From Mycoavidus sp. HKI (GTDB lineage: Bacteria; Pseudomonadota; Gammaproteobacteria; Burkholderiales; Burkholderiaceae): a DNA stretch of 64,000 bases. The stretch covers positions 1,751,501-1,815,500 of the forward strand of contig NZ_CP076444.2 of assembly GCF_020023735.2 (NCBI RefSeq), in the 5' to 3' direction. Positions 1-64,000 of this stretch are shown here, one piece after another (the stretch's first letter is position 1; every line of letters begins with the position of its first letter). A model generated the notes under the pieces. That model did no database searches. It saw only the letters and a program-made list of their open reading frames with translations, and was not told the origin of the DNA. The position numbers and the translations under genes were made by a program.

Positions 1-173
1 ACATTGCCAGCTGAAGGCTCAAGATCGCCACCTAAGATTTTCATGAAGGTGGATTTGCCGCAACCGTTGGCGCCAATCAAACCATAACGATTGCCTTCGC
101 CGAATTTAACGGAAATGTTTTCAAATAGGGGCTTCGCCCCGAACTGCATGGTGATATTAGCGGTCGACAGCAC
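1..173 (-). CDS. ABC-F family ATPase, N-terminal part (runs off the window)
   Basis: Reading the minus strand from a GTG at 173 gives about 57 residues that open the first nucleotide-binding domain of an ABC-F protein. A short strand-rich start is followed by an intact Walker [10 protein letters not shown], and the phrase [16 protein letters not shown] proteins are soluble twin-ATPase factors that act on the ribosome rather than as transporters, and this N-terminus resembles the YbiT-like members common in Burkholderia. The GTG start is chosen because an ATG seven bases upstream in another frame meets a stop at once and the frame aligns from the first residue. The rest lies beyond base 1, so the subgroup is not certain. 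Confidence 0.85.
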
Positions 174-238
174 TGTACATGCCTTTTGTTAAAGAAAGTG
201 CCTATTCTAACAGCCAACAGATATACGGAAAACCGCTT

Positions 239-853
239 TCACAATAGATTGCCGACGCGCTGGCCGATTTGCGGCCAGGCTCGTTTCATGTAATAAAACA
301 TCGACCATAAGGTCAGCGCCGAAGCCAAATAGATCAACCACATACCCCAACTCTGAGTATCGATAACAATTTGATAGGCTGGCTCAGACCCCCACCCTAT
401 ATTGAGCGGGCCATAAAACAATAGCATTGGAATCGCGATCATTTGGCACGCCGTTTTAACTTTGCCAAGCGAATTCACCGCAATGTGCTTTGATGCGCCG
501 ATCTGCGCCATCCATTCGCGCAGCGCGGAAATCGTAATTTCACGGCCAACAATCACCAGCGCAATCGCCGCGTTAAGCCGTGATAGCTGGACTAATACCA
601 ACAACGCAGCAGTCACCATCAACTTATCTGCAACCGGATCGAGAAACGCGCCAAAGGCAGAGGTTTGATTTAGTTTGCGAGCCAAAAAGCCGTCAAACCA
701 GTCTGTAAGCGCCGCCAACACAAAAATCGTCGCCGCCACCAAATCTTTATCTCTAGGCGCCAGCATATGATCCGGTAAATAGAAAACCCCGACAATCAAC
801 GGAATGAGCACAATACGCAGCCAAGTTAGGCAAAGCGGTACATTAAATAGCAT
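239..853 (-). CDS. pgsA: CDP-diacylglycerol--glycerol-3-phosphate 3-phosphatidyltransferase
   Basis: Membrane enzyme that makes phosphatidylglycerol phosphate from CDP-diacylglycerol and glycerol 3-phosphate, the committed step to phosphatidylglycerol and cardiolipin. The 204-residue protein carries the complete CDP-alcohol phosphotransferase signature: D51, D54-G55, A58-R59, G68, D72 and D76 at the canonical spacing (DGxxARx8GxxxDxxxD). Hydrophobic segments lie on both sides, including one at about residues 10-26 and one near 170-190. It follows uvrC on the same strand with a 144-bp gap, the usual neighbour pair in proteobacteria. Length is normal for the family. Confidence 0.95.
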   Translation of the reverse strand: MLFNVPLCLTWLRIVLIPLIVGVFYLPDHMLAPRDKDLVAATIFVLAALTDWFDGFLARKLNQTSAFGAFLDPVADKLMVTAALLVLVQLSRLNAAIALVIVGREITISALREWMAQIGASKHIAVNSLGKVKTACQMIAIPMLLFYGPLNIGWGSEPAYQIVIDTQSWGMWLIYLASALTLWSMFYYMKRAWPQIGQRVGNLL

Positions 854-997
854 AAGACGCCTGCGGCAATGAAGAATAAAGTGGGATTGTGCCGGCTTGT
901 AGCGCGCGGGACAAGTGTAATTGTATCGAGATACAGTTATGAGCAGGATCTAATATCTGGCTAACCTCCAAATACCCATTACTTTAATCGCGGCATT

Positions 998-2986
998 TCA
1001 ATGCAACTGCCGGTAAATCTGCTCCGCCAGCGCGCGCGAAAGCCCCTCAACACTCGCCAACTCATCAATACTTGCATCACTCACTCCACGCATACTACCA
1101 AAGCGCGCGAGCAAGCGCTGACGGCGTTTCGCACCCACCCCTTCAAGCGTTTCAAGCTGCGAGCTTTGGCGCGTCTTCGCGCGTTTAGCGCGCATACCCG
1201 TGATCGCAAAACGGTGTGCTTCATCACGAATCTGCGCAATCAACATCAACGCAGCACTGTCTTTACCCAAGGCAACAGGAGAACGGCCATCAGCAAAAAC
1301 CAGTGTTTCAAGCCCAACCTTGCGCCCTTCTCCTTTCGCCACGCCCACTAAAATCCCAATATCGAGCCCAAGTTCAACTAACACTTGGCGCGCCACTTCG
1401 ATTTGCCCTTTACCGCCATCAACTAATATCAGATCGGGCAAGATACTGACCGGTGCTGATTGGGCGACCTCGTCATGGCTTGCAGTTGCATCTTGGGCCG
1501 CCGCCAATTCGTCACGCGCCCGGGCCGCTTGTGTCATGCGTTTCTCATAGCGGCGCGTCAATACTTGACGCATCGCCGCATAGTCGTCACCCGGCGTAAT
1601 ATCGGTAATGTTATAGCGTCGATATTGGGCAGACTGCATCTTATGCTGACAATAAACCACGCAAGAAGCCTGTGTCGCTTCGCCCATGGTATGGCTAATA
1701 TCAAAGCATTCGATACGGAGTGCCGCTAAGTCTTCGCATTCGGGTAAAAGCGTTTGCGCGAGGGCGCGCGTACGCGCTTGTTGCGAACCTTGTTCTGCTA
1801 AAAGCTGGGCCAGCGCCAAGCGAGCATTGTGTTCCGCCATTGACAGCCAGATCCGCTTTTGGCTACGAGGTTGATAGACCACGCTCACCCGGTAACCGGC
1901 CTGTTGCGCAAAGAGGTCTATCAACTGACGGCTGACGTTCCCACCTCCGACGATTAAAGTAGGCGGCATTGTATGGTTTAAATAATACTGCCCAATAAAC
2001 GCTTCGAGTATTTCTCTGGCGTAGGCGGCCGAAGTTGACTCAGCACCGGCCAGTTCGCTGTCAGCTGGCGGCATGTCCGCATCAGCCGCCGGTAAATCCA
2101 GCAACGCTAATGCGTTCTCAGTATGCGCAGGAAAATAAGCTTTGTCGCCCAAATGCCGGCCGCCGCGCACCATCGCGAGATTGACGCAAACACGCCCACC
2201 CTGTATCGCGATGGCCAGAATATCAGCGTTATTATCACTATCCGTCTCAACCGCCTGTTGCTGTAGCACACCCGCCAACGCACTAATTTGGTTACGCACC
2301 GCAGCCGCTTGTTCAAATTTGAGCTCAACAGCGAAATCATGCATTTTTTGCTCGAGTTCGCCCATGATCTCGCTTTGCTGACCCTGTAAAAAGCGCACTG
2401 CGTTTTGCGTATTGCGCCCATACTCGGCTTCACTAATTGCGCCTACGCAAGGCGCTGTGCACCGGCCAATTTGGTGTAATAAACAGGGGCGCGTGCGATT
2501 GCTAAAGACGGAATCTTCACAGGTACGCAACTGAAACACGCGCTGCAAAATCTGCATACTTTCGCGCACCGCACCGGCATTAGGGAATGGCCCAAAATAT
2601 TGATGCTTTTTATCGATTGCACCGCGGTAATAGACCATACGCGGATAACGATGTCCGCTTAGCTTTAGATAAGGATAGGATTTGTCGTCGCGAAATAAAA
2701 TGTTGTAACGTGGTGCGAGTGCTTTAATTAAGTTGTTTTCAAGCAGCAAGGCTTCGGCTTCAGAACGCGTCACGGTTGTCTCAAGACGCGCGATGCGCGC
2801 TACCATCAACTCAATGCGTGGCGACCGGCGTGCTTTAGTAAAATAGCTTGATACGCGTTTTTTAAGGTCGCGCGCTTTGCCAACATAGAGAACTTCACCT
2901 TGTGCATCGTAATAGCGATAAACACCGGGTAGATGCGGTAATTGCGCAAGTTGTTCAGTAAAATCAAAAATTGGAGCAATCGACAT
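998..2986 (-). CDS. uvrC: Excinuclease ABC subunit C
   Basis: Nucleotide excision repair endonuclease that makes both incisions around a UvrB-bound lesion. The N-terminal GIY-YIG nuclease is visible (G21-V22-Y23 and Y34-V35-G36, then [13 protein letters not shown]). A UVR motif for UvrB contact lies near residues 205-240. An RNase H-like C-terminal nuclease region contains [10 protein letters not shown], and a tandem helix-hairpin-helix tail ends with [18 protein letters not shown]. At 662 residues it is somewhat longer than the E. coli protein (610), as is common in Burkholderiaceae. An acidic, alanine-rich insert around residues 300-320 and another near 505-520 account for much of the extra length. 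The ATG at 2986 begins a run that aligns with the family from the start. Confidence 0.96.
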
Positions 2987-3265
2987 TTGATAAAATGAAA
3001 ATGTTTATTTCAATAATTATAAATATAATCTTGTAGTTTATTACATACGGTTTTTTTCACAGTCATAATTCAACCAAAAGGCTTTACAGGCCTTAACATC
3101 TAGAATATAAAAACTCTAAATAAACCATTAGAAAAACTTATGAAAGTATTTCACCTAACAGTGCTATACTCAAAAATTACCTCGCGTCTAAAGCATGTAA
3201 GCCATCTTGTGTCAAAACAATAAGTTTTTCTAAATTATTTAATCAGATATAAAAAGATCAATGTT

Positions 3266-4966
3266 ATGAAATTTATGAAACTTACCAGTATTATTGCATT
3301 GCAAGCACTCACCGCATGCGGTGGTGGCAGTGACGTAGAAGGTACTGGAACACCTTCACTCGCAACATCGACGCAGCGTCCTCATAGCGAGCAACAAACA
3401 CAAGATGTAACTGAGCAGATGAATTCTACTCCTGTGGCGTCTCTTTATACTGAACAACAAGTAGATCATGTGAATGGGCAAGATGAACAGCAGGTGTGGA
3501 ACTGTTACGTTAATAGGGTAAAACATACAGTCACTCAAAATGTGATGGATAGATTTAAAGACACAACATTACTTCTTACCTATCCGACCAATACTACTAA
3601 ACAGCTTGCTTCTGCACTTGCCATAGGCCCTGATGCTGGACAGCAAACAAATCTTAGAGATGTCCAAGATAAACAGAGCCTACTTGAGCAGCAAGACACT
3701 CCCCTCACTCCTAGTAAAATTTACCGTGAACCAATCACACCTCCTGATGAGGGGCAACCAACCAAGCATACGGACATCCAATATATACAAGACTTTTATC
3801 CTGAACCAATCACTCCTCCTGGTGAGGGGCAACAAACTAAGCATACGGGCAACCAGCATAAATGGGGGGGAGGCGAAAGCACAGGTAATCAGGCTGTTAT
3901 TTCAACGCCTCCCCGTACACCTAGCTTTTCTGATCAGAGCTATTCCTTGGATATAGACAGCGAAGAGCCACAAGATCTAGATCAACAACAAGATTCTCGT
4001 ATCTACACGAATAATAATATAACTACAATCAATACAGACAATGCCTATGACACAAAAGCTCCTATAGAAAGAAAAATTTCTGACAATCTGGACAAAGCGA
4101 CCATTATTGTAACGCGTGAGCAAAAGCCACCACAAATATCTGTACAAGAATTATTTTATGGAGAATCTAACCACCCCAATTTCCAAGATGCAGAAATTTT
4201 ATTCCTCTTCGACGCTAATAACCATATTGCAGCCATATTGGGAAAAGATGATGAAAATAATTGGTATGGAATATCAAATTATTTTTCAGAAAAAATAATT
4301 AAACTACAAGTAGATCATAAAAATTGGCTAGGCCAGAATATTGTAAATAAGAAAGAAACAAAAATTATTTACTTTACTCAAAGTCAACTTGACCGCATAG
4401 AACCCATTACAATGGACGAACTCACCGAGAGTTTAGAATCCCTTCCTGCACAAGCCGATCTATCTATCATGGATGCTTTTGATCAACTTCCTTCTGGTTC
4501 TATTTTCGTTGAACAATCCAGTACTGAAGATGAAGCCAAATGGGTAAGATCATTTATAGAAAATATATTTTTCTCTAACAATTTTCTGACTAATGATCGC
4601 GTTGATAATCTAATAAAAACCGTCATACAATCTCGTGCAAAAAGACAAATTAGTGATGACACCGAATCATTTATTAAGGAGGCACTCAGCTCCATAAAAA
4701 ATTGCGCTCCTAATGATGAATATTACAAAGCAATGGTAAATAATAGAAGAACCATCTTATACAAAAGCTTTGACATGATAAAGAAGAAGGATAAAAATAC
4801 ACTTAAAATCAATCCAATCATTTATCATGAAATAGTTAGTTTTTATGGAAACCCTTATCTATCCTATAGCCCTGAAAAGGAAGGTTCATTTATTGAAGTA
4901 GCGAGTAACAATAAAATAAAGAGAGCCATTACAAATGATGAGGATTTTGTAATTATTAACAAATAA
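3266..4966 (+). CDS. Putative lipoprotein of unknown function, glutamine-rich with internal repeats
   Basis: I do not recognise a family. The 566-residue protein begins with a short basic-hydrophobic signal ending in a lipobox, LTAC at residues 15-18, followed by GGGSD, so export and lipidation at Cys18 are likely. Residues about 30-270 are low complexity, rich in Q, T, P and E. They contain two copies of a unit, EPITPPxEGQxTKHT, at about residues 155-171 and 180-196 (25-residue, 75-bp period). From about residue 270 on the sequence looks globular, with no membrane segment, and ends in a lysine- and asparagine-rich part. The coding sequence is visibly AT-rich compared with uvrC and earP around it, and the gene has no operon partner. 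Acquisition by transfer or a surface/effector role are inferences only. Confidence 0.7.
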   Translation: MKFMKLTSIIALQALTACGGGSDVEGTGTPSLATSTQRPHSEQQTQDVTEQMNSTPVASLYTEQQVDHVNGQDEQQVWNCYVNRVKHTVTQNVMDRFKDTTLLLTYPTNTTKQLASALAIGPDAGQQTNLRDVQDKQSLLEQQDTPLTPSKIYREPITPPDEGQPTKHTDIQYIQDFYPEPITPPGEGQQTKHTGNQHKWGGGESTGNQAVISTPPRTPSFSDQSYSLDIDSEEPQDLDQQQDSRIYTNNNITTINTDNAYDTKAPIERKISDNLDKATIIVTREQKPPQISVQELFYGESNHPNFQDAEILFLFDANNHIAAILGKDDENNWYGISNYFSEKIIKLQVDHKNWLGQNIVNKKETKIIYFTQSQLDRIEPITMDELTESLESLPAQADLSIMDAFDQLPSGSIFVEQSSTEDEAKWVRSFIENIFFSNNFLTNDRVDNLIKTVIQSRAKRQISDDTESFIKEALSSIKNCAPNDEYYKAMVNNRRTILYKSFDMIKKKDKNTLKINPIIYHEIVSFYGNPYLSYSPEKEGSFIEVASNNKIKRAITNDEDFVIINK

Positions 4967-5088
4967 CACAGTGTAGAAATTATTTTCTGCCAATATTTAA
5001 TTGTTAAAATATTATTTATGACAAACAAGCATATTGAGTGAGATAATGAGCGTTTGTATAGGGCATTGCCCTCTCTACTCATCAACCC

Positions 5089-6252
5089 ATGCCAAGCTGC
5101 GACATCTTCTGCACCGTCATCGATAATTTCGGTGACATCGGTACAAGCTGGCGCCTAGCGCGCCAGCTTGCAGCCGAACACGGCTGGCACGTGCGATTAT
5201 GGGTTGATAAGCTTGAAGCTTTTGCCCATTTATGTCCCACCATCGACCCTCATGCCTACAAACAACAGGTTGGCGATATCATCGTCGAACAATGGTCAAC
5301 GGACAGCGATATAAAGATCAATATCGAAGCTGCCGACATTGTGATCGAGGCATTCGGCTGCAATCCGCCACCGGCTTACATTGCCGCTATGGCTAAACGT
5401 GCGGCCTATCAGCACGCCCCCGTTTGGATTAATCTTGAATATTTAAGCAACGAATCATGGGTTGCAGATTTCCATTTAAAATCCTCGCTCCATCCCCGTT
5501 ACCCGTTACTTAAAACGTTCTTCTTTCCTGGTCTCATTGCAGGCTCAGGGGGCGTCTTGCAAGAGCGCACTCTATTGGCCTCACAACGGGCTTTTTTGTC
5601 AGCGCCTAACGCACGTATTGCACACTGTGCTTCGCTGGGAATACCTCCTGCGGCGGCTCAAGCTACGCTAATTTCACTTTTTTCTTATGAAAATGCAAAT
5701 TTGGAGGCATTACTGAGTGCCTGGTGCAATAGCGCTACTCCGATCACCTGTATTGTGCCGGCAGGGATTATCTCAGCCGCCGTTGCATGCTTTTTCGGTA
5801 TGCCAAAGCTGACAGCAGGCATGGTAGCCGCACGCGGGCATTTAACTGTATACGGGATTCCTTTTGTTGAACAAGATCGCTATGACCTTCTACTTTGGAT
5901 CTGCGATCTTAATTTTGTGCGCGGCGAAGATTCATTTGTGCGCGCCCAATTGGCGCAAAAGCCCTTTGTATGGCAAATCTACCCGCAGCCAGATAATGCA
6001 CATTACGTTAAACTTGAGGCAACCCTTGCGGCCTATGCGTTCGCTCTGCCAGACGAGGCGCGCCTAGCACTGAGTAGCTTCTGGCGGAAGTGGAATAACA
6101 CTTCTGCCGCGCCTTTAGCGCTTGACTGGAATCATTTCTGGCAACCTCGCAACAGATTCGCAAACCATGCAATTAACTGGGCGCAAACACTTGCCAAACT
6201 GGGCGACCTCGCCGGTAACCTAGCGCAATTTTGCGAATCTCAGTTAAAATAG
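5089..6252 (+). CDS. earP: EF-P arginine rhamnosyltransferase
   Basis: GT-B type glycosyltransferase that transfers rhamnose from dTDP-rhamnose to an arginine of elongation factor P, activating it for polyproline translation. The 387-residue protein opens with the family hallmark DIFCTVIDNFGDIGTSWRLA, containing the Asp near residue 13-17 implicated in catalysis. Its C-terminal part carries the nucleotide-sugar binding stretch FVRGEDSFVRAQLAQKPFVW. It sits directly upstream of efp on the same strand with a gap of about 100 bp, the diagnostic arrangement for the EarP system of beta- and some gammaproteobacteria. The start at 5089 gives MPSCDIFC, which fits the short N-terminus of the family. 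Confidence 0.95.
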   Translation: MPSCDIFCTVIDNFGDIGTSWRLARQLAAEHGWHVRLWVDKLEAFAHLCPTIDPHAYKQQVGDIIVEQWSTDSDIKINIEAADIVIEAFGCNPPPAYIAAMAKRAAYQHAPVWINLEYLSNESWVADFHLKSSLHPRYPLLKTFFFPGLIAGSGGVLQERTLLASQRAFLSAPNARIAHCASLGIPPAAAQATLISLFSYENANLEALLSAWCNSATPITCIVPAGIISAAVACFFGMPKLTAGMVAARGHLTVYGIPFVEQDRYDLLLWICDLNFVRGEDSFVRAQLAQKPFVWQIYPQPDNAHYVKLEATLAAYAFALPDEARLALSSFWRKWNNTSAAPLALDWNHFWQPRNRFANHAINWAQTLAKLGDLAGNLAQFCESQLK

Positions 6253-6353
6253 GCAGATTACTTTTTACAACTCATAAATATATATAACGTATCTTGCCTG
6301 GCCGCGCTTTTTGCGCGCCACGGTGATATGTGATTTATTTGCACAGGACCTTT

Positions 6354-6911
6354 ATGAAACTCGCCCAAGAACTCCGCGCCGGCAATGTTGTGATGATCGG
6401 CACCGATCCAATGGTGGTACAAAAAGCTGAATACAATAAATCCGGCCGGAGTTCAGCTGTGGTCAAAATGAAATTGAGCAACTTGCTGACAGGCGCAGGC
6501 ATGGAGTCTGTTTATAAAGCAGACGATAAATTTGAAGATATTGTACTTGACCGCAAGGAAGTGACGTATTCGTATTTTGCTGATCCGATGTATGTTTTTA
6601 TGGATGCTGACTATAATCAATATGAGGTCGAGCAAGTCAACTTAGGCGATGCGTTGCATTACCTTGAGGCAGAGATGAATTGCGATGTGGTTTTCTATAA
6701 TGGCAAAGCGCTGTCAGTGATACTGCCGACGATCTTAGTGCGCGAAATTGTCTATACTGAACCTGCAATTAAAGGCGATACGTCATCGGGTAAGGTTATG
6801 AAAAATGCCAAGCTGTCCACAGGTATGGAGCTTCAAGTGCCACTTTTCTGTAGTATTGGAGATAAAATTGAAATAGACACGCGCACACATGAGTATCGTA
6901 GCCGTGCCTAA
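6354..6911 (+). CDS. efp: Elongation factor P (rhamnosylated type)
   Basis: Translation factor that binds between the P and E sites and rescues ribosomes stalled on consecutive prolines. The frame is open from a GTG at 6330, but the ATG at 6354 is preferred. It has an AGGA seven bases upstream and yields [13 protein letters not shown], the normal EF-P N-terminus, in a 185-residue protein of standard length. With this start the modified residue is Arg32 in the loop KSGRSSA, the residue used by EarP, rather than the lysine of EpmA/EpmB systems. Two OB-fold domains follow, and the C-terminus [14 protein letters not shown] is typical. The upstream neighbour earP supplies the modification. Confidence 0.97.
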
Positions 6912-6956
6912 GGGTGTTTTATTTTTCTAAAAGCAAACTAAACGTTAGGGGTTCAT

Positions 6957-7517
6957 ATGAAAAAGCAATTTGTTTTCTTGTTTTACGCCTTATTAACCGC
7001 TACGACTTTATTTAGCTTTACAGGAAAAAGTATTGCCGCCGATCCTACCCCGATTGCGCTGCCGAAGGATTTGCCCGCCGATTTGAAACTGCCCGATAAC
7101 GAAATTGTCTTTTTGAAATTACATGCCGAAGGAATGCAAAACTATATCTGCCGAGAAGGCCAGGGGTGGATTTTCACTGAGCCGGTCGCTACTTTATATG
7201 ATGATAAAAAAGTAGCCGTCGGCCGTCATTCTATAGGCCCAAGCTGGGTCAGCACCGTGGATGACAGCTGGGCGATTGGCCAGGCAGTCAAATCCTTCGA
7301 GCCGAAGAATAAAAATAATATTCCTTGGCGTTTGTTCACGGCCAAAGATCATCGCGGAACCGGCGTTTTTTCAGATGTAACCAGCATCTTGCAAGTTAAA
7401 ACGCAGGGTGGCAAGGTCCCCCCTTCTAAGCCATGCAGCACAGTGGCTCATTTCAATAGAACATTTCCTGCGCAATACAAAGCAACCTATTATTTTTCAA
7501 AGCGCAAGCTCGACTAA
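6957..7517 (+). CDS. Secreted DUF3455 domain protein
   Basis: Protein of 186 residues with a signal peptide (basic MKKQ, hydrophobic core FLFYALLTATTLFSF, cleavage probably near ADP at residues 28-30). The mature part matches the DUF3455 pattern as I remember it: an early LHAEGMQNYIC, then GWIFTEPVATLYDD, GRHSIGPSW, IPWRLFTA and VTSILQVKTQGGKVP, ending with an aromatic-rich TYYFSKRK. The function of the family is not known to me. Its last 21 bases overlap the 3' end of nagZ on the opposite strand. An ATG with GGGGTTCAT upstream marks the start. Confidence 0.8.
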   Translation: MKKQFVFLFYALLTATTLFSFTGKSIAADPTPIALPKDLPADLKLPDNEIVFLKLHAEGMQNYICREGQGWIFTEPVATLYDDKKVAVGRHSIGPSWVSTVDDSWAIGQAVKSFEPKNKNNIPWRLFTAKDHRGTGVFSDVTSILQVKTQGGKVPPSKPCSTVAHFNRTFPAQYKATYYFSKRKLD

Positions 7518-8534
7518 TAATGCTTTTGCCGCAAGATATTGCGGATGTTGTTCAAGTTCATGCCAAGGTATTGGCTCGCCACGAGCGGCAAGGCGCTTAA
7601 TCCGGCTCGCTGAGGTGGCAGAAGGCGTGTAGCGCAATTCAGCCAGGACGCGCTCCGCCTCCTGCGGCAGGTTGCAAACAAGCACCATATCGCAACCTGC
7701 ATCCAGTGCGACTTGGGCGCTTTCGACAAAGTTGCCGATTGTCCGCGCGCCTTCCATGGATAAATCATCGCTCAAAATAGCGCCGGTAAAACCGAGTTGT
7801 TCACGTAATATGTTTTGTAGCCAGATTTTTGAGAAGCCGGCAGGCCGCGCATCGACTGCCGGGTAAACAATATGCGCCGGCATGACAGCCGCCAGCGACA
7901 CGTCTAACCAACGGTAAGGCTGCGCATCTTGCAAGAGAACGTCAAGTGTGCGGGTATCCACTGCCATTGCATAATGTGAATCGGCCTCAACAAAGCCGTG
8001 ACCCGGAAAATGTTTGCCACAATTTGCCAGGCCTGCAAGCGCCAGGCCATGGCTTAAGCTTTTGGCGAGTAAGGTGATGACGCGCGGATCGTGATGAAAA
8101 GCGCGATTGCCAATCACCTTCGACTGCCCATAATCGAGATCCAGGATCGGCGTGAAGCTGAAATCAATATGACTTGCACGCAACTCTAAAGCCAATATAT
8201 AGCCGACCGCAGTCGCCGCGCGGGTAGCGAGTAATACGTCTTGCTCCCATAGTTGGCCCAAACCGCGCATTGCCGGTAAGTGCGTAAAGCCATCGGTTTT
8301 GAAACGTTGGACTCGCCCGCCTTCATGGTCAACCGTGATCAGTAAATCATTACGCACCTCGCGAATCTGCTCAGTCAATGCGAGCAACTGCGCTCGACTT
8401 TGAAAATTGCGGGCAAATAGGATAATGCCCCCGGTTAACGGATGTACGAGCCGGCGGATTTCTTCTTCAGTCAGCTCAGTACCCGCAACGTCCAACATCA
8501 CCGGCCCGAGCGTATTAGCAGATAGATTAGGCAT
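7497..8534 (-). CDS. nagZ: Beta-N-acetylhexosaminidase
   Basis: Cytoplasmic family GH3 glycosidase that removes N-acetylglucosamine from anhydromuropeptides during cell-wall recycling. Key motifs are present: [16 protein letters not shown], containing the catalytic His of the flexible loop, and the nucleophile Asp in [11 protein letters not shown]. The frame is open up to 8573, but the ATG at 8534 starts [21 protein letters not shown], the family N-terminus, and overlaps the end of acpS by 8 bp, indicating translational coupling. The product is 345 residues. Its 3' end overlaps the convergent DUF3455 gene. Confidence 0.94.
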
Positions 8535-8931
8535 TGGTTTTATCCTGTTCGGCAACCACGAAGGCGAGCGCATAATCGCGCTCGTCGCTTAGGGTTACAT
8601 GGGCATGAATGCGCTGTGTAGTCAGCCAATCAGCCAGCGCCCCAAGTGCCACCACAACCGGCCGGCCACTGGGTTCATTTAGGGTTTGCAGCGCACGCCA
8701 GGTCATCGGCCAATGCATGCCAAGTCCGATGGCTTTTGAGAAGGCTTCTTTAGCTGCAAAGCGTGTGGCCAAAAAAGCCAAGCCGCGCGCGGCAGAACGT
8801 GCGGCGCGGGCATGATATTTTGCCAGCTCATCGGGACCGAGTACTTTGTCTGCAAAACGGCCGCCAGTGCGCTCCATCACACCTGCGACTCGGTCTATAC
8901 TAATCATGTCAGTACCAATCCCATAGATCAT
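8527..8931 (-). CDS. acpS: Holo-[acyl-carrier-protein] synthase
   Basis: Transfers 4'-phosphopantetheine from CoA to Ser37 of AcpP. The 134-residue protein shows the magnesium-binding Asp8 in [15 protein letters not shown] and Glu62 in [15 protein letters not shown]. It lies between pdxJ (2-bp gap) and nagZ (8-bp overlap) in the standard order. AcpS-type enzymes usually serve fatty-acid ACP and often act poorly on NRPS carrier domains, so the NRPS in this window probably needs a separate Sfp-type enzyme, which is not encoded here. Confidence 0.95.
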
Positions 8932-8933
8932 CT

Positions 8934-9713
8934 CTACACTCCCGGAAAAGATGTTGATGCAGCGAGCCGAGCAGCCACCATCAGTGCTTTCATTTCACGT
9001 ACGGCGTTTTCCCAGCCAACAAATAACGCATGGGCCACAATCGCATGGCCAATATTCAGTTCTGTGATGTCTTGCAGAGCGGCGATCGGCTGCACATTTG
9101 AATAATGTAGACCGTGTCCAGCATTGACTTTGAGTCCCAACGATGCGCCCAGTTCCGCAGCGCGCGCAATGCGCTCGAGTTCTTGTTGGCGTTCCGCCTC
9201 GTTGCATGCTGAAGCATAGCGGCCGGTATGCAATTCAATGACCGGCGCCAGCGCTTCACGCGCGGCGTGGATTTGGGCTGGATCGGGATCAATAAAAAGT
9301 GAAACGCGTATTCCTGCGCCCGCGAGCTGGCTACAGGTAGTTTTGACTTGGTTTAACTGACCGGCCACCTCAAGACCGCCTTCGGTGGTTAACTCTTGTC
9401 GTTTTTCTGGCACCAAGCATACGTCTTGTGGCCGTACGGTGCACGCAATCGCCAGCATTTCTGGCGTCAGAGCGCACTCGAGATTCATTCTGGTGTGCAG
9501 CAATGGACGTAAGGCATGCACGTCCGCGTCGCGAATATGACGACGATCTTCGCGCAAGTGGAGGGTAATGGCATCTGCGCCTGCCGCTTCAGCGGCTAAC
9601 GCTGCCTGCAACGGATCAGGATAGGCGACACCACGCGCATTGCGTAACGTTGCAACATGATCAATATTGACCCCGAGGTCAAGATTGCCCGCAGGTGGCG
9701 ACAAAAAACTCAT
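8934..9713 (-). CDS. pdxJ: Pyridoxine 5'-phosphate synthase
   Basis: Condenses 1-deoxyxylulose 5-phosphate with aminoacetone 3-phosphate to give pyridoxine 5'-phosphate, the closing step of DXP-dependent vitamin B6 synthesis. The 259-residue TIM barrel begins [18 protein letters not shown], the conserved first strand and loop, and has [30 protein letters not shown] and [10 protein letters not shown] in the expected order. Its start overlaps the stop of recO by 4 bp, so the two are probably coupled in one operon. Confidence 0.96.
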
Positions 9714-10522
9714 AAAGTATGTAAATCAATTAGGATTTGGCGCGTATTGAGCACGACTCCGCCGAGGTGGTGATGCAGCAAAAAACGCATCAATTGCTTA
9801 CTCTGGATAAGGGTTAAGGCGCGTTCATATTCGTCACGCTCCATATCGATTAAGGTTTGTCCGGCAATCAGCGGCCAATGCGAAGGCTCCATGCCCTTTG
9901 CCGCACGCACGCCATGCTCTGGATCAAAGACATAAATCCCGTCTGCCGACACCGGCTTACGGGTATGGGCAATATAGTCAAAAGCACTGGCGTGGCCCGT
10001 TTCGCGCAACAGGATACGCTCAAAAGAACGCAGTGCTTGTACTGGCGGCGCGCCAGCGCCAAGCCGGGTCAGCGTCAAGACGTAATGGTCGAAAAGCCGT
10101 TCACACGGGTCTTCACGCGCACAGAATTTAAGCAGGAGTTCATTCGCATAAAAACCACATAGCAAGGCGTGGCCGGTTAACGGCGGCATCCCTCCAACCC
10201 ATTCAGCGCCAGTGAGCGTGCGCAACTCGGATTTGCCGGCCCAGGCTAGAGATAAAGGTTGAAATGTTTGCAACACGCCGCGCAGAGCCGAATAGGGACG
10301 TTTCGCGCCTTTAGCAACCAGTGCCAGCCGGCCGTAATCACGGCTAAAGATATCGAGTACTAGGCTCGTTTCGCGATGGGGGTAGCTATGCAGGACAAAA
10401 CCGGGTTGCTCCACAACCCGGCGTTCAGGGCGCATTGCAGCGCGCCCAGCAGGCTTACTTGAAATAGTACGTGTTAGCGTTGCCGGCAGGATTTCATCGA
10501 CCTGTAATTCATTCATACCCAT
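9710..10522 (-). CDS. recO: DNA repair protein RecO
   Basis: Recombination mediator that helps load RecA in the RecFOR pathway. The 270-residue protein has an N-terminal OB fold containing [35 protein letters not shown], quoted here only as a landmark of the family (roughly residues 42-76), followed by a helical C-terminal domain. The first 40 residues are poorly conserved, so either of the two leading methionines (10522 or 10516) may be used; both overlap the end of era. It lies in the standard rnc-era-recO-pdxJ order. Confidence 0.93.
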
Positions 10523-11402
10523 ATGATTTTAGGCCCGCTGCATTGTCTGCCCAACCGCTTTTGACTTTAATCCAGACTTCGAGATAGACCGGTGCATCAA
10601 AGCATTTTTCAATATCCATCCGGGCTTCACTGCTGATCCGTTTTAGTTTTTCTCCTTTGTGTCCGATCAGCATTGCCTTATGGCTATCGCGCTCAACTAA
10701 GATGGTCGCAAAAATGCGCCGCAAGCGGCCTTCTTGCTCAAATTTTTCAATCACCACCGTGCTGGTGTAAGGCAGCTCGTCGCCGGTCCAGCGAAAGACT
10801 TTTTCTCGCAAAATTTCAGCTGCCAGAAAGCGCTCGCTACGGTCGGTGAGATCATCTTCACCGTAAATGGGCTCACCTTGCGGCAAATAGGGTCGCAAGA
10901 TGGTGAGTAATCTATCCAGATCGTCAGCACGCTTAGCGGATAGAGGCACGATCTCGCAAAAATTACGTAATGCCCCCATTTTTTGCAGGAATGGGAAGAG
11001 CGTAGCTTTGTCCGTGATCCGGTCAAGCTTATTGGTAATCAGTAGCGCCGGAGCGGAAGGCGGAATCATCTCAAGCACTTTTTGGTCTTCGGCGCCAAAG
11101 TGACCGGCCTCAACGACAAAAAGTATAAGATCAACCGAACTCATGGTGGCGGTCACGGTACGATTCAATGACCGGTTGAGCATACCGCCGTGTTGAGTCT
11201 GAAAACCTGGTGTATCGACAAAAATATATTGCGCCTCAGGCAGGGTCCGAATTCCCGTAATTCGATGACGGGTCGTTTGAGCCTTGCGCGAGGTGATGCT
11301 AATTTTGTGACCCACCAGGGCATTCAGTAGAGTTGATTTGCCTACATTGGGCCGACCGATAATCGCAATCGTGCCACAACGGAAATCAGCGGAAACATTC
11401 AT
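10509..11402 (-). CDS. era: GTPase Era
   Basis: Essential GTPase that binds the 3' end of 16S rRNA and couples 30S assembly to growth. The 297-residue protein has G1 GRPNVGKST near residues 16-24, G3 DTPGF, G4 NKLD and a C-terminal KH domain with [16 protein letters not shown]. It is preceded by rnc with a 2-bp gap and overlaps recO by 14 bp, so transcription and translation are almost certainly coupled. Confidence 0.97.
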
Positions 11403-11404
11403 GA

Positions 11405-12181
11405 TTACTTCTCAAGTTGAATAACAGCTTTGTTTTTTGTTTTTGCGGGTGCGCTTGGTTTTGGCTTGCGCGCATGATTGGCGCGCTTCGATTTAGCTGG
11501 CAATGCGGCAGGCAAAGCTTGAATTGCTTCCAACGCGCATTTGGCAGCAGCTTGTTCAGCAGCACGACGGCTTGCGCCAAAACCAAATTCTTTAATTTCA
11601 TATATAGGCACAGCGCACTCAACCTCAAATTGCTGGCTATGGGCGGCGCCATGGGTCGCCACCACGGTATAGTGTGGCAACGGGATTTGGCAGCTTTGCA
11701 AGCACTCTTGCAATAAGGTTTTTGCATCTTTACCCAGCGTACCCGGGTCAATATGCTCAAGGATCGGCAGATAGAGACCTTCAATCACCGCTTGCGCGGC
11801 TTCAAAGCCTCCATCCAAATAGATAGCGCCTAAAATAGCCTCAAGCGTATCGGCCAAAATTGACGGCCGCCGGCTGCCGCCGCTTTTTATTTCTCCCTCA
11901 CCCAAGCGTAACGATTCGGCAAGATTGAGCGATTGTGCGATTTCATAGAGCGATTGTTGCTTCACTAAGTTTGCGCGCACCCGCGACAGATCACCCTCGT
12001 TTAATGCCGAGAAGCGTTTAAATAGCAGCGCCGCTACGGTGCAATTCAAAATCGAATCGCCGAGAAACTCCAGCCGCTCGTTATGGCTCGCGCTATGGCT
12101 ACGGTGGGTCATTGCCTGCCGCAAGTATTCTCTATTACGGAATACATAGTGCAACCGGCTTTCTAATGAGGATAAAGGCAT
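11405..12181 (-). CDS. rnc: Ribonuclease III
   Basis: Double-strand-specific endoribonuclease that processes rRNA precursors and structured mRNAs. The catalytic signature [11 protein letters not shown] is near residues 35-46, the second acidic cluster is in [15 protein letters not shown], and a double-stranded RNA-binding domain covers about residues 155-225. A basic tail rich in Lys, Ala and Pro (last 30 residues) extends beyond the usual end, giving 258 residues against 226 in E. coli. Such extensions occur in Burkholderiales. Confidence 0.96.
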
Positions 12182-12282
12182 AGCGCTAAGTATAACGCGT
12201 AACGCATAGGCTCCGCTAAAACACGTCGCGACCAGTTTTTAGATTAGGAACTAAGCGCTACGCAAATAGGCCGATCACACAA

Positions 12283-13170
12283 TTAACTAAAACGGCCGAT
12301 GCGTTTGAAATGACCCAAATTAAGCCAAATAAAGAAAGCTCTGCCTACTAGGTTACGGTCCGGCACAAATCCCCAAAAACGACTATCTGCACTATTGTCT
12401 CGATTGTCGCCCATCACAAAATAGTGACCCGGCGGCACTTTGCAGACAACGCCATCACTACTATACGTGCAGTTATCCCGAAATGGAAAGTCATCTGCGC
12501 CAATGATAAACGACGGTGCACCGGGGCTATTTAGAATTTCGTTGGTTTTGTTGCCAACGGTTTGCTGGTATTGCTTAGCATAACCTACTCGTTCTTCGTC
12601 AAAATAATCCGACAGCGGGCTTTGTGGCACGGCCTGGCCGTTGATGGCCAAATGCTTGCCTAGATACGCGACCGTATCACCCGGCAGTCCGATCACCCGT
12701 TTGATGTAATCGATGGATTCATCTTTCGGGTAACGAAACACCACGACATCACCACGCTCTGGATTGCGGTTGGCGATCACTTTTTTATTCAACACCGGCA
12801 AACGAATACCGTAATCAAATTTATTCACCAGAATAAAGTCGCCCGCTAACAACGTAGGCAACATTGAGCTCGACGGAATCTTAAACGGCTCAACGAGAAA
12901 GGAGCGGAGTAAAAATACTAACAAAATGACCGGAAAAAAGTTAGCTGAATACTCAAGCCACCATGGCTGCTGCAAGGCTTCTTTACTCAGCCGCGCCCGT
13001 GTGGCAAGCATGCTATCCGTGACTGCGTCAAATTGCTCGAGCTGGCGGTCATATTCACCAAGTATCCGTTTAGCCTCGTTGCGGCGGCGCGACAGGAAGA
13101 TCAGTTTCTCAGCCAGCCAAGCTAGCCCCGTGACCAGCACTAAAGTAAAAAGAATCAGCGCAAAATTCAT
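12283..13170 (-). CDS. lepB: Signal peptidase I
   Basis: Inner-membrane serine protease that releases secreted proteins from their signal peptides. Two membrane segments are visible (residues 3-27 and 76-92). The catalytic Ser102 lies in PSSSMLPTL and the general-base Lys157 in YIKRVIGLPGD. The C-terminal box GDNRDNSADSRFWGFVP is intact. 295 residues is normal for the genus group. It follows lepA by 24 bp, the universal lepA-lepB pair. Confidence 0.96.
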   Translation of the reverse strand: MNFALILFTLVLVTGLAWLAEKLIFLSRRRNEAKRILGEYDRQLEQFDAVTDSMLATRARLSKEALQQPWWLEYSANFFPVILLVFLLRSFLVEPFKIPSSSMLPTLLAGDFILVNKFDYGIRLPVLNKKVIANRNPERGDVVVFRYPKDESIDYIKRVIGLPGDTVAYLGKHLAINGQAVPQSPLSDYFDEERVGYAKQYQQTVGNKTNEILNSPGAPSFIIGADDFPFRDNCTYSSDGVVCKVPPGHYFVMGDNRDNSADSRFWGFVPDRNLVGRAFFIWLNLGHFKRIGRFS

Positions 13171-13194
13171 GAAAAATCCACTCTTATAGATACT

Positions 13195-14988
13195 TTATTT
13201 ATCTGATACACGAAGAATAGCAAGAAAAGCTTCTTGCGGAATTTCAACGCTACCGACTTGCTTCATTCGCTTTTTACCTTCTTTTTGCTTCTCTAGCAAT
13301 TTCTTTTTGCGGGAAATATCGCCACCATAGCATTTTGCCAGCACATTTTTGCGCAGCGCTTTAATATTCTCGCGCGCGATAATATTAGAGCTAATGGCCG
13401 CTTGAATCGCCACGTCATACATCTGACGCGGAATAATTTCGCGCATTTTTGCGGCGACTTGCCGGCCGCGAAACATGCTTTGAGAACGGTGCACGATGAT
13501 CGACAAAGCATCGACTTTCTCGCCGTTGATCAGCATGTCCACTTTCACCACGTCTGCGGGGCGATATTCTTTGAATTCATAATCCATTGAAGCATAGCCG
13601 CGCGAGACAGATTTGAGCTGGTCGAAAAAATCCAAGACGATTTCAGCCATTGGCATTTCATAAACCAACTGAACTTGACGGCCACGATAGACCATATCGA
13701 GTTGCACACCACGCTTTTGCGTGCACAGCGTGATGACCGAGCCGACATATTCTTGCGGCATATAGAGATTGACGGTGACGATGGGCTCGCGGATTTCTTC
13801 AATTTTTGAGGACTCAGGCAGTTTAGCTGGATTCTCAACAATCGCCAGTAAGCCGTTATTCTGCCTGACCTCATAGACCACCGTCGGGGCCGTGGTGATC
13901 AAATCCATATTGAATTCGCGCTCTAGCCGCTCTTGCACAATTTCCATATGGAGCAAGCCGAGAAAGCCACATCTAAAACCAAAGCCAAGTGCCTGAGAAA
14001 CTTCAGGCTCATACTGCAAGGATGCGTCGTTGAGCTTGAGCTTTTCAAGTGATTCACGCAACGCTTCATACTGGTTGGCTTCAACCGGATATAAACCGGC
14101 AAAAACCTGTGGTTTAACTTCCTTAAAGCCAGCTAACGGTGTCAGCGCAGGTTTATTCGCATGACTGACCGTATCCCCTACTTTAGCTACGGTGAGCGTT
14201 TTAATGCCGGCAATAATGAAACCCACTTGCCCAGCGGATAAAGATTCTCTAGCTTGCGCTTTAGGCGTGAACACACCAATTTGTTCAACCGGAAATTGAG
14301 CACCGCAGGCCATTAATACAATCCGGTCTTTCGGCCGTAAAGTGCCATTCACAATACGCACCAGGATGACCACCCCGACATAATTGTCAAACCAAGAGTC
14401 GATAATCAGCGCCTGCAAGGGCGCTTGGGGGTCCCCTACTGGCGGCGGCACTTTGCTAATCAACGCCTCCAGCACATCGATGACACCTTCACCCGTTTTG
14501 GCGCTACAGCGCACCGCATCGGTCGCATCAATGCCAATCACCTCTTCAATTTCTGCAATTGCATTGGCGCAATTGGCCGCAGGCAAATCAATCTTATTGA
14601 GCACTGGCACGACTTCGACCCCAAGCTCAATTGCGGTATAGCAATTCGCCACTGTCTGCGCTTCTACCCCTTGACTTGCATCCACCACCAATAAGGCGCC
14701 TTCACAGGCCGATAGCGAACGGCTGACTTCATATGAAAAATCAACGTGCCCTGGGGTATCGATTAGATTCAGGTTATATATTTGGCCATCCCGCGCGCGA
14801 TACGTCAGTGCCGCAGTTTGCGCTTTAATAGTAATGCCGCGCTCGCGCTCAAGCGCCATTGAATCGAGTACCTGCGCTTCCATTTCACGCGAGGAAAGAC
14901 CCCCACACAACTGGATAATACGGTCAGCCAGGGTAGATTTGCCGTGATCAATATGGGCGATGACGGAGAAATTACGAATATGGTCCAT
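13195..14988 (-). CDS. lepA: Elongation factor 4 (back-translocase LepA)
   Basis: Ribosome-bound GTPase related to EF-G that lacks domain IV. The 597-residue protein begins [20 protein letters not shown] with G1 complete, then [11 protein letters not shown] (G2), DTPGHVDF (G3) and NKIDLP (G4). The C-terminal LepA-specific domain ends with [18 protein letters not shown]. It lies five bases downstream of mucD and 24 bp upstream of lepB. Confidence 0.98.
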
Positions 14989-14993
14989 GTAGC

Positions 14994-16505
14994 TTATTTC
15001 GCCCGTGGTCGTAACGGGACAAATTGTGTGTTTTCACCACGGTGTATCAAAATTGCTACCATTTTTTTAGAATCCAGTGTACGTACTACGCTATCGAACT
15101 GCTGCGCATTCATGATATCTGCATCGCCAATCCGCAGCACAATATCGCCTCTTCGGATGCCGGCCTGTGCTGCCGGGCCTTGCACCGCGTCAACGCGCAC
15201 GCCATAGCCTAGCTTGAGGGCCTTCAATTGTGCCTCGGCCAAGCTACTGACAGTGAGGCCGATTGAGTTTGCCGTATGCATGCGTGGGTCTGCTTTAGGC
15301 AGCATCGCGCGGGCGGGTCTATCAGCTTGCATTTCTACAATCGTGACGCCTAGATCGCGTTTTTTGCCTTTACGCCATAATGTCATCGGCACGCGTGCGC
15401 CGGGTTTTGTGCTACCGACTAGACGAGGCAAATCGCTTGCCTCATCAATGGTTTTACCATTGAAGCTTAGGATAATGTCGCCGGCTTGCACGCCCGCCTT
15501 GTCAGCCGGCCCGCCCACTTCAACGCCGCTGACAAATGCGCCTTGCGCACGAGGCAGGCCCAACGAATGAGCGACATCTTTAGTTACTTGACCAATCGCC
15601 ACCGCGATACGTCCGCGAGCCACTTTACCCGTTACCTTAAGTTGCTCAGCAACCCGGGTGGCCTCATCAATTGGAATCGCGAACGAAATCCCCATAAAGC
15701 CACCAGTACGGCTGTAAATTTGCGAATTGATCCCAATCACTTCGCCGCGCAGATTCATCAACGGGCCGCCTGAGTTACCTGGATTTACGGCCACATCCGT
15801 TTGAATAAAAGGCAAATAGTCGCCGGTATTGCGCCCTTTTGCGCTCACGATCCCCGCCGTCAACGTATTATCAAAACCAAATGGCGAGCCAATGGCGACG
15901 ACCCACTCGCCAACGCGCAGTGTATTTGAATCCCCTAGTGTCACTACAGGCAGATCTTTGGCATCGATTTTCAGCAAGGCGACGTCGGTGCGCTTATCGG
16001 CACCGACAAGCTTAGCTTTAAATTCACGCTTATCAAGCAATGTCACATAAATAGTGTCCGCGTCATAAACGACATGCGCATTCGTCATGACGTAACCGTC
16101 CGCTGAGATCACAAACCCTGAACCCACGCCATGGTTACGTTCAATCCCTGAGTCCGGCGCGCCATCCTCCTCCGGCGCGTCTTGCTCAGAACGCGGCGCG
16201 GGTCGCTGCTGTGGCAGCGGGAAACCAAAAAAACGCTGGAAAAACTCCAACATTTCATTACTATTCATTCCTGGCGGCAATTCGATGCTGCTATTGCTAA
16301 ACGGGATACGCCCAGTGGTGCGTATATTCACCACCGCCGGCCCTACTTTATCGATCAGTCCGGTAAAATCCGGCAAGCTGACGACCGGCGCAGAGGCCAG
16401 AGGTGGATTTGCCACAGCCGAGGTAAACGGCAAAAAAACAGCCGCCATCACTACCCATAACGGGCTAAATAAGCGCAACAAATTGCGTGTCGAAAAATTG
16501 CTCAT
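14994..16505 (-). CDS. mucD: Periplasmic serine protease of the DegP/MucD family
   Basis: HtrA-type protease/chaperone for misfolded envelope proteins. The 503-residue protein has an N-terminal signal (hydrophobic core [19 protein letters not shown], cleavage near residue 33), the triad His144 (TNAHVV), Asp174 (RTDVALL) and Ser245 (GNSGGPL), and two PDZ domains (about 280-370 and 405-495). It precedes lepA, as in other Burkholderiaceae where mucD is the last gene of the rpoE-rseA-rseB-mucD operon. Here the first three of those are gone, so the gene has lost its usual promoter context. The name degP/degQ would also be defensible. Confidence 0.93.
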
Positions 16506-16570
16506 GGTAAATAAGCCGCGGGTTCAAAAGGCAGCTGTAAGTTTACCGTATTAATGCATCCTGCGTGAGC

Positions 16571-16627
16571 TTACCAGCGTTTATTTTGCGGCGTATCGAG
16601 TAACCGGCGTAATTTAGCAGCGGTCGC
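16571..16627 (-). pseudogene. rpoE: C-terminal fossil of the sigma-E factor gene rpoE
   Basis: Reading the minus strand, 18 codons and a stop give ATAAKLRRLLDTPQNKRW. From memory this is a close match to the last residues of Burkholderia/Ralstonia RpoE (AREAIAAKLRPLLDTPEGKRW-like). No sigma region 2 or 4 precedes it: upstream sequence runs straight into the end of the membrane-protein gene at 16669. The position is exactly where rpoE stands in relatives, between that gene and rseA-rseB-mucD. I interpret it as the scar of a deletion that removed nearly all of rpoE and all of rseA and rseB. The remembered family sequence should be confirmed by alignment. Confidence 0.6.
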
Positions 16628-16668
16628 TTTACAGTCATTTATGAATGCTGTTACAAGCGTTACAAAGG

Positions 16669-17112
16669 TTACAATTGATGGTTACAATTTTTGCTGAGTT
16701 GCCGGCAGCGCACGACTAACTCGCGCAGCATAGGAGAAGGTAAGGCATCGGCCAGGATGAGTATTTTACGGCTGCGGCCATCGCTCGCGCGCACGGTGAT
16801 GCTTAACATCAGGCCACCCCAATAGGCCATATCCGATATTTGCGAGCAACGCATGCGTCTGCCCACACGATGCCAGGTGGTGATTCCCTGCGTGTTAATT
16901 TCTAGCCTAAAAGCTTGCTGCGCATCGACACGGTAAGCCATATAGCTGAGGACAAGCAGCACGACACCGGCGGCTAATAGGGCGCCAAGAACACTGATAC
17001 GCGGTGTAGCAACACGCCACACCGCGTAAGTACAGCACAAGATAAAGGCTAGTGTTAGCCACCTTAGAACAGTAGAGGGTTTGAGTTCAAACTGAATCGG
17101 TGCCTGCATCAT
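16669..17112 (-). CDS. Small two-helix membrane protein (YgfX/CptA-like)
   Basis: Protein of 147 residues with two adjacent hydrophobic helices (about 18-32 and 39-58), then a soluble part containing ITTWHRVGRRMRCSQISDMAYWG and a C-terminal ELVVRCRQLSKN. Topology and position after fabF match the small uncharacterised protein that precedes rpoE in Burkholderiaceae and is often annotated as YgfX-like. The similarity is by context and topology rather than by a strong motif, so the family name is tentative. Either of the first two start codons could be used. Confidence 0.6.
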   Translation of the reverse strand: MMQAPIQFELKPSTVLRWLTLAFILCCTYAVWRVATPRISVLGALLAAGVVLLVLSYMAYRVDAQQAFRLEINTQGITTWHRVGRRMRCSQISDMAYWGGLMLSITVRASDGRSRKILILADALPSPMLRELVVRCRQLSKNCNHQL

Positions 17113-17154
17113 TCAGTCTGACCCTAACCATTACTGTGTTTTAGCTTGGACTGC

Positions 17155-18390
17155 TTAGATCCGCTTAAAAACTAGGGAGCCATTGGTGCCCCCAAATCCA
17201 AACGAATTCGACAGCGCAATGTCTATTTTCATCTCGCGCGCGACGTTGGCACAGATATCTAAATCGCACTGCGGGTCTTGATTAAAAACATTGATTGTCG
17301 GTGGCGCGATCTGATGCTTAAGTGCGAGCACCGTAAAGACGGCTTCAATACCCCCTGCGGCACCGAGCAAATGACCGGTCATGGATTTGGTCGAACTGAC
17401 CACGACTTTTTTTGCATGGTCAGTCAAGGCGCGTTTAATGGCAATCGTTTCGCTTAGATCACCGAGCGGCGTTGAAGTGCCATGCGCATTAATATAATCG
17501 ATTTGGCCAACGTTAATTTCAGCATTTTTCAGGGCATTGAGCATACAACGATATGCGCCATCGCCATCTGAGCAGGGTGCCGTCATATGGTAAGCATCTG
17601 CACTACGACCATAGCCGATCATTTCGCAGTAAATCTTCGCGCCGCGCGCTTTGGCATGTTCATATTCTTCGAGGACCAGCACACCCGCCCCTTCGCCCAG
17701 CACAAAACCATCGCGATCTTGATCCCAAGGACGGCTGGCCGTGGCTGGATCGTCATTGCGTTGTGACAGAGCACGCGCAGCAGCAAAACCACCCACCCCA
17801 AGCGGCGAAACCGTGGCTTCAGCACCACCCGCGATCATCACATCGACATCGCCATATTCGATCATACGCATGGCTTCACCGATCGAATGCGTACCTGTGG
17901 TACAGGCGGTAGAGATCGCCAGGTTAGGGCCTTTCAGGCCGAAGTGAATCGATAAATGCCCGGAGATCATATTGATAATCGAGGCGGGCACAAAAAATGG
18001 CGAAATCCGGCGCGGGCCACGATTGATTAATTCGGTTTGCGTTTGCTCAATCGACGGCAAACCGCCGATGCCTGAGCCAACAATCACGCCGATACGCTCG
18101 GCATTAGCCTGGTTGACTTCAAGACCGCTGTCTTGCATGGCTTGGATACCGGCGGCTAGCCCGTAATGGATAAAGGTATCCATATGACGCGCTTCTTTAC
18201 TCGAAATATAGCGCTCAATTTCGAAGCCTTTCACCTCACCGGCAAATCGAGTCGATAGATTAGAGGCATCGAATTTGGTCACAGTAGCAATACCGGACTG
18301 ACCCGCCACTAAATTAGCCCAGCCTGCGGCAACTGTATTACCGACCGGCGAGATATGTCCTAGACCTGTTACAACAATACGGCGACTCAC
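17155..18390 (-). CDS. fabF: Beta-ketoacyl-[acyl-carrier-protein] synthase II
   Basis: Elongating condensing enzyme of fatty acid synthesis. The frame is open from 18408, but a GTG at 18390 with GAGGG five bases upstream gives [11 protein letters not shown] and places the nucleophile at Cys163 in [10 protein letters not shown], the same number as in E. coli FabF. The His residues of [11 protein letters not shown] and [14 protein letters not shown] complete the Cys-His-His triad. The product is 411 residues. It follows acpP, from which it is separated by an intrinsic terminator-like hairpin. Confidence 0.96.
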
Positions 18391-18416
18391 GTTACCCTCT
18401 TTCATCACATAACAAC

Positions 18417-18463
18417 AAAAAAGCCACAGAGTTCACAGAGAAAACCTCTGCGAGCTCTGTGGC
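18417..18463 (-). terminator. Intrinsic terminator between acpP and fabF
   Basis: On the minus strand a 9-bp perfect stem (GCCACAGAG / CTCTGTGGC) encloses a loop that can pair further, and is followed directly by a run of six T. It lies after acpP and before fabF. It should end or attenuate acpP transcripts, which fits the need for much more AcpP than FabF. Confidence 0.8.
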
Positions 18464-18486
18464 CCACTTAAACCAATGTAAGGTGA

Positions 18487-18726
18487 TTAAGCCTTAACGT
18501 TGGCACGTGCGTAATCAACTGCTTGCTGCACCGTAGTAATCGATTCAGCTTCCTCGTCAGGAATTTCCATACCGAATTCATCCTCAAGGGCCATGACGAG
18601 CTCGACTGTATCTAGCGAATCTGCCCCAAGATCATCAACAAATGATGATTCATTTTTGATTTCAGCTTCGGGAACACCAAGTTGTTCGGCTACAATTTTC
18701 TTGACACGTTGTTCAATATTGTCCAT
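18487..18726 (-). CDS. acpP: Acyl carrier protein
   Basis: Acidic 79-residue carrier of fatty acyl chains. The phosphopantetheine site is Ser37 in [20 protein letters not shown], the canonical DSL motif. A strong GGAGGGG ribosome-binding site sits just upstream of the ATG at 18726. A 133-bp gap to fabG probably holds its own promoter (a TAGAAT-like -10 is visible near 18770 on the minus strand), and a terminator follows. Confidence 0.98.
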
Positions 18727-18859
18727 TCAGACCCCTCCGGGATAAGTTTATAAAGTTTCGAGTGCGCGCATTCTATCAGGTTTAAACAACAAATTATCAC
18801 TTTGACAATATGGGTTGAATAACGCGCAGAATCAGGTTATATGAAATACAAAAGATGAA

Positions 18860-19606
18860 TTAAGCCATAAACATCCCACCATTTACATGCAAAGTGGTTC
18901 CAGTAATATAAGCCGCCCGCGCAGAGGCCAGGAAAGCGACCGCATGAGCGATATCTTCCGGACTACCAAAGCGCCCAAGCGGGATCTGCGATTTGATTGC
19001 GGTTTGCTGTTCGGCAGGCAGAGCGTTGGTCATATCGGTCTCGATAAAGCCAGGCGCGATACAATTCACGGTGATGCCACGGCTGCCAACCTCACGTGCC
19101 AGTGCTCGTGTCATGCCCGCAACGCCGGCTTTGGCCGCTGCATAGTTCACTTGCCCTGCGCTGCCCATCGACCCCACCACGGAGGTGATGTTGATAATGC
19201 GCCCGCTACGGGCTTTGATCATCGGCCGCAGGACTGCACGCGATAGGCGGAAGACGGCTTTTAAGTTGGTATTGAGCACATCATCCCACTCTTCCTCTTT
19301 CATCCGCAAGATCAGTTGATCTCGCGTGATGCCTGCGTTATTGACTAGAATCTGCGGTGCGCCGAATTCTTTAGTCAAGTCTTCGATACGCTGATCTAGC
19401 GCTGGGTCATTCACGTCCAGCGCAATACCGCGGCCAGCAAAGCCAGACTCCGCTAAAGCTGTGGTAATAGAAGCCGCGCCCTCGGCGCTGGTTGCGCTAC
19501 CAATCACCGTGGCGCCAGCACGCGCCAATTCAAGCGCTAGCGCACGGCCAATGCCACGAGAGGCGCCTGTCACCAGCGCGATTTGTTGATCCAGTATTTT
19601 TTCCAT
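18860..19606 (-). CDS. fabG: 3-oxoacyl-[acyl-carrier-protein] reductase
   Basis: NADPH-dependent short-chain dehydrogenase of fatty acid elongation. The Rossmann motif GASRGIG, NNAGITRD, the catalytic Tyr-x3-Lys in YAAAKAG and the exit motif PGFIETDM are all present. The frame extends to 19681, but that would overlap the end of fabD, and the ATG at 19606 gives MEKILDQQIALVTG, a 248-residue protein of family length with a purine-rich site upstream. Confidence 0.96.
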   Translation of the reverse strand: MEKILDQQIALVTGASRGIGRALALELARAGATVIGSATSAEGAASITTALAESGFAGRGIALDVNDPALDQRIEDLTKEFGAPQILVNNAGITRDQLILRMKEEEWDDVLNTNLKAVFRLSRAVLRPMIKARSGRIINITSVVGSMGSAGQVNYAAAKAGVAGMTRALAREVGSRGITVNCIAPGFIETDMTNALPAEQQTAIKSQIPLGRFGSPEDIAHAVAFLASARAAYITGTTLHVNGGMFMA

Positions 19607-19637
19607 TGAGTCTCTATTTTTCAGCAAAATAAAGCTG

Positions 19638-20567
19638 CTAACGCAATAGCAGCAAAGCCTCGTCAAGCGAGGCAGTATCACATAAAGCTGCGCTCACGAG
19701 CGTACTATCAATACGTTTTGTTAAACCAGTTAGAACCTTGCCAGGGCCACATTCTACGATATGCGTCATGCCGGCATGCGCAATCGCTTGAATTGACTCA
19801 ACCCAACGTACAGGCCCGGCGGCTTGTCGAGCTAGCGCGTTTTTAATCTCCGCTGGCTCAAACGCCATTGCAACATCAATATTATTGACGACCGGAATCT
19901 GCGGCGGGCGCACTTCAACCTGTGACAAATAGTCACGCAATTGATCCGCAGCGGGCTGCAGTAAAGATGAGTGAAACGGCGCCGATACCGGCAACAGCAA
20001 CGCACGCTTCGCCCCTTTAGCTTTGGCTAATTCGCAAGCAGCTTCAACCGCCGCCTTATGTCCTGCGATCACGATTTGCGCCGGCGCGTTGAAATTGACT
20101 GGCTCTACCACGCCAGCCGCACTTGCTGCAACACAGACTGCGCTCACCGCAGCAGCGTCCAGGCCGAGGATAGCAGCCATGCCGCCCACCCCTACCGGCA
20201 CCGCTGCTTGCATTACTTGCGCGCGAAAGCGCACCAACGACACAGCGTCGCTAAAGGTCAAGGCGCCGGCTACCACCAACGCCGTATACTCGCCCAGGCT
20301 ATGGCCTGCGACCATAGCTGGCACAGGCCCGCCTACGCTAGACCAGGCGCGATAAACGGCATAAGCTGCGGTCAACATAGCTGGCTGCGTGTGGGTGGTG
20401 AGATTTAACGTATCAACCGGACCCTCAGCAATCAATTTGCCGATATCCTGATTCAATGCGTCGGACGCTTCTTGCAACGTCTCACGCACCACTGGCCAAT
20501 CGGCAAAGGTCCCAAGCATGCCCACTGACTGCGAGCCTTGGCCGGGAAATACAAAGGCAAATTTCAT
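19638..20567 (-). CDS. fabD: Malonyl-CoA--[acyl-carrier-protein] transacylase
   Basis: Loads malonate onto AcpP. The 309-residue protein begins MKFAFVFPGQGSQSVGML, has the nucleophile Ser90 in GHSLGEY, and the catalytic His in PVSAPFHSSLLQ. It lies between fabH and fabG in the conserved cluster. Confidence 0.97.
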   Translation of the reverse strand: MKFAFVFPGQGSQSVGMLGTFADWPVVRETLQEASDALNQDIGKLIAEGPVDTLNLTTHTQPAMLTAAYAVYRAWSSVGGPVPAMVAGHSLGEYTALVVAGALTFSDAVSLVRFRAQVMQAAVPVGVGGMAAILGLDAAAVSAVCVAASAAGVVEPVNFNAPAQIVIAGHKAAVEAACELAKAKGAKRALLLPVSAPFHSSLLQPAADQLRDYLSQVEVRPPQIPVVNNIDVAMAFEPAEIKNALARQAAGPVRWVESIQAIAHAGMTHIVECGPGKVLTGLTKRIDSTLVSAALCDTASLDEALLLLR

Positions 20568-20589
20568 CTTATTTTAAATCCTGACTCAA

Positions 20590-21579
20590 TCAAAAACGAA
20601 TAACCGAAGCGCCCCAAGTAAAACCGCCGCCAACGCCTTCGATCAAAATGTGATGGCCTCGTTTGATACGGCCATCCCGCACCGCCTGATCTAAGGCAAG
20701 CGGAATTGAAGCCGCAGAAGTATTGCCATGCTGATCGACAGTGACCACCATGCGCTCAAATGGTAAGCCAAGCTTACGGCAGGTACCTTGCATAATGCGG
20801 ATATTGGCTTGGTGAGGAATCAACCAGTCAAGGTCCGCCGGCGACAGTTGCGCCTTAGCAAGGGCCTCAAGGGCAACCTTTTCAAGCACATTGACCGCCA
20901 ACTTAAGAACCGCCCGCCCATCCATATGTAAAAACGCATTACCCGCAATCACGCCGGCATTCACCCGACCTGGCACACAGAGAATATCCGCATGACCGCC
21001 ATCTGCATGGAGCGCGCTGGCCAAAATACCTGGCTCTTCAGAAGCGCGCAGAACAACGGCGCCAGCACCATCGCCAAAGAGCACACACGTTGAACGGTCA
21101 TTAAAATCCAGTAAGCGCGAAAAAGTTTCTGCCCCGACCACCAATACCGTACTATATGTGCCGCTGCGGATAAACTGATCGGCTACCGTTAATGCATATG
21201 CAAAACCAGAGCACACTGCCTGCACATCAAATGCGGCACAGTTATTGCGAATGCCGAGCTTGTTTTGCAACAAACAAGCCGTGCTTGGAAAAATGCAATC
21301 CGGCGTTGAGGTCGCAACCAAAATTAAATCGACTGTTTGTGGATCAACCCCAGCAGCTTCCAGCGCCTGTTGAGAGGCGGTCAACGCCAGATCACTGGTA
21401 TTTTGCTCAGCATTCACAAAATGCCGAGCACGGATGCCGGTGCGCGTGAAGATCCATTCATCGCTGGTTTCAATGCCACGCGTCGCTAGTTGGCTAGCTA
21501 ACTCTTCGTTAGTGACACGCATTGGCGGCAAACAACTGCCCGTGCCAATAATGCGGGAATAAAGATTTGTGTGTGTCAT
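20590..21579 (-). CDS. fabH: Beta-ketoacyl-[acyl-carrier-protein] synthase III
   Basis: Initiates type II fatty acid synthesis by condensing acetyl-CoA with malonyl-ACP. The catalytic Cys123 is in [13 protein letters not shown], the His is in [11 protein letters not shown], and the Asn in the later [11 protein letters not shown] segment. The protein has 329 residues. Its start codon shares one base with the stop of plsX (TAATG), indicating coupling. Confidence 0.97.
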
Positions 21580-22754
21580 TATGATTTGGATACAACTGTT
21601 TCTAGCTGCGTTCTGTGTCCATTATGAACTACAGTTTGGCTCGCTTCATAGCCTACTGCAGAAGATAGATTCGTGCCATCAGTCAATCGATCGCTTGCAC
21701 CTGCCTGATTGGCCTGATGATCCGTTGGCGCGATGCGCTCGTCGCGGCCAAGATTGTTTTCCTCGATGGCGCGCTCAAGACGCTCTTGCAGATTATTTTT
21801 AATCGCATCATAACCGCGTTTAATCGCCCATTTAAAAGCATAGACATCCGCTGAACCATGGCTTTTGATGACTAAACCGCGCAGGCCAAGCAGCGCTGCC
21901 CCATTATAGCGCCGGTGATCAACTCGGCGCTTAAGGCGTGAGAGCACAGGCCAAGCCAAGCATGCCATCAATTTACTTAACCATGAGCGTGAAAATTCTT
22001 CTTTAATGATGCTATTGAGCATCTGCGCCAGCCCTTCGGAGGTTTTCAGCGCGACATTACCGGCAAAACCATCGCAGACAATCACATCCGTGGTACCTTT
22101 ATAGATATCATTGCCTTCTACATTGCCATAAAAATTGAGGGTGCTGGCGCGCAATAATTCGCCCGCGCGCTTAATCGCCCCATTGCCTTTAATCGTTTCT
22201 TCGCCAATATTCAGTAAGCCAATCGTAGGCCTTTCTTTGCCTTCAACGGCCGCGACTAGGGCGTGGCCCATTTCAGCAAAGCTCAACAAATGATGGGGCT
22301 CGCAATCGACATTCGCCCCTAAGTCCAGCATCGTCGTATAGCCATACTGATTCGGCATGACCGCGGCAATTGCCGGGCGCTCAATGCCGGCAAGCGTTTT
22401 GAGCATATAGCGCGAAACCGCCATTAAAGCCCCGGTATTGCCGGCTGAGACACAGGCTTGCGCGTGGCCCTCTTTAATGAGACTGAGCGCCACTCGCATC
22501 GATGAATTTTTTTTCTTACGCAACGCGACTTCGATCGAATCATCCATAGCCACAACTTCAGTCGCAGCATATACGGATAGCCTAGGCTCATTCAGCGCCT
22601 TACATTTTTTGAGCTGAGCGCGAATCGAATCTTCCAAGCCGACCAGCAACAACTCAAGATCGTCATGCGCGCGCAGAAAACTGATCGCGGCAGGAACAGT
22701 CACGGACGGGCCATAATCGCCGCCCATACAATCAATGGTGATTTTAATCGTCAT
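21579..22754 (-). CDS. plsX: Phosphate acyltransferase PlsX
   Basis: Peripheral membrane enzyme that converts acyl-ACP to acyl phosphate for phospholipid synthesis. It opens with [18 protein letters not shown] and has [19 protein letters not shown] and [16 protein letters not shown] in family order. At 391 residues it is longer than the typical 340-360. The extra length is a polar C-terminal tail (about the last 40 residues) that looks disordered and may be lineage-specific. Confidence 0.96.
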
Positions 22755-22776
22755 ACTATTTGACGGCTTTTAATAC

Positions 22777-22804
22777 AAAAGAGCGGCACACGAATGCCGC
22801 TCTT
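22777..22804 (-). terminator. Hairpin after rpmF
   Basis: On the minus strand a 10-bp stem AAGAGCGGCA / TGCCGCTCTT with a six-base loop is followed by TTTTGT. It lies between rpmF and plsX and would reduce read-through from the ribosomal protein gene into plsX. The U-tract is short, so partial termination is more likely than complete. Confidence 0.6.
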
Positions 22805-22904
22805 GCGCTGAACCGAAAACACTTGTAAGGCTGAAAATCTATCTTCACTGCAGACCAGCAAGCACGCAATAGAACCGCCGGCAACTTTATGCAATGAACC
22901 GTTC

Positions 22905-23084
22905 TTAGTCGTTATTAGACTTAACCACTTGCTTACCACGATAATAGCCGTTTGGGCTTACATGGTGGCGGCGGTGAACCTCACCTGACGTAGGCTCAAT
23001 CGCCAGCGCCACGCCGCTCAAGAAATCGTGTGAACGATGCATGCCGCGTTTTGACGGCGATTTTTTGTTTTGCTGAACTGCCAT
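22905..23084 (-). CDS. rpmF: 50S ribosomal protein L32
   Basis: A 59-residue protein read directly from the minus strand: it starts [20 protein letters not shown] and ends [13 protein letters not shown]. The basic N-terminus and the [14 protein letters not shown] segment are diagnostic of bacterial L32. It stands between yceD and plsX, the conserved place for rpmF across proteobacteria. The usual zinc cysteines of some L32 proteins are absent, as is normal in this group. Confidence 0.96.
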
Positions 23085-23143
23085 GATTCACTCCGTAACT
23101 TTGAAAATTTTTCGGATTTTAACATAAGCTAACCGGGTTAGCT

Positions 23144-23674
23144 TCAATTAGATGTTTGCGCCCCATGTTCTGCGAGAGACTCATGTAGGAATGGACACAC
23201 TGCATGCTTAGGTACAAGCGGTAAAGAGAGCAACAGTTCTTCATCAATCAGATCGATCAAATCAAAGCGACGCGACCCAACGATCACATCAACCTGCTCA
23301 TCATTCACCGACACTGCATCAGCCTGCGCATTGCTTTCTACAATGCGATACCAGATATCAATGGCTAGCTGCTCCTCATAGGGTTCAAGGCAGCGCTGGC
23401 ATGCAAGCCATAGTTGTCCTTGCAAGGCCAACCTTAAATAAGATACCGCAACTGTTTTGCCGCCGGTGGCCAGCTCCTGGCGTATTTCGCCGGTCACCGT
23501 CCAGCGCAACGCCGAATGATGGGCTAGCGTATCTGGCGTAACTTCGTTTAAGATTCGTGGCAGATCCTGCACTAAGACTTCACCGCATGCCTGCTGTTGA
23601 TTGCGTACAAACGCAAACACATCAAACACACGCGGGTTGTCAAGCGCAGCCGAACTGCTTGGAGATTGACTCAT
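23144..23674 (-). CDS. yceD: YceD family (DUF177) protein
   Basis: Protein of 176 residues with the DUF177 core LACQRCLEPYEEQLAIDIWYRIV (two cysteines, C-x2-C) and an acidic second half, IDLIDEELLLSLPLVPKH. It lies upstream of rpmF, the conserved pair. YceD homologues have been linked to 23S rRNA accumulation in bacteria and plants; I infer the same role here from family and position. Confidence 0.9.
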   Translation of the reverse strand: MSQSPSSSAALDNPRVFDVFAFVRNQQQACGEVLVQDLPRILNEVTPDTLAHHSALRWTVTGEIRQELATGGKTVAVSYLRLALQGQLWLACQRCLEPYEEQLAIDIWYRIVESNAQADAVSVNDEQVDVIVGSRRFDLIDLIDEELLLSLPLVPKHAVCPFLHESLAEHGAQTSN

Positions 23675-23821
23675 GGATGCGACTCACCAACAATCAGCAG
23701 CCTCATGGCGGACACTACCGCTTAAGAAAAGCTAATGAAACTATGAAAAGCCCATCAGCTTATCGATTTTTAATTTTCAAGTCAAACTCTGAATATTTCT
23801 TTTTGTATTAACAAACGAATA

Positions 23822-24430
23822 ATGTCCTCTTCGCTAACTCATCACACACGCTTAATTCTCGCTTCAAGCTCCCCCTACCGCCGCGCCCTGCTTGACAGGT
23901 TACGGCTCCCATTTGAAATCATTCTGCCCAATCTGGACGAAACGCCTCTGCCCAACGAAACGCCAGCCGCAACTGCCTTACGGCTGGCTGAAGCAAAAGC
24001 GCGCACGGTTGCAAATCATGCGCCAAACGCGCTGATCATCGGTGCCGACCAAGTGGCTCTTTGTGAGGGCCAACAGCTTGGCAAGGCCGGCACTCATAGC
24101 AAAGCGCTGATCCAACTACAATCTATGCGTGGCCGCATGGTTGAATTTCATAGCGCCCTGTGCGTTTATGACGCCCCGCGAGAGATCATGCAAAGCGCCG
24201 ACATTATCACGCGTGTGCGAGTTCGCAACTTACCTGATGATGAACTGGATGCTTATTTGCGTTTAGAACAACCCTATGATGTTGCCGGTAGCGCAAAAGC
24301 GGAAGGACTTGGCATTGCTCTGCTTGAATCGGTTGAGAGCAATGACCCGACCGCCTTGATCGGCTTACCGTTGATTGAATTAACCCGCATGCTACGCGTC
24401 GCGGGTCTTAAACTCTTTGAGATGCAATGA
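23822..24430 (+). CDS. Maf-like nucleotide pyrophosphatase (YceF type)
   Basis: House-cleaning NTP pyrophosphatase of 202 residues. The N-terminal LASSSPYRRALLDRL is the signature of the YceF subgroup (7-methyl-GTP pyrophosphatase), followed by DETP, GADQVALCEGQQLGKAG and YDVAGSAKAEGLG. It is divergent from yceD and overlaps the next gene by 4 bp. Subgroup assignment rests on the SSPYRR motif. Confidence 0.9.
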   Translation: MSSSLTHHTRLILASSSPYRRALLDRLRLPFEIILPNLDETPLPNETPAATALRLAEAKARTVANHAPNALIIGADQVALCEGQQLGKAGTHSKALIQLQSMRGRMVEFHSALCVYDAPREIMQSADIITRVRVRNLPDDELDAYLRLEQPYDVAGSAKAEGLGIALLESVESNDPTALIGLPLIELTRMLRVAGLKLFEMQ

Positions 24431-25143
24431 CAGGTATACTTTATTTAGTCCCCAATACGCTTGGCACAGGGGATGCCGACTCGCTCGCGGCGGTACTGCC
24501 ACAAGGAGTTTGCGCACAAGCCGCTCAGCTAACCTATTACATCGGTGAAAATGCAAAGGCAACCCGCGCATTTTTGAAAAGAATCGGTACCGAACACGCG
24601 ATTCAAAATATTGAAATTCGTGAATTGAACGTGCATACCCCCGCCGCCCAAATTCATGCATTGCTAGCGCCGATTGTCGCCGGCACAGATGGTGGTTTAG
24701 TCTCTGACGCCGGTTGCCCAGCCGTGGCTGACCCTGGTGCGTTACTGGTGCGCTATGCTCATCAATGTGGTGTACGCGTTGTGCCATTGGTTGGGCCTAG
24801 CTCGATTTTGCTTGCCTTAATGGCATCTGGCTTGAATGGGCAAAGCTTCGCTTTTCATGGATATTTGCCAGTCAATGCTAATGAGCGAGTGCGCGCTTTG
24901 CAGACCCTTGAGAAACAATCGCGCGAGACCCAGCAAACCCAAATTTTTATTGAAACGCCTTATCGTAATCAGGCTTTATTAGATGCGCTGCTGACGCATT
25001 GTGCAGCATCAACCCAACTATGTGTCGCAGTGGATTTGACCTTACCGAGCGAGTGTATTGTCAGTCGTACCGTGAGCCAGTGGCAGAGCAATTTGATTGA
25101 TGTGTGTAAACGGCCAGCTATTTTTTTAATGCTGGGCTCATAA
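24427..25143 (+). CDS. SAM-dependent methyltransferase of the tetrapyrrole methylase/RsmI-like family
   Basis: Protein of 238 residues with features of the TP_methylase fold: an N-terminal GILYLVPNTLG, the glycine-rich SDAGCPAVADPG, and VVPLVGPSSILLALMASG, which resembles the RsmI active-site region. It lacks the C-terminal extension of true RsmI. Its 4-bp overlap with the maf gene and its usual neighbour sppA identify it as the standard Burkholderia gene of this locus. Here sppA is displaced by about 23 kb by the accessory island that starts right after this stop codon. Confidence 0.88.
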   Translation: MTGILYLVPNTLGTGDADSLAAVLPQGVCAQAAQLTYYIGENAKATRAFLKRIGTEHAIQNIEIRELNVHTPAAQIHALLAPIVAGTDGGLVSDAGCPAVADPGALLVRYAHQCGVRVVPLVGPSSILLALMASGLNGQSFAFHGYLPVNANERVRALQTLEKQSRETQQTQIFIETPYRNQALLDALLTHCAASTQLCVAVDLTLPSECIVSRTVSQWQSNLIDVCKRPAIFLMLGS

Positions 25144-25147
25144 AGCA

Positions 25148-25187
25148 GAACCGCAGAATATATAGTGCGGTCAATATTCTGCGGTTC
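25148..25187 (+). terminator. Perfect 14-bp hairpin after the methyltransferase gene
   Basis: GAACCGCAGAATAT at 25148-25161 is exactly inverted at 25174-25187, leaving a 12-base loop. It begins four bases after the stop codon. No U-tract follows, so it may act as an mRNA 3' stabiliser or a factor-assisted terminator. It also marks the left boundary of the accessory island. Confidence 0.5.
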
Positions 25188-25232
25188 CGGCTGAACCCTC
25201 CTTGGCGCCTCTCCTCCTCCACTCTGGAGCCA

Positions 25233-25595
25233 TCAATCCGCTACAGCTAATGCCATCATAGGCGACTCCTCTCCCAATGGAGAAGTCCAATCTTCATATA
25301 CTTTGCGAGCGCTTATCTCGTTGATCACACCACACCTGCCCTTTTTATATTTCAATACAAGCATATGTAGATGAGTGACCCCATCATCATATGCGGTTTT
25401 TTTCATATGATTGATGACATCATCGGCGTAACCAAAAATATTCTTGAATCTGTCGACAAAATCAGAATAAAGAATCGGCTGTAGATCCAGCACGATATCC
25501 ACTCCAAGCCCCGGCAGATACTTTTCTAACCTGAATTCGGGATAAGGAAATGCAGAGGTAAGGGAAGAAATTTTTCTAGAAAATGAAGCGGGCAC
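25233..25595 (-). pseudogene. C-terminal fragment of the IS-split methyltransferase
   Basis: The 120-codon open frame is a chimera. Its first 23-24 codons (25595-25529) are the left end of the IS982 element; the host part starts at about the lysine before YLPGLGVDIVLDLQ (25522 and below) and runs to the stop. Removing bases 25523-26547 (the element plus one 6-bp duplication) joins this part in frame to the fragment at 26548-27250, giving the phrase KLYEIIEKYLPGLG. The fragment is thus the last 96 residues of a 330-residue methyltransferase. A GTG start inside the IS could still express it, but without the SAM-binding part. Confidence 0.85.
25523..25528. repeat. IS982 target-site duplication, left copy
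   Basis: TTTCTA directly precedes the first base of the left inverted repeat and is repeated after the right end at 26548-26553. It is a 6-bp duplication, within the size range known for the IS982 family. Confidence 0.8.
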
Positions 25596-26547
25596 TGAGT
25601 ATTTCGAAGAGAATATAAGTTTTGCGAACAGAAACCTCTAAGAAAAAACGGAGCGCCCGTGGATAATCTTACAGAACTTTATTGCTTGATGGATGATTTT
25701 TGCAAAGAATTTGAGCCGGAGCTCAACAAAAAGTTGTTATCTAGCGGAAAACGCAAACGCTTGCGTGCTACAAGCCTATCTTTAGCAGAACTGATGACGC
25801 TAGTCGTGCTTTTTCATCAAATTCGCTATCGGCAATTCAAGTCATTCTACAGCAATCATGTTTGCCAGCATCTGCGTGAAGCCTTTCCGAATCTGCCTTC
25901 GTATAATCGCTGTATTGAACTGCTACCACGCTGTAACCTTGCTTTGGCCGCTCTGTTTGAAACCCTCAAAGGGCAATGTTCAGGGATTTCTATTGCAGAC
26001 TCTACGCCTATTGCAGTGTGCGACAATCTGCGTATTAGTCGCCACCGTGTATTTGACGGCATGGCAGCGCGTGGTAAGAGTTCCACAGGATGGTTCTTTG
26101 GCTTCAAGCTGCATGCAATCATTAATCACCAGGGTGAACTGCTGAGTATTCGACTCACGCCGGGTAATGTCGATGATCGTAAGCCTTTGCCTGAACTAGC
26201 GCACTCACTGTTCGGCACACTTTATGCGGATAAAGGATATCTTTCAAAAAAACTCTCGCAGACCTTAAAAGAACTCGGCATTGATCTGATTACCAAGGTT
26301 CGACGCAATATGAAGCGCGTTACCTTGTCTGCTTTCGATCAAGCTTTATTGTGCCGCCGTTCAATTATCGAAACCGTCTTTGATGAACTGAAAAATCTTT
26401 GCCAGATTGAGCATACTCGACATCGCTCTCCTATTAATTTTGCCGTCAACTTACTCAGCGGCATCATCGCTTACTGCCTTATGCCAAATAAGCCTAAACT
26501 CCCTTTGGGACCTTGCCAGAATGCGTTGGCTTAACCCGAATTGAGGT
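25529..26547 (+). mobile_element. IS982-family insertion sequence, complete
   Basis: A 1019-bp element with imperfect terminal inverted repeats. The left end reads ACCTGAATTCGGGATAAG, and the right end, read on the minus strand, ACCTCAATTCGGGTTAAG (16 of 18 identical, with weaker pairing beyond). It is flanked by a perfect 6-bp direct repeat, TTTCTA. It holds one intact transposase gene. The insertion splits a methyltransferase gene of the NRPS cluster; the clean duplication and open transposase suggest a fairly recent event. Confidence 0.88.
25659..26534 (+). CDS. IS982-family transposase
   Basis: DDE transposase of 291 residues. The three acidic residues are visible in IADSTPI, LYADKGYLS and SIIETVFDELK. 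Family signatures are also present: GKSSTGWFFGFKLHAIINH, LTPGNVDDRKPL, KVRRNMKRV and HTRHRSPINF. The GTG start at 25659 has GGAG a few bases upstream. The stop codon lies within the right terminal repeat. The frame is complete, so the element may still be active. Confidence 0.93.
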   Translation: MDNLTELYCLMDDFCKEFEPELNKKLLSSGKRKRLRATSLSLAELMTLVVLFHQIRYRQFKSFYSNHVCQHLREAFPNLPSYNRCIELLPRCNLALAALFETLKGQCSGISIADSTPIAVCDNLRISRHRVFDGMAARGKSSTGWFFGFKLHAIINHQGELLSIRLTPGNVDDRKPLPELAHSLFGTLYADKGYLSKKLSQTLKELGIDLITKVRRNMKRVTLSAFDQALLCRRSIIETVFDELKNLCQIEHTRHRSPINFAVNLLSGIIAYCLMPNKPKLPLGPCQNALA

Positions 26548-27250
26548 TTTCTATGATCTCATATAGTTTGAACGGTTTCGTTGCATTTCCAGGCGCCATG
26601 GTCACCATCTGAAGTACCCCATCATCAACCAAATGTCGATCAACATTGGCTAAGATTTTATCTACAAAATCTAAGCCATAAATACCTGCTGCTGAGTTGA
26701 TATAGTAATTAACGTCCGGAGGAGTAGGTTCAAATGGTGGATTAGAGCAGATAAATTCAAATTTTTTGTTAGCAACAGACCGAAAAATATCGAAAGGATC
26801 GCCATCAATCATCAAGAAATCTTTATCGATATTATTGATCATAGCGTTGTATCCAGCAAATAGCTTCGCCCGCGGATTGATGTCGAGGCCGATGCAAGAT
26901 GCCGCTCCATTCAGCAAACAAAAAATACTGAGTGCACCTGACCCAAGTCCTATATCCAACACATTGGCATTTGCTAGATCCTCTTTGGACGTGTAGTCCA
27001 TAAAAAACAATTGCTCTGGTTGTATCGGGAGGACTTGGTCATCGTGAAGATAATCAAAAGAATCGGTGACTATCCTCATGGAGCATGACGATAGAGGATT
27101 TCTGTTCTCATCAGCCCAGCGATTAAAAGCATTCTGTAATTGCCCTTGCTTGGTGACAAGCAAGGAATTTTCCACCTCATGGGAGTCATGCATCTGATCG
27201 TTCTTTTTAGTGATGGAGAAAAGAACTTTTTTCTGATTTGTATTGCTCAT
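26531..27250 (-). pseudogene. N-terminal fragment of a class I SAM methyltransferase, split by IS982
   Basis: The frame codes for 239 residues, of which the last five (NLNSG) come from the IS end. It contains the SAM-binding motif VLDIGLGSGALSIF (near residue 95), GLDINPRAK and the catalytic-type motif NPPFEP. NPPF/Y is typical of enzymes methylating planar nitrogen (amide or base). The start ATG at 27250 has AAAGGAG upstream. With the 25233-25522 part it would form a 330-residue enzyme. It lies 54 bp after the carbamoyltransferase gene on the same strand, so it was most likely a tailoring gene of the NRPS cluster. The remaining fragment keeps the catalytic motifs but lacks its C-terminal third, so activity is doubtful. 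Confidence 0.85.
26548..26553. repeat. IS982 target-site duplication, right copy
   Basis: TTTCTA, identical to 25523-25528, immediately beyond the right inverted repeat of the element. Confidence 0.8.
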
Positions 27251-27304
27251 GCAACCTACTCCTTTTACTTAATCTGTCATTAGTCTCTATAGACGAAGGC
27301 TTTT

Positions 27305-28996
27305 TTATCTGGTGACAAACCTATCACCGATAAATAAAGCATCAATTGCTGTGCCCTGAAATGTTTTTATGGCATCAGATGGGGTGCAAACAATCGGCTC
27401 GCTGTCGTTGAATGAGGTATTCAGCACGAGCGGCACTCCCGTTTTATCAAAAAAATGCGAGATCAATGCATGGAACTCCGGATTGCTCTCTTTGCGCACC
27501 ATTTGAACCCGGGCTGAATCATCTTTGTGTAATATCGCGGGGATCATTTTTCGACGATCCTGTTTCGCTGGACAGGTGAAAAGCATATATTGGTGGCTCA
27601 AAGAGTCTTGTCCCAACTCAAACCAGTCAGCTGCCTCTTCGGCCAACACGCTCGGCGCAAAAGGACGAAATTCCTCGCGGTGTTTAACCTTCACATTCAG
27701 CACTTCGCGGATTAACGGATTGCGCGGATCCGCTAGCAATGAGCGATTGCCAAGCGCACGTGGACCGAACTCCATCCGACCTTGGAACCAGGCAACAATC
27801 TTGCCATCGGCGATCATATGCGCTACGTCGTGTGCGGGATTGTTGGACTGCTTTGCCTGCAAACCAGCCTCCTGAAAGGCCTGCACAATATCGACATCTG
27901 AGAATTTCGGGCCAAGATAGGGATTACTATCCACATGCAATGAGCGTATATCGGAGTGAGAATAATAATGGTGAAGTGCCGCTCCAACCGCCGTCCCAGA
28001 ATCATGCGGAGCAGTAGGGATATAGATATTTGAGAATATCCCGCTGTCTTTAAGCACCGAATTGCTCACGCAGTTCAGTGCTACGCCCCCTGCATAACAT
28101 AGATTATCTGCCCCTGACAGCGCGCGAAGCTCGCGAGCCAGGCCGAGTATTGCTTGATCGGTCGCCTCTTGCAGCGCGGCAGCAAGATGGTAATGACGGT
28201 CCGTAATCGGCTCATGATCCGAACGAGCTACGCCGAATAATTTCTCGAGTTGACCGAAATCTGGCAGACGAAAACATGCAATCGCCGGATCAACCTGATA
28301 TCGACCTTCGTTCAGATGCAAAAGCTTTTGGAAGTCTTCTCTAAAGACAGCCGGATCCCCATAAGCTGCCAAGCCCATGACTTTGCACGCATCATATTCT
28401 GAAAACCCTAAATATTTACTGAGCTTCTCCCACAAAAATCCGAGTGAATGCGGGTAATAGATTTGATCTAGGGTTGCGATGTGCGTCCCTTTCCCATGCG
28501 CAAACAATGTACATCCGGCTTCGCCAATGCCGTCAACAACTAGGATTGCGGCCTGCTCAAAGCCAGATGGGTAAAAACTGGAAGCTGCATGGGCGATGTG
28601 ATGAGGCACAAATGAAAATTGATCACCAAAGTGTCGACCCAAGAATTGATCTATTGCTTTAGGGATTTGGCGAAGTTCGGAGAGAAATATTTTTTCACCC
28701 TCAGCACTTCCCCAATCACCTGGCTGGCTTAATGAATCGAGCTCAAATTCTTGCTGCCTCATGGAGGGATCAAATGAATACGCAACCCCATCTAAATCAG
28801 CGGCCGTCAAGCCTGCATGAGCAAGACAAAAACGAATACTGTTTTCAGGTAGTTCAGTTGGGCTAGTGACGCTTGCCTCTTTAGCATGTTTTTTTCGTGT
28901 GAATCTCTCTTCTTCTACAGCCGCTATGATTTTGCCATCTATGACAAGTGATGCGGATGACTCGTGATAGGCAGAATTAATTCCTAGAATACGCAT
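27305..28996 (-). CDS. Carbamoyltransferase of the NodU/CmcH/TobZ family
   Basis: Enzyme of 563 residues that in this family uses carbamoyl phosphate and ATP, through a carbamoyl-adenylate, to carbamoylate a hydroxyl (or amino) group of a natural product. The N-terminal Kae1-like domain opens RILGINSAYHESSASLVIDG and holds the metal-binding His pair in HHIAHAASSFYPSG. The C-terminal YrdC-like domain contains GRMEFGPRALGNRSLLADPR. Both domains are full length. GGAGGAG lies just upstream of the ATG. It follows the NRPS gene by 141 bp on the same strand, which makes the peptide, for instance a threonine side chain, its likely substrate. That link is an inference from context. Confidence 0.92.
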   Translation of the reverse strand: MRILGINSAYHESSASLVIDGKIIAAVEEERFTRKKHAKEASVTSPTELPENSIRFCLAHAGLTAADLDGVAYSFDPSMRQQEFELDSLSQPGDWGSAEGEKIFLSELRQIPKAIDQFLGRHFGDQFSFVPHHIAHAASSFYPSGFEQAAILVVDGIGEAGCTLFAHGKGTHIATLDQIYYPHSLGFLWEKLSKYLGFSEYDACKVMGLAAYGDPAVFREDFQKLLHLNEGRYQVDPAIACFRLPDFGQLEKLFGVARSDHEPITDRHYHLAAALQEATDQAILGLARELRALSGADNLCYAGGVALNCVSNSVLKDSGIFSNIYIPTAPHDSGTAVGAALHHYYSHSDIRSLHVDSNPYLGPKFSDVDIVQAFQEAGLQAKQSNNPAHDVAHMIADGKIVAWFQGRMEFGPRALGNRSLLADPRNPLIREVLNVKVKHREEFRPFAPSVLAEEAADWFELGQDSLSHQYMLFTCPAKQDRRKMIPAILHKDDSARVQMVRKESNPEFHALISHFFDKTGVPLVLNTSFNDSEPIVCTPSDAIKTFQGTAIDALFIGDRFVTR

Positions 28997-29137
28997 AATC
29001 TTACTTCTCCTCCATTAGAAAATTGAATAATACGAACCTCTAAATGAGCTAAGCTTCCTAAAAAATACATCCCAATAGAACGCTCACTTCTTTATCTGCA
29101 AAGCAAAGACACGCCTATGATCCTCCAGTAGAATGGG

Positions 29138-32100
29138 TTAAGTTAAAAACTCCTCCTCGTTTTGGGGAGGCTGACGCCTCATTAACTCATTTAGCTTCTG
29201 TGCCAGAATACGACCCATTTCAATCATTGGCGCCGGCTGATCCATGTCATCGTGTGTACAGTGGATATCATAAGCTTCAATATCCCCAAGAACATAAGGC
29301 TTCCATAAATCAGGTGAGGGGAGCGGGATAGATTCATCCTCTTCTATTGTTGCCCTAAAGAAGAGCATGTCGCCGCAATAAATACGTGGGGAAAAACTCT
29401 TTAAAAGGTGTATATTATTTTTTAACGCATCTCGGGTTTTTTCCCATAAATATTCTCCCGCATCAGGCATATTTTCATCGCCATAGCGAGCAAGAAGCTT
29501 AATATAGAAAGCCTCTTGCATCGTTTCTAGTTCATCATCCTGCTGCGCAGAATCTGGGTAACTATCCAACAAAGCCAACAACGCTACTTTTTCACCTTGT
29601 TGCTCGAGTTGAGTGGCCATGGCGTGCACAACTTTGCCGCCAAAGGACCAGCCCAACAAATAGTAAGGTCCATTAGGCTGAATACGGCGGATTTGCCGGA
29701 TATAGTCTGATGCCATGGCATCGATGGTTTCCGCAAGCGGCGGCACGCCATTAAGCCCACGGGCTTGCAGACCGTAGACCGGTTGGTCTGCGTCAAACTG
29801 GCTAACCAGGCCCATATAATGCCAACTCAAGCCATTAACGGCGTGCACGCAAAAAAGAGGCGGCTGGGTGCCTGTGGGTTTGATCGGAAGCAAGACATCA
29901 AATGAATCGTCTTGGGTACCATCTCGCTTAAGAAGGCGTTGTGCTAAACCTGCAATAGTAGGCACATCAAACAGCATGCGGATGGTGATCTCGATACCCA
30001 ATGTGGAACGAATACGACTGATCAAGCGCACAGCGAGCAGCGAATGGCCACCGAGCGCGAAGAAGCTGTCGTGACGGCTGATTTGCTCGATATTGAGCAA
30101 CTCGGCCCAGATGTCCGCGAGAGTAGTCTCGACCTTGCCTTGCGGGGCCTCATACGCCTGGCGGGCAAAGGCTTCACCATCCGGCGCGGGCAGCGCCCGG
30201 CGATCGAGTTTGCCATTAGGTGTCAGGGGCAGTGCATCCAAGCGCACGAAGGCGGCTGGCATCATATACTCAGGTAACCGGGTCGTGAGGTACGAACGTA
30301 GCGTGCTGGCGAGCTGTTCGTCAGGTTCCGCCACAACATAGGCAATGAGCCGCTTGTCGCTACCCTCGCCCAGCGCGAGCAGAGCAGCTGCGCGCACCTG
30401 CGGATGCTCAACGAGGCGTGCCTCGATCTCACCCGGCTCAATCCGAAAGCCACGGATCTTGACCTGATCGTCATTGCGGCCAAGGTATTCGAGAACGCCA
30501 TTAGACAAGTAGCGAGCCAAGTCGCCTGTCTTGTACATGCGCGCCTCTTCATTCTTGCTAAACGGATCGCGAAGGAAGCGCTCTGCGGTCAATTCAGGAC
30601 GATTCAGATAACCACGCGCGACACCAGCGCCACCAATGTACAGTTCACCTATCGCGCCCAGCGGCACGGGCTGGCCATAAGCATCCAGTAAATAAACCTT
30701 AAGATCCGGAATCCGCACCCCAATCAGGCTACCGGTTTGATGACTATCCTGTGGTTGCAACGGTCGATAGGTGACATGCACAGTGGTTTCCGTAATGCCA
30801 TACATGTTCACCAATTGGGGAGAGTGTTCAGAGCGGGTGGCGTACCACGTCTGCAAGATGGTAGGCTCAAGCGCCTCGCCGCCGAAGATGACATAACGTA
30901 AACTGTCCTGTAATTCACTTTGCGCTTGGCTGACGATGAATGTCTTAAAAGCACTGGGCGTCTGATTCAATACAGTGATCCCTTGTTCGCACACCAAGCG
31001 GTAAAATTCCTGCGGCGAGCGGGCAATATGATGTGGTACGAGCACGAGCTTGCCGCCATAGCGTAAGGCTCCCCATAGCTCCCAAACAGAGAAATCGAAG
31101 GCGAACGAGTGAAATAGGCACCAGGTATCATGCGAGTTAAAGTGATACCAAGATTCTGTGGCGTCAAATAGTCGAACAATCTGAGCGTGTTCGACCATCA
31201 CTCCCTTGGGCATGCCGGTGGAGCCGGAAGTGTAGATCACATAGGCAAGGTGATGAGAGGTCAGCTCAGGGACCTGCGGATTGGTAATAGGCAATTCCGG
31301 CAGTCTATTCGGATCAAGCACGGTCAACGAGGCAAGCGCCGTCTTGCCCAGTGCAGTGCGTCCAGCCACATCAGCGATCAGGATCGACGGCGTCGCATCG
31401 GCGAGGATGTGCGTAAGACGCTCGCTCGAATACGCTGGATCGAGTGGCACATAGGCGCCACCTGCTTTCAAGATCGCCAGTACCCCCGCCACTATCGCCG
31501 GTGAGCGCTCGACACAGATCGCCACACGCGTATCAGGTTGAACGCCCAACTCAATCAGCTGATGCGCAAGGCAGTTGGCGCGCGCATTCAATTCAGCATA
31601 GCTTAATACTTGATCCTCATACACTAATGCGGTGGCTTCTGGGGTGCGTTCGACTTGCTCTTCAAACAATTGGTGAATGCATGGGTATTCTGGAGAAGAT
31701 ACTGCTGTCGTGTTACAGCTCTGAAGCAAATGCTCGCGCTCCTCAATTGGCAATACCTCCAGTCGCCAAACCGGCATATCAGGTTCGTGCTCCAGCGCTT
31801 CAGCTAGGCTTTGCAGCGTTTGCTGCATATAGCCACACACCCGGGCCGAGTCGAGTGGCTGCACGACCTGGGCGGTCAGTCCGAGCGCTGTTCCAAAATC
31901 CTCTACAGACAACATGAACGGGTAGTTAGTACGTTCCTGTGCACCGAGGAATTCAATACCAGTCGCAATCGTGCTCTCGTTCGACGACATCGCATTATGC
32001 CGATAATTCAGGAGCGCGCTAAACAACGGCGTGCCAGCCGGCACGCTACTGCAGCGTTGCGCTAACGCGAGCGACGCGTGTTCATGCTCAAGCAACGCAG

Positions 32101-33100
32101 CCAGGTGCGCATGGACCTGGCGCACGCTGTCTTGAACACTGCGATTGTCCAAGTCAATACGCAGCGGCAATGTATTGATGAATAGACCCATGGCACGGTC
32201 AGCTCCCTCGCCGGCTTGCATGCGCCCGAATAACACGGTACCAAACACCACTCGCTGTTGGCCGCTGGCGCGGGCAATCACCTGAGCCCAGGCTAGATGG
32301 CATAAACTGGCCAAACTCACGCCCAACCGTTTGGCCTGAGCACGTAGGCGATTATTTAAATCCTGCGGTAGCATCCGGTGCGATTCTGTGACTTGAGATC
32401 CATCGCGATAGATTTCGGCCAGTCCAAAGGGCAGCGTGGACTCATCCACGTCGGCTAACATGTCTGTGAAGAAGCGCTCGTGCGCTTGCTGGCTCAACCC
32501 TAAACGCGCCCGCGCTACCAGGTTGCGAAAGGGTTGAGGAGACTGCAGGGCATCGCCCCGACCGTCAAGGAACGCCTGAATCTCAACACACATCTCTTCA
32601 GCCGTCGAGTGATCACCGATCAGATGATGCAGCAACTGGAACAATAACCAGCGACCATCACTATCTTGCGCAACTACGAAGCGCAGCAACGGGGCTTGAG
32701 TCAAATCAATGCGATGGTAACGGGGATCGAAACGCTGGGCTAATTGTTCAGTGATCAGTCCATTGACTAGATCCAAGGAGAGTTCTGTGATCGACAGCGG
32801 CGCGTGACGCCAGACCACCTGGGCGGGCGTAGATAAACCCTCCCAAACAAAGGCAGTGCGCAGGATGTCGTGGCGCTTGACTACCTGCCGGACAGCGTCC
32901 AGGTAGCAATCGAGCCGCTCTCGGTCGGCAAAAGCCATCTGAGAGGTCAGCAAATACGGATCACCTTTAGTCGCCAGCAGGTGGTGGAACAAAATGCCAT
33001 CCTGCAGTGGAGACAATGCATAGATATCCTGGATATTGGCCACCCCATCTGGGGTTTGTTCTACGATACAGTCGATCTCAGCTTGAGCGAAGTCGATCAA
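29138..33100 (-). other. NRPS module 5 (dual E/C5-A5-T5) threonine, plus thioesterase
   Basis: A5 has the same threonine code as A3, D-F-W-N-I-G-M-V-H-K. T5 differs from the other carriers after its serine (GGHSLLAVRLISRIR), as is usual before a TE. The thioesterase (about 29900-29138) has the nucleophile in GWSFGG and a plausible catalytic His in the CTHDDMDQPAP segment near the end. It releases the pentapeptidyl chain by hydrolysis or cyclisation; a threonine hydroxyl could serve as the internal nucleophile. Confidence 0.8.
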
Positions 33101-36100
33101 CGGCAACAAGTCGGGCGTTAGCTTAACAGTGTTAGGTGTAATGAGATTGGGCGGGGTGGGCACTTCGTGGTGTTGACCCAGAGATTGAGCCAACACACTG
33201 AGCGTGGGCGTATCGAACAGCGTGCGCACCGAGACTGTTAGGCCAAGGTGACGCAGGCGTTCGATCATCTGCACGGCAAGCAGCGAATGTCCGCCGAGTT
33301 CGAAGAAGCTGTCGTGACGGCTGACATGCTCCAGACCCAACAATTCAGTCCAGATCGCGGCGAGCGCAGTCTCGATCTCGCCTCGTGGCGCTTCATACGC
33401 CTGACGAGCAAAAGCCTCGTTGTCCGGAGTTGGTAGCGCTCGGCGGTCAAGCTTGCCACTGGGGGTCAGTGGAAGCATATCCAAGCGCACGAAAGCGGCC
33501 GGCACCATATACTCAGGCAATCCAGTCGCGAGGTACGCGCGCAGGGCACTCGCGAGCTGCTCGTCCGGTTCAGCTACGACATAAGCGACGAGGCGCTTGT
33601 CGCTGTGCTCGCCCAGCGCGAGTACAGTAGCCTCGCGCACCTGCGGATGCTCGACAAGGCGCGCCTCGATCTCGCCGGGTTCGATTCTAAAGCCGCGGAT
33701 CTTGACCTGATGGTCGTTACGGCCCAAGAACTCCAAATTTCCGTCGGGCAGATAGCGGGCCAGGTCACCTGTCTTATACATGCGTGCCTCCTCACAATCG
33801 CTGAAAGGATCAGGGCGGAACCGCTCCGCGGTCAATTCTGGGCGATTCAAATAACCGCGCGTGACACCCACTCCACCAATGTATAGTTCGCCGACCGCAC
33901 CCAGCGGCACGAGCTGCCCGTATGCGTCCAACAGGTAAATTCGTGTGTTCGCAATCGGTCGGCCAATAGGGACCGCTTTACTATTGAGGTCATGTGAGTA
34001 ACGCCATATAGTAGCGCTAACGGTTGTTTCCGTTGGGCCGTAGGCATTGAAGATGACACCTTGGTGACTCAAGTTTCGAAGCAATGGTGCAGTGGGCGCT
34101 TCCCCCCCCAGAATCAGTGTCAGAGATATGCTCAGGCTAGGCAAATTCTCACCATTTCCGAGCAGCGCAGGCGTTAAATTAGCGTGAGTGATTGTATATC
34201 TTGCCAAATAGTCCCATAAAGCATTTCGATCACGACGGACACTATCGGGAGGTAGATACAAGCCGGCGCCGCAGCCTAAGGTCATGAAAATTTCCCCTAC
34301 ACTTATGTCGAAACTGAGAGAGGCAAACTGCAAGACCCGGCTGGATGGGAGAATCCCAAAATGAACCGTCTGCGCCTGGGCGAGATTCACTATCCCTCGA
34401 TGCTCGACCATCACGCCCTTGGGCATGCCGGTGGAGCCGGAGGTGTAGATCACATAGGCAAGGTGATGTGGAGTCAGATCTGGGATCTGCGGATTGGTAA
34501 TGGGCGCTTCCGGCACTCTATTTGGATCAAGCACCGTCAGCGAGGCAAGGGCCACCTCGCCCAGCGAGGCGCGTCCAGCCGCGTCGGCTAGCAAGATCGC
34601 CGGCGCCGCATCGGTGAGAATGTACGTAAGACGCTCGCTCGGATATGCCGGATCAAGCGGGACATAGGCACCGCCCGCTTTCAGGATCGCTAACAGCCCC
34701 ACCACCAACGCCGGTGAACGTTCCACACAGATCGCTACGCGCACGTCCGGCGCAACCCCCAACTCAGTGAGTTTATGCGCGAGGCGATTGGCGCATGTAT
34801 TGAGTTCAGCATAACTCAATACTTGATTCTCATATACTAGTGCGGTGGCATCCGGCATGCACTCGACTTGTACTTCGAACAACTGGTGGAGGCACAGACG
34901 TGCCGGATACGGTGCTGCTGTTGCGTTCCACGTCTGAAGCAACAACTCTCGTTCAGTGTCAGGTAACACCTCCAGTTGCCGCGCCGGGGTTTGGGGGGCG
35001 TGCTCTAGCGCCTTAACGAGACTTTCTAGCGCCTGCTGCATATAGCTACACACCCGATCAGGATCAAACGGTTGCACGATCTGAGCAGTCAGTCCCAGCG
35101 CCTCACCGAAATCTTCCACCGATAACCCGAACGGGTAGTTGTCACGCTCCTCTGCGCGCAACAATTCGATGCCTGGCATCATTTGACTCTCACCCGACGG
35201 CATTGCATTGTGCCGATAGTTCAGCAACGCGCTAAAAAGGGGGGTACCGGGCGGTACGCTACTGCAGCGTTGTGCTAATGCCAGCGACGCATGTTCATGT
35301 TCGAGCAGTGCGGCCACGCGCGCATGGGTATCGCGCACGCTGTCCTCGACACCGCGATCATCCAAATCAATGCGCAACGGCAGAGTATTGATGAACGGAC
35401 CCATCGCGCGGTCAGCTCCCTCACCGGCTTGCATGCGCCCGAACAGGACGGTGCCAAATACCACCCGCTGCTGGCCACTAGTGCGCGCGAGCACCTGAGC
35501 CCAGGCCAGATGGCATAGACTGGCTAAGCTCACACCTAGCCGTCTGGCCTGAGCCCGCAGACGATCGTTCAAATCCTGCGACAGCATCCGATGCGAGTCA
35601 GTAACTTGGGATCCGTCGCGATGGATCTCGGCCAACCCAAAGGGCAGCGTGGGCTCTTCCAAGTCAGCCAATATGTCGGTAAAAAAGCGTTCGTGCGCTT
35701 GTTGACTCAATCCTAAGCGTGCCTGCGCCACCAGGTTGCGGAACGGCTGAGGAGCCTGCAAAGTGCCGCCATGACCTTCGAGGAATGCCTGAATTTCGGC
35801 ATTCATCCTCTTCAGCGATGAGTTATCATCAATGAGATGGTGCAGCAACTGGATTAGCAACCAGCGGCCATGATTGTCCTGCGCAATCACGAAACGCAAC
35901 AATGGCGCCTGGGTCAAATCGATACGATATTGGCGAGGATTAAAGCGCTGGGCTAGTTGTTCAGTGATTGGTCCATTGGCTGGATCCAAGAAGAGTTCCG
36001 TAATAGACAGCGACGCCTGACGCCAGACTACCTGGGCTGGCGTGGACAGATGCTCCCAGACAAAGGCGGTACGCAGGATATCGTGGCGATTGACCACCTG

Positions 36101-39100
36101 CTGAACTGCCTCCAGATAACGATCAAGCAACGCCCGGTTGGCGAAGGCCATCTGGGCGATCTGCAGATAAGGATCGCCCTCAGTTGCCAGTAGGTGGTGA
36201 AACAGCATCCCGTCTTGCAGCGGAGATAGTGCGTAGATATCCTGGATATTAGCCACCCCGCCAGGAGTCTGTTCAACGATACAATCGATCTCTGTTTGAG
36301 TAAGGTTGATCAGTGGCAACAGGTTTGGCGTCAGCGTAGCGGTGTCAAGCGTAATGAGATTGGGCGGTGCGGCCACTTCTCGATGTTGGCCCAAAGTCTG
36401 AGCTAACACGCTAAGCGTAGGCGTATCGAACAGTGCACGCACAGAGACCGTTAAACCGAGGCGACGCAAGCGCTCAATCATCTGCACGGCAAGCAGCGAA
36501 TGGCCGCCGAGTGCGAAGAAGCTGTCGTGACGACTGATCTGTTCGATATTGAGCAGCTCGACCCAGATGTCCGCTAGAGCAGTCTCGACCTTGCCTTGCG
36601 GGGCTTCATACGCCTGACGGGCAAAGGCCTCACCATCCGGCGCGGGCAGCGCCCGGCGATCGAGCTTGCCATTGGGTGTCAGGGGCAGTGCATCCAAGCG
36701 CACGAAGGCGGCTGGCATCATATACTCAGGCAACCGGGTCGTGAGGTGCGAACGTAGCGTGCTGGCGAGCTGTTCGTCAGGTTCCGTCACAACATAGGCA
36801 ATGAGCCGCTTGTCGCTACCCTCGCCCAGCGCGAGCAGAGCAGCTGCGCGCACCTGCGGATGCTCAACGAGCCGTGCCTCGATCTCACCCGGCTCAATCC
36901 GAAAGCCACGGATCTTGACCTGATCGTCATTGCGGCCAAGGTATTCGAGAACGCCATTAGACAAGTAGCGAGCCAAGTCGCCTGTCTTGTACATGCGCGC
37001 CTCTTCATTCTTGCTAAACGGATCACGCAGGAAGCGCTCAGCGGTCAATTCAGGACGATTCAGATAACCACGCGCGACACCAGCGCCACCAATGTACAGT
37101 TCACCTATCGCGCCCAGCGGCACGGGCTGGCCATAAGCATCCAGTAAATAGACCTTAAGATCCGGAATCCGCACCCCAATCAGGCTACCAGTTTGATGAC
37201 TATCCTGTGGTTGCAACGGTCGATAGGTGACATGCACAGTGGTTTCCGTAATGCCATACATGTTCACCAATTGGGGAGAGTGTTCAGAGCGGGTGGCGTA
37301 CCACGCCTGCAAGATGGTAGGCTCAAGCGCCTCGCCGCCGAAGATGACATAACGTAAACCGTCCTGTAATTCACTTTGCGCTTGGCTGACGATGAATGTC
37401 TTAAAAGCACTGGGCGTCTGATTCAATACAGTAATCCCTTGTTCGCACACCAAGCGGTAAAATTCCTGCGGCGAGCGGGCAATATGATGTGGTACGAGCA
37501 CGAGCTTGCCGCCATAGCGTAAGGCTCCCCATAGCTCCCAAACGGAGAAATCAAAGGCGAACGAATGAAATAGGCACCACGTATCATGCGAGTTAAAGTG
37601 ATACCAAGATTCTGTGGCGTCAAATAGTCGAACAATCTGAGCGTGTTCGACCATCACCCCCTTGGGCGTGCCGGTGGAGCCGGAAGTGTAGATCACATAG
37701 GCGAGATGATGAGAGGTCAGCTCAGGGACCTGCGGATTGGTGATAGGCGATTCCGGCAGCCTATTCGGATCAAGCACGGTCAACGAGGCGAGAGCCGTCT
37801 TGCCCAGTGCAGTGCGCCCAGCCACATCAGCGATCAGGATCGACGGCGTCGCATCGGTGAGGATGTGCGTAAGACGCTCGCTCGAATACGCTGGATCGAG
37901 TGGCACATAGGCGCCACCTGCTTTCAAGATCGCCAGTACCCCCACCACTATCGCCGGTGAGCGCTCGACACAGATCGCCACACGCGTATCAGGTTGAACG
38001 CCCAACTCAATCAGCTGATGCGCAAGGCAGTTGGCGCGCGCATTCAATTCAGCATAGCTTAATACTTGATCCTCGTACACTAATGCGGTGGCTTCTGGGG
38101 TGCGTTCGACTTGCTCCTCAAACAATTGGTGAATGCATGGATACTCTGGAAACGACGCTGCTGTCGTATTACAGGTCTGGAGCAAATGCTCGCGCTCCTC
38201 AATTGGCAATACCTCCAGTCGCCAAACCGGCATGTCAGGTTCGTGCTCCAGCGCTTCAGCTAGGCTTTGCAGCGTTTGCTGCATATAGCCACACACCCGG
38301 GCCGAGTCGAGTGGCTGCACGACCTGGGCGGTCAGTCCGAGCGCTGTTCCGAAATCCTCTACAGACAACATGAACGGATAGTTAGTACGCTCCTGTGCGC
38401 CGAGGAATTCAATACCAGTCAAAGCAGGGCTCGCGCTCGACGATATCGCATTATGCCGATAATTCAGGAGCGCGCTAAACAACGGCGTGCCAGCCGGCAC
38501 ACTACTGCAGCGTTGCGCTAACGCGAGCGACGCGTGTTCATGCTCAAGCAACGCAGCCAGGTGCGCATGGACTTGGCGCACGCTGTCTTGAACACTGCGA
38601 TTGTCCAAGTCAATACGCAGCGGCAATGTATTGATGAACAGGCCCATGGCACGGTCAGCTCCCTCGCCGGCTTGCATGCGCCCGAATAACACGGTACCAA
38701 ACACCACTCGCTGTTGGCCGCTGGCGCGGGCAATCACCTGAGCCCAGGCTAGATGGCATAAACTGGCCAAACTCACGCCCAACCGTTTGGCCTGAGCACG
38801 TAGGCGATTGTTTAAGTCCTGCGGTAGCATCCGGTGCGATTCTGTGACTTGAGATCCATCGCGATAGATTTCGGCTAGCCCAAAGGGCAGCGTGGACTCT
38901 TCCACGTCGGCTAACATGTCTGTGAAGAAGCGCTCGTGCGCTTGCTGGCTCACCCCTAAACGCGCCTGCGCTACCAGGTTGCGAAAGGGTTGAGGAGACG
39001 GCAGGGCATCGCCCCGACCGTCAAGGAATGCCTGAATCTCAACACGCATCTCTTCGGCCGTCGAGTGATCACCAATCAGATGGTGCATCAACTCGATCAA

Positions 39101-42100
39101 TAACCAGCGGCCATCACTATCCTGCGCAACTATGAAGTGCAGCAACGGAGCTTGAGTCAAATCAATGCGATGGTGACGGGGATCGAAACGCTGGATGAGT
39201 TGCTCGATGACCGGTCCATCGGCTGGATCTAAGGTGAGCTCCGTGATCGACACTGGCGCGCGACGCCAAACTACCTGAGCTGGCATAGACAAGCTCTCCC
39301 AGACAAAGGCGGTGCGCAGGATATCGTGGCGCTTTACCACCTGCTGGACAGCGTCCAGGTAGCAATCGAGCCGCTCTCGGTCGGCAAAAGCCATCTGAGA
39401 GGTCAGCAAATACGGATCACCTTTAGTCGCCAGCAGGTGGTGGAACAAAATGCCATCCTGCAGTGGAGACAATGCATAGATATCCTGGATATTGGCCACC
39501 CCACCTGGCGTTTGTTTAACAATACAGTCGATATCCGCTTGGGTGAGGTCAATCAGTGGCAGCAAGTCTGGTACCAGATTCAACGTATTGAACGTTATAG
39601 CATTGGGCGGTACAACTACTTTCTGGTGCTGGCCCAGAGATTGGGCCAACATGCTGAGGGTGGACGTATCAAACAGAGCGCGTACTGAAACTGTCAGGCC
39701 TAGGCGACGCAGACGTTCGATCATCTGCACAGCAAGCAGCGAATGGCCACCAAGCGCGAAAAAACTGTCGTGACGACTAACGCGCTCGACCCCGAGCAGT
39801 TCGGCCCAGATCGTGGCAAGCACAGTCTCGATCTCGCCTTGCGGGGTTTCATACGTGGGACGGGCAAAAGCCTCATCATCCGGCGTTGGCAGCGCCCGGC
39901 GGTCGAGCTTGCCGTTGGGTGTGAGCGGCAACGCATCCAACTGCACGAAGGCGGCCGGCACCATATACTCAGGCAACCCAGTCGCAAGGTGCGCGCGCAG
40001 GGTGTTTGCAAGCTGTTCGTCCGGTTCGGCCACGACATAGGCGACCAAGCGCTTGTTGCTGTGTTCACCCAGCGCTAGCACGATAGCTTCGCGCACCTGC
40101 GGGTGCTCAACAAGGTGCGTTTCGATCTCGCCAGGTTCGATCCGAAAACCGCGGATCTTGACCTGATGATCATTGCGCCCGAGGAACTCCAGATTGCCAT
40201 CAGGCAGATAGCGAACCAAGTCACCCGTCTTATACATCCAGGCATCCTCACAATCGCTGAACAGATCGGGAAGAAAACGCTCAGCGGTCAATTCGGGACG
40301 GTTCAGATAGCCGCGCGCAACACCAGCCCCACCAATATACAGTTCTCCAGCCACCCCTACCGGGGTCAACTGCATTGATGTGTCCAAAATATAGATACGT
40401 GTGTTCGCTATCGGTCGACCGATCGTGCGCCAGCGGCAATCACCAGCTGTCACCTCATGGACCGTGGCGCTAATCGTTGTTTCGGTCGGACCGTAAACAT
40501 TCAACAAGCGCGGTCTATGGCCGGCGACAGCAAACCACGCGGCACGCGCTGATGCACTTAAAGCATCTCCACTAATCATGATCACGCGTGCGCTGCTCGC
40601 GATAGGTACACTTTCCTGGGCCAACTGCGTCCAGAATTGGGTAGGCAAATCCATCACGCTGATGCGGTTGGCCTCGCACAGAGACCAGAATTGCTGAGCC
40701 CCAGCCAACCAAGCATCAGTGCGCAGCAGCAAGGCTGCGCCAGAGATCAACGTGACAAAAACCTCTCCAACTGAGGCATCGAAGGACAGCGAAGAAAATT
40801 GCAACACCCGGTCCTGCGAGCTAAGCTCAAGCCGCTGAGCCATTGCCGTCACTAGGTTAACCACGCTCCGGTGTTGGACCATGACCCCTTTGGGCCGACC
40901 TGTAGAACCTGAGGTATAGATCACATAGGCCAAATGCTCGGCACTCAGTGCAAGCTTATGCGGATTAGGATTGCGACTGCTTCGGCGCTTCCATTGACCT
41001 GCGTCAGCCTGCAAATCCAGAACTGGCACATCGACTCCCAGACATTGGACCACAGCAGCGTGCGGCGGACCGATGCTGAGTAGGACCACCGGCGCACTGT
41101 CCGTCACCATGTCAACTAAACGTTCAGGGGGATAGTTAGGGTCCAACGGCACGTAGGCTCCACCCGCCTTGAGCGTGGCGAGCATCCCCACGACCATCTC
41201 TATGCTGGGCTGTGCGTACAGGGCTACGCGGCTGTCAGGGCACACGCCTAGGAGTATCAAATGGTGGGCGAGGCAGTTAGCCCGCGCATTCAATTCCGTA
41301 TAACTGATTACCTGGTCCTCATGCACCAGTGCAGTATTGTCCGGTGTGCGCTTGACCTGCGCTTCGAACAACTGGTGGAGACACTGATGTGCCGGATACG
41401 GCGTCGCCATCTCGCTTCCCATCTGAAGCAGCAATTCACGTTCGGTGACAGGCAATACTTCCAGCTGTCGCGCAGGGATTTGAGGGGTGTGTTCTAGCGC
41501 CTGAGCTAGGCTTTCCAGCGCTTGCTGCATATAGCCACATACCCGATCGGGATGGAACGGCTGAACGATCTGGACAGTCAGCTTCAGCGCCTGTCCAGAG
41601 TCATCTATCGATAGCCCTAACGGGTAATTATCACGTTCCTCTATATGCAACAATTCGATGCCGGGCATCGTTCGACTTTCGCCCGATAACATCGCATTGT
41701 GCCGGTAGTTCAACAGCGCACTAAAGAGAGGAGCACCGGCCGGCACGCTACTGCAGCGCTGGGCTAATGCCAGTGACGCATGTTCATGTTCGAGCAATGC
41801 AGCCAGACGTGCATGGGTATCGCGTACGCTGTCCTCGACACCGGTGTCATCTAGATCAACGCGTAGCGGCAGCGTGTTGATGAACAGCCCCATCACACAA
41901 TCGGCTCCCTCACCGGCTTGCATGCGCCCAAACAGGACTGTGCCAAATACCACCCGCTGTTGGCCGCTGGCGCGCGCGAGTACCTGAGCCCAAGCCAAAT
42001 GGCACAGACTAGCCAAACTCACGCCTAACCGTTTTGCCTGAGCCCGCAGACGATCGTTTAAGTCCTGCGGTAGCACCTGGCGCGTTTCGGTGACCTGGGA

Positions 42101-45100
42101 TCCGTCGCGATGGATCTCAGCCAGTCCAAACGGCAGCGTGGGCTCTTCAATATCGGCCAGCATCTCCGTAAAGAAGTGCTCGTGCATTTCCTCGCCTAGT
42201 CCTAAGCGCACCTGAGCTATCAGGTTGCGGAACGGCTGTGGAGCTGGCAGCGCATCGCCCCGGTTTTCCAAGAAAGCTTGCACTTCGGCATTCATCAATT
42301 CCAGCGTCGAGTGATCGCCAATCAGATGGTGCAGCAGTTGGACCAGCAGCCAGCGGCCATCGCTGTCCTGTGCGATTATGAATCGCAGTAGTGGAGCCTG
42401 AGTCAAGTCGATACGATATTGGCGGGGGTCAAAGCGCTGAACCAATTGCTCGATGACCGGTCCATCGGACGGATCCAGGGTGAGCGTCGTGATCGACAGA
42501 GGCGCCTGACGCCAGACCACCTGGACTGGTGTGGATAAATTTTTCCATACAAAGGCGGTACGCAGGATATCGTGGCGCTTAACCACTTGATGGACCGCGT
42601 TTAGGTAACGATCGAGCAACGTCCGGTTGTCAAAAGCCATCTGGGCAACCAATAGATATGGATCGCCCTCGGTCGCCAGCAGGTGATGGAACAGAATACC
42701 GTCTTGCAGCGGTGACAAGGCGTAGACGTCCTGGATATTGCCCACCCCGCCTGGGGTGTGTGCAACAATCCAGTCGATTTCAGTTTGCGTGAGGTCGATG
42801 AGCGGCAGCAGGTCTGGCGTTAGCGTGCTAGTGTCAGGGGTAATAAGATTGGGGGGGGCAGCCACTTCGCAATGTTGACCTAGAGATTGAGCCAGCACGC
42901 TAAGCGTAGGCGTGTCGAACAGGGCGCGCACAGAGACCGTTAGGCCGAGGTGACGCAAACGTTCGATCATCTGCACAGCGATCAGCGAGTGGCCGCCGAG
43001 CGCAAAGAAACTGTCATGCCGACTGATGCGCTCCAGACCGAGCAGCTCAGCCCAGATTAAGGCCAGCGCGGTCTCGATTTCGCCTTGCGGTGCCTCATAC
43101 ACCTGACGGGCGAAAGCTTCATCGTCTGGCGCCGGTAGCGCATGGCGGTCGAGTTTACCGTTGGGCGTTAGCGGGAAGGAATCCAAGCGCACGAAGGCAG
43201 CCGGCACCATGTATTCGGGTAGCTTAGCCGCGAGGTGCACGCGCAGGGTATAGGCGAGCTGCTCGTCGAATTCGGCCACGACATAGGCAACCAGCCGTTT
43301 GTCACTGTTCTTGCCTAACGCAAGTACAATAGCATCATGCACCTGTGGCAATTCAACCATGCGCGCCTCGATCTCGCCGGGCTCGATCCGAAAACCGCGG
43401 ATTTTGATCTGGTGGTCGTTACGGCCAAGGAAAACCAGATTGCCGTCAGGCAAGTAGCGGGCCAGGTCCCCTGTCTTGTACAAGCGGGCATCTTCAAGAT
43501 CGCTGAACGGATCAGGAAGGAAGCATTCAACTGTCAATTCAGGTCGGTTCAGATAGCCGCGCGTGACACCAGCACCGCCAATATACAATTCTCCCACCGC
43601 GCCTGACGGTACCGGCTGGCGATTGGCATCTAACAGGTAGAGCCGGGTGTTAGCAATCGGCCGGCCAATCGGAACCACTTCACTGCTGAAATCGCGCGAG
43701 CAACGCCATACTGTTGTGCCAGCAGTCGTTTCAGTTGGGCCGTAGGCATTGAAGACGGCGCATTGATGGATCAAGTTTCGGAGTAATGTCGTACTAGGCG
43801 CCTCAGCTGCCAGAATCAACGTCAGAGGAGTGTCCAGACGGGGCAAATCCTCACCATTCTGCAGCAGCGCGGGGGGTAAGGTAGCGTGGGTGATTGTATG
43901 TTTCGCCAAATAATCCCATAGTTTATTCCGATCAAGACGGACCGTATCAGGAGGCAGATATAAGCCTGCGCCACAGCCCAAGGCCATGACGATTTCCCAA
44001 ACGCTTACATCGAAACTGAAAGAGGCAAACTGCAAGACCCGGCTTGATGAACAAACCCCAAAACAAGCAATCTCCGCCTGGGTGAGATTCACAACGTTTC
44101 GATGCTCCACCATCACACCCTTGGGCATGCCAGTAGAACCGGAAGTGTAGATTACATAGGCGAGATGATGGGGAGTAAGCTCAGGGATCTGTGGATTAGT
44201 GACGGCCAACTCTGTTAGCGCATGTGGATTGAGTATGGTCAGTGACGCGAGGGCCGCTTCATCTAACGCGGCCCGGCCAGCTGTATCAGCTATCAGGATT
44301 GTCGGTGCCGCGTCAGCAAGCATGTGCGCGAGTCGCTCGGGTGGATATGCTGGATCAAGCGGTACATAAGCGCCTCCTGCTTTTAGGATCGCCAGCAGCC
44401 CGACCACCATTGCTGGTGAGCGTTCCACACAGATCGCCACGAGCATATCCGGCTTGACGCCCAATTCGATTAATTGGTAAGCAAGGCAGTTAGCCCGCGC
44501 ATTCAGTTCCGCATAAGTCAGTACCTGATTCTCGTACACGAGCGCAACGGCTTCTGGCGTGCGCTCGACCTGCTCCTCGAACACCTGATGAATGCACTGG
44601 TGTTTCGGATACGGCGCTGCCGTTGCATTCCAATCGACTAGCAATTGTCGCCGCTCTGCGGCATCGAGCAGGTCGATGTCACCAATTAGTTGCGTGGGCT
44701 CAGTGGCAAAGGCGTTTAGGAATTTTAAAAAACGCCGTTGGTGTGCACTCAGTTCATCTGCTGTATAAAGCGCGGGGTTCGCTTCGAAGTCGATCCGTAA
44801 CGAACTGTCCTCGGGTAGTACATAGACCGAGATCATCAGATCTTCGACTGGCCCATTGACAAGATTATGATTGGTCGACGAATGCTCGCCAAAAGATAGG
44901 CCGCAATCAAATAACATGAGATTGATCATAGGACCAAACAATAGTTGGCTTGACGCTAGCCCAAGCCCTCGCCTTAAGTCTTCACTGCGATAGCGTTGGT
45001 GCTGAAGTCCACCTTGAATCTCTTGCGCCGCCTGTTCAAGCAATGAGGATAGGCTCATATCCGACCGCACGGTGAATCGCAGAGGCACAATATTAGACAC

Positions 45101-45958
45101 CATGCCGGGAATGCACCGATTTTCACCAAAACGGGCCGTCACCGGAAGGCCCAACACCACGTCCTGAACGCCTATCCAACGATGAAGATACGCCGCCATG
45201 GCAGCCGTCATCAGCTGCGCCAAAAAACGCTTTGCACCAGCAGCGTGAGTGCGCATCGCTTGAGAGGAAAGATAAGTTGTCTGACGAAGATGATAATACA
45301 AAGCGGGGGCTTGCCGATTTGCAAGCGTCACCGGTTCGGGCCAGTCCACGCAGTGCTTAAGCCAATAGGTATGATCTTTCGTAAACTGTGCAGAAGCGCG
45401 GTAATGAATATCACTTTTCAGCAGTACCGATACCGGTCCGAAGGGGCACTTGTTCGCCACCAAACCGTTGGCCAGCGCGCTATACACCTGCGCCATGCGT
45501 TGCACAATGAGGGCACGTCCGGTTCCATCGATCACAATATGGTGATAGCGCTGATACCAAAAAAAACGCTGCGGTGCGATTTGTAACAATGCATAGCCAA
45601 ACAGCGGGCCATGCAGAAGGTCAATTGGCTGATTGTAGTCGGCTCTCATCCAAGCTTCAGCGGCCGCCTGAGGATCAGCGTCTGCACTGACATCAATCAA
45701 AGGTAACGACCAATCCGGTGAACCGACAAATTGTTGAAAGCCATCACCACTTTCAATGAACTGAAGGCGTAAACTTTCTGCTTCTTCGACCACCTGCCGC
45801 AAAGCTGCCTCAAACAAAACCGGGTCAACAGCACCCTGGATTTCCGTAAACTGACCAATATTGTAAGCCGGGCTATCGAGATTGAGTTGCTGCGCGAGCC
45901 ATATCTCCGTTTGCGCAGCAGATAAAGGATAGACTACCGGATTGGAGCAAGCAGGCAT
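29138..45958 (-). CDS. Five-module nonribosomal peptide synthetase with C-terminal thioesterase
   Basis: A single 5606-residue protein with domain order C1-A1-T1, C2-A2-T2, C3-A3-T3, C4-A4-T4, C5-A5-T5-TE. All five carrier domains keep GGHSL with the phosphopantetheine Ser (near residues 990, 2071, 3152, 4225 and 5307). All A domains keep YTSGSTG, YKTGDL and the NGKLDR lysine. C1 has a canonical HHIVIDG and resembles starter/EntF-like condensation domains. C2-C5 carry HHLLATxGD near their N-termini, the dual epimerisation/condensation signature, and HHLIxDH/N in place of HHxxxDG. The TE has GWSFGG near residue 5436. No MbtH-like protein, transporter or Sfp-type transferase is encoded nearby. 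The 184-bp gap to the upstream lyase gene and common strand suggest one unit. The start has AGGTGA eight bases upstream. Confidence 0.97.
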   Translation of the reverse strand: MPACSNPVVYPLSAAQTEIWLAQQLNLDSPAYNIGQFTEIQGAVDPVLFEAALRQVVEEAESLRLQFIESGDGFQQFVGSPDWSLPLIDVSADADPQAAAEAWMRADYNQPIDLLHGPLFGYALLQIAPQRFFWYQRYHHIVIDGTGRALIVQRMAQVYSALANGLVANKCPFGPVSVLLKSDIHYRASAQFTKDHTYWLKHCVDWPEPVTLANRQAPALYYHLRQTTYLSSQAMRTHAAGAKRFLAQLMTAAMAAYLHRWIGVQDVVLGLPVTARFGENRCIPGMVSNIVPLRFTVRSDMSLSSLLEQAAQEIQGGLQHQRYRSEDLRRGLGLASSQLLFGPMINLMLFDCGLSFGEHSSTNHNLVNGPVEDLMISVYVLPEDSSLRIDFEANPALYTADELSAHQRRFLKFLNAFATEPTQLIGDIDLLDAAERRQLLVDWNATAAPYPKHQCIHQVFEEQVERTPEAVALVYENQVLTYAELNARANCLAYQLIELGVKPDMLVAICVERSPAMVVGLLAILKAGGAYVPLDPAYPPERLAHMLADAAPTILIADTAGRAALDEAALASLTILNPHALTELAVTNPQIPELTPHHLAYVIYTSGSTGMPKGVMVEHRNVVNLTQAEIACFGVCSSSRVLQFASFSFDVSVWEIVMALGCGAGLYLPPDTVRLDRNKLWDYLAKHTITHATLPPALLQNGEDLPRLDTPLTLILAAEAPSTTLLRNLIHQCAVFNAYGPTETTAGTTVWRCSRDFSSEVVPIGRPIANTRLYLLDANRQPVPSGAVGELYIGGAGVTRGYLNRPELTVECFLPDPFSDLEDARLYKTGDLARYLPDGNLVFLGRNDHQIKIRGFRIEPGEIEARMVELPQVHDAIVLALGKNSDKRLVAYVVAEFDEQLAYTLRVHLAAKLPEYMVPAAFVRLDSFPLTPNGKLDRHALPAPDDEAFARQVYEAPQGEIETALALIWAELLGLERISRHDSFFALGGHSLIAVQMIERLRHLGLTVSVRALFDTPTLSVLAQSLGQHCEVAAPPNLITPDTSTLTPDLLPLIDLTQTEIDWIVAHTPGGVGNIQDVYALSPLQDGILFHHLLATEGDPYLLVAQMAFDNRTLLDRYLNAVHQVVKRHDILRTAFVWKNLSTPVQVVWRQAPLSITTLTLDPSDGPVIEQLVQRFDPRQYRIDLTQAPLLRFIIAQDSDGRWLLVQLLHHLIGDHSTLELMNAEVQAFLENRGDALPAPQPFRNLIAQVRLGLGEEMHEHFFTEMLADIEEPTLPFGLAEIHRDGSQVTETRQVLPQDLNDRLRAQAKRLGVSLASLCHLAWAQVLARASGQQRVVFGTVLFGRMQAGEGADCVMGLFINTLPLRVDLDDTGVEDSVRDTHARLAALLEHEHASLALAQRCSSVPAGAPLFSALLNYRHNAMLSGESRTMPGIELLHIEERDNYPLGLSIDDSGQALKLTVQIVQPFHPDRVCGYMQQALESLAQALEHTPQIPARQLEVLPVTERELLLQMGSEMATPYPAHQCLHQLFEAQVKRTPDNTALVHEDQVISYTELNARANCLAHHLILLGVCPDSRVALYAQPSIEMVVGMLATLKAGGAYVPLDPNYPPERLVDMVTDSAPVVLLSIGPPHAAVVQCLGVDVPVLDLQADAGQWKRRSSRNPNPHKLALSAEHLAYVIYTSGSTGRPKGVMVQHRSVVNLVTAMAQRLELSSQDRVLQFSSLSFDASVGEVFVTLISGAALLLRTDAWLAGAQQFWSLCEANRISVMDLPTQFWTQLAQESVPIASSARVIMISGDALSASARAAWFAVAGHRPRLLNVYGPTETTISATVHEVTAGDCRWRTIGRPIANTRIYILDTSMQLTPVGVAGELYIGGAGVARGYLNRPELTAERFLPDLFSDCEDAWMYKTGDLVRYLPDGNLEFLGRNDHQVKIRGFRIEPGEIETHLVEHPQVREAIVLALGEHSNKRLVAYVVAEPDEQLANTLRAHLATGLPEYMVPAAFVQLDALPLTPNGKLDRRALPTPDDEAFARPTYETPQGEIETVLATIWAELLGVERVSRHDSFFALGGHSLLAVQMIERLRRLGLTVSVRALFDTSTLSMLAQSLGQHQKVVVPPNAITFNTLNLVPDLLPLIDLTQADIDCIVKQTPGGVANIQDIYALSPLQDGILFHHLLATKGDPYLLTSQMAFADRERLDCYLDAVQQVVKRHDILRTAFVWESLSMPAQVVWRRAPVSITELTLDPADGPVIEQLIQRFDPRHHRIDLTQAPLLHFIVAQDSDGRWLLIELMHHLIGDHSTAEEMRVEIQAFLDGRGDALPSPQPFRNLVAQARLGVSQQAHERFFTDMLADVEESTLPFGLAEIYRDGSQVTESHRMLPQDLNNRLRAQAKRLGVSLASLCHLAWAQVIARASGQQRVVFGTVLFGRMQAGEGADRAMGLFINTLPLRIDLDNRSVQDSVRQVHAHLAALLEHEHASLALAQRCSSVPAGTPLFSALLNYRHNAISSSASPALTGIEFLGAQERTNYPFMLSVEDFGTALGLTAQVVQPLDSARVCGYMQQTLQSLAEALEHEPDMPVWRLEVLPIEEREHLLQTCNTTAASFPEYPCIHQLFEEQVERTPEATALVYEDQVLSYAELNARANCLAHQLIELGVQPDTRVAICVERSPAIVVGVLAILKAGGAYVPLDPAYSSERLTHILTDATPSILIADVAGRTALGKTALASLTVLDPNRLPESPITNPQVPELTSHHLAYVIYTSGSTGTPKGVMVEHAQIVRLFDATESWYHFNSHDTWCLFHSFAFDFSVWELWGALRYGGKLVLVPHHIARSPQEFYRLVCEQGITVLNQTPSAFKTFIVSQAQSELQDGLRYVIFGGEALEPTILQAWYATRSEHSPQLVNMYGITETTVHVTYRPLQPQDSHQTGSLIGVRIPDLKVYLLDAYGQPVPLGAIGELYIGGAGVARGYLNRPELTAERFLRDPFSKNEEARMYKTGDLARYLSNGVLEYLGRNDDQVKIRGFRIEPGEIEARLVEHPQVRAAALLALGEGSDKRLIAYVVTEPDEQLASTLRSHLTTRLPEYMMPAAFVRLDALPLTPNGKLDRRALPAPDGEAFARQAYEAPQGKVETALADIWVELLNIEQISRHDSFFALGGHSLLAVQMIERLRRLGLTVSVRALFDTPTLSVLAQTLGQHREVAAPPNLITLDTATLTPNLLPLINLTQTEIDCIVEQTPGGVANIQDIYALSPLQDGMLFHHLLATEGDPYLQIAQMAFANRALLDRYLEAVQQVVNRHDILRTAFVWEHLSTPAQVVWRQASLSITELFLDPANGPITEQLAQRFNPRQYRIDLTQAPLLRFVIAQDNHGRWLLIQLLHHLIDDNSSLKRMNAEIQAFLEGHGGTLQAPQPFRNLVAQARLGLSQQAHERFFTDILADLEEPTLPFGLAEIHRDGSQVTDSHRMLSQDLNDRLRAQARRLGVSLASLCHLAWAQVLARTSGQQRVVFGTVLFGRMQAGEGADRAMGPFINTLPLRIDLDDRGVEDSVRDTHARVAALLEHEHASLALAQRCSSVPPGTPLFSALLNYRHNAMPSGESQMMPGIELLRAEERDNYPFGLSVEDFGEALGLTAQIVQPFDPDRVCSYMQQALESLVKALEHAPQTPARQLEVLPDTERELLLQTWNATAAPYPARLCLHQLFEVQVECMPDATALVYENQVLSYAELNTCANRLAHKLTELGVAPDVRVAICVERSPALVVGLLAILKAGGAYVPLDPAYPSERLTYILTDAAPAILLADAAGRASLGEVALASLTVLDPNRVPEAPITNPQIPDLTPHHLAYVIYTSGSTGMPKGVMVEHRGIVNLAQAQTVHFGILPSSRVLQFASLSFDISVGEIFMTLGCGAGLYLPPDSVRRDRNALWDYLARYTITHANLTPALLGNGENLPSLSISLTLILGGEAPTAPLLRNLSHQGVIFNAYGPTETTVSATIWRYSHDLNSKAVPIGRPIANTRIYLLDAYGQLVPLGAVGELYIGGVGVTRGYLNRPELTAERFRPDPFSDCEEARMYKTGDLARYLPDGNLEFLGRNDHQVKIRGFRIEPGEIEARLVEHPQVREATVLALGEHSDKRLVAYVVAEPDEQLASALRAYLATGLPEYMVPAAFVRLDMLPLTPSGKLDRRALPTPDNEAFARQAYEAPRGEIETALAAIWTELLGLEHVSRHDSFFELGGHSLLAVQMIERLRHLGLTVSVRTLFDTPTLSVLAQSLGQHHEVPTPPNLITPNTVKLTPDLLPLIDFAQAEIDCIVEQTPDGVANIQDIYALSPLQDGILFHHLLATKGDPYLLTSQMAFADRERLDCYLDAVRQVVKRHDILRTAFVWEGLSTPAQVVWRHAPLSITELSLDLVNGLITEQLAQRFDPRYHRIDLTQAPLLRFVVAQDSDGRWLLFQLLHHLIGDHSTAEEMCVEIQAFLDGRGDALQSPQPFRNLVARARLGLSQQAHERFFTDMLADVDESTLPFGLAEIYRDGSQVTESHRMLPQDLNNRLRAQAKRLGVSLASLCHLAWAQVIARASGQQRVVFGTVLFGRMQAGEGADRAMGLFINTLPLRIDLDNRSVQDSVRQVHAHLAALLEHEHASLALAQRCSSVPAGTPLFSALLNYRHNAMSSNESTIATGIEFLGAQERTNYPFMLSVEDFGTALGLTAQVVQPLDSARVCGYMQQTLQSLAEALEHEPDMPVWRLEVLPIEEREHLLQSCNTTAVSSPEYPCIHQLFEEQVERTPEATALVYEDQVLSYAELNARANCLAHQLIELGVQPDTRVAICVERSPAIVAGVLAILKAGGAYVPLDPAYSSERLTHILADATPSILIADVAGRTALGKTALASLTVLDPNRLPELPITNPQVPELTSHHLAYVIYTSGSTGMPKGVMVEHAQIVRLFDATESWYHFNSHDTWCLFHSFAFDFSVWELWGALRYGGKLVLVPHHIARSPQEFYRLVCEQGITVLNQTPSAFKTFIVSQAQSELQDSLRYVIFGGEALEPTILQTWYATRSEHSPQLVNMYGITETTVHVTYRPLQPQDSHQTGSLIGVRIPDLKVYLLDAYGQPVPLGAIGELYIGGAGVARGYLNRPELTAERFLRDPFSKNEEARMYKTGDLARYLSNGVLEYLGRNDDQVKIRGFRIEPGEIEARLVEHPQVRAAALLALGEGSDKRLIAYVVAEPDEQLASTLRSYLTTRLPEYMMPAAFVRLDALPLTPNGKLDRRALPAPDGEAFARQAYEAPQGKVETTLADIWAELLNIEQISRHDSFFALGGHSLLAVRLISRIRSTLGIEITIRMLFDVPTIAGLAQRLLKRDGTQDDSFDVLLPIKPTGTQPPLFCVHAVNGLSWHYMGLVSQFDADQPVYGLQARGLNGVPPLAETIDAMASDYIRQIRRIQPNGPYYLLGWSFGGKVVHAMATQLEQQGEKVALLALLDSYPDSAQQDDELETMQEAFYIKLLARYGDENMPDAGEYLWEKTRDALKNNIHLLKSFSPRIYCGDMLFFRATIEEDESIPLPSPDLWKPYVLGDIEAYDIHCTHDDMDQPAPMIEMGRILAQKLNELMRRQPPQNEEEFLT
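30020..33060 (-). repeat. Long intragenic repeat, copy in module 5
   Basis: About 3 kb that is nearly identical to 36476-39516 at a constant offset of 6456 bp, covering most of C5, A5 and the start of T5. Many stretches of over 100 bases match exactly by eye, for example 32890-33040 against 39346-39496. Confidence 0.85.
33170..36330 (-). other. NRPS module 4 (dual E/C4-A4-T4), substrate uncertain
   Basis: C4 has HHLLATEGD near 36205, and the second motif is HHLIDDNSS near 35830, the only condensation domain here with Asn after the Asp. A4 is related to A1 in its framework (both contain GCGAGLYLPPD) but its pocket reads D-I-G-N-I-G-A-V-S-K, so the specificity has diverged. I know no firm match for this code. 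Confidence 0.5.
36410..39580 (-). other. NRPS module 3 (dual E/C3-A3-T3), threonine
   Basis: A3 pocket residues read D-F-W-N-I-G-M-V-H-K, the classic threonine code, from FDFSVWELWG, LNQTPSAF, VIFGGEAL and NMYGITETTVH. C3 has HHLLATKGD near 39440 and HHLIGDHST near 39080. The module is a near copy of module 5 at a constant offset of 6456 bp. Confidence 0.85.
36476..39516 (-). repeat. Long intragenic repeat, copy in module 3
   Basis: Partner of 30020-33060; covers most of C3, A3 and the start of T3. The lack of drift suggests recent duplication or gene conversion. Confidence 0.85.
39650..42800 (-). other. NRPS module 2 (dual E/C2-A2-T2), substrate uncertain
   Basis: C2 has HHLLATEGD near 42690 (dual E/C motif) and HHLIGDHST near 42320. 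A2 differs from the other A domains in its central part. Manual pocket reading gives D-A-G-D-M-S-V-I-S-K. Gly at the third and an acidic residue at the fourth position recall codes for basic amino acids such as ornithine, but the match is weak. If C2 is a true dual domain it epimerises residue 1 before condensation. Confidence 0.5.
42890..45958 (-). other. NRPS module 1 (C1-A1-T1): starter C domain, phenylalanine-like A domain
   Basis: C1 covers about residues 1-440 with HHIVIDG near 45530. It sits at the very N-terminus, so it must accept an acyl or aryl donor from outside, or be idle. A1 (about 44610-43110) gives, by manual alignment to GrsA, the pocket D-V-W-T-I-A-A-A-G-K. The first seven positions resemble the phenylalanine code (DAWTIAAICK), with smaller residues at the last two variable sites. 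Given the adjacent aminomutase gene, phenylalanine, beta-phenylalanine or a related aromatic unit is the best guess. The T1 serine is near 42990. Confidence 0.6.
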
Positions 45959-46009
45959 AAGTCACCTAGAGAAAAAGTTAGAGGTCGGCCACAGATTGGT
46001 GGACCGTAC
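45929..46009 (-). repeat. NRPS leader and first ten codons, duplicated upstream of the aminomutase gene
   Basis: Minus-strand sequence from GTACGG through CTCTAGGTGACTT to codon ten of the NRPS (MPACSNPVVY). It aligns with 47811-47890 at roughly 70 % identity by eye, including the ribosome-binding site and coding start. Confidence 0.6.
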
Positions 46010-46142
46010 TAAAAAAACTTAAACCACTACAGAATTAAACAGATGCCAGCACACCAACCGAAGAATCAGCGCGCTTGGTAAACAATACTATTTCAAACTC
46101 ACATATCAATCATTTCACTTTTATACGGTGGCTGAACTGAAA

Positions 46143-47780
46143 TTAATGGAATTCGGGAGTCAGCGTACACCCTACCTTATTAAAGCCCTGGGACACGTTC
46201 ACTCTCTCGGTCGGCACTGAAAGTTGAATCATCCCACCCCGGATAAAGCTGGCAATATTTTCCAGATATGGAGTGAGCGGCTTATCCTGATCAAAGAACG
46301 GTACAAAACGTCGCACAGCATTGTAGAGCGTAGTCGTGTGGGTCCCGAGTTTATCCGCACCACGAATGTCGGCGGCTTGACATCCGCACAGAAGTTCAAA
46401 GCTTATGACATAAACCGCATTGTCAAAGATTTCTCGGGCACGCCGAGCCGCTACAAGACCAAGCGAGACAATATCTTGAAAGTCAGCCGTGGAAGGTAGC
46501 GACTGAATGGAAAGTGGCACACACAGAGACCGATTTTCCGAGGTGAGGGATGCACTCATGAATTGACCTCCCATTAATCCCAAGCGAATTCCCTGCTCGC
46601 TAGCACAGAGAAAGGGCGGCAAACCATTACTATTATTGCTGTCCATGAATCGATCAATACGTCGGTCTGATAAATTACTCAATGTCGTTAAAGCAAGAGA
46701 CAAATGGTCCATCGCCATGGCGATGTATTGGCCATGGAAATGACCATTATGATAAGCATCACCATGTTTCGGGATAATCAGTGGATTATCGCTACTAGAA
46801 TTTAACTCATTTTCCACGACACGCTTAACATACTCGACGGAATCCCTGATTGGCCCAAGAATCTGTGGTGTGCAGCGCAAAGAATAGGCATCTTCAATTT
46901 GGTCCTCTGCACTATCGACCACATCATCAGAAAGCTTTGACCGAAGCTCTTTTGAAACACTATCTTCATCACTGAGCATGGTACTGTCTGCAAGTAGATT
47001 ATAGATATTCGTTGCGGATGCCATCTGGCCTGGATGTGGCTTTTCTGCGTGTACCAACGGTGAAAATGCTTTGCGTTTTCCTTTTAACGTCTCCAGCGTT
47101 AAGGCCGTAATCGATTCATACGATTCAATAATTTTTTCTGTATCGTTTATCGTCAGACAGGCGAGCCCAGTCATGGCTGAAGTACCATTGATCAATGCCA
47201 GACCTTCTTTATAACTAAGTTTTAGGGGTTCGATCCCTGCCGCTTTGAGTGCGTCTGACGCGGCCATGACTTCACCACGATACCGGACCTGCCATTTTCC
47301 AGTTAATGCCAATGCAATTGCGGCAAGCGGCCCCAAATCACCGCTTGTGCCGAGAGAACCCTTCTGCGGTATGCAAGGACATATGCCATGATTAAATATC
47401 GCGACAAATTTTTTCATATTATCCAGCGAGATCGCAGATACGCCACGGGCGAGCGAGTTGATGCGCGCCAACATCGCCGCGCGGACTATAGGATCGTCGA
47501 AATATGAGCCGACGTTTGTTGCAACTGCCGCGATGAGATTGTCTTGCATGTGTGCAGCATGCTTTTCTGGGATGAGATATTTGACGAAGCCTCCCATGCT
47601 TGTATTCACGCCATAAATTACTTTTCCTTGTGCCAGGAGATCGTCTAATAACTGACGTGACTTCACAATGGCTTCACACGCACCTTCACTCAGCTTGATC
47701 TTAATATCAAAATCATAGGCTACTCTAGCAATGTCCGCAGCCTTCATCGATTCGCCGGAAATTTCAAAAATATTACTCAT
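46143..47780 (-). CDS. MIO-type aromatic amino acid aminomutase/ammonia-lyase (phenylalanine aminomutase-like)
   Basis: Enzyme of 545 residues of the histidine/phenylalanine ammonia-lyase superfamily, which uses an MIO prosthetic group formed from three consecutive residues. The catalytic Tyr56 lies in YGVNTSMGG. The MIO triad is Thr145-Ser146-Gly147 in GSLGTSGDLGPLAAIALALTG rather than the usual Ala-Ser-Gly. Thr-Ser-Gly together with GPLAAIA is, as I recall, the hallmark of the Pantoea AdmH phenylalanine aminomutase and close relatives such as EncP, so formation of beta-phenylalanine or cinnamate from L-phenylalanine is likely. Later motifs (SSSDNPLI, GQYIAMAMDHL, QDIVSLGL) are in place. It lies 184 bp upstream of the NRPS gene on the same strand and probably supplies its first building block. 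AAAGGAG precedes the ATG. Confidence 0.88.
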   Translation of the reverse strand: MSNIFEISGESMKAADIARVAYDFDIKIKLSEGACEAIVKSRQLLDDLLAQGKVIYGVNTSMGGFVKYLIPEKHAAHMQDNLIAAVATNVGSYFDDPIVRAAMLARINSLARGVSAISLDNMKKFVAIFNHGICPCIPQKGSLGTSGDLGPLAAIALALTGKWQVRYRGEVMAASDALKAAGIEPLKLSYKEGLALINGTSAMTGLACLTINDTEKIIESYESITALTLETLKGKRKAFSPLVHAEKPHPGQMASATNIYNLLADSTMLSDEDSVSKELRSKLSDDVVDSAEDQIEDAYSLRCTPQILGPIRDSVEYVKRVVENELNSSSDNPLIIPKHGDAYHNGHFHGQYIAMAMDHLSLALTTLSNLSDRRIDRFMDSNNSNGLPPFLCASEQGIRLGLMGGQFMSASLTSENRSLCVPLSIQSLPSTADFQDIVSLGLVAARRAREIFDNAVYVISFELLCGCQAADIRGADKLGTHTTTLYNAVRRFVPFFDQDKPLTPYLENIASFIRGGMIQLSVPTERVNVSQGFNKVGCTLTPEFH

Positions 47781-47792
47781 TTAATGTCTCCT

Positions 47793-47840
47793 TTAATTAG
47801 AATAGTTAAGATAGGTTGCTGGATTGACGCAAGCAGACAT
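47793..47840 (-). CDS. Possible 15-residue leader peptide resembling the NRPS N-terminus
   Basis: Minus-strand frame MSACVNPATYLNYSN followed by TAA. Its first ten residues parallel the NRPS start MPACSNPVVY, and the AGGTG ribosome-binding site upstream is shared. The stop is followed immediately by AGGAGACATTAA and the ATG of the aminomutase gene. It could be a translated leader coupled to that gene, or the stump of a second NRPS gene whose body was lost. Expression is not shown. Confidence 0.4.
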   Translation of the reverse strand: MSACVNPATYLNYSN

Positions 47841-47890
47841 GAGCACCTAGAGCAAAAGTTAAAGGGGCGCTCTATGCTGATGAGCCGTAC
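47811..47890 (-). repeat. Copy of the NRPS leader upstream of the aminomutase gene
   Basis: Partner of 45929-46009. GTACGG, CTCTAGGTG and ATG-x-CTGCTTGC are kept in the same spacing. Confidence 0.6.
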
Positions 47891-47898
47891 AACAGACA

Positions 47899-48051
47899 TC
47901 AATACGACAGGCGAAAAATATGAATTAGAAAGATCTCAATCGTATTCCCAGTTTTATTCAGACTGTGAACAGTTCCGCTTTCTTTAGACAACGTAAAGTA
48001 GGCGCGGCAGTACTTAGCCGATTTAAAAATATGCTGGTTTTCTTGATCCAT
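47899..48051 (-). CDS. Possible 50-residue orphan small protein
   Basis: Minus-strand frame beginning MDQENQHIFKSAKYCRAYF, with AAAGG ten bases before the ATG. No family recognised, no membrane segment. It precedes the aminomutase gene on the same strand. Its short length and lack of motif mean it may be chance or a gene fragment. Confidence 0.25.
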   Translation of the reverse strand: MDQENQHIFKSAKYCRAYFTLSKESGTVHSLNKTGNTIEIFLIHIFRLSY

Positions 48052-48522
48052 CGTGCAATTACCTTTCTTCTTGTTTCGGGTGGGCTCTCAACCCTGCACG
48101 TATTCATTTAGGCGACGATACTCAGCCTGCACAGATACTCCTTCCCTGCACTTGCCAAGCAACATTCTCCACCTATCTCCACGCTCGACTTTTACGACTG
48201 AGAGCAGCCCCTAGTTATATTAAAGAGGTCAGACAACAGTACTTTTTTTACTTTGAAGCTAATTTTCAGACGACTATAGCAAAGGACTTAAAGTTTAACA
48301 AGACGAAACTTCAGCTTTGTCAACCCAAAATAGATGGAATGGAAGGCTCCCTCTCTACGGGGAAATATGATATGGGGAAATATGAAAGCCGTTAAGACTA
48401 AATCGAGGTAAGTGTAATGGACAGCTTAAAGCTCAGGGGAATTAAAGAGCGCTCCAGGACCGAACGGCATCAATGTGTCGGAGTGGAAATGCTACTTACC
48501 ACTAGAGAAACGGAGCGCTCAA

Positions 48523-48561
48523 ATGAATGCTACTACATACGGGTTGGATATTGCAAAACGT
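48523..48561 (+). pseudogene. 5' remnant of an IS110-family transposase gene
   Basis: The plus strand reads MNATTYGLDIAKR with CGGAGCG upstream. This is the characteristic start of IS110-family transposases (the DEDD nuclease begins YGLDIAK). After these 13 codons the sequence diverges and soon stops. No DEDD or serine motif follows before sppA, so only the element's left end remains. Confidence 0.6.
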
Positions 48562-48664
48562 TGTCCCGCTTTGCAGCATATAGATTGTTTGTTTTTTAAG
48601 CGTTATACATAACGTGTCCCCATCTACATACTACGACACGGCTGTTGTCCCCTACGCATAGCTA

Positions 48665-49672
48665 TTAATGCCACTGCACCTGCTCTTGAACGATCAACGC
48701 GCGCACGGCCGAGGCTCCTGCTGACAGCCCAAATTTGCGGGCGAACCGGTCGAACACCCCTTCTTTCACCGTGTAATCAACCAATTTTTCCGCTTTTAAG
48801 ACGTCACGGGCAACCGAGCGCGTATCGCCCAAACCATCTACCAGCCCAAGCTCAATGCTGCGTTGACCGGTCCACACTAGACCCGAGAAAATTTCTGGTA
48901 TTTCCTTTAAGCGCTTACCGCGGCCCTGGCGGACTACATCAATAAACTGCTGATGAACCTCATTCAGCAAGCTTTGCATGTATTTCTTTTGCGCGTTGTC
49001 TGCTGGTAAAAAAGGATCGTTCAGCGCTTTGTTACGGCCAGCGGTTAACAACCGGCGCTCAACGCCGAGCTTATTCATTAAGTTGGTAAAGCCAAAACTA
49101 TCCATGCGCACCCCGATTGAGCCAACAATACTTGCCTTATCAACGAAGATTTTGTCAGCCGCAACAGCAATGTAATACGCACCCGATGCGCAGATATCAT
49201 CAACCACAACATAGAGTGGCTTATGCGGATAGCGAGCCCGTAGCCGGCGGATTTCGTCATTGACCATGCCGGCTTGGACTGGACTACCCCCTGGGCTATT
49301 CATTTGCAACACCACGCCCGCTGCTTGTTCAGCGGAAAATGCCCGCTCGAGCGCAGCATTCAGGTTGGCTGCATTGCTTTGCTTATCCGCCGCAATTTCG
49401 CCTTCAAGCGTAACCAGCGCCGTATGCTTGCCCCCCGCCCCGCCAGCTTTGCCGCTTGAAACAGAAACGGTGCGCCATGACATGACGACAAAAATAATTA
49501 AAAATGCTAAGCGGAAAAATATCTTCCAGCGCCGTGCCGCCCGTTGTTCATGCACGGCAGCCAGCACAGTTTTTTCGAGTAACTCGCGTTCCCAGGGTAG
49601 CGCCACTGGCGCTGCCGTGTCAGTTCCTACCTTGCCAGAACTAGAATTGGTAATCGAATTATCGTCAGACAT
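48665..49672 (-). CDS. sppA: Signal peptide peptidase SppA, S49 family (short form)
   Basis: Membrane-anchored serine protease that degrades cleaved signal peptides. The 335-residue protein has one N-terminal membrane helix (about residues 47-66, FFRLAFLIIFVVMSW). The catalytic Ser is in VVDDICASGAYYIAVAADK and the catalytic Lys in the DKASIVGSIGVR segment. NSPGGSP is present earlier. This is the short form that assembles as an octamer. In relatives its upstream neighbour is the TP-methylase gene now at 24427, so the NRPS island separates the pair. Confidence 0.93.
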   Translation of the reverse strand: MSDDNSITNSSSGKVGTDTAAPVALPWERELLEKTVLAAVHEQRAARRWKIFFRLAFLIIFVVMSWRTVSVSSGKAGGAGGKHTALVTLEGEIAADKQSNAANLNAALERAFSAEQAAGVVLQMNSPGGSPVQAGMVNDEIRRLRARYPHKPLYVVVDDICASGAYYIAVAADKIFVDKASIVGSIGVRMDSFGFTNLMNKLGVERRLLTAGRNKALNDPFLPADNAQKKYMQSLLNEVHQQFIDVVRQGRGKRLKEIPEIFSGLVWTGQRSIELGLVDGLGDTRSVARDVLKAEKLVDYTVKEGVFDRFARKFGLSAGASAVRALIVQEQVQWH

Positions 49673-49807
49673 GGTAAAAATGATCGGTTGCAGTTAAAGA
49701 TAAGCTACGATAGCACACAACCTCACAGAATTAAAAAACTATCATCTAAAACCCTGCTGTTACCTAAAGTAGGCTCGTTTGAGCGAACTCTTTATCAATG
49801 GCCGAAA

Positions 49808-50272
49808 CTATAAAATTTTTATGAGGGTTACCGTCGCACTGACAACAATACCGGCCACACTTGCTAGCATTATCCCCATCTTAACGAGTAAGCTCATTTC
49901 AAGTTTTTCGAGCTTGATGTCAAAGCGCTGCTCCATGCTCACCATATCTTTACGGACGTCTTGAATTTCGTGTCGCACATCTTGGATTTCATGTCGCACA
50001 TCCTTAATTTCAGCTTTGACTTCATCGCGCAGTTCATTTATGTCGGCTTTGACTTCATCGCGCAGTTCATTTATTTCACTACGAACCTCTTTAATTTCAT
50101 GCCGCAACTCTTCTTTAACTGCCTGCAAATCTTCTTTAGTCGGCAGCTCTTGCAAATTGACCGCAAATATCTCCGACAAAACTTCCGCTTCAGCCTCGGC
50201 TTGAGCACTCGGAACACCTGCTTCTTTTAAGCGTTTAGAAAATTTTAAAGTATCAAATATAACCATAGCCAT
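49808..50272 (-). CDS. DUF1640-like coiled-coil membrane protein with heptad repeats
   Basis: Protein of 154 residues. The frame is open from 50329, but the ATG at 50272 has CAGGAG seven bases upstream and gives MAMVIFDTLKFSKRLKEAGV, the usual beginning of this family. Residues about 55-125 form one long charged coiled coil built from repeats (INELRDEVKAD twice, then IQDVRHE units), reflected in DNA as a 33-bp and a 21-bp tandem repeat at about 49958-50078. A single membrane helix (MGIMLASVAGIVVSATVTLI) ends the protein. Function unknown; bacterial DUF1640 proteins resemble the mitochondrial MCUR1/CCDC90 fold. It occupies the place where relatives carry a HAD hydrolase and a Rieske protein gene. 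Confidence 0.75.
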   Translation of the reverse strand: MAMVIFDTLKFSKRLKEAGVPSAQAEAEAEVLSEIFAVNLQELPTKEDLQAVKEELRHEIKEVRSEINELRDEVKADINELRDEVKAEIKDVRHEIQDVRHEIQDVRKDMVSMEQRFDIKLEKLEMSLLVKMGIMLASVAGIVVSATVTLIKIL

Positions 50273-50360
50273 CACAAGTCTCCTGAGCCCTTTCAAATCC
50301 AACACATGCGCCATTTTTACCTCACACACCGTCTTAACTGGTTAAATTATCAACCAAAAT

Positions 50361-51392
50361 TTAAAGGGGTGCAAGTGATTTTTTGTCGCTCATGTGTTTT
50401 TTTTGCGGCGGGCTCAATTGCGCAAGAAAGCGCTCGCACTCTTTCGGCAAAGGCGCTTCGAGCGCCAGCACGGCGCCGCTGACGGGGTGCACAAAACTAA
50501 CCTTATACGCATGCAAAAACATCCGTTTAAGCCCGGGCTTAGCTCCCGCGCGGGCGAGCTGGCGATTCAATGCAAAGTCGCCATATTTGTCATCCCCCAC
50601 AATCGGCGCGGCTAAATGAGCCAGATGCACACGGATCTGATGCGTACGCCCGGTTTTTAACTCGGCTTCTAGCAATGCATACCCGGCAAAACGCTGAATC
50701 AAATTAAATACCGTATGAGCCAATTGACCTTGTTCGTGGATGCACACCCGCCGCTCACCTTCAGGCGTCAGAAATTTATGCAACCGTTCTTTTACAATTT
50801 GCCGCGGCGCCTGCCAATCAGCGTGGACACAGGCTAAATAACGTTTATCAACTTTATTGTCGCGTAATTGAGCATGCAATGCAGTCAATGCCGAACGTTT
50901 TTTAGCCAATAACAAAATACCCGATGTTTCGCGATCAAGTCGATGCACCAATTCGAGAAATTTGAGTTTGGAGTAGGTCTGCCGTAATTGTTCGATGACC
51001 CCGAAGGCAATGCCACTGCCACCATGTACCGCCACTCCGGCTGGCTTGTTAATGACCAGGAGACAATCGTCCTCGTACAGCACTGGAAAGTTCGCCACAG
51101 GCGCGGTGCTGCCTAAGCGCTGAGTCCCCTCATTATCTTTGTGCGCGATACGCATCGGTGGTAAGCGTATAATATCCCCTATTGCCAATCGATACGCGGT
51201 ATCTACCCGGCCTTTATTGACTCGCACTTCACCGCTGCGCACAATGCGGTAAATATGGCTTTTGGGTACGCCCTTGCAGATGCGCAGCAGAAAATTGTCG
51301 ATGCGTTGTCCAGCAGAAGCATCGTCAATTGTGAGCAGTTTGACCGAGTCGGATAATGGGCGCTGCACAGATATTTTGCCTAAGTTATTCAT
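50361..51392 (-). CDS. rluC: 23S rRNA pseudouridine synthase RluC
   Basis: Makes pseudouridine at positions 955, 2504 and 2580 of 23S rRNA (E. coli numbering). The 343-residue protein has an N-terminal S4 RNA-binding domain (IDNFLLRICKGVPKSHIYRIVRSGEVRVN region), the catalytic Asp153 in HRLDRETSGILLLAK, and the C-terminal motif KTGRTHQIRVHLAHLAAPIVGD. It is divergent from rne, the conserved arrangement in Burkholderia. Confidence 0.95.
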   Translation of the reverse strand: MNNLGKISVQRPLSDSVKLLTIDDASAGQRIDNFLLRICKGVPKSHIYRIVRSGEVRVNKGRVDTAYRLAIGDIIRLPPMRIAHKDNEGTQRLGSTAPVANFPVLYEDDCLLVINKPAGVAVHGGSGIAFGVIEQLRQTYSKLKFLELVHRLDRETSGILLLAKKRSALTALHAQLRDNKVDKRYLACVHADWQAPRQIVKERLHKFLTPEGERRVCIHEQGQLAHTVFNLIQRFAGYALLEAELKTGRTHQIRVHLAHLAAPIVGDDKYGDFALNRQLARAGAKPGLKRMFLHAYKVSFVHPVSGAVLALEAPLPKECERFLAQLSPPQKKHMSDKKSLAPL

Positions 51393-51880
51393 TCTGCATA
51401 TAATTTGCCTTCAGCAAGTCCGCGTAGAGAGTGAATGTGCCCTCTACCCGTAGATTGCACCCGGCATGAGCATTCAACAGCCCGCCATTTTACTTGGATA
51501 ACCGGAGGCTGTCGCTTATTTAAGCCGGGCAATATGTTGCACGCACGGATTTTATTTTAGCAAGAACACCCTTATAGGCAAGTTCAGCTAAGAAAAAGTA
51601 CCGAAAGGCAACGAAGATTTGGTTGAAAAGAATTTTTATTGATTAGCCTTTAGCTTAGCTAGTCAATTGCGAAAATCGATACGACGCTTGGCGCGGAACA
51701 GATAAAAACTCAGCGCCAGCGAATTCGCATACGCCCTTACGCCGCTCAAAATAAGAGCCGCCAGGAAGGCAATTCTTTACCAAATCTTCGGCCCTAGCGT
51801 GTTTTTAGACACTAAAAGTGCAGCGTGCCATGCTTTGCCACCTAGCGCAAAAATTGGCCCAGCTGCTCCGGAGCCGTTCC
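51393..51880. other. 488-bp divergent region between rluC and rne
   Basis: No gene is seen. By analogy with other proteobacteria it should hold promoters for both genes and a long 5' untranslated region of rne used for autoregulation. The rne ribosome-binding site GGAG is at 51870-51873. I see no clear conserved stem-loop that I could name. Confidence 0.5.
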
Positions 51881-54748
51881 ATGAAACGCATACTTTTTAA
51901 CGCCACGCAACGAGAAGAACTCCGTGTGGCCATCGTCGTTGGACAAAAGCTCATCGATATTGATATTGAAACGATTGGCCAAGAACAACGCAAAGGCAAT
52001 ATTTATAAAGGGGTGGTCACTCGGATTGAACCTTCGCTCGAGGCTTGCTTTGTCAACTACGGCGAAGAACGCCACGGCTTTTTACCCTTTAAAGAAGTCG
52101 CGCGCCAGTACATGAAAGAAGGGATCGATATGCGCTCGGCGCGGATCCAAGATGTACTGCGTGAGGGGCAAGAACTGATCGTTCAGGTCGAGAAAGAAGA
52201 GCGCGGCAATAAAGGCGCCGCTCTGACAACCTTTATTTCGCTTGCCGGCCGTTATTTGGTGCTCATGCCAAATAACCCACGTGGCGGTGGCGTCTCACGT
52301 CGCATTGAAGGCGATGAACGCCAAGAGTTACGCGACATCATGGCGCAACTGCAACTGCCAGATGGCATGAGTATGATCGCCCGCACGGCAGGCATTGGCC
52401 GTAATATCGAAGAATTGCAATGGGATCTCAATTATCTGATGCAATTGTGGCGCGCCATTGAGGAGGCGGCCAACGGCATGCAAGGCCCGCTCCTGATTTA
52501 TCTTGAATCCAGCTTAGTGATCCGGGCAATCCGCGACTACTTCCAGCCAGATATTGGCGAAATCTTGATTGATACGGCAGAGATTGAAGAACAGGCACGC
52601 GCCTTCATGGGCATCGTAATGCCCGACAATCTGCATAAGGTCAAGCGTTACCACGACGATGTCCCGCTTTTTTCCCGCTTTCAGATCGAGCACCAAATTG
52701 AGACGGCTTATGCACGTACCGTCTCTTTACCTTCTGGCGGCGCGGTCGTCATCGACCATACTGAAGCATTGGTTTCAATTGACGTCAATTCCGCCCGCTC
52801 AACGAAAGGTGCTGACATTGAAGAAACGGCGCTGCGCACCAACTTGGAGGCCGCGGATGAGGTTGCACGTCAACTTAGACTACGAGACCTAGGCGGATTG
52901 ATCGTTATCGATTTTATCGATATGGAGTCAACCAAAAATCAGCGTGAAGTCGAGCAGCGCCTAAAAGACGCGCTAAAACATGATCGGGCACGCGTGCAGA
53001 TGAGCAAGATCTCGCGCTTTGGGCTGATGGAACTCTCCCGCCAGCGACTACGCCCGGCCTTGTCTGAAGGCAGCCACGTCACATGTCCGCGCTGTAATGG
53101 TACTGGCCATATTCGTAATGCTGAATCTTCAGCGTTGCAGATATTGCGTATCATCCAAGAAGAAGCCATGAAAGAAAACACCGCGGCCATTCATTGCCAG
53201 GTGCCAGTCGAAGTAGCGGCCTTCTTGCTCAATGAAAAACGGCAGGAAATCAACAAAATTGAAAGCCGCTTTAAAGTTGGGATCATTTTAATCCCTAACA
53301 AATATCTCGAAACTCCGCACTATAAGCTAGAAAGATTGCGTCACGACGACCCTCAGATGGATGAGGTGCATGTCAGCCACCGGATGGCCGAAAAAGCAGC
53401 TCTTGAGATGGAAATGGAAATGGGCTACAGCAAGCGCACTGAAGAGACCCGCCCTAAACAGGAGGCAGCCGTTAAGGGGATTTCGCCTGAGCGGCCTGCG
53501 CCACGCAGCAAACCCGGCCGTACAGCTGGGGCACACGCACTAGAGATAAAAGACACGGGTTTATTCAATTGGTTTAAGCGCTGGTTTAGTTCTGCATCAG
53601 CAGACTTGCCAGCTGCCACCGACAAACCCACAGCGCAACAAACACGCACCGCAACTGCTGCCGCTGAGAGCGCTGCGAATCAAGGTAGCGGACACGAACG
53701 TAATCAAAGCGGCCGCTCGCGCCGCGGTAGCAACTCTAACCGTACCGGCGAGCATAGCAGTGGCCGTACGCCGCGTAGCAGTTCACGTACTGCGCAAGCG
53801 GAAACTCCCGACTCTACAGCTACAGCCCAGGAGCATAGCGAACGTCAAGAGCGCGGTGGACGCCAAGAACGTGGTGAGCGTCAAGAACGTGGCGAACGTC
53901 CAGAGCGCGGTGAGCGTCAAGAACGTGGTGAACGTCAAGAACGTGGTGAACGTGGTGAACGTCAAGAACGCGGCGAACGTCAAGAGGACGGTGAACGTCA
54001 AGAACGCGGCAGACGTCAAGAACGGACCGGACGCCAGGATCCTAAACGAGCACAAACCGCTGCTACCGCTAATCAGGCTGTCGGCTCGCCCCCACTTGAT
54101 GCGCCAACAGACCGTTCCCAAGCAAATAGTACTCATGAATTTGCCGAATCCTCAACGGCACAGCCAAGTCACACGCCGGCGTTCGTTCCACACACTACGG
54201 TGGCCCCCGAAGGCGAAGAACGCCGTCGCCGCCGGCGTGGGCGTCGCGGTGGGCGCCGTGAACGCGATGACACACATGTTCGCACCTCAGATGCAGGCTC
54301 TACTGAAGTTGCCGGCGCCGTGTCCGTGGAGCAAGCGACAGACTATGCGCCCTCCTCGCAGACTCAACCGCAGCAATCTGTGCAACCACAGTTAGAGAGT
54401 ACGCAGTCAAGCAATCAATCGAGTAGGCCTGCCGCCGCCCCATTACCTGAAATCGCCGTGGCTTCTAGTCAACCGGCTTTTAAGGATGCTAATCCGGTGC
54501 AAGCTATCAGCCGCCCTGCTGCAGCTAGGCCCGCGCCTGAGGTGGTGTCAACCTCGAAAATGCTTGAGTCCACAGGCCTTGTCCTAGTCAATACAGATAG
54601 CAACAAACTGCGTAGCGCCGATGAAGCAAGCGCCTCAACCACTAAGTCCCGGCATGTCGGGCGCGAACGTAAGCGCTTGCCGTCAACAGACGCAGCCCCA
54701 ATACAACAAGTTGAGACCTCAAAAACGTCAGATACAAGTCAGGAATGA
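51881..54748 (+). CDS. rne: Ribonuclease E
   Basis: Essential endoribonuclease for mRNA decay and rRNA/tRNA maturation. The frame is open from 51818, but the ATG at 51881 (GGAG upstream) gives [19 protein letters not shown], the family N-terminus, and a 955-residue product. The S1 domain spans about residues 35-125. Catalytic Asp301 ([12 protein letters not shown]) and Asp344 (IVIDFIDM) and the zinc-link cysteines 402 and 405 (CPRCNGTG) match E. coli D303, D346, C404 and C407 with a constant shift of two. The C-terminal half is disordered and RNA-binding in character, with a six-residue ERGERQ-type repeat at about residues 652-719 and an arginine-rich [14 protein letters not shown] stretch. 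A terminator follows. Confidence 0.97.
53836..54036 (+). repeat. 18-bp tandem repeats coding (R/Q)ERGER units in the RNase E tail
   Basis: Imperfect copies of CGTCAAGAACGTGGTGAA with some shortened units (ERGERGERQ). They code an alternating Arg/Glu low-complexity segment. Such tracts vary easily in copy number. Confidence 0.85.
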
Positions 54749-54768
54749 GAGGGTTGAAATAAGTAGTG

Positions 54769-54809
54769 AAACCCAGCCTAGTGCACAATACGGCTAGGCT
54801 GGGTTTTTT
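54769..54809 (+). terminator. Rho-independent terminator of rne
   Basis: AACCCAGCCTAG pairs with CTAGGCTGGGTT across an 11- to 12-base loop, followed by a run of T. It lies 20 bases after the rne stop codon. Strong stem and U-tract. Confidence 0.92.
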
Positions 54810-54883
54810 GCATTCTTATAATTCCTCATAAAAACGCATAAAATACTTAAACTTGTGTTTAAAAATTTTCCATACGCTCGCAA

Positions 54884-56083
54884 ATGACCAAACGCCTTTC
54901 TCCGGATGCCGAAAAACTCGTCGGCTTATGCCTTGCATCTTATGCGTCAGGCAGCCGCACTGAAGACCTTTTTTGGGAAGCTCAAACCGATATCCTCTTG
55001 TCAAAAATTCTGCGTAATGGGAATCAAGTTATCCTCGATACCGTGCTTGATCATCTGCAGCAGAATCATCCAGGTGCGTACGGTGTTTTAGCCGATATTG
55101 CCGATGCCCACAGCGAATCGTTCACGCTCTCTCACGAGAATCACAACTGGGACGCCGTGCTCATCGCGGCGCCCGTGCTAGCCTGGACGCGCTACACGAT
55201 ACCCTCTGGCCCGCTCAAACCCGATGCAGTCAATGCGCTCCATACTCATTTGCAAGCCCATGTACTAGCCAGTGGTGCCCGGCTAGCCATGGCCCCTTAT
55301 TTATACAGTATCGATCAGCTGCCACAGCAACATATTGAGACCTATCGACTTACCCAACAGTTGGCTCAAGCCGCGATTGACCAGCGCCCAGTTCAACTGC
55401 AACCTAATCTCCGAGAGTTGCCGGAAACTTCTGCAGTCCTTGCGGACCCCCGCTTTCTATTAGCGGTTGCCGTTGCCCCCAAGACTCATGCCCTCTTTCG
55501 CTGGCAAGAAGAAGAAAACGGCATCCGCATCGAGCGTCATGATTGTCTTAAGCAGTGGGCCGTCCAAGGGGGGGCGAATTTCACACAGATATTACCTGGT
55601 TGTGAATTAGAATGCCTCTTGCCTGATGCTTACCATTCAGCCTGCCGCAATGCAGACGAGCAAATTCGGCCGCACACTTTGCGCACCGCGATACGCTATC
55701 TGAACGATGCCCTCGCGCCCAATGCCAACGGGCTGCGCGCCGTTATCGCGGGCTTTGGCGAACACCGCGTTGATGAATACCGCATTGGTTTTACCCAGCG
55801 AGGCGATAATACTGTGCTGTATGGTATTGTCTGGCCGCTTTACGGTCACGAAGATATTGCTGCGCTGGCGGCCGAACAAGATGAAACGGCGAATAGCCCA
55901 CTTGAAGATATTGTCGCGCTCTTAAAAGCTGCGAATATCCTTGATATCCGCCGCCATGCGGGCCGCTTTGAACCCGAGTACTGCGAAGATTGTAATGGCC
56001 CGCTTTATGCCAACCCGCTTGGCGAAATCGTTCATGCAGAAATGCCTGCAGATATTGAACCCGCGCAACCACATTTTCATTAA
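54884..56083 (+). CDS. DUF2863 family protein
   Basis: Cytoplasmic protein of 399 residues without signal or membrane segment. It begins MTKRLSPDAEKLVGLCLASYASGSRTEDLFWE and contains a C-x2-C pair near the end (YCEDCNGPLYANPLGEIVHAEMP). It matches the uncharacterised DUF2863 family that Burkholderiales carry downstream of rne, as far as I recall. Function unknown. The terminator at 54769 separates it from rne. Confidence 0.75.
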   Translation: MTKRLSPDAEKLVGLCLASYASGSRTEDLFWEAQTDILLSKILRNGNQVILDTVLDHLQQNHPGAYGVLADIADAHSESFTLSHENHNWDAVLIAAPVLAWTRYTIPSGPLKPDAVNALHTHLQAHVLASGARLAMAPYLYSIDQLPQQHIETYRLTQQLAQAAIDQRPVQLQPNLRELPETSAVLADPRFLLAVAVAPKTHALFRWQEEENGIRIERHDCLKQWAVQGGANFTQILPGCELECLLPDAYHSACRNADEQIRPHTLRTAIRYLNDALAPNANGLRAVIAGFGEHRVDEYRIGFTQRGDNTVLYGIVWPLYGHEDIAALAAEQDETANSPLEDIVALLKAANILDIRRHAGRFEPEYCEDCNGPLYANPLGEIVHAEMPADIEPAQPHFH

Positions 56084-56159
56084 ATTTTTAGGCGTCGCCC
56101 ACGGCTGGCCGCGATACAAAATTATGCCTTTTGGATAGGAGGCAAACATCCAGAAAATT

Positions 56160-56209
56160 TGTCAAGATACGCCCTAGGTTGCAATCTATCGATTGCAACC
56201 GTCTTGACA
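56160..56209. promoter_or_regulatory. Large nested inverted repeat overlapping a -35 box, upstream of the response regulator gene
   Basis: An inner palindrome GGTTGCAATC-TATC-GATTGCAACC (56177-56200) lies inside an outer inverted pair TGTCAAGA (56160-56167) and TCTTGACA (56202-56209). The right outer arm contains a perfect TTGACA. Seventeen bases later is a weak -10 (TACAGC, 56227). The gene starts at 56274 with a GGAGGGGG ribosome-binding site. This looks like an operator for a dimeric regulator, possibly the response regulator itself. A role as mRNA hairpin or terminator cannot be excluded, though no U-tract follows. Confidence 0.5.
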
Positions 56210-56273
56210 CTTGAAAACCGGGCTTTTACAGCACAATCACCGTTAGCAATATTAAATTGGAGGGGGCATTCCA

Positions 56274-57158
56274 ATGAAATTCTTTGTTTTAAACGACCAA
56301 CCCGAACGGCGCGAGGGCCTCAAAGCACTGCTGCGTCAAATTGATCGCCGCGCTAACTTTTCCGAAGCAAAAGACTGGCGACAGGCAAGTCATCGATTAA
56401 AACGCGATTTACATGATTTATTTGTGATTGATTGGCAACTGCGTTGGATGCGAGTGGCTGATTTATTATGTTTATTACGCGAGCATCCAGCGCTACCCGT
56501 GGCGATTTTAACAGACGACACCACGCGTGCCACGGTCAATGCACTACTGCATGTGGGGGTGCTCGGGATCATTCCACGTAGTCTGAATCCACACCTGATT
56601 TTACGAATCTTTGAACTGGTTCTGCTAGGCGGACATTACGTCCCCGTATGCGCGTTGAACCCTACTTTATCCAGCGCCTTCCGAGTACCTGCTAGCTGCA
56701 GCGAGTTGCCAGCTGCACCTAAACCTCTACCGCGCAATACGCCGGTAAAGCTTTCGCCGCGCCAGCATCAAATTATGCGTCTGTTAATTATGGGTAATAC
56801 CAATAAAGTGATTGCGCGGGCTCTCAATATCAGCGAAGGCACCGTCAAAATTCATTTAACTAGCATCTTTAAAATGCTAGGGGCCGCCAATCGAGCAGCA
56901 GCTGTAGCCATTTATAATGGCTGGCAATTCCAGACCCTAGAGGTGCTGCACAATACTGCGCAGACGATCAAGCCTAATGCTATCCACGATCTACGCTCAC
57001 CGATTCCACTGAGGCAGTCTAAGCTAGCCCCAGCCGCGACATCAGAAAATGGGCCGGCGCTACTGATTGCAGCGCAAACAACCACCCCTTACAATGCGCT
57101 AGAGACGCAATCCGTCTCACCACAAAACGCGCCGACCCTGGCTCATGACAACGAGTGA
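56274..57158 (+). CDS. LuxR-type (NarL/FixJ) response regulator, orphan
   Basis: Protein of 294 residues. The receiver domain (1-120) keeps the phosphoacceptor Asp53 in LFVIDWQL and Thr80 in AILTDD, but has Asn7-Asp8 instead of two acids and Arg102 (IIPRSL) where the conserved Lys is expected, so control by phosphorylation may be altered. The LuxR helix-turn-helix (about 160-225) is canonical: LSPRQHQIMRLLIMGNTNKVIARALNISEGTVKIHLTSIF, quoted as position only. A disordered tail of about 65 residues follows. No kinase gene is adjacent. Confidence 0.85.
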   Translation: MKFFVLNDQPERREGLKALLRQIDRRANFSEAKDWRQASHRLKRDLHDLFVIDWQLRWMRVADLLCLLREHPALPVAILTDDTTRATVNALLHVGVLGIIPRSLNPHLILRIFELVLLGGHYVPVCALNPTLSSAFRVPASCSELPAAPKPLPRNTPVKLSPRQHQIMRLLIMGNTNKVIARALNISEGTVKIHLTSIFKMLGAANRAAAVAIYNGWQFQTLEVLHNTAQTIKPNAIHDLRSPIPLRQSKLAPAATSENGPALLIAAQTTTPYNALETQSVSPQNAPTLAHDNE

Positions 57159-57183
57159 AATCAACCCTGTGCGCGTACCCATT

Positions 57184-59013
57184 TTAGGAACCGCCATTTA
57201 ACTCAAGCGGGCAGGTGCGCGCCTTTAGCCATTCTCGTGCAGCCCCGCTAACATGAGGCGCAAGCCGTGCATGCACCATTCTATGGTAGTCATTAAGCCA
57301 AGTTATGTCGCTAGCATTTAATAGGCTTGGCTCAATACAGCGTGTGTCAATCGGACATAACGTCAGGGTTTCAAATTCGAGGAATTCGCCAAATTCAGTA
57401 GGTGGCGCAGAGCGTGTTAACACCAGGTTTTCAATCCGTATGCCCCATTGCTCTGGCCGATAAATCCCCGGCTCAATTGAGGTGATCATGCCGGCTTCCA
57501 TGGCGGTAGTAGGCTCAGCGGCCGCATAATGGGAAATAGCGTGCGGGCCTTCATGCACATTCAAAAAATACCCCACGCCATGGCCAGTACCGTGTCCATA
57601 GTCCACCCCTGCCGCCCAAATCGGCGCGCGCGCCAGCGCATCTAACATGGGCGCGCGAATAAAACGGGGAAAACGTGCGGCAGACAGCGCAATCATGCCT
57701 TTTAAGACGAGCGTAAAATCGTGCTTTTGCGCGGCGCTCGGGATGCCCACAGGCACCACGCGCGTAATATCGGTGGTTCCCCCCCAATACTGTCCGCCTG
57801 AATCGATCAACAATAGTCCTTGCCCCGCGATGGTGGCATGTGCCGCCGTTGACGCGCAATAATGCGGCATCGCTCCATTCGCGTTAAAACCTGCAATCGT
57901 ACTAAAACTGAGGGTCACAAAACCCGGCCGGCGCGCACGCGCAGCACTCAGTTGCTCGTCAATGGTTAACTCGGTAATCTCCTCATGACCGAGCGCTTGC
58001 TCAAACCAGGCAAAAAATTCACACAAAGCAGCGCCATCTTGCTCCATCGTCGCACGAATATGCGCCACCTCAAGCTCGCTCTTACGAGATTTAAGTAAGG
58101 TGGATGGATTAATCGTTTCGATCAAGCTCACCTGAGCCGGAACATATTTGAGCATCTGATAATTGCTCCGGCGCGGATCGGCCAGTAACTTTGCACCAGT
58201 TGGCAGGCACGCCAATGCTGCGGCAGCCTGCTCATACGGCGCCAGAGTTACGCCATCGGCGAGCAGGGCGCGCTTGAGTGCCGCCGGCACTTTGCCGGCG
58301 GCAATAAATAAGGTTGCAGAACTTGGACCGATCAGGGCATAGGCTACAAACACCGGGTTATAGCTCACATCAGCCCCCCGCAGATTAAAAATCCACGCGA
58401 TGTCATCAAGGGTTGATAGCCAATGCCAATCCGCTCCCTGCGCACGGCTTTGGGTCCGTACGCAGGCCAGTTTAGCCGTGCGCGTCATTGAGATATATGG
58501 CGCCGGATGCTCAAACACCTCTGCTGTCGGTAAGGCTGGACGATCTCGCCAAATCTCAGCGAATAGATCAAGGTCTGTGCGTAACGTAATCTTGCGAGCA
58601 CTCAGTGCGCTCTGCAACGTCGACGCGGCCAAGACGCTGAGTACCAAGCCATCGACACCCACCACGCCGCCCGCTGGCACCTGCGTGGCGAGCCAAGCAA
58701 AATGCGCGTGTGCTTGACCTGGGACGATTTTCATTAAGGTGATGCCACTTCCTGCGAGTTGCGTATCGGCTTGACTCCAGTAACGGCTATCCACCCATAA
58801 ACCAGCGAAGTCTGCAGTCACGACTAAAGTACCCGCCGAGCCTGTAAAACCGGATAACCATGCGCGGCTTTGCCAGTGCATTGGCGGATATTCCGAAAGA
58901 TGCGGATCAGCCGATGGCACCAGATAGGCATCAAGGCCTGCCCGCTGCATCACGGCGCGCAATTGCGCAATCCGCTCAACCACAGGGGTGGTGGCTTGCT
59001 TGGTTAAATTCAT
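57184..59013 (-). CDS. pepP: Xaa-Pro aminopeptidase (M24B)
   Basis: Metallopeptidase that removes N-terminal residues preceding proline. The frame begins at 59052, but the ATG at 59013 has CAGGAG upstream and gives MNLTKQATTPVVERIAQLR, a 609-residue protein of the long three-domain type with two creatinase-like N-terminal domains. Metal ligands are visible in LLIDSGGQYWGGTTDITR, DYGHGTGHGVGYFLNVHEG and ITSIEPGIYRPEQWGIRIEN. It is divergent from hemA across 128 bp. Confidence 0.93.
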   Translation of the reverse strand: MNLTKQATTPVVERIAQLRAVMQRAGLDAYLVPSADPHLSEYPPMHWQSRAWLSGFTGSAGTLVVTADFAGLWVDSRYWSQADTQLAGSGITLMKIVPGQAHAHFAWLATQVPAGGVVGVDGLVLSVLAASTLQSALSARKITLRTDLDLFAEIWRDRPALPTAEVFEHPAPYISMTRTAKLACVRTQSRAQGADWHWLSTLDDIAWIFNLRGADVSYNPVFVAYALIGPSSATLFIAAGKVPAALKRALLADGVTLAPYEQAAAALACLPTGAKLLADPRRSNYQMLKYVPAQVSLIETINPSTLLKSRKSELEVAHIRATMEQDGAALCEFFAWFEQALGHEEITELTIDEQLSAARARRPGFVTLSFSTIAGFNANGAMPHYCASTAAHATIAGQGLLLIDSGGQYWGGTTDITRVVPVGIPSAAQKHDFTLVLKGMIALSAARFPRFIRAPMLDALARAPIWAAGVDYGHGTGHGVGYFLNVHEGPHAISHYAAAEPTTAMEAGMITSIEPGIYRPEQWGIRIENLVLTRSAPPTEFGEFLEFETLTLCPIDTRCIEPSLLNASDITWLNDYHRMVHARLAPHVSGAAREWLKARTCPLELNGGS

Positions 59014-59141
59014 TAAAATTAGCTCCTGTTTGACACACGCTCGATGAATCAATAAAAAGAATACTGCAGACGAAGAACATAAACATCAAGCAAAAGTTAG
59101 AAAAAGTTATAATTGCGTTATTCTTTTTAAAATACTTTCTA

Positions 59142-60446
59142 ATGCAACTGCTTGCCATTGGGGTTAATCATCACACGGCGCCTATCGCCTTGCGCGAGCG
59201 GCTGGCTTTTTCGGTTGAGCAGATCAAGCCGGCACTGCAGATGCTGAAATCCGCATGGCTTAAGCGCGAGCATGCGCAAATTAAGCATGGCGTCTCGCCC
59301 TCACTGCTGGAAGCGACGCTCCTCTCGACGTGCAATCGCACCGAAATTTACTGCGTCACACATGGCCAGACGGCACGTGAGCACGCCATTTCTTGGCTGG
59401 CAGAATATCATCAATTTCCGGCTGACAAACTCGCTTCTCATATTTACACCTTGCCGCAATCCGAGGCAGTCCGCCATGCATTTAGAGTTGCCTCAGGGCT
59501 TGATTCGATGGTGTTGGGCGAAACTCAGATTCTTGGGCAATTAAAAGAGGCAGTGCGCACCGCCGCTGAGGCCGGGGTGCTTGGCACTTATTTAAATCAG
59601 TTATTCCAGCGCACCTTCGCCGTGGCTAAAGAAGTTCGCGGCCAGACCGAAATTGGTGCTCACTCCATCTCCATGGCGGCGGCTGCAGTGCGGCTTGCGC
59701 AGCGCATTTTTGAAGATATCGCCAACCAACGTGTACTGTTCATCGGCGCAGGTGAAATGATCGAGCTCTGCGCCACCCACTTCGCCGCTCATAAGCCGCG
59801 TACGCTGGTGATCGCGAATCGCACTCCCGAGCGTGGCAAAAAATTGGCCAACCGCTTAAACGGCCAAGCGATCACTCTGTCAGAACTGCCTGCTCGGTTG
59901 CATGAATTTGACATCATTGTCTCTTGCACGGCCAGCACCCTGCCGATTATTGGCCTCGGCGCAGTCGAGAGTGCGTTGCGGGCGCGGCGGCGGCGGCCCA
60001 TCTTTATGGTTGACCTGGCGGTACCACGCGATATTGAACCTGAAGTGATGAAACTACAGGATGTCTTTTTATATACCGTTGACGACCTCGGCGCGATCGT
60101 GCGCGAAGGCCATGACTTACGACAAGCTGCCGTCACCCAAGCAGAAGCGATTATTGAAAGCCGGGTGCAGCATTTTATGCAATGGTTAGAAGCGCGTAGT
60201 GTCGTACCCGTGATTCGCGCGCTACAAAACCAAGCCGACACCTTCAAGCGCATTGAACTCGAACGCGCGCAAAAAATGCTGGCGCGCGGCAGCGACCCCG
60301 CTACCGTACTTGCCGCACTCGCTCAAGCCCTGACGAATAAATTCATGCACGGCCCAATGCAAGCGTTAAATCAGGCGCAAGGCGATAAACGCGAGCAGAT
60401 TACCGAACTGCTGACGCAGTTAATTAAGCAAACCAAGGCCGAGTGA
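59142..60446 (+). CDS. hemA: Glutamyl-tRNA reductase
   Basis: First enzyme of C5-pathway heme synthesis, reducing glutamyl-tRNA to glutamate-1-semialdehyde. The 434-residue protein opens [19 protein letters not shown] and has the catalytic Cys64 in [11 protein letters not shown], the NADPH-binding [15 protein letters not shown] and the dimerisation helix at the C-terminus. In relatives prfA and prmC follow; here the next genes are convergent cytochromes, so prfA must be elsewhere. Confidence 0.97.
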
Positions 60447-60502
60447 CGGGCCTTGAGGCGACTTGCGCACACCTATAACTTGCTCACTATATATACGCTA
60501 GC

Positions 60503-60565
60503 AGATTCAGCTCTGCTTGCTTTAGATTCAATTCTACTTGCTTTAGATTCAACTCTACTTGATCT
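60503..60565. repeat. Three tandem 21-bp repeats between hemA and a cytochrome c gene
   Basis: Units AGATTCAGCTCTGCTTGCTT(T), AGATTCAATTCTACTTGCTT(T) and AGATTCAACTCTACTTGATC(T) start at 60503, 60524 and 60545. They lie between convergent genes; no coding or terminator structure is evident. Confidence 0.8.
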
Positions 60566-60571
60566 GCTCAA

Positions 60572-60925
60572 TCATTTCTGCAAGATCAAATCGCTAGGCA
60601 ACGCTTGCAAATAGGCCGCAATATCGTGCAAATCCCGCTGAGATAGGCCCTGCATTTGCGCAATCATAATTGGATTATTGCGCCCAAAAAGCGGATTATT
60701 GCTGCCGACTTGATATGAGCGCATCGCAAAATAGGCATAGTCAGCATGCTGACCGGCAAGCTTAGGGTATTCAGGAGTGATCGGATGATTCATGCTCAGG
60801 CCATGACAAGCGGCGCAATTGTTACGTTCTACTAACAGCTTGCCATTGGCAATATCGGCAGCATCCGCGCGCACGCTCAGGTGCATTGCACCGATTGCCG
60901 CCAGCGCCAACAAAAACTTTTTCAT
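60572..60925 (-). CDS. Class I cytochrome c, periplasmic
   Basis: Small electron carrier of 117 residues. The frame opens at 60958, but the ATG at 60925 gives a clean signal peptide MKKFLLALAAIGAMHLSVRADA with cleavage near residue 22. The heme is bound by CAACHG, and the axial Met is probably in the PIMIAQMQGLS segment. The C-terminal helix DLHDIAAYLQAL is typical of c4/c553-like domains. It follows another small cytochrome by 62 bp on the same strand. Confidence 0.9.
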   Translation of the reverse strand: MKKFLLALAAIGAMHLSVRADAADIANGKLLVERNNCAACHGLSMNHPITPEYPKLAGQHADYAYFAMRSYQVGSNNPLFGRNNPIMIAQMQGLSQRDLHDIAAYLQALPSDLILQK

Positions 60926-60987
60926 CGTTCTTATCCCGTGTACTTTAAAAGGCACCAAAATTATTTATTTGGATGGTTTGGGCTCAA

Positions 60988-61317
60988 TCACTTTTGCGCC
61001 GCATAATACTCAGCAATGTCAGCGATATCCTGGTCACTCAGTGAAGCCGCAATCGCATACATGGTTGAATATTTACGGTCGCCATTCTTGTAACCGTGAA
61101 GCGCCATTTCAATGTATTTCGCATTCTGTCCACCGAGTATCGGCACCCGATAGACTTCAGGAAAAGCCGTGCGATAGCCGGCAATCCCGTGACAGCCAAT
61201 ACACATTGCCACTTTGTTTTGGCCAGCCTTTGCATTGCCGGTTATTTCGGTCGCAACGGCGCTGGCTGTGGCGGAGGAAAGCAGCACCAACGCAGCCATG
61301 GTAAGAGTTTTTTTCAT
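60988..61317 (-). CDS. Class I cytochrome c, periplasmic
   Basis: Protein of 109 residues with signal peptide MKKTLTMAALVLLSSATASAVA, heme motif CIGCHG, axial Met candidate in STMYAIAASLSDQD and the terminal helix DIADIAEYYAAQK. It is the first of a pair with the gene at 60572. Together they resemble a split c4-type dihaem cytochrome, but their oxidase or donor is not in the window. Confidence 0.9.
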   Translation of the reverse strand: MKKTLTMAALVLLSSATASAVATEITGNAKAGQNKVAMCIGCHGIAGYRTAFPEVYRVPILGGQNAKYIEMALHGYKNGDRKYSTMYAIAASLSDQDIADIAEYYAAQK

Positions 61318-61412
61318 AGGGCCCCAAGCGCAAACTAAAAACCGGGCTATTGTAGCTTGCTTGGCACTTAACCGTCCATATACAGACGCCCGGCATACCT
61401 TAACAGCGACAG

Positions 61413-62282
61413 CTAGCCATCGAGCGCGTCTATTTCTCGATGTCGCACCAAGACCTCCGCTTCACCCAGCAAACGCTGACCCAAAACTTGCGCAATATGG
61501 ACCGAGCGATGCTGACCGCCGGTACAGCCCACCGCCACGGTTAGATAACTGCGATGATCAGCACGAAAGCGCGGTAGCCAGGTCAGTAGAAAACGCTCAA
61601 TGTCATCAATAAACATTTGGACCTCAGGCAGCGCGTCCAAAAAATCAGCTACCGGCCGGTCTAGGCCCGTCAATAGACGGAGGCGCTCGTCATAATAGGG
61701 GTTGGGTAGCGCGCGCGCGTCAAACACAAAGTCGGCATCAAGCGGCAGGCCCCGTTTAAAGCCAAAGGATTCAAACATTAGCGTCATGCCCACATGCTCA
61801 TGCTCGATAAATTGCCTGACCCAAGCGCGCAGGGTATGCGCTCGCAGGTTACTGGTGTCAATCTGATGACCAAACGAAGTCAGGCTAGAAACCAACTCGC
61901 GTTCAGACTCTATGGCATCCGCCAACGAAGTTTGTCCACGAGCGGTATGGTCACTTGAATTTAACGAGAGTGGATGACGCCGCCGAGTTTCCGAAAAACG
62001 CTGAATCAGCGCTTGTGTGCTGGCATTTAAAAACAACACATGGACTTCGTGGCGGCCCTGCAAGACATCGACGATAGCGGGCAACTCGGCCAAAGAACTG
62101 CCAGAACGCGCATCGATCGCCACCGCGAGTTGCGTATAGCCATCGCGAGCTAAAAAATCGCTTAACTCCAATAGAAAACGGGGCGGTAAATTATCCACAC
62201 AATAATATCCCGCGTCTTCCAGCGCATTTAGCGCCACCGACTTACCAGAGCCAGAAATGCCCGTAATCAGAATAATCCGCAT
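61413..62282 (-). CDS. rapZ: RNase adapter protein RapZ
   Basis: Nucleotide-binding protein that in enterobacteria guides RNase E to GlmZ-type small RNAs to control glucosamine-6-phosphate synthase. The ATG at 62282 is preferred over 62309 and gives [21 protein letters not shown] with an intact Walker A. The motifs DNLPP, DARS and the C-terminal [13 protein letters not shown] follow. The product is 289 residues. It is the last gene of the hpf-ptsN-hprK-rapZ block. Confidence 0.95.
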
Positions 62283-62295
62283 AGCAGAAAGCCGC

Positions 62296-63243
62296 CTATC
62301 GGTTTTCATTCATCGCCGCTCGTTGCTGCTCCATAAAATCCTGCAATGTATTAATCCCGCGCAACTGCAAAATTGTATTACGCACAGCAGCTTCAACCAG
62401 TACTGCCAAGTTCCGGCCTGCCGCGACTTGCAAAGTCACTTGGTTAATCGGCAACCCTAAAACATCTATCGCCTGCTTTTCCAGCGGCAGTCGCTGAAAC
62501 TCTCCATCGGGCCGGCGCACCAGCCGGACCGCGAGCTTTAGCTTCATTTTGCGGCGCACTGCTGTTTCACCAAAAATGGTCTTGATGTCGAGCAGACCCA
62601 ATCCTCGCACTTCAAGCAAATTTTGCAACAGTGGAGGGCAGCGCCCTTCGATAAAGTCTAAACCCAAACGCGTGAAATCCACCGCATCATCTGCGACCAA
62701 ACCATGGCCGCGGCTAATTAACTCTAGCCCAAGTTCGCTTTTGCCTAAGCCTGAGTCACCGGTGAGTAGTACCCCCATACCAAGGATGTCGAGAAACACG
62801 CCATGCATCGTGATAGAGGGCGCTAGAATACGTGACATATAAAGTCGCAGGCTATCAATCACCGCCGCCGCAGATATCGGCGTTGTAAACAGCGGCGTAG
62901 ATGAGCGTGTGCAGCGCAGCACCAAATCATCCGAGGCGTCAATGCCCCCCGCCACGACCAGAAACGGCGGCACCAAGGCAATTAATTCAGCCATTTGGCG
63001 CTGGCGCTCTTCATCGGATTGACGCGTGTAATACAACATCTCCGCTTCACCTAGTACTTGAATCCTATTTGGATGAATCAAGTTAAGGTGACCCACTAAA
63101 TCCGCGCTTGACGTTGCATGAGCTACGGTTTCGCTTGAGAAACCACGTTCCCAGCCTTCATGGCCGGCGAGCCAACTCAGTTTAAGCGAGGCTGCGTTAT
63201 CATCGAAAATACTTTGCGCATTAATGCCGTCTGACGAGTTCAT
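62296..63243 (-). CDS. hprK: HPr kinase/phosphorylase
   Basis: Phosphorylates and dephosphorylates the serine of the PTS protein HPr/NPr. The 315-residue protein has the Walker motif [16 protein letters not shown], the [11 protein letters not shown] strand and the C-terminal family motif [15 protein letters not shown] [17 protein letters not shown]. Its start overlaps the ptsN stop by 4 bp minus one base pattern ATGA, and rapZ follows after 13 bp. Linkage with ptsN and rapZ is standard in betaproteobacteria. Confidence 0.96.
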
Positions 63244-63716
63244 AGAGTGAGCGGATCGCTATCAGGCGTCCATTGAGTCAGAAAATGACGAATAGCTACT
63301 CTATCTTGCTCATGAGTCAAGGTGGCGCGAGCTTTTTGATCAGAGAGCAACTGCGCAATCTCAGACAGAATATCAAGATGGTGCTGAGTCGCTTGTTCAG
63401 GCACCAGTAAAAAAATCAAGAGCGCTACCGGCAACTCATCCGGTGCTTCAAATGGAATCGGCTCAGCGAGTCGAATAAAAGCGGCTAGTGGGTGCTTAAG
63501 CCCTGCGATACGCCCATGTGGAATAGCCACCCCCTGGCCCAAGCCGGTCGAGCCTAGCTGCTCGCGGGCAAATAAATTATCGGTAACCACGCTGCGCGCG
63601 ATCCCATGATGATTTTCAAAAATTAAACCGGCTTGCTCAAATACCCGCTTTTTGCTGGTTACAGCCAAATTCAAAACAACATTTTCAAGTGGTAATAGTT
63701 TGCTAAGGCGGTTCAT
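63240..63716 (-). CDS. ptsN: PTS IIA-like nitrogen regulatory protein
   Basis: EIIA-Ntr, the terminal phosphoacceptor of the regulatory nitrogen PTS, controlling potassium and other targets. The 158-residue protein keeps the phosphorylated His67 in [11 protein letters not shown] and the segment [16 protein letters not shown]. It overlaps hpf upstream and hprK downstream by 4 bp each, so the block is translationally coupled. Confidence 0.96.
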
Positions 63717-64000
63717 TCTATCTGGTGTTTAATGGCTTCATGATGATGATTTTGTATCTTTCCTTTATAGCGAATCACTTGACGGTCAAGTTTATCGATC
63801 AGCAAATCGATCGCCGTATAAAGATCGCCCTCTGTGGTTTCAGCAAAAATATCTTTACCCTTTAGTCGCAGTTTAATTTCTGCTTTTTGGCGTTTATTTT
63901 TATCTTTATGATTATCGAGCGCTAACACCACCGCGCCATCAATCACATGATCAAAATGACGTGTCACTCTTTCCAATTTATTGACCACGTATTCACGTAA
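63713..64000 (-). CDS. hpf: Ribosome hibernation promoting factor, C-terminal part (runs off the window)
   Basis: The frame remains open to base 64000, giving 95 residues that begin [20 protein letters not shown]. These belong to the HPF/YfiA fold that dimerises or inactivates ribosomes at rest. The first 15 or so residues lie beyond the window. The short length with a [11 protein letters not shown] tail indicates the short HPF type. An internal GTG at 63988 is not the true start. It precedes ptsN in the usual rpoN-hpf-ptsN order. Confidence 0.93.

Follow-up and report, generated by a model that had tools for sequence, protein, structure and literature searches.

What would a gene block of about 23 kb make that joins an aminomutase to an NRPS in Mycoavidus, apparently an endosymbiont of soil fungi, and does that NRPS use the amino acid from its neighbour? 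The block occupies positions 25144–48664 of the window (the whole stretch of DNA analysed, 64 kb) between rsmI and sppA, which are adjacent in two other Mycoavidus genomes with aligned ends 25 and 18 bp apart. Judged from its sequence, it is an orphan NRPS cluster of the endosymbiont, very probably Ca. M. necroximicus, and forms a single block between these genes. An earlier note on this DNA had described four gene loci on a single strand, and all four (aminomutase, NRPS, carbamoyltransferase and methyltransferase) are on the minus strand. The window gave no hits to Rfam families or tRNAs, and a promoter/terminator scan of 45900–48700 performed no better than on shuffled sequences. At the right end of the block, the sequence reads as a broken-off transposase start.

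24427–25143, plus strand: rsmI, left neighbour of the block
25144–48664, no strand assigned: whole inserted block, with rsmI on one side and sppA on the other
25233–25527, minus strand: C-terminal part of the methyltransferase, 78% identical over residues 243–328 of an intact paralogue
25528–26548, plus strand: IS982-family element in the methyltransferase gene, with transposase at 25659–26534 (plus strand) and 27-nt terminal inverted repeats
26549–27250, minus strand: N-terminal part of the methyltransferase (234 residues, class I, NPPF motif), cut by the IS, with an open frame running to 26531
27305–28996, minus strand: carbamoyltransferase of the NovN/TobZ/GdmN family, 563 aa, with Pfam domains Carbam_trans_N and Carbam_trans_C
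29138–45958, minus strand: five-module NRPS (C-A-T x5-TE), 5606 aa, single open frame
46143–47780, minus strand: MIO-type phenylalanine 2,3-aminomutase of AdmH/PaPAM type, assigned by NCBIfam TIGR04475, identity to AdmH and the match to PDB 3unv
48665–49672, minus strand: sppA, right neighbour of the block

The 545-aa aminomutase matched Pfam Lyase_aromatic with 552.6 bits and carries the triad T145-S146-G147, in agreement with the MIO-type lyase/mutase with a TSG triad of the earlier note; AdmH's own triad, masked in PDB chain 3unv, is presumably also TSG. The AdmH-type identity proposed at the same time is supported by the family model, as the protein scored 850.9 bits with the TIGR04475 equivalog for AdmH-type phenylalanine aminomutases (cut-off 800) and stayed below the cut-offs of the tyrosine 2,3-aminomutase equivalog (450.2 against 501) and of the NCBIfam PAL and TAL models. 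Its best PDB match was AdmH (3unv, 626 bits; next match 321), and the columns invariant between both enzymes include Y56, V86, N198, Y299, R302 and N327, which we take to have catalytic roles. A role in histidine degradation, which had been raised as a competing explanation of the lyase, was rejected because the protein scored 499.9 bits with the HutH equivalog (cut-off 539.15) and no urocanase match was found in the genome (98.57% complete). One further MIO lyase is encoded in the genome, among genes read as an aryl-polyene cluster, and there are no others. Conversion of L-Phe to (S)-beta-Phe by the aminomutase would be the predicted step in which we have most confidence, and its gene is located directly upstream of the NRPS gene in the same orientation.

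A motif scan of the NRPS found five adenylation motifs, five carrier motifs and one thioesterase motif (GWSFGG), and a Pfam run on the protein in two halves found Condensation, AMP-binding, PP-binding and Thioesterase domains; together with the intact 5606-aa frame this bears out the C-A-T x5-TE synthetase described earlier. The limits of its domains, given below, are approximate, and the residues given for the adenylation codes are predictions.

44639–45934, minus strand: C1, acyl-starter-like condensation domain, the first of five, with canonical HHIVIDG
43079–44566, minus strand: A1, code DVWTIAAAGK, Phe-like, with unusual Ala at 302, A330 and G331 and a full-length loop
31754–42787, minus strand: C2–C5 (within 41459–42787, 38219–39541, 34964–36298 and 31754–33085), all four with HHLLATxGD, the motif of the dual E/C type
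39908–41368, minus strand: A2, code DAGDMSVISK, Asp at 278, no substrate predicted, sharing 90% identity with A3 in the paralogous cluster that also has a carbamoyltransferase
36659–38131, minus strand: A3, code DFWNIGMVHK, Thr, 96.7% identical to A5
33449–34891, minus strand: A4, code DIGNIGAVSK, no substrate predicted from the code
30209–31666, minus strand: A5, code DFWNIGMVHK, read as Thr
29141–29866, minus strand: thioesterase domain, GWSFGG, Pfam PF00975 with 99.3 bits

C1 shares 62.8% identity with its counterpart in the probable symbiosin synthetase and 69.5–76.7% with three other first C domains in the genome. Because it resembles an acyl-starter domain, a similarity not available to the earlier note, its sequence suggests that the window peptide is capped by a fatty acyl group. 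C2–C5 are 75.8–92.7% identical to each other and 24–25% to C1, and these four of the five C domains carry the extra N-terminal motif HH(I/L)xxxxGD, presumably the signature of dual epimerisation/condensation domains, which supports the predicted D-residues in the product. Identity of C2 to C3–C5 (76–81%) is close to that among most of C3–C5 (78–93%), and gives no hint of a beta-amino-acid donor at C2.

The threonine code in two of the five A domains likewise supports the threonine-rich product proposed earlier. The claimed aromatic start was not supported beyond a reading of the Phe-like code of A1. Beta-amino-acid A domains have a beta13-beta14 loop that is one residue shorter, according to PMC11253843, and such a loop was found in none of the five window A domains and in 6 of the 72 A domains compared. 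Four Phe-like short-loop A domains, with codes DVWIITAV- and DVWIVTAA-, are spread over four further NRPS genes in the genome. They combine a Phe-like V236 and W239 pocket with a bulky T301 and the loop shortened by one residue, features reported for beta-amino-acid A domains in PMC11253843. Short loops are also present in A domains with the non-aromatic codes DVYWTGGI- and DVYWMGG-, and the loop by itself is therefore no proof of beta-Phe. The short-loop Phe-pocket domains elsewhere in the genome suggest that several assembly lines could be supplied by a single aminomutase.

Both Carbam_trans domains of the carbamoyltransferase scored over the curated cut-offs, and solved members of the family match most of its length with 311–350 bits, in line with the CmcH/TobZ-type enzyme proposed earlier and placing it with the small-molecule NovN/TobZ/GdmN type; with the NodU NCBIfam equivalog it scored 185.7 (cut-off 1000). 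A paralogue at genome positions 614770–616461 is 78% identical, and a more distant carbamoyltransferase (452172–453824), with about 30% identity, lacks a neighbouring methyltransferase of this kind. Elsewhere in the genome, part of yet another carbamoyltransferase gene is present and is interrupted by stops. Among the plasmid collection and a sample of 60 relatives, the nearest protein outside two endofungal genera was from Streptomyces clavuligerus (57% identical), where the gene adjoins one for a GntD/VioC-type hydroxylase.

The class I methyltransferase of the earlier note stands as a gene locus but not as one intact gene, since it is split by the IS982-family element, and the start coordinate 25233 given there does lie in methyltransferase sequence but only in its C-terminal fragment. 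The transposase scored 273.4 with the IS982 equivalog (cut-off 130), the 27-nt terminal inverted repeats are 81% complementary, the insertion is flanked by a probable 7-bp target duplication (TTTTCTA), and the genome holds four further copies of the element, two full and two partial, all 100% identical to it. An intact 329-aa paralogue is 71% identical over its residues 11–249 and 78% over residues 243–328. Both methyltransferase copies of the genome contain SNPPFEP and all six Mycetohabitans copies contain NPPF, and we take NPP(F/Y) to be the motif of N5-glutamine/HemK-type methyltransferases. The top NCBIfam match was a generic putative-methyltransferase model; next came HemK2/MTQ2 and the N5-glutamine methyltransferases of PrmC and L3-specific PrmB type, with equivalog scores far below the cut-offs for the window piece (HemK2 56.5 against 87, PrmC 49.1 against 199.1) and also below them for the intact paralogue (50.8 and 42.2). 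A single-sequence fold of the piece had a mean pLDDT of 33.8. Because of the NPPF motif and the distant likeness to amide-N methyltransferases, we propose that carbamoylation would be followed by methylation of the carbamate nitrogen, a step that the split would abolish here unless the 71%-identical paralogue acts in trans.

The reading that we consider probable is thus of an orphan cluster in which, with confidence falling at each step, the aminomutase would supply (S)-beta-Phe, the NRPS would assemble a fatty-acylated pentapeptide, acyl-aa1-aa2-Thr-aa4-Thr, with D inner residues and release by the thioesterase, the carbamoyltransferase would transfer a carbamoyl group to a hydroxyl, either in the peptide or in a free residue, A1 would load beta-Phe or Phe, and the methyltransferase would have N-methylated the carbamate before its loss. 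Its weak points are the five window A domains without a short loop and the lack of a beta-amino-acid donor signal at C2, as well as the low HemK2 and PrmC scores, the A2 type of code in Mycetohabitans NRPSs that have no pair nearby, and the distant carbamoyltransferase that lacks such a methyltransferase. The four Phe-like short-loop domains in other NRPS genes also favour a different arrangement, in which the aminomutase works in trans for other assembly lines, beta-Phe is loaded there and the window A1 takes L-Phe; we regard this as unlikely, since the aminomutase gene is co-oriented with and directly upstream of the window NRPS, its Mycetohabitans relatives also adjoin NRPS genes, and the short loop is shared with A domains of non-aromatic code.

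MIO aminomutases can release cinnamate, and with C1 being of the acyl-starter type the enzyme could act mainly as an ammonia-lyase whose cinnamoyl product becomes the acyl cap. This is very improbable, as the protein passed the cut-off of the aminomutase equivalog and not those of the PAL and tyrosine-lyase models, and no CoA ligase gene was found among the ORFs of the block. Nor do we think it at all likely, although somewhat less far-fetched, that the block is a decaying relic whose loss was begun by IS982 and whose product has ceased to be made: the element that splits the methyltransferase is identical to its other copies, a carbamoyltransferase gene fragment with stops exists elsewhere and what reads as a transposase start is broken off at the right border, but the frames of the 16.8-kb NRPS, the aminomutase and the carbamoyltransferase are all intact. 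For the preferred reading of an orphan cluster making a carbamoylated lipopeptide, the split gene as possible decay, and the absence of an exporter gene among the ORFs of the block, count against it.

The methyltransferase adjoins the carbamoyltransferase at both loci of this genome and at all six loci in four Mycetohabitans genomes. Within the sets searched, this pair turned up, beside synthetases, at no loci other than these 6 of Mycetohabitans and the two of this genome, and at E ≤ 1e-15 the methyltransferase had no match in 393 of 398 Burkholderiaceae genomes and in 397 of the 398 genomes drawn from across the phylum. The A2-type code DAGDMSV(I/V)(S/T)K occurs in both pair clusters of the genome and in one of the five readable Mycetohabitans pair loci (the sixth ends at a contig end, and motif-based reading missed some A domains). 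It is also found in Mycetohabitans NRPSs with no pair nearby; in strain B8, 8.6 kb beside one such NRPS had no carbamoyltransferase or methyltransferase match. Strict coupling of this code to the pair is weakened by both observations. At least one Asp278 code is present in 7/7 pair-linked NRPSs with readable codes, versus 2/12 other A-bearing genes of the genome, and the pair could tentatively be a movable two-gene unit peculiar to endofungal Burkholderiaceae, which would install an N-methylcarbamate on, or before loading of, the residue chosen by an Asp278-type A domain to give N-methylcarbamoyl peptides, and which here would be joined with beta-Phe and, since the IS insertion, would yield a plain carbamate. 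The Asp278 codes in Mycetohabitans NRPSs without the pair argue against this, and we hold it to be doubtful.

An open-literature search, with the symbiosin paper and the Ca. M. necroximicus genome paper outside its scope, found no description of this gene set; the parts of the cluster are known ones, in a combination that we did not find described. The cluster is a concrete orphan with a predictable non-standard building block. Symbiosin is a lipopeptide (PMC12177691), and its scaffold in that paper implies a synthetase of six modules with beta-Ala in third place; we assign genome positions 1693571–1718014, with six A domains whose codes read Gln-Thr-bAla-x-Ser-Tyr, to the probable symbiosin synthetase. 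The first C domain of the window NRPS is 63% identical to that of this synthetase, but the window NRPS has five modules versus six and no beta-Ala code, and its cluster was rejected as the symbiosin cluster. The O-carbamoyltransferases NovN (9s2t), TobZ and GdmN share both Pfam domains with the window enzyme (311–350 bits). AdmH of andrimid (PDB 3unv) is 56% identical to the window aminomutase; to our knowledge, andrimid involves no five-module NRPS with a carbamoyltransferase.

Closer aminomutases, 80–81% identical and encoded directly beside an NRPS, are found in Mycetohabitans (M. rhizoxinica HKI 454 pBRH01 640104–671899, strain B8 and M. endofungorum), at loci that we presume to be those of the habitasporins, depsipeptides with beta-Phe and pipecolate. 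The first C domains of these NRPSs are 52–54% identical to the window C1 (three cases), whereas their lengths and codes differ, with six modules in B8 and eight in a genome of M. endofungorum, and some modules are spaced in a way that suggests inserted domains. Two of these stretches had no carbamoyltransferase or methyltransferase match, and none is annotated in the HKI 454 stretch. Conversely, the Mycetohabitans pair loci and the paralogous cluster (595646–616461) share the gene order of the window pair, with 74–78% identity for the carbamoyltransferase and 60–71% for the N-terminal part of the methyltransferase, but unlike the window cluster had no aminomutase match in the stretches examined; four of the six Mycetohabitans loci and the paralogous cluster further carry a gene for an ABC exporter, and their NRPS is a different one. 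The methyltransferase is intact in all of these and broken in the window, and its split offers a natural comparison, within one genome, of a carbamate cluster with an N-methylcarbamate cluster. In two endofungal genera, both the aminomutase and the pair are found again next to different NRPS genes.

The four gene loci of the cluster share the minus strand within a block (25144-48664) lying between rsmI (24427-25143, plus strand) and sppA (48665-49672, minus strand), and are listed here in order of transcription, followed by the insertion sequence that splits the last of them.

46143-47780, minus strand, aminomutase (first)
29138-45958, minus strand, five-module NRPS in one frame, 5606 aa (second)
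27305-28996, minus strand, carbamoyltransferase (third)
26549-27250 and 25233-25527, minus strand, methyltransferase in two pieces, split by IS982 (fourth)
25528-26548, IS982 insertion sequence, between the methyltransferase pieces

The host genome is a single contig of 2,254,889 bases, and the known members of Mycoavidus inhabit Mortierellaceae fungi, according to an extract of PMC12306442. The cluster is real and not an artefact; it is an orphan NRPS cluster with parts of known kinds, and our searches of the open literature found no description of this combination of parts. The element most deserving of testing is the unit formed by the carbamoyltransferase and the methyltransferase.

The gap between rsmI and sppA measures 23.5 kb in the window, while the aligned ends of these genes lie 25 and 18 bp apart in two other Mycoavidus genomes (the congeners), neither of which has a match to the carbamoyltransferase or, at E ≤ 1e-50, an adenylation domain like A2, the second of the window NRPS. 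The block was either gained in the host lineage or lost from both congeners, and gain is favored by the neighborhood in Mycetohabitans, another endofungal genus of the Burkholderiaceae, as rsmI and sppA adjoin at about 140-150 bp in both of its genomes examined.

Two full and two partial copies found elsewhere in the genome match the IS982 element exactly, so it appears to have been inserted recently. When aligned to the intact paralogue, both methyltransferase pieces cover the same 7 bp (genome 614011-614017), which is consistent with a 7-bp target duplication, TTTTCTA. The cluster has lost a methylation step of its own, and the paralogous methyltransferase might act in trans. Near the right end of the block, positions 48523-48612 hold a broken-off start (MNATTYGLDIAKR), which we read as resembling an IS110-type transposase.

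Among eight matched NCBIfam models, the aminomutase passed only that for AdmH-type phenylalanine aminomutase (850.9 versus a cut-off of 800); it stayed below the cut-offs of the histidine (499.9 versus 539.15) and tyrosine mutase (450.2 versus 501) models, as it did for PAL and the remaining matched models. It is 56% identical to AdmH, whose structure was matched at 626 bits, with the next solved structure at 321, and no urocanase match was found in the host genome. At genome 1483662-1489198 the host has a second MIO enzyme, amid genes that look to us like an aryl-polyene cluster. An even draw of 399 Burkholderiales genomes gave a match to the aminomutase at E ≤ 1e-100 in the host and in no other. 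Among named genomes, 69 loci matched the aminomutase, the best being those of M. endofungorum HKI456 and Mycetohabitans sp. B8 (81%), followed by matches of 59% and lower. The gene is present in 4/8 genomes of the genus of B8, the four without it being genomes of 1.1-1.2 Mb. In the plasmid collection 21 records matched at E ≤ 1e-100, nine of them from Mycetohabitans and all nine annotated as phenylalanine aminomutase. Wherever the flank was long enough (three cases), the Mycetohabitans gene comes directly after an NRPS gene, as it also does at the contig end of HKI456. The habitasporins of Mycetohabitans reportedly include beta-Phe and pipecolate among their constituents.

The window NRPS contains five adenylation (A1-A5), five carrier and five condensation (C1-C5) domains and a thioesterase, and its modules share sequence repeats (A3 and A5 96.7% identical, C3 and C5 92.7%) because they have a common origin. 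The adenylation codes are as follows.

A1, DVWTIAAAGK
A2, DAGDMSVISK
A3 and A5, DFWNIGMVHK
A4, DIGNIGAVSK

Compared with the known Phe code, A1 keeps W239, T278, I299, A301 and A322 and differs at 236, 330 and 331. Position 302 is Ala in A1 and Gly in 68 of 72 A domains compared, a set that is incomplete since the domains were located by one motif. In adenylation domains for beta-amino acids, the beta13-beta14 loop, which holds 330-331, is shorter by one residue, and bulkier residues occupy 236 and 301 (extract of PMC11253843). The short loop was found in six of the 72 domains, five from parts of the host genome beyond the window and the sixth from B8, and in four further domains, outside the 72, from two additional Mycetohabitans NRPSs linked to an aminomutase. 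Four of the five host domains combine it with a Phe pocket having W239 and T301 (NRPS genes at 595646, A2; 1661727, A5; 2044855, A9; and 1139209, A1), features of beta-amino-acid domains. The short loop is absent from A1, so the known signature gives no support for beta-Phe there.

Among solved structures, NovN, TobZ and GdmN score 311-350 bits against the carbamoyltransferase. A paralogue, 78% identical, lies in a cluster at genome 595646-616461 beside an intact 329-aa methyltransferase, an ABC-type exporter and an NRPS with five A domains; the tailoring and exporter genes of this cluster are related to a cluster of four Mycetohabitans genomes. No such methyltransferase adjoins a third, distant host carbamoyltransferase (452172-453824). 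A short relic of a carbamoyltransferase gene with two in-frame stops was seen at genome 869976-870107. The methyltransferase was found in 5/398 Burkholderiaceae genomes (E ≤ 1e-15), namely that of the host plus four Mycetohabitans genomes, in the host alone among 398 genomes of a phylum-wide draw, and in four plasmid records, all from Mycetohabitans. It directly follows the carbamoyltransferase at all six loci in the four Mycetohabitans genomes, M. rhizoxinica HKI 454 included, with one of the six carbamoyltransferases truncated. After these pairs comes an NRPS, at some loci preceded by an ABC gene; at one locus the contig breaks off within the start of the NRPS, and one NRPS is fragmented. 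In HKI 454 the annotated order at 146021-162492 is carbamoyltransferase, methyltransferase, NRPS.

Every methyltransferase copy has the motif SNPPFEP. The closest NCBIfam models, all below cut-off, are a generic putative methyltransferase, HemK2/MTQ2, PrmC and L3 glutamine methyltransferase, and the closest solved structures, all weak (33 bits or less), are MJ0882, METTL5, 7rc2-7rc6 (an asparagine side-chain N-methyltransferase) and gentamicin methyltransferases. The matches to HemK2/PrmC-type models and 7rc2-7rc6 suggest to us that the enzyme may N-methylate the carbamoyl NH2.

At least one A domain with Asp278 is present in all seven pair-linked NRPSs with codes read (two of the host, five of Mycetohabitans), and in 2/12 other A-bearing genes of the host genome. 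Because Mycetohabitans NRPSs that do not lie near the pair can have such A domains too, this link is a lead and not a test. The code DAGDMSV(I/V)TK occurs in seven A domains of several Mycetohabitans NRPSs (G428:C20 and C22, G432:C1, G434:C1; L136-L142), and its substrate could be read if the product of one such NRPS were known. The closest carbamoyltransferase found outside endofungal bacteria (57% identical) is on a Streptomyces clavuligerus plasmid, where its neighbor passes the model for the enduracididine hydroxylase GntD (414.3 versus 345), which at most hints at hydroxylated amino acids as possible carbamoyl acceptors.

Four other first C domains of the host genome share 63-77% identity with C1, and one of them belongs to the probable symbiosin (lipopeptide) NRPS, a likeness that suggests an acyl cap; C2-C5 have the dual-type motif. 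The probable symbiosin NRPS (genome 1693571-1718014, about 33 kb before the window) has six adenylation codes, which we read as Gln-Thr-betaAla-x-Ser-Tyr. Pleosporacin has the sequence Gln-Ser-betaAla-Trp-Ser-Tyr and a macrocyclic scaffold in common with symbiosin (extract of PMC12177691), the producer of the latter being Ca. M. necroximicus (extract of PMC12306442), so the host, with its probable symbiosin NRPS, very probably belongs to this species. As read, the codes of the 1693571-1718014 NRPS fit this symbiosin scaffold.
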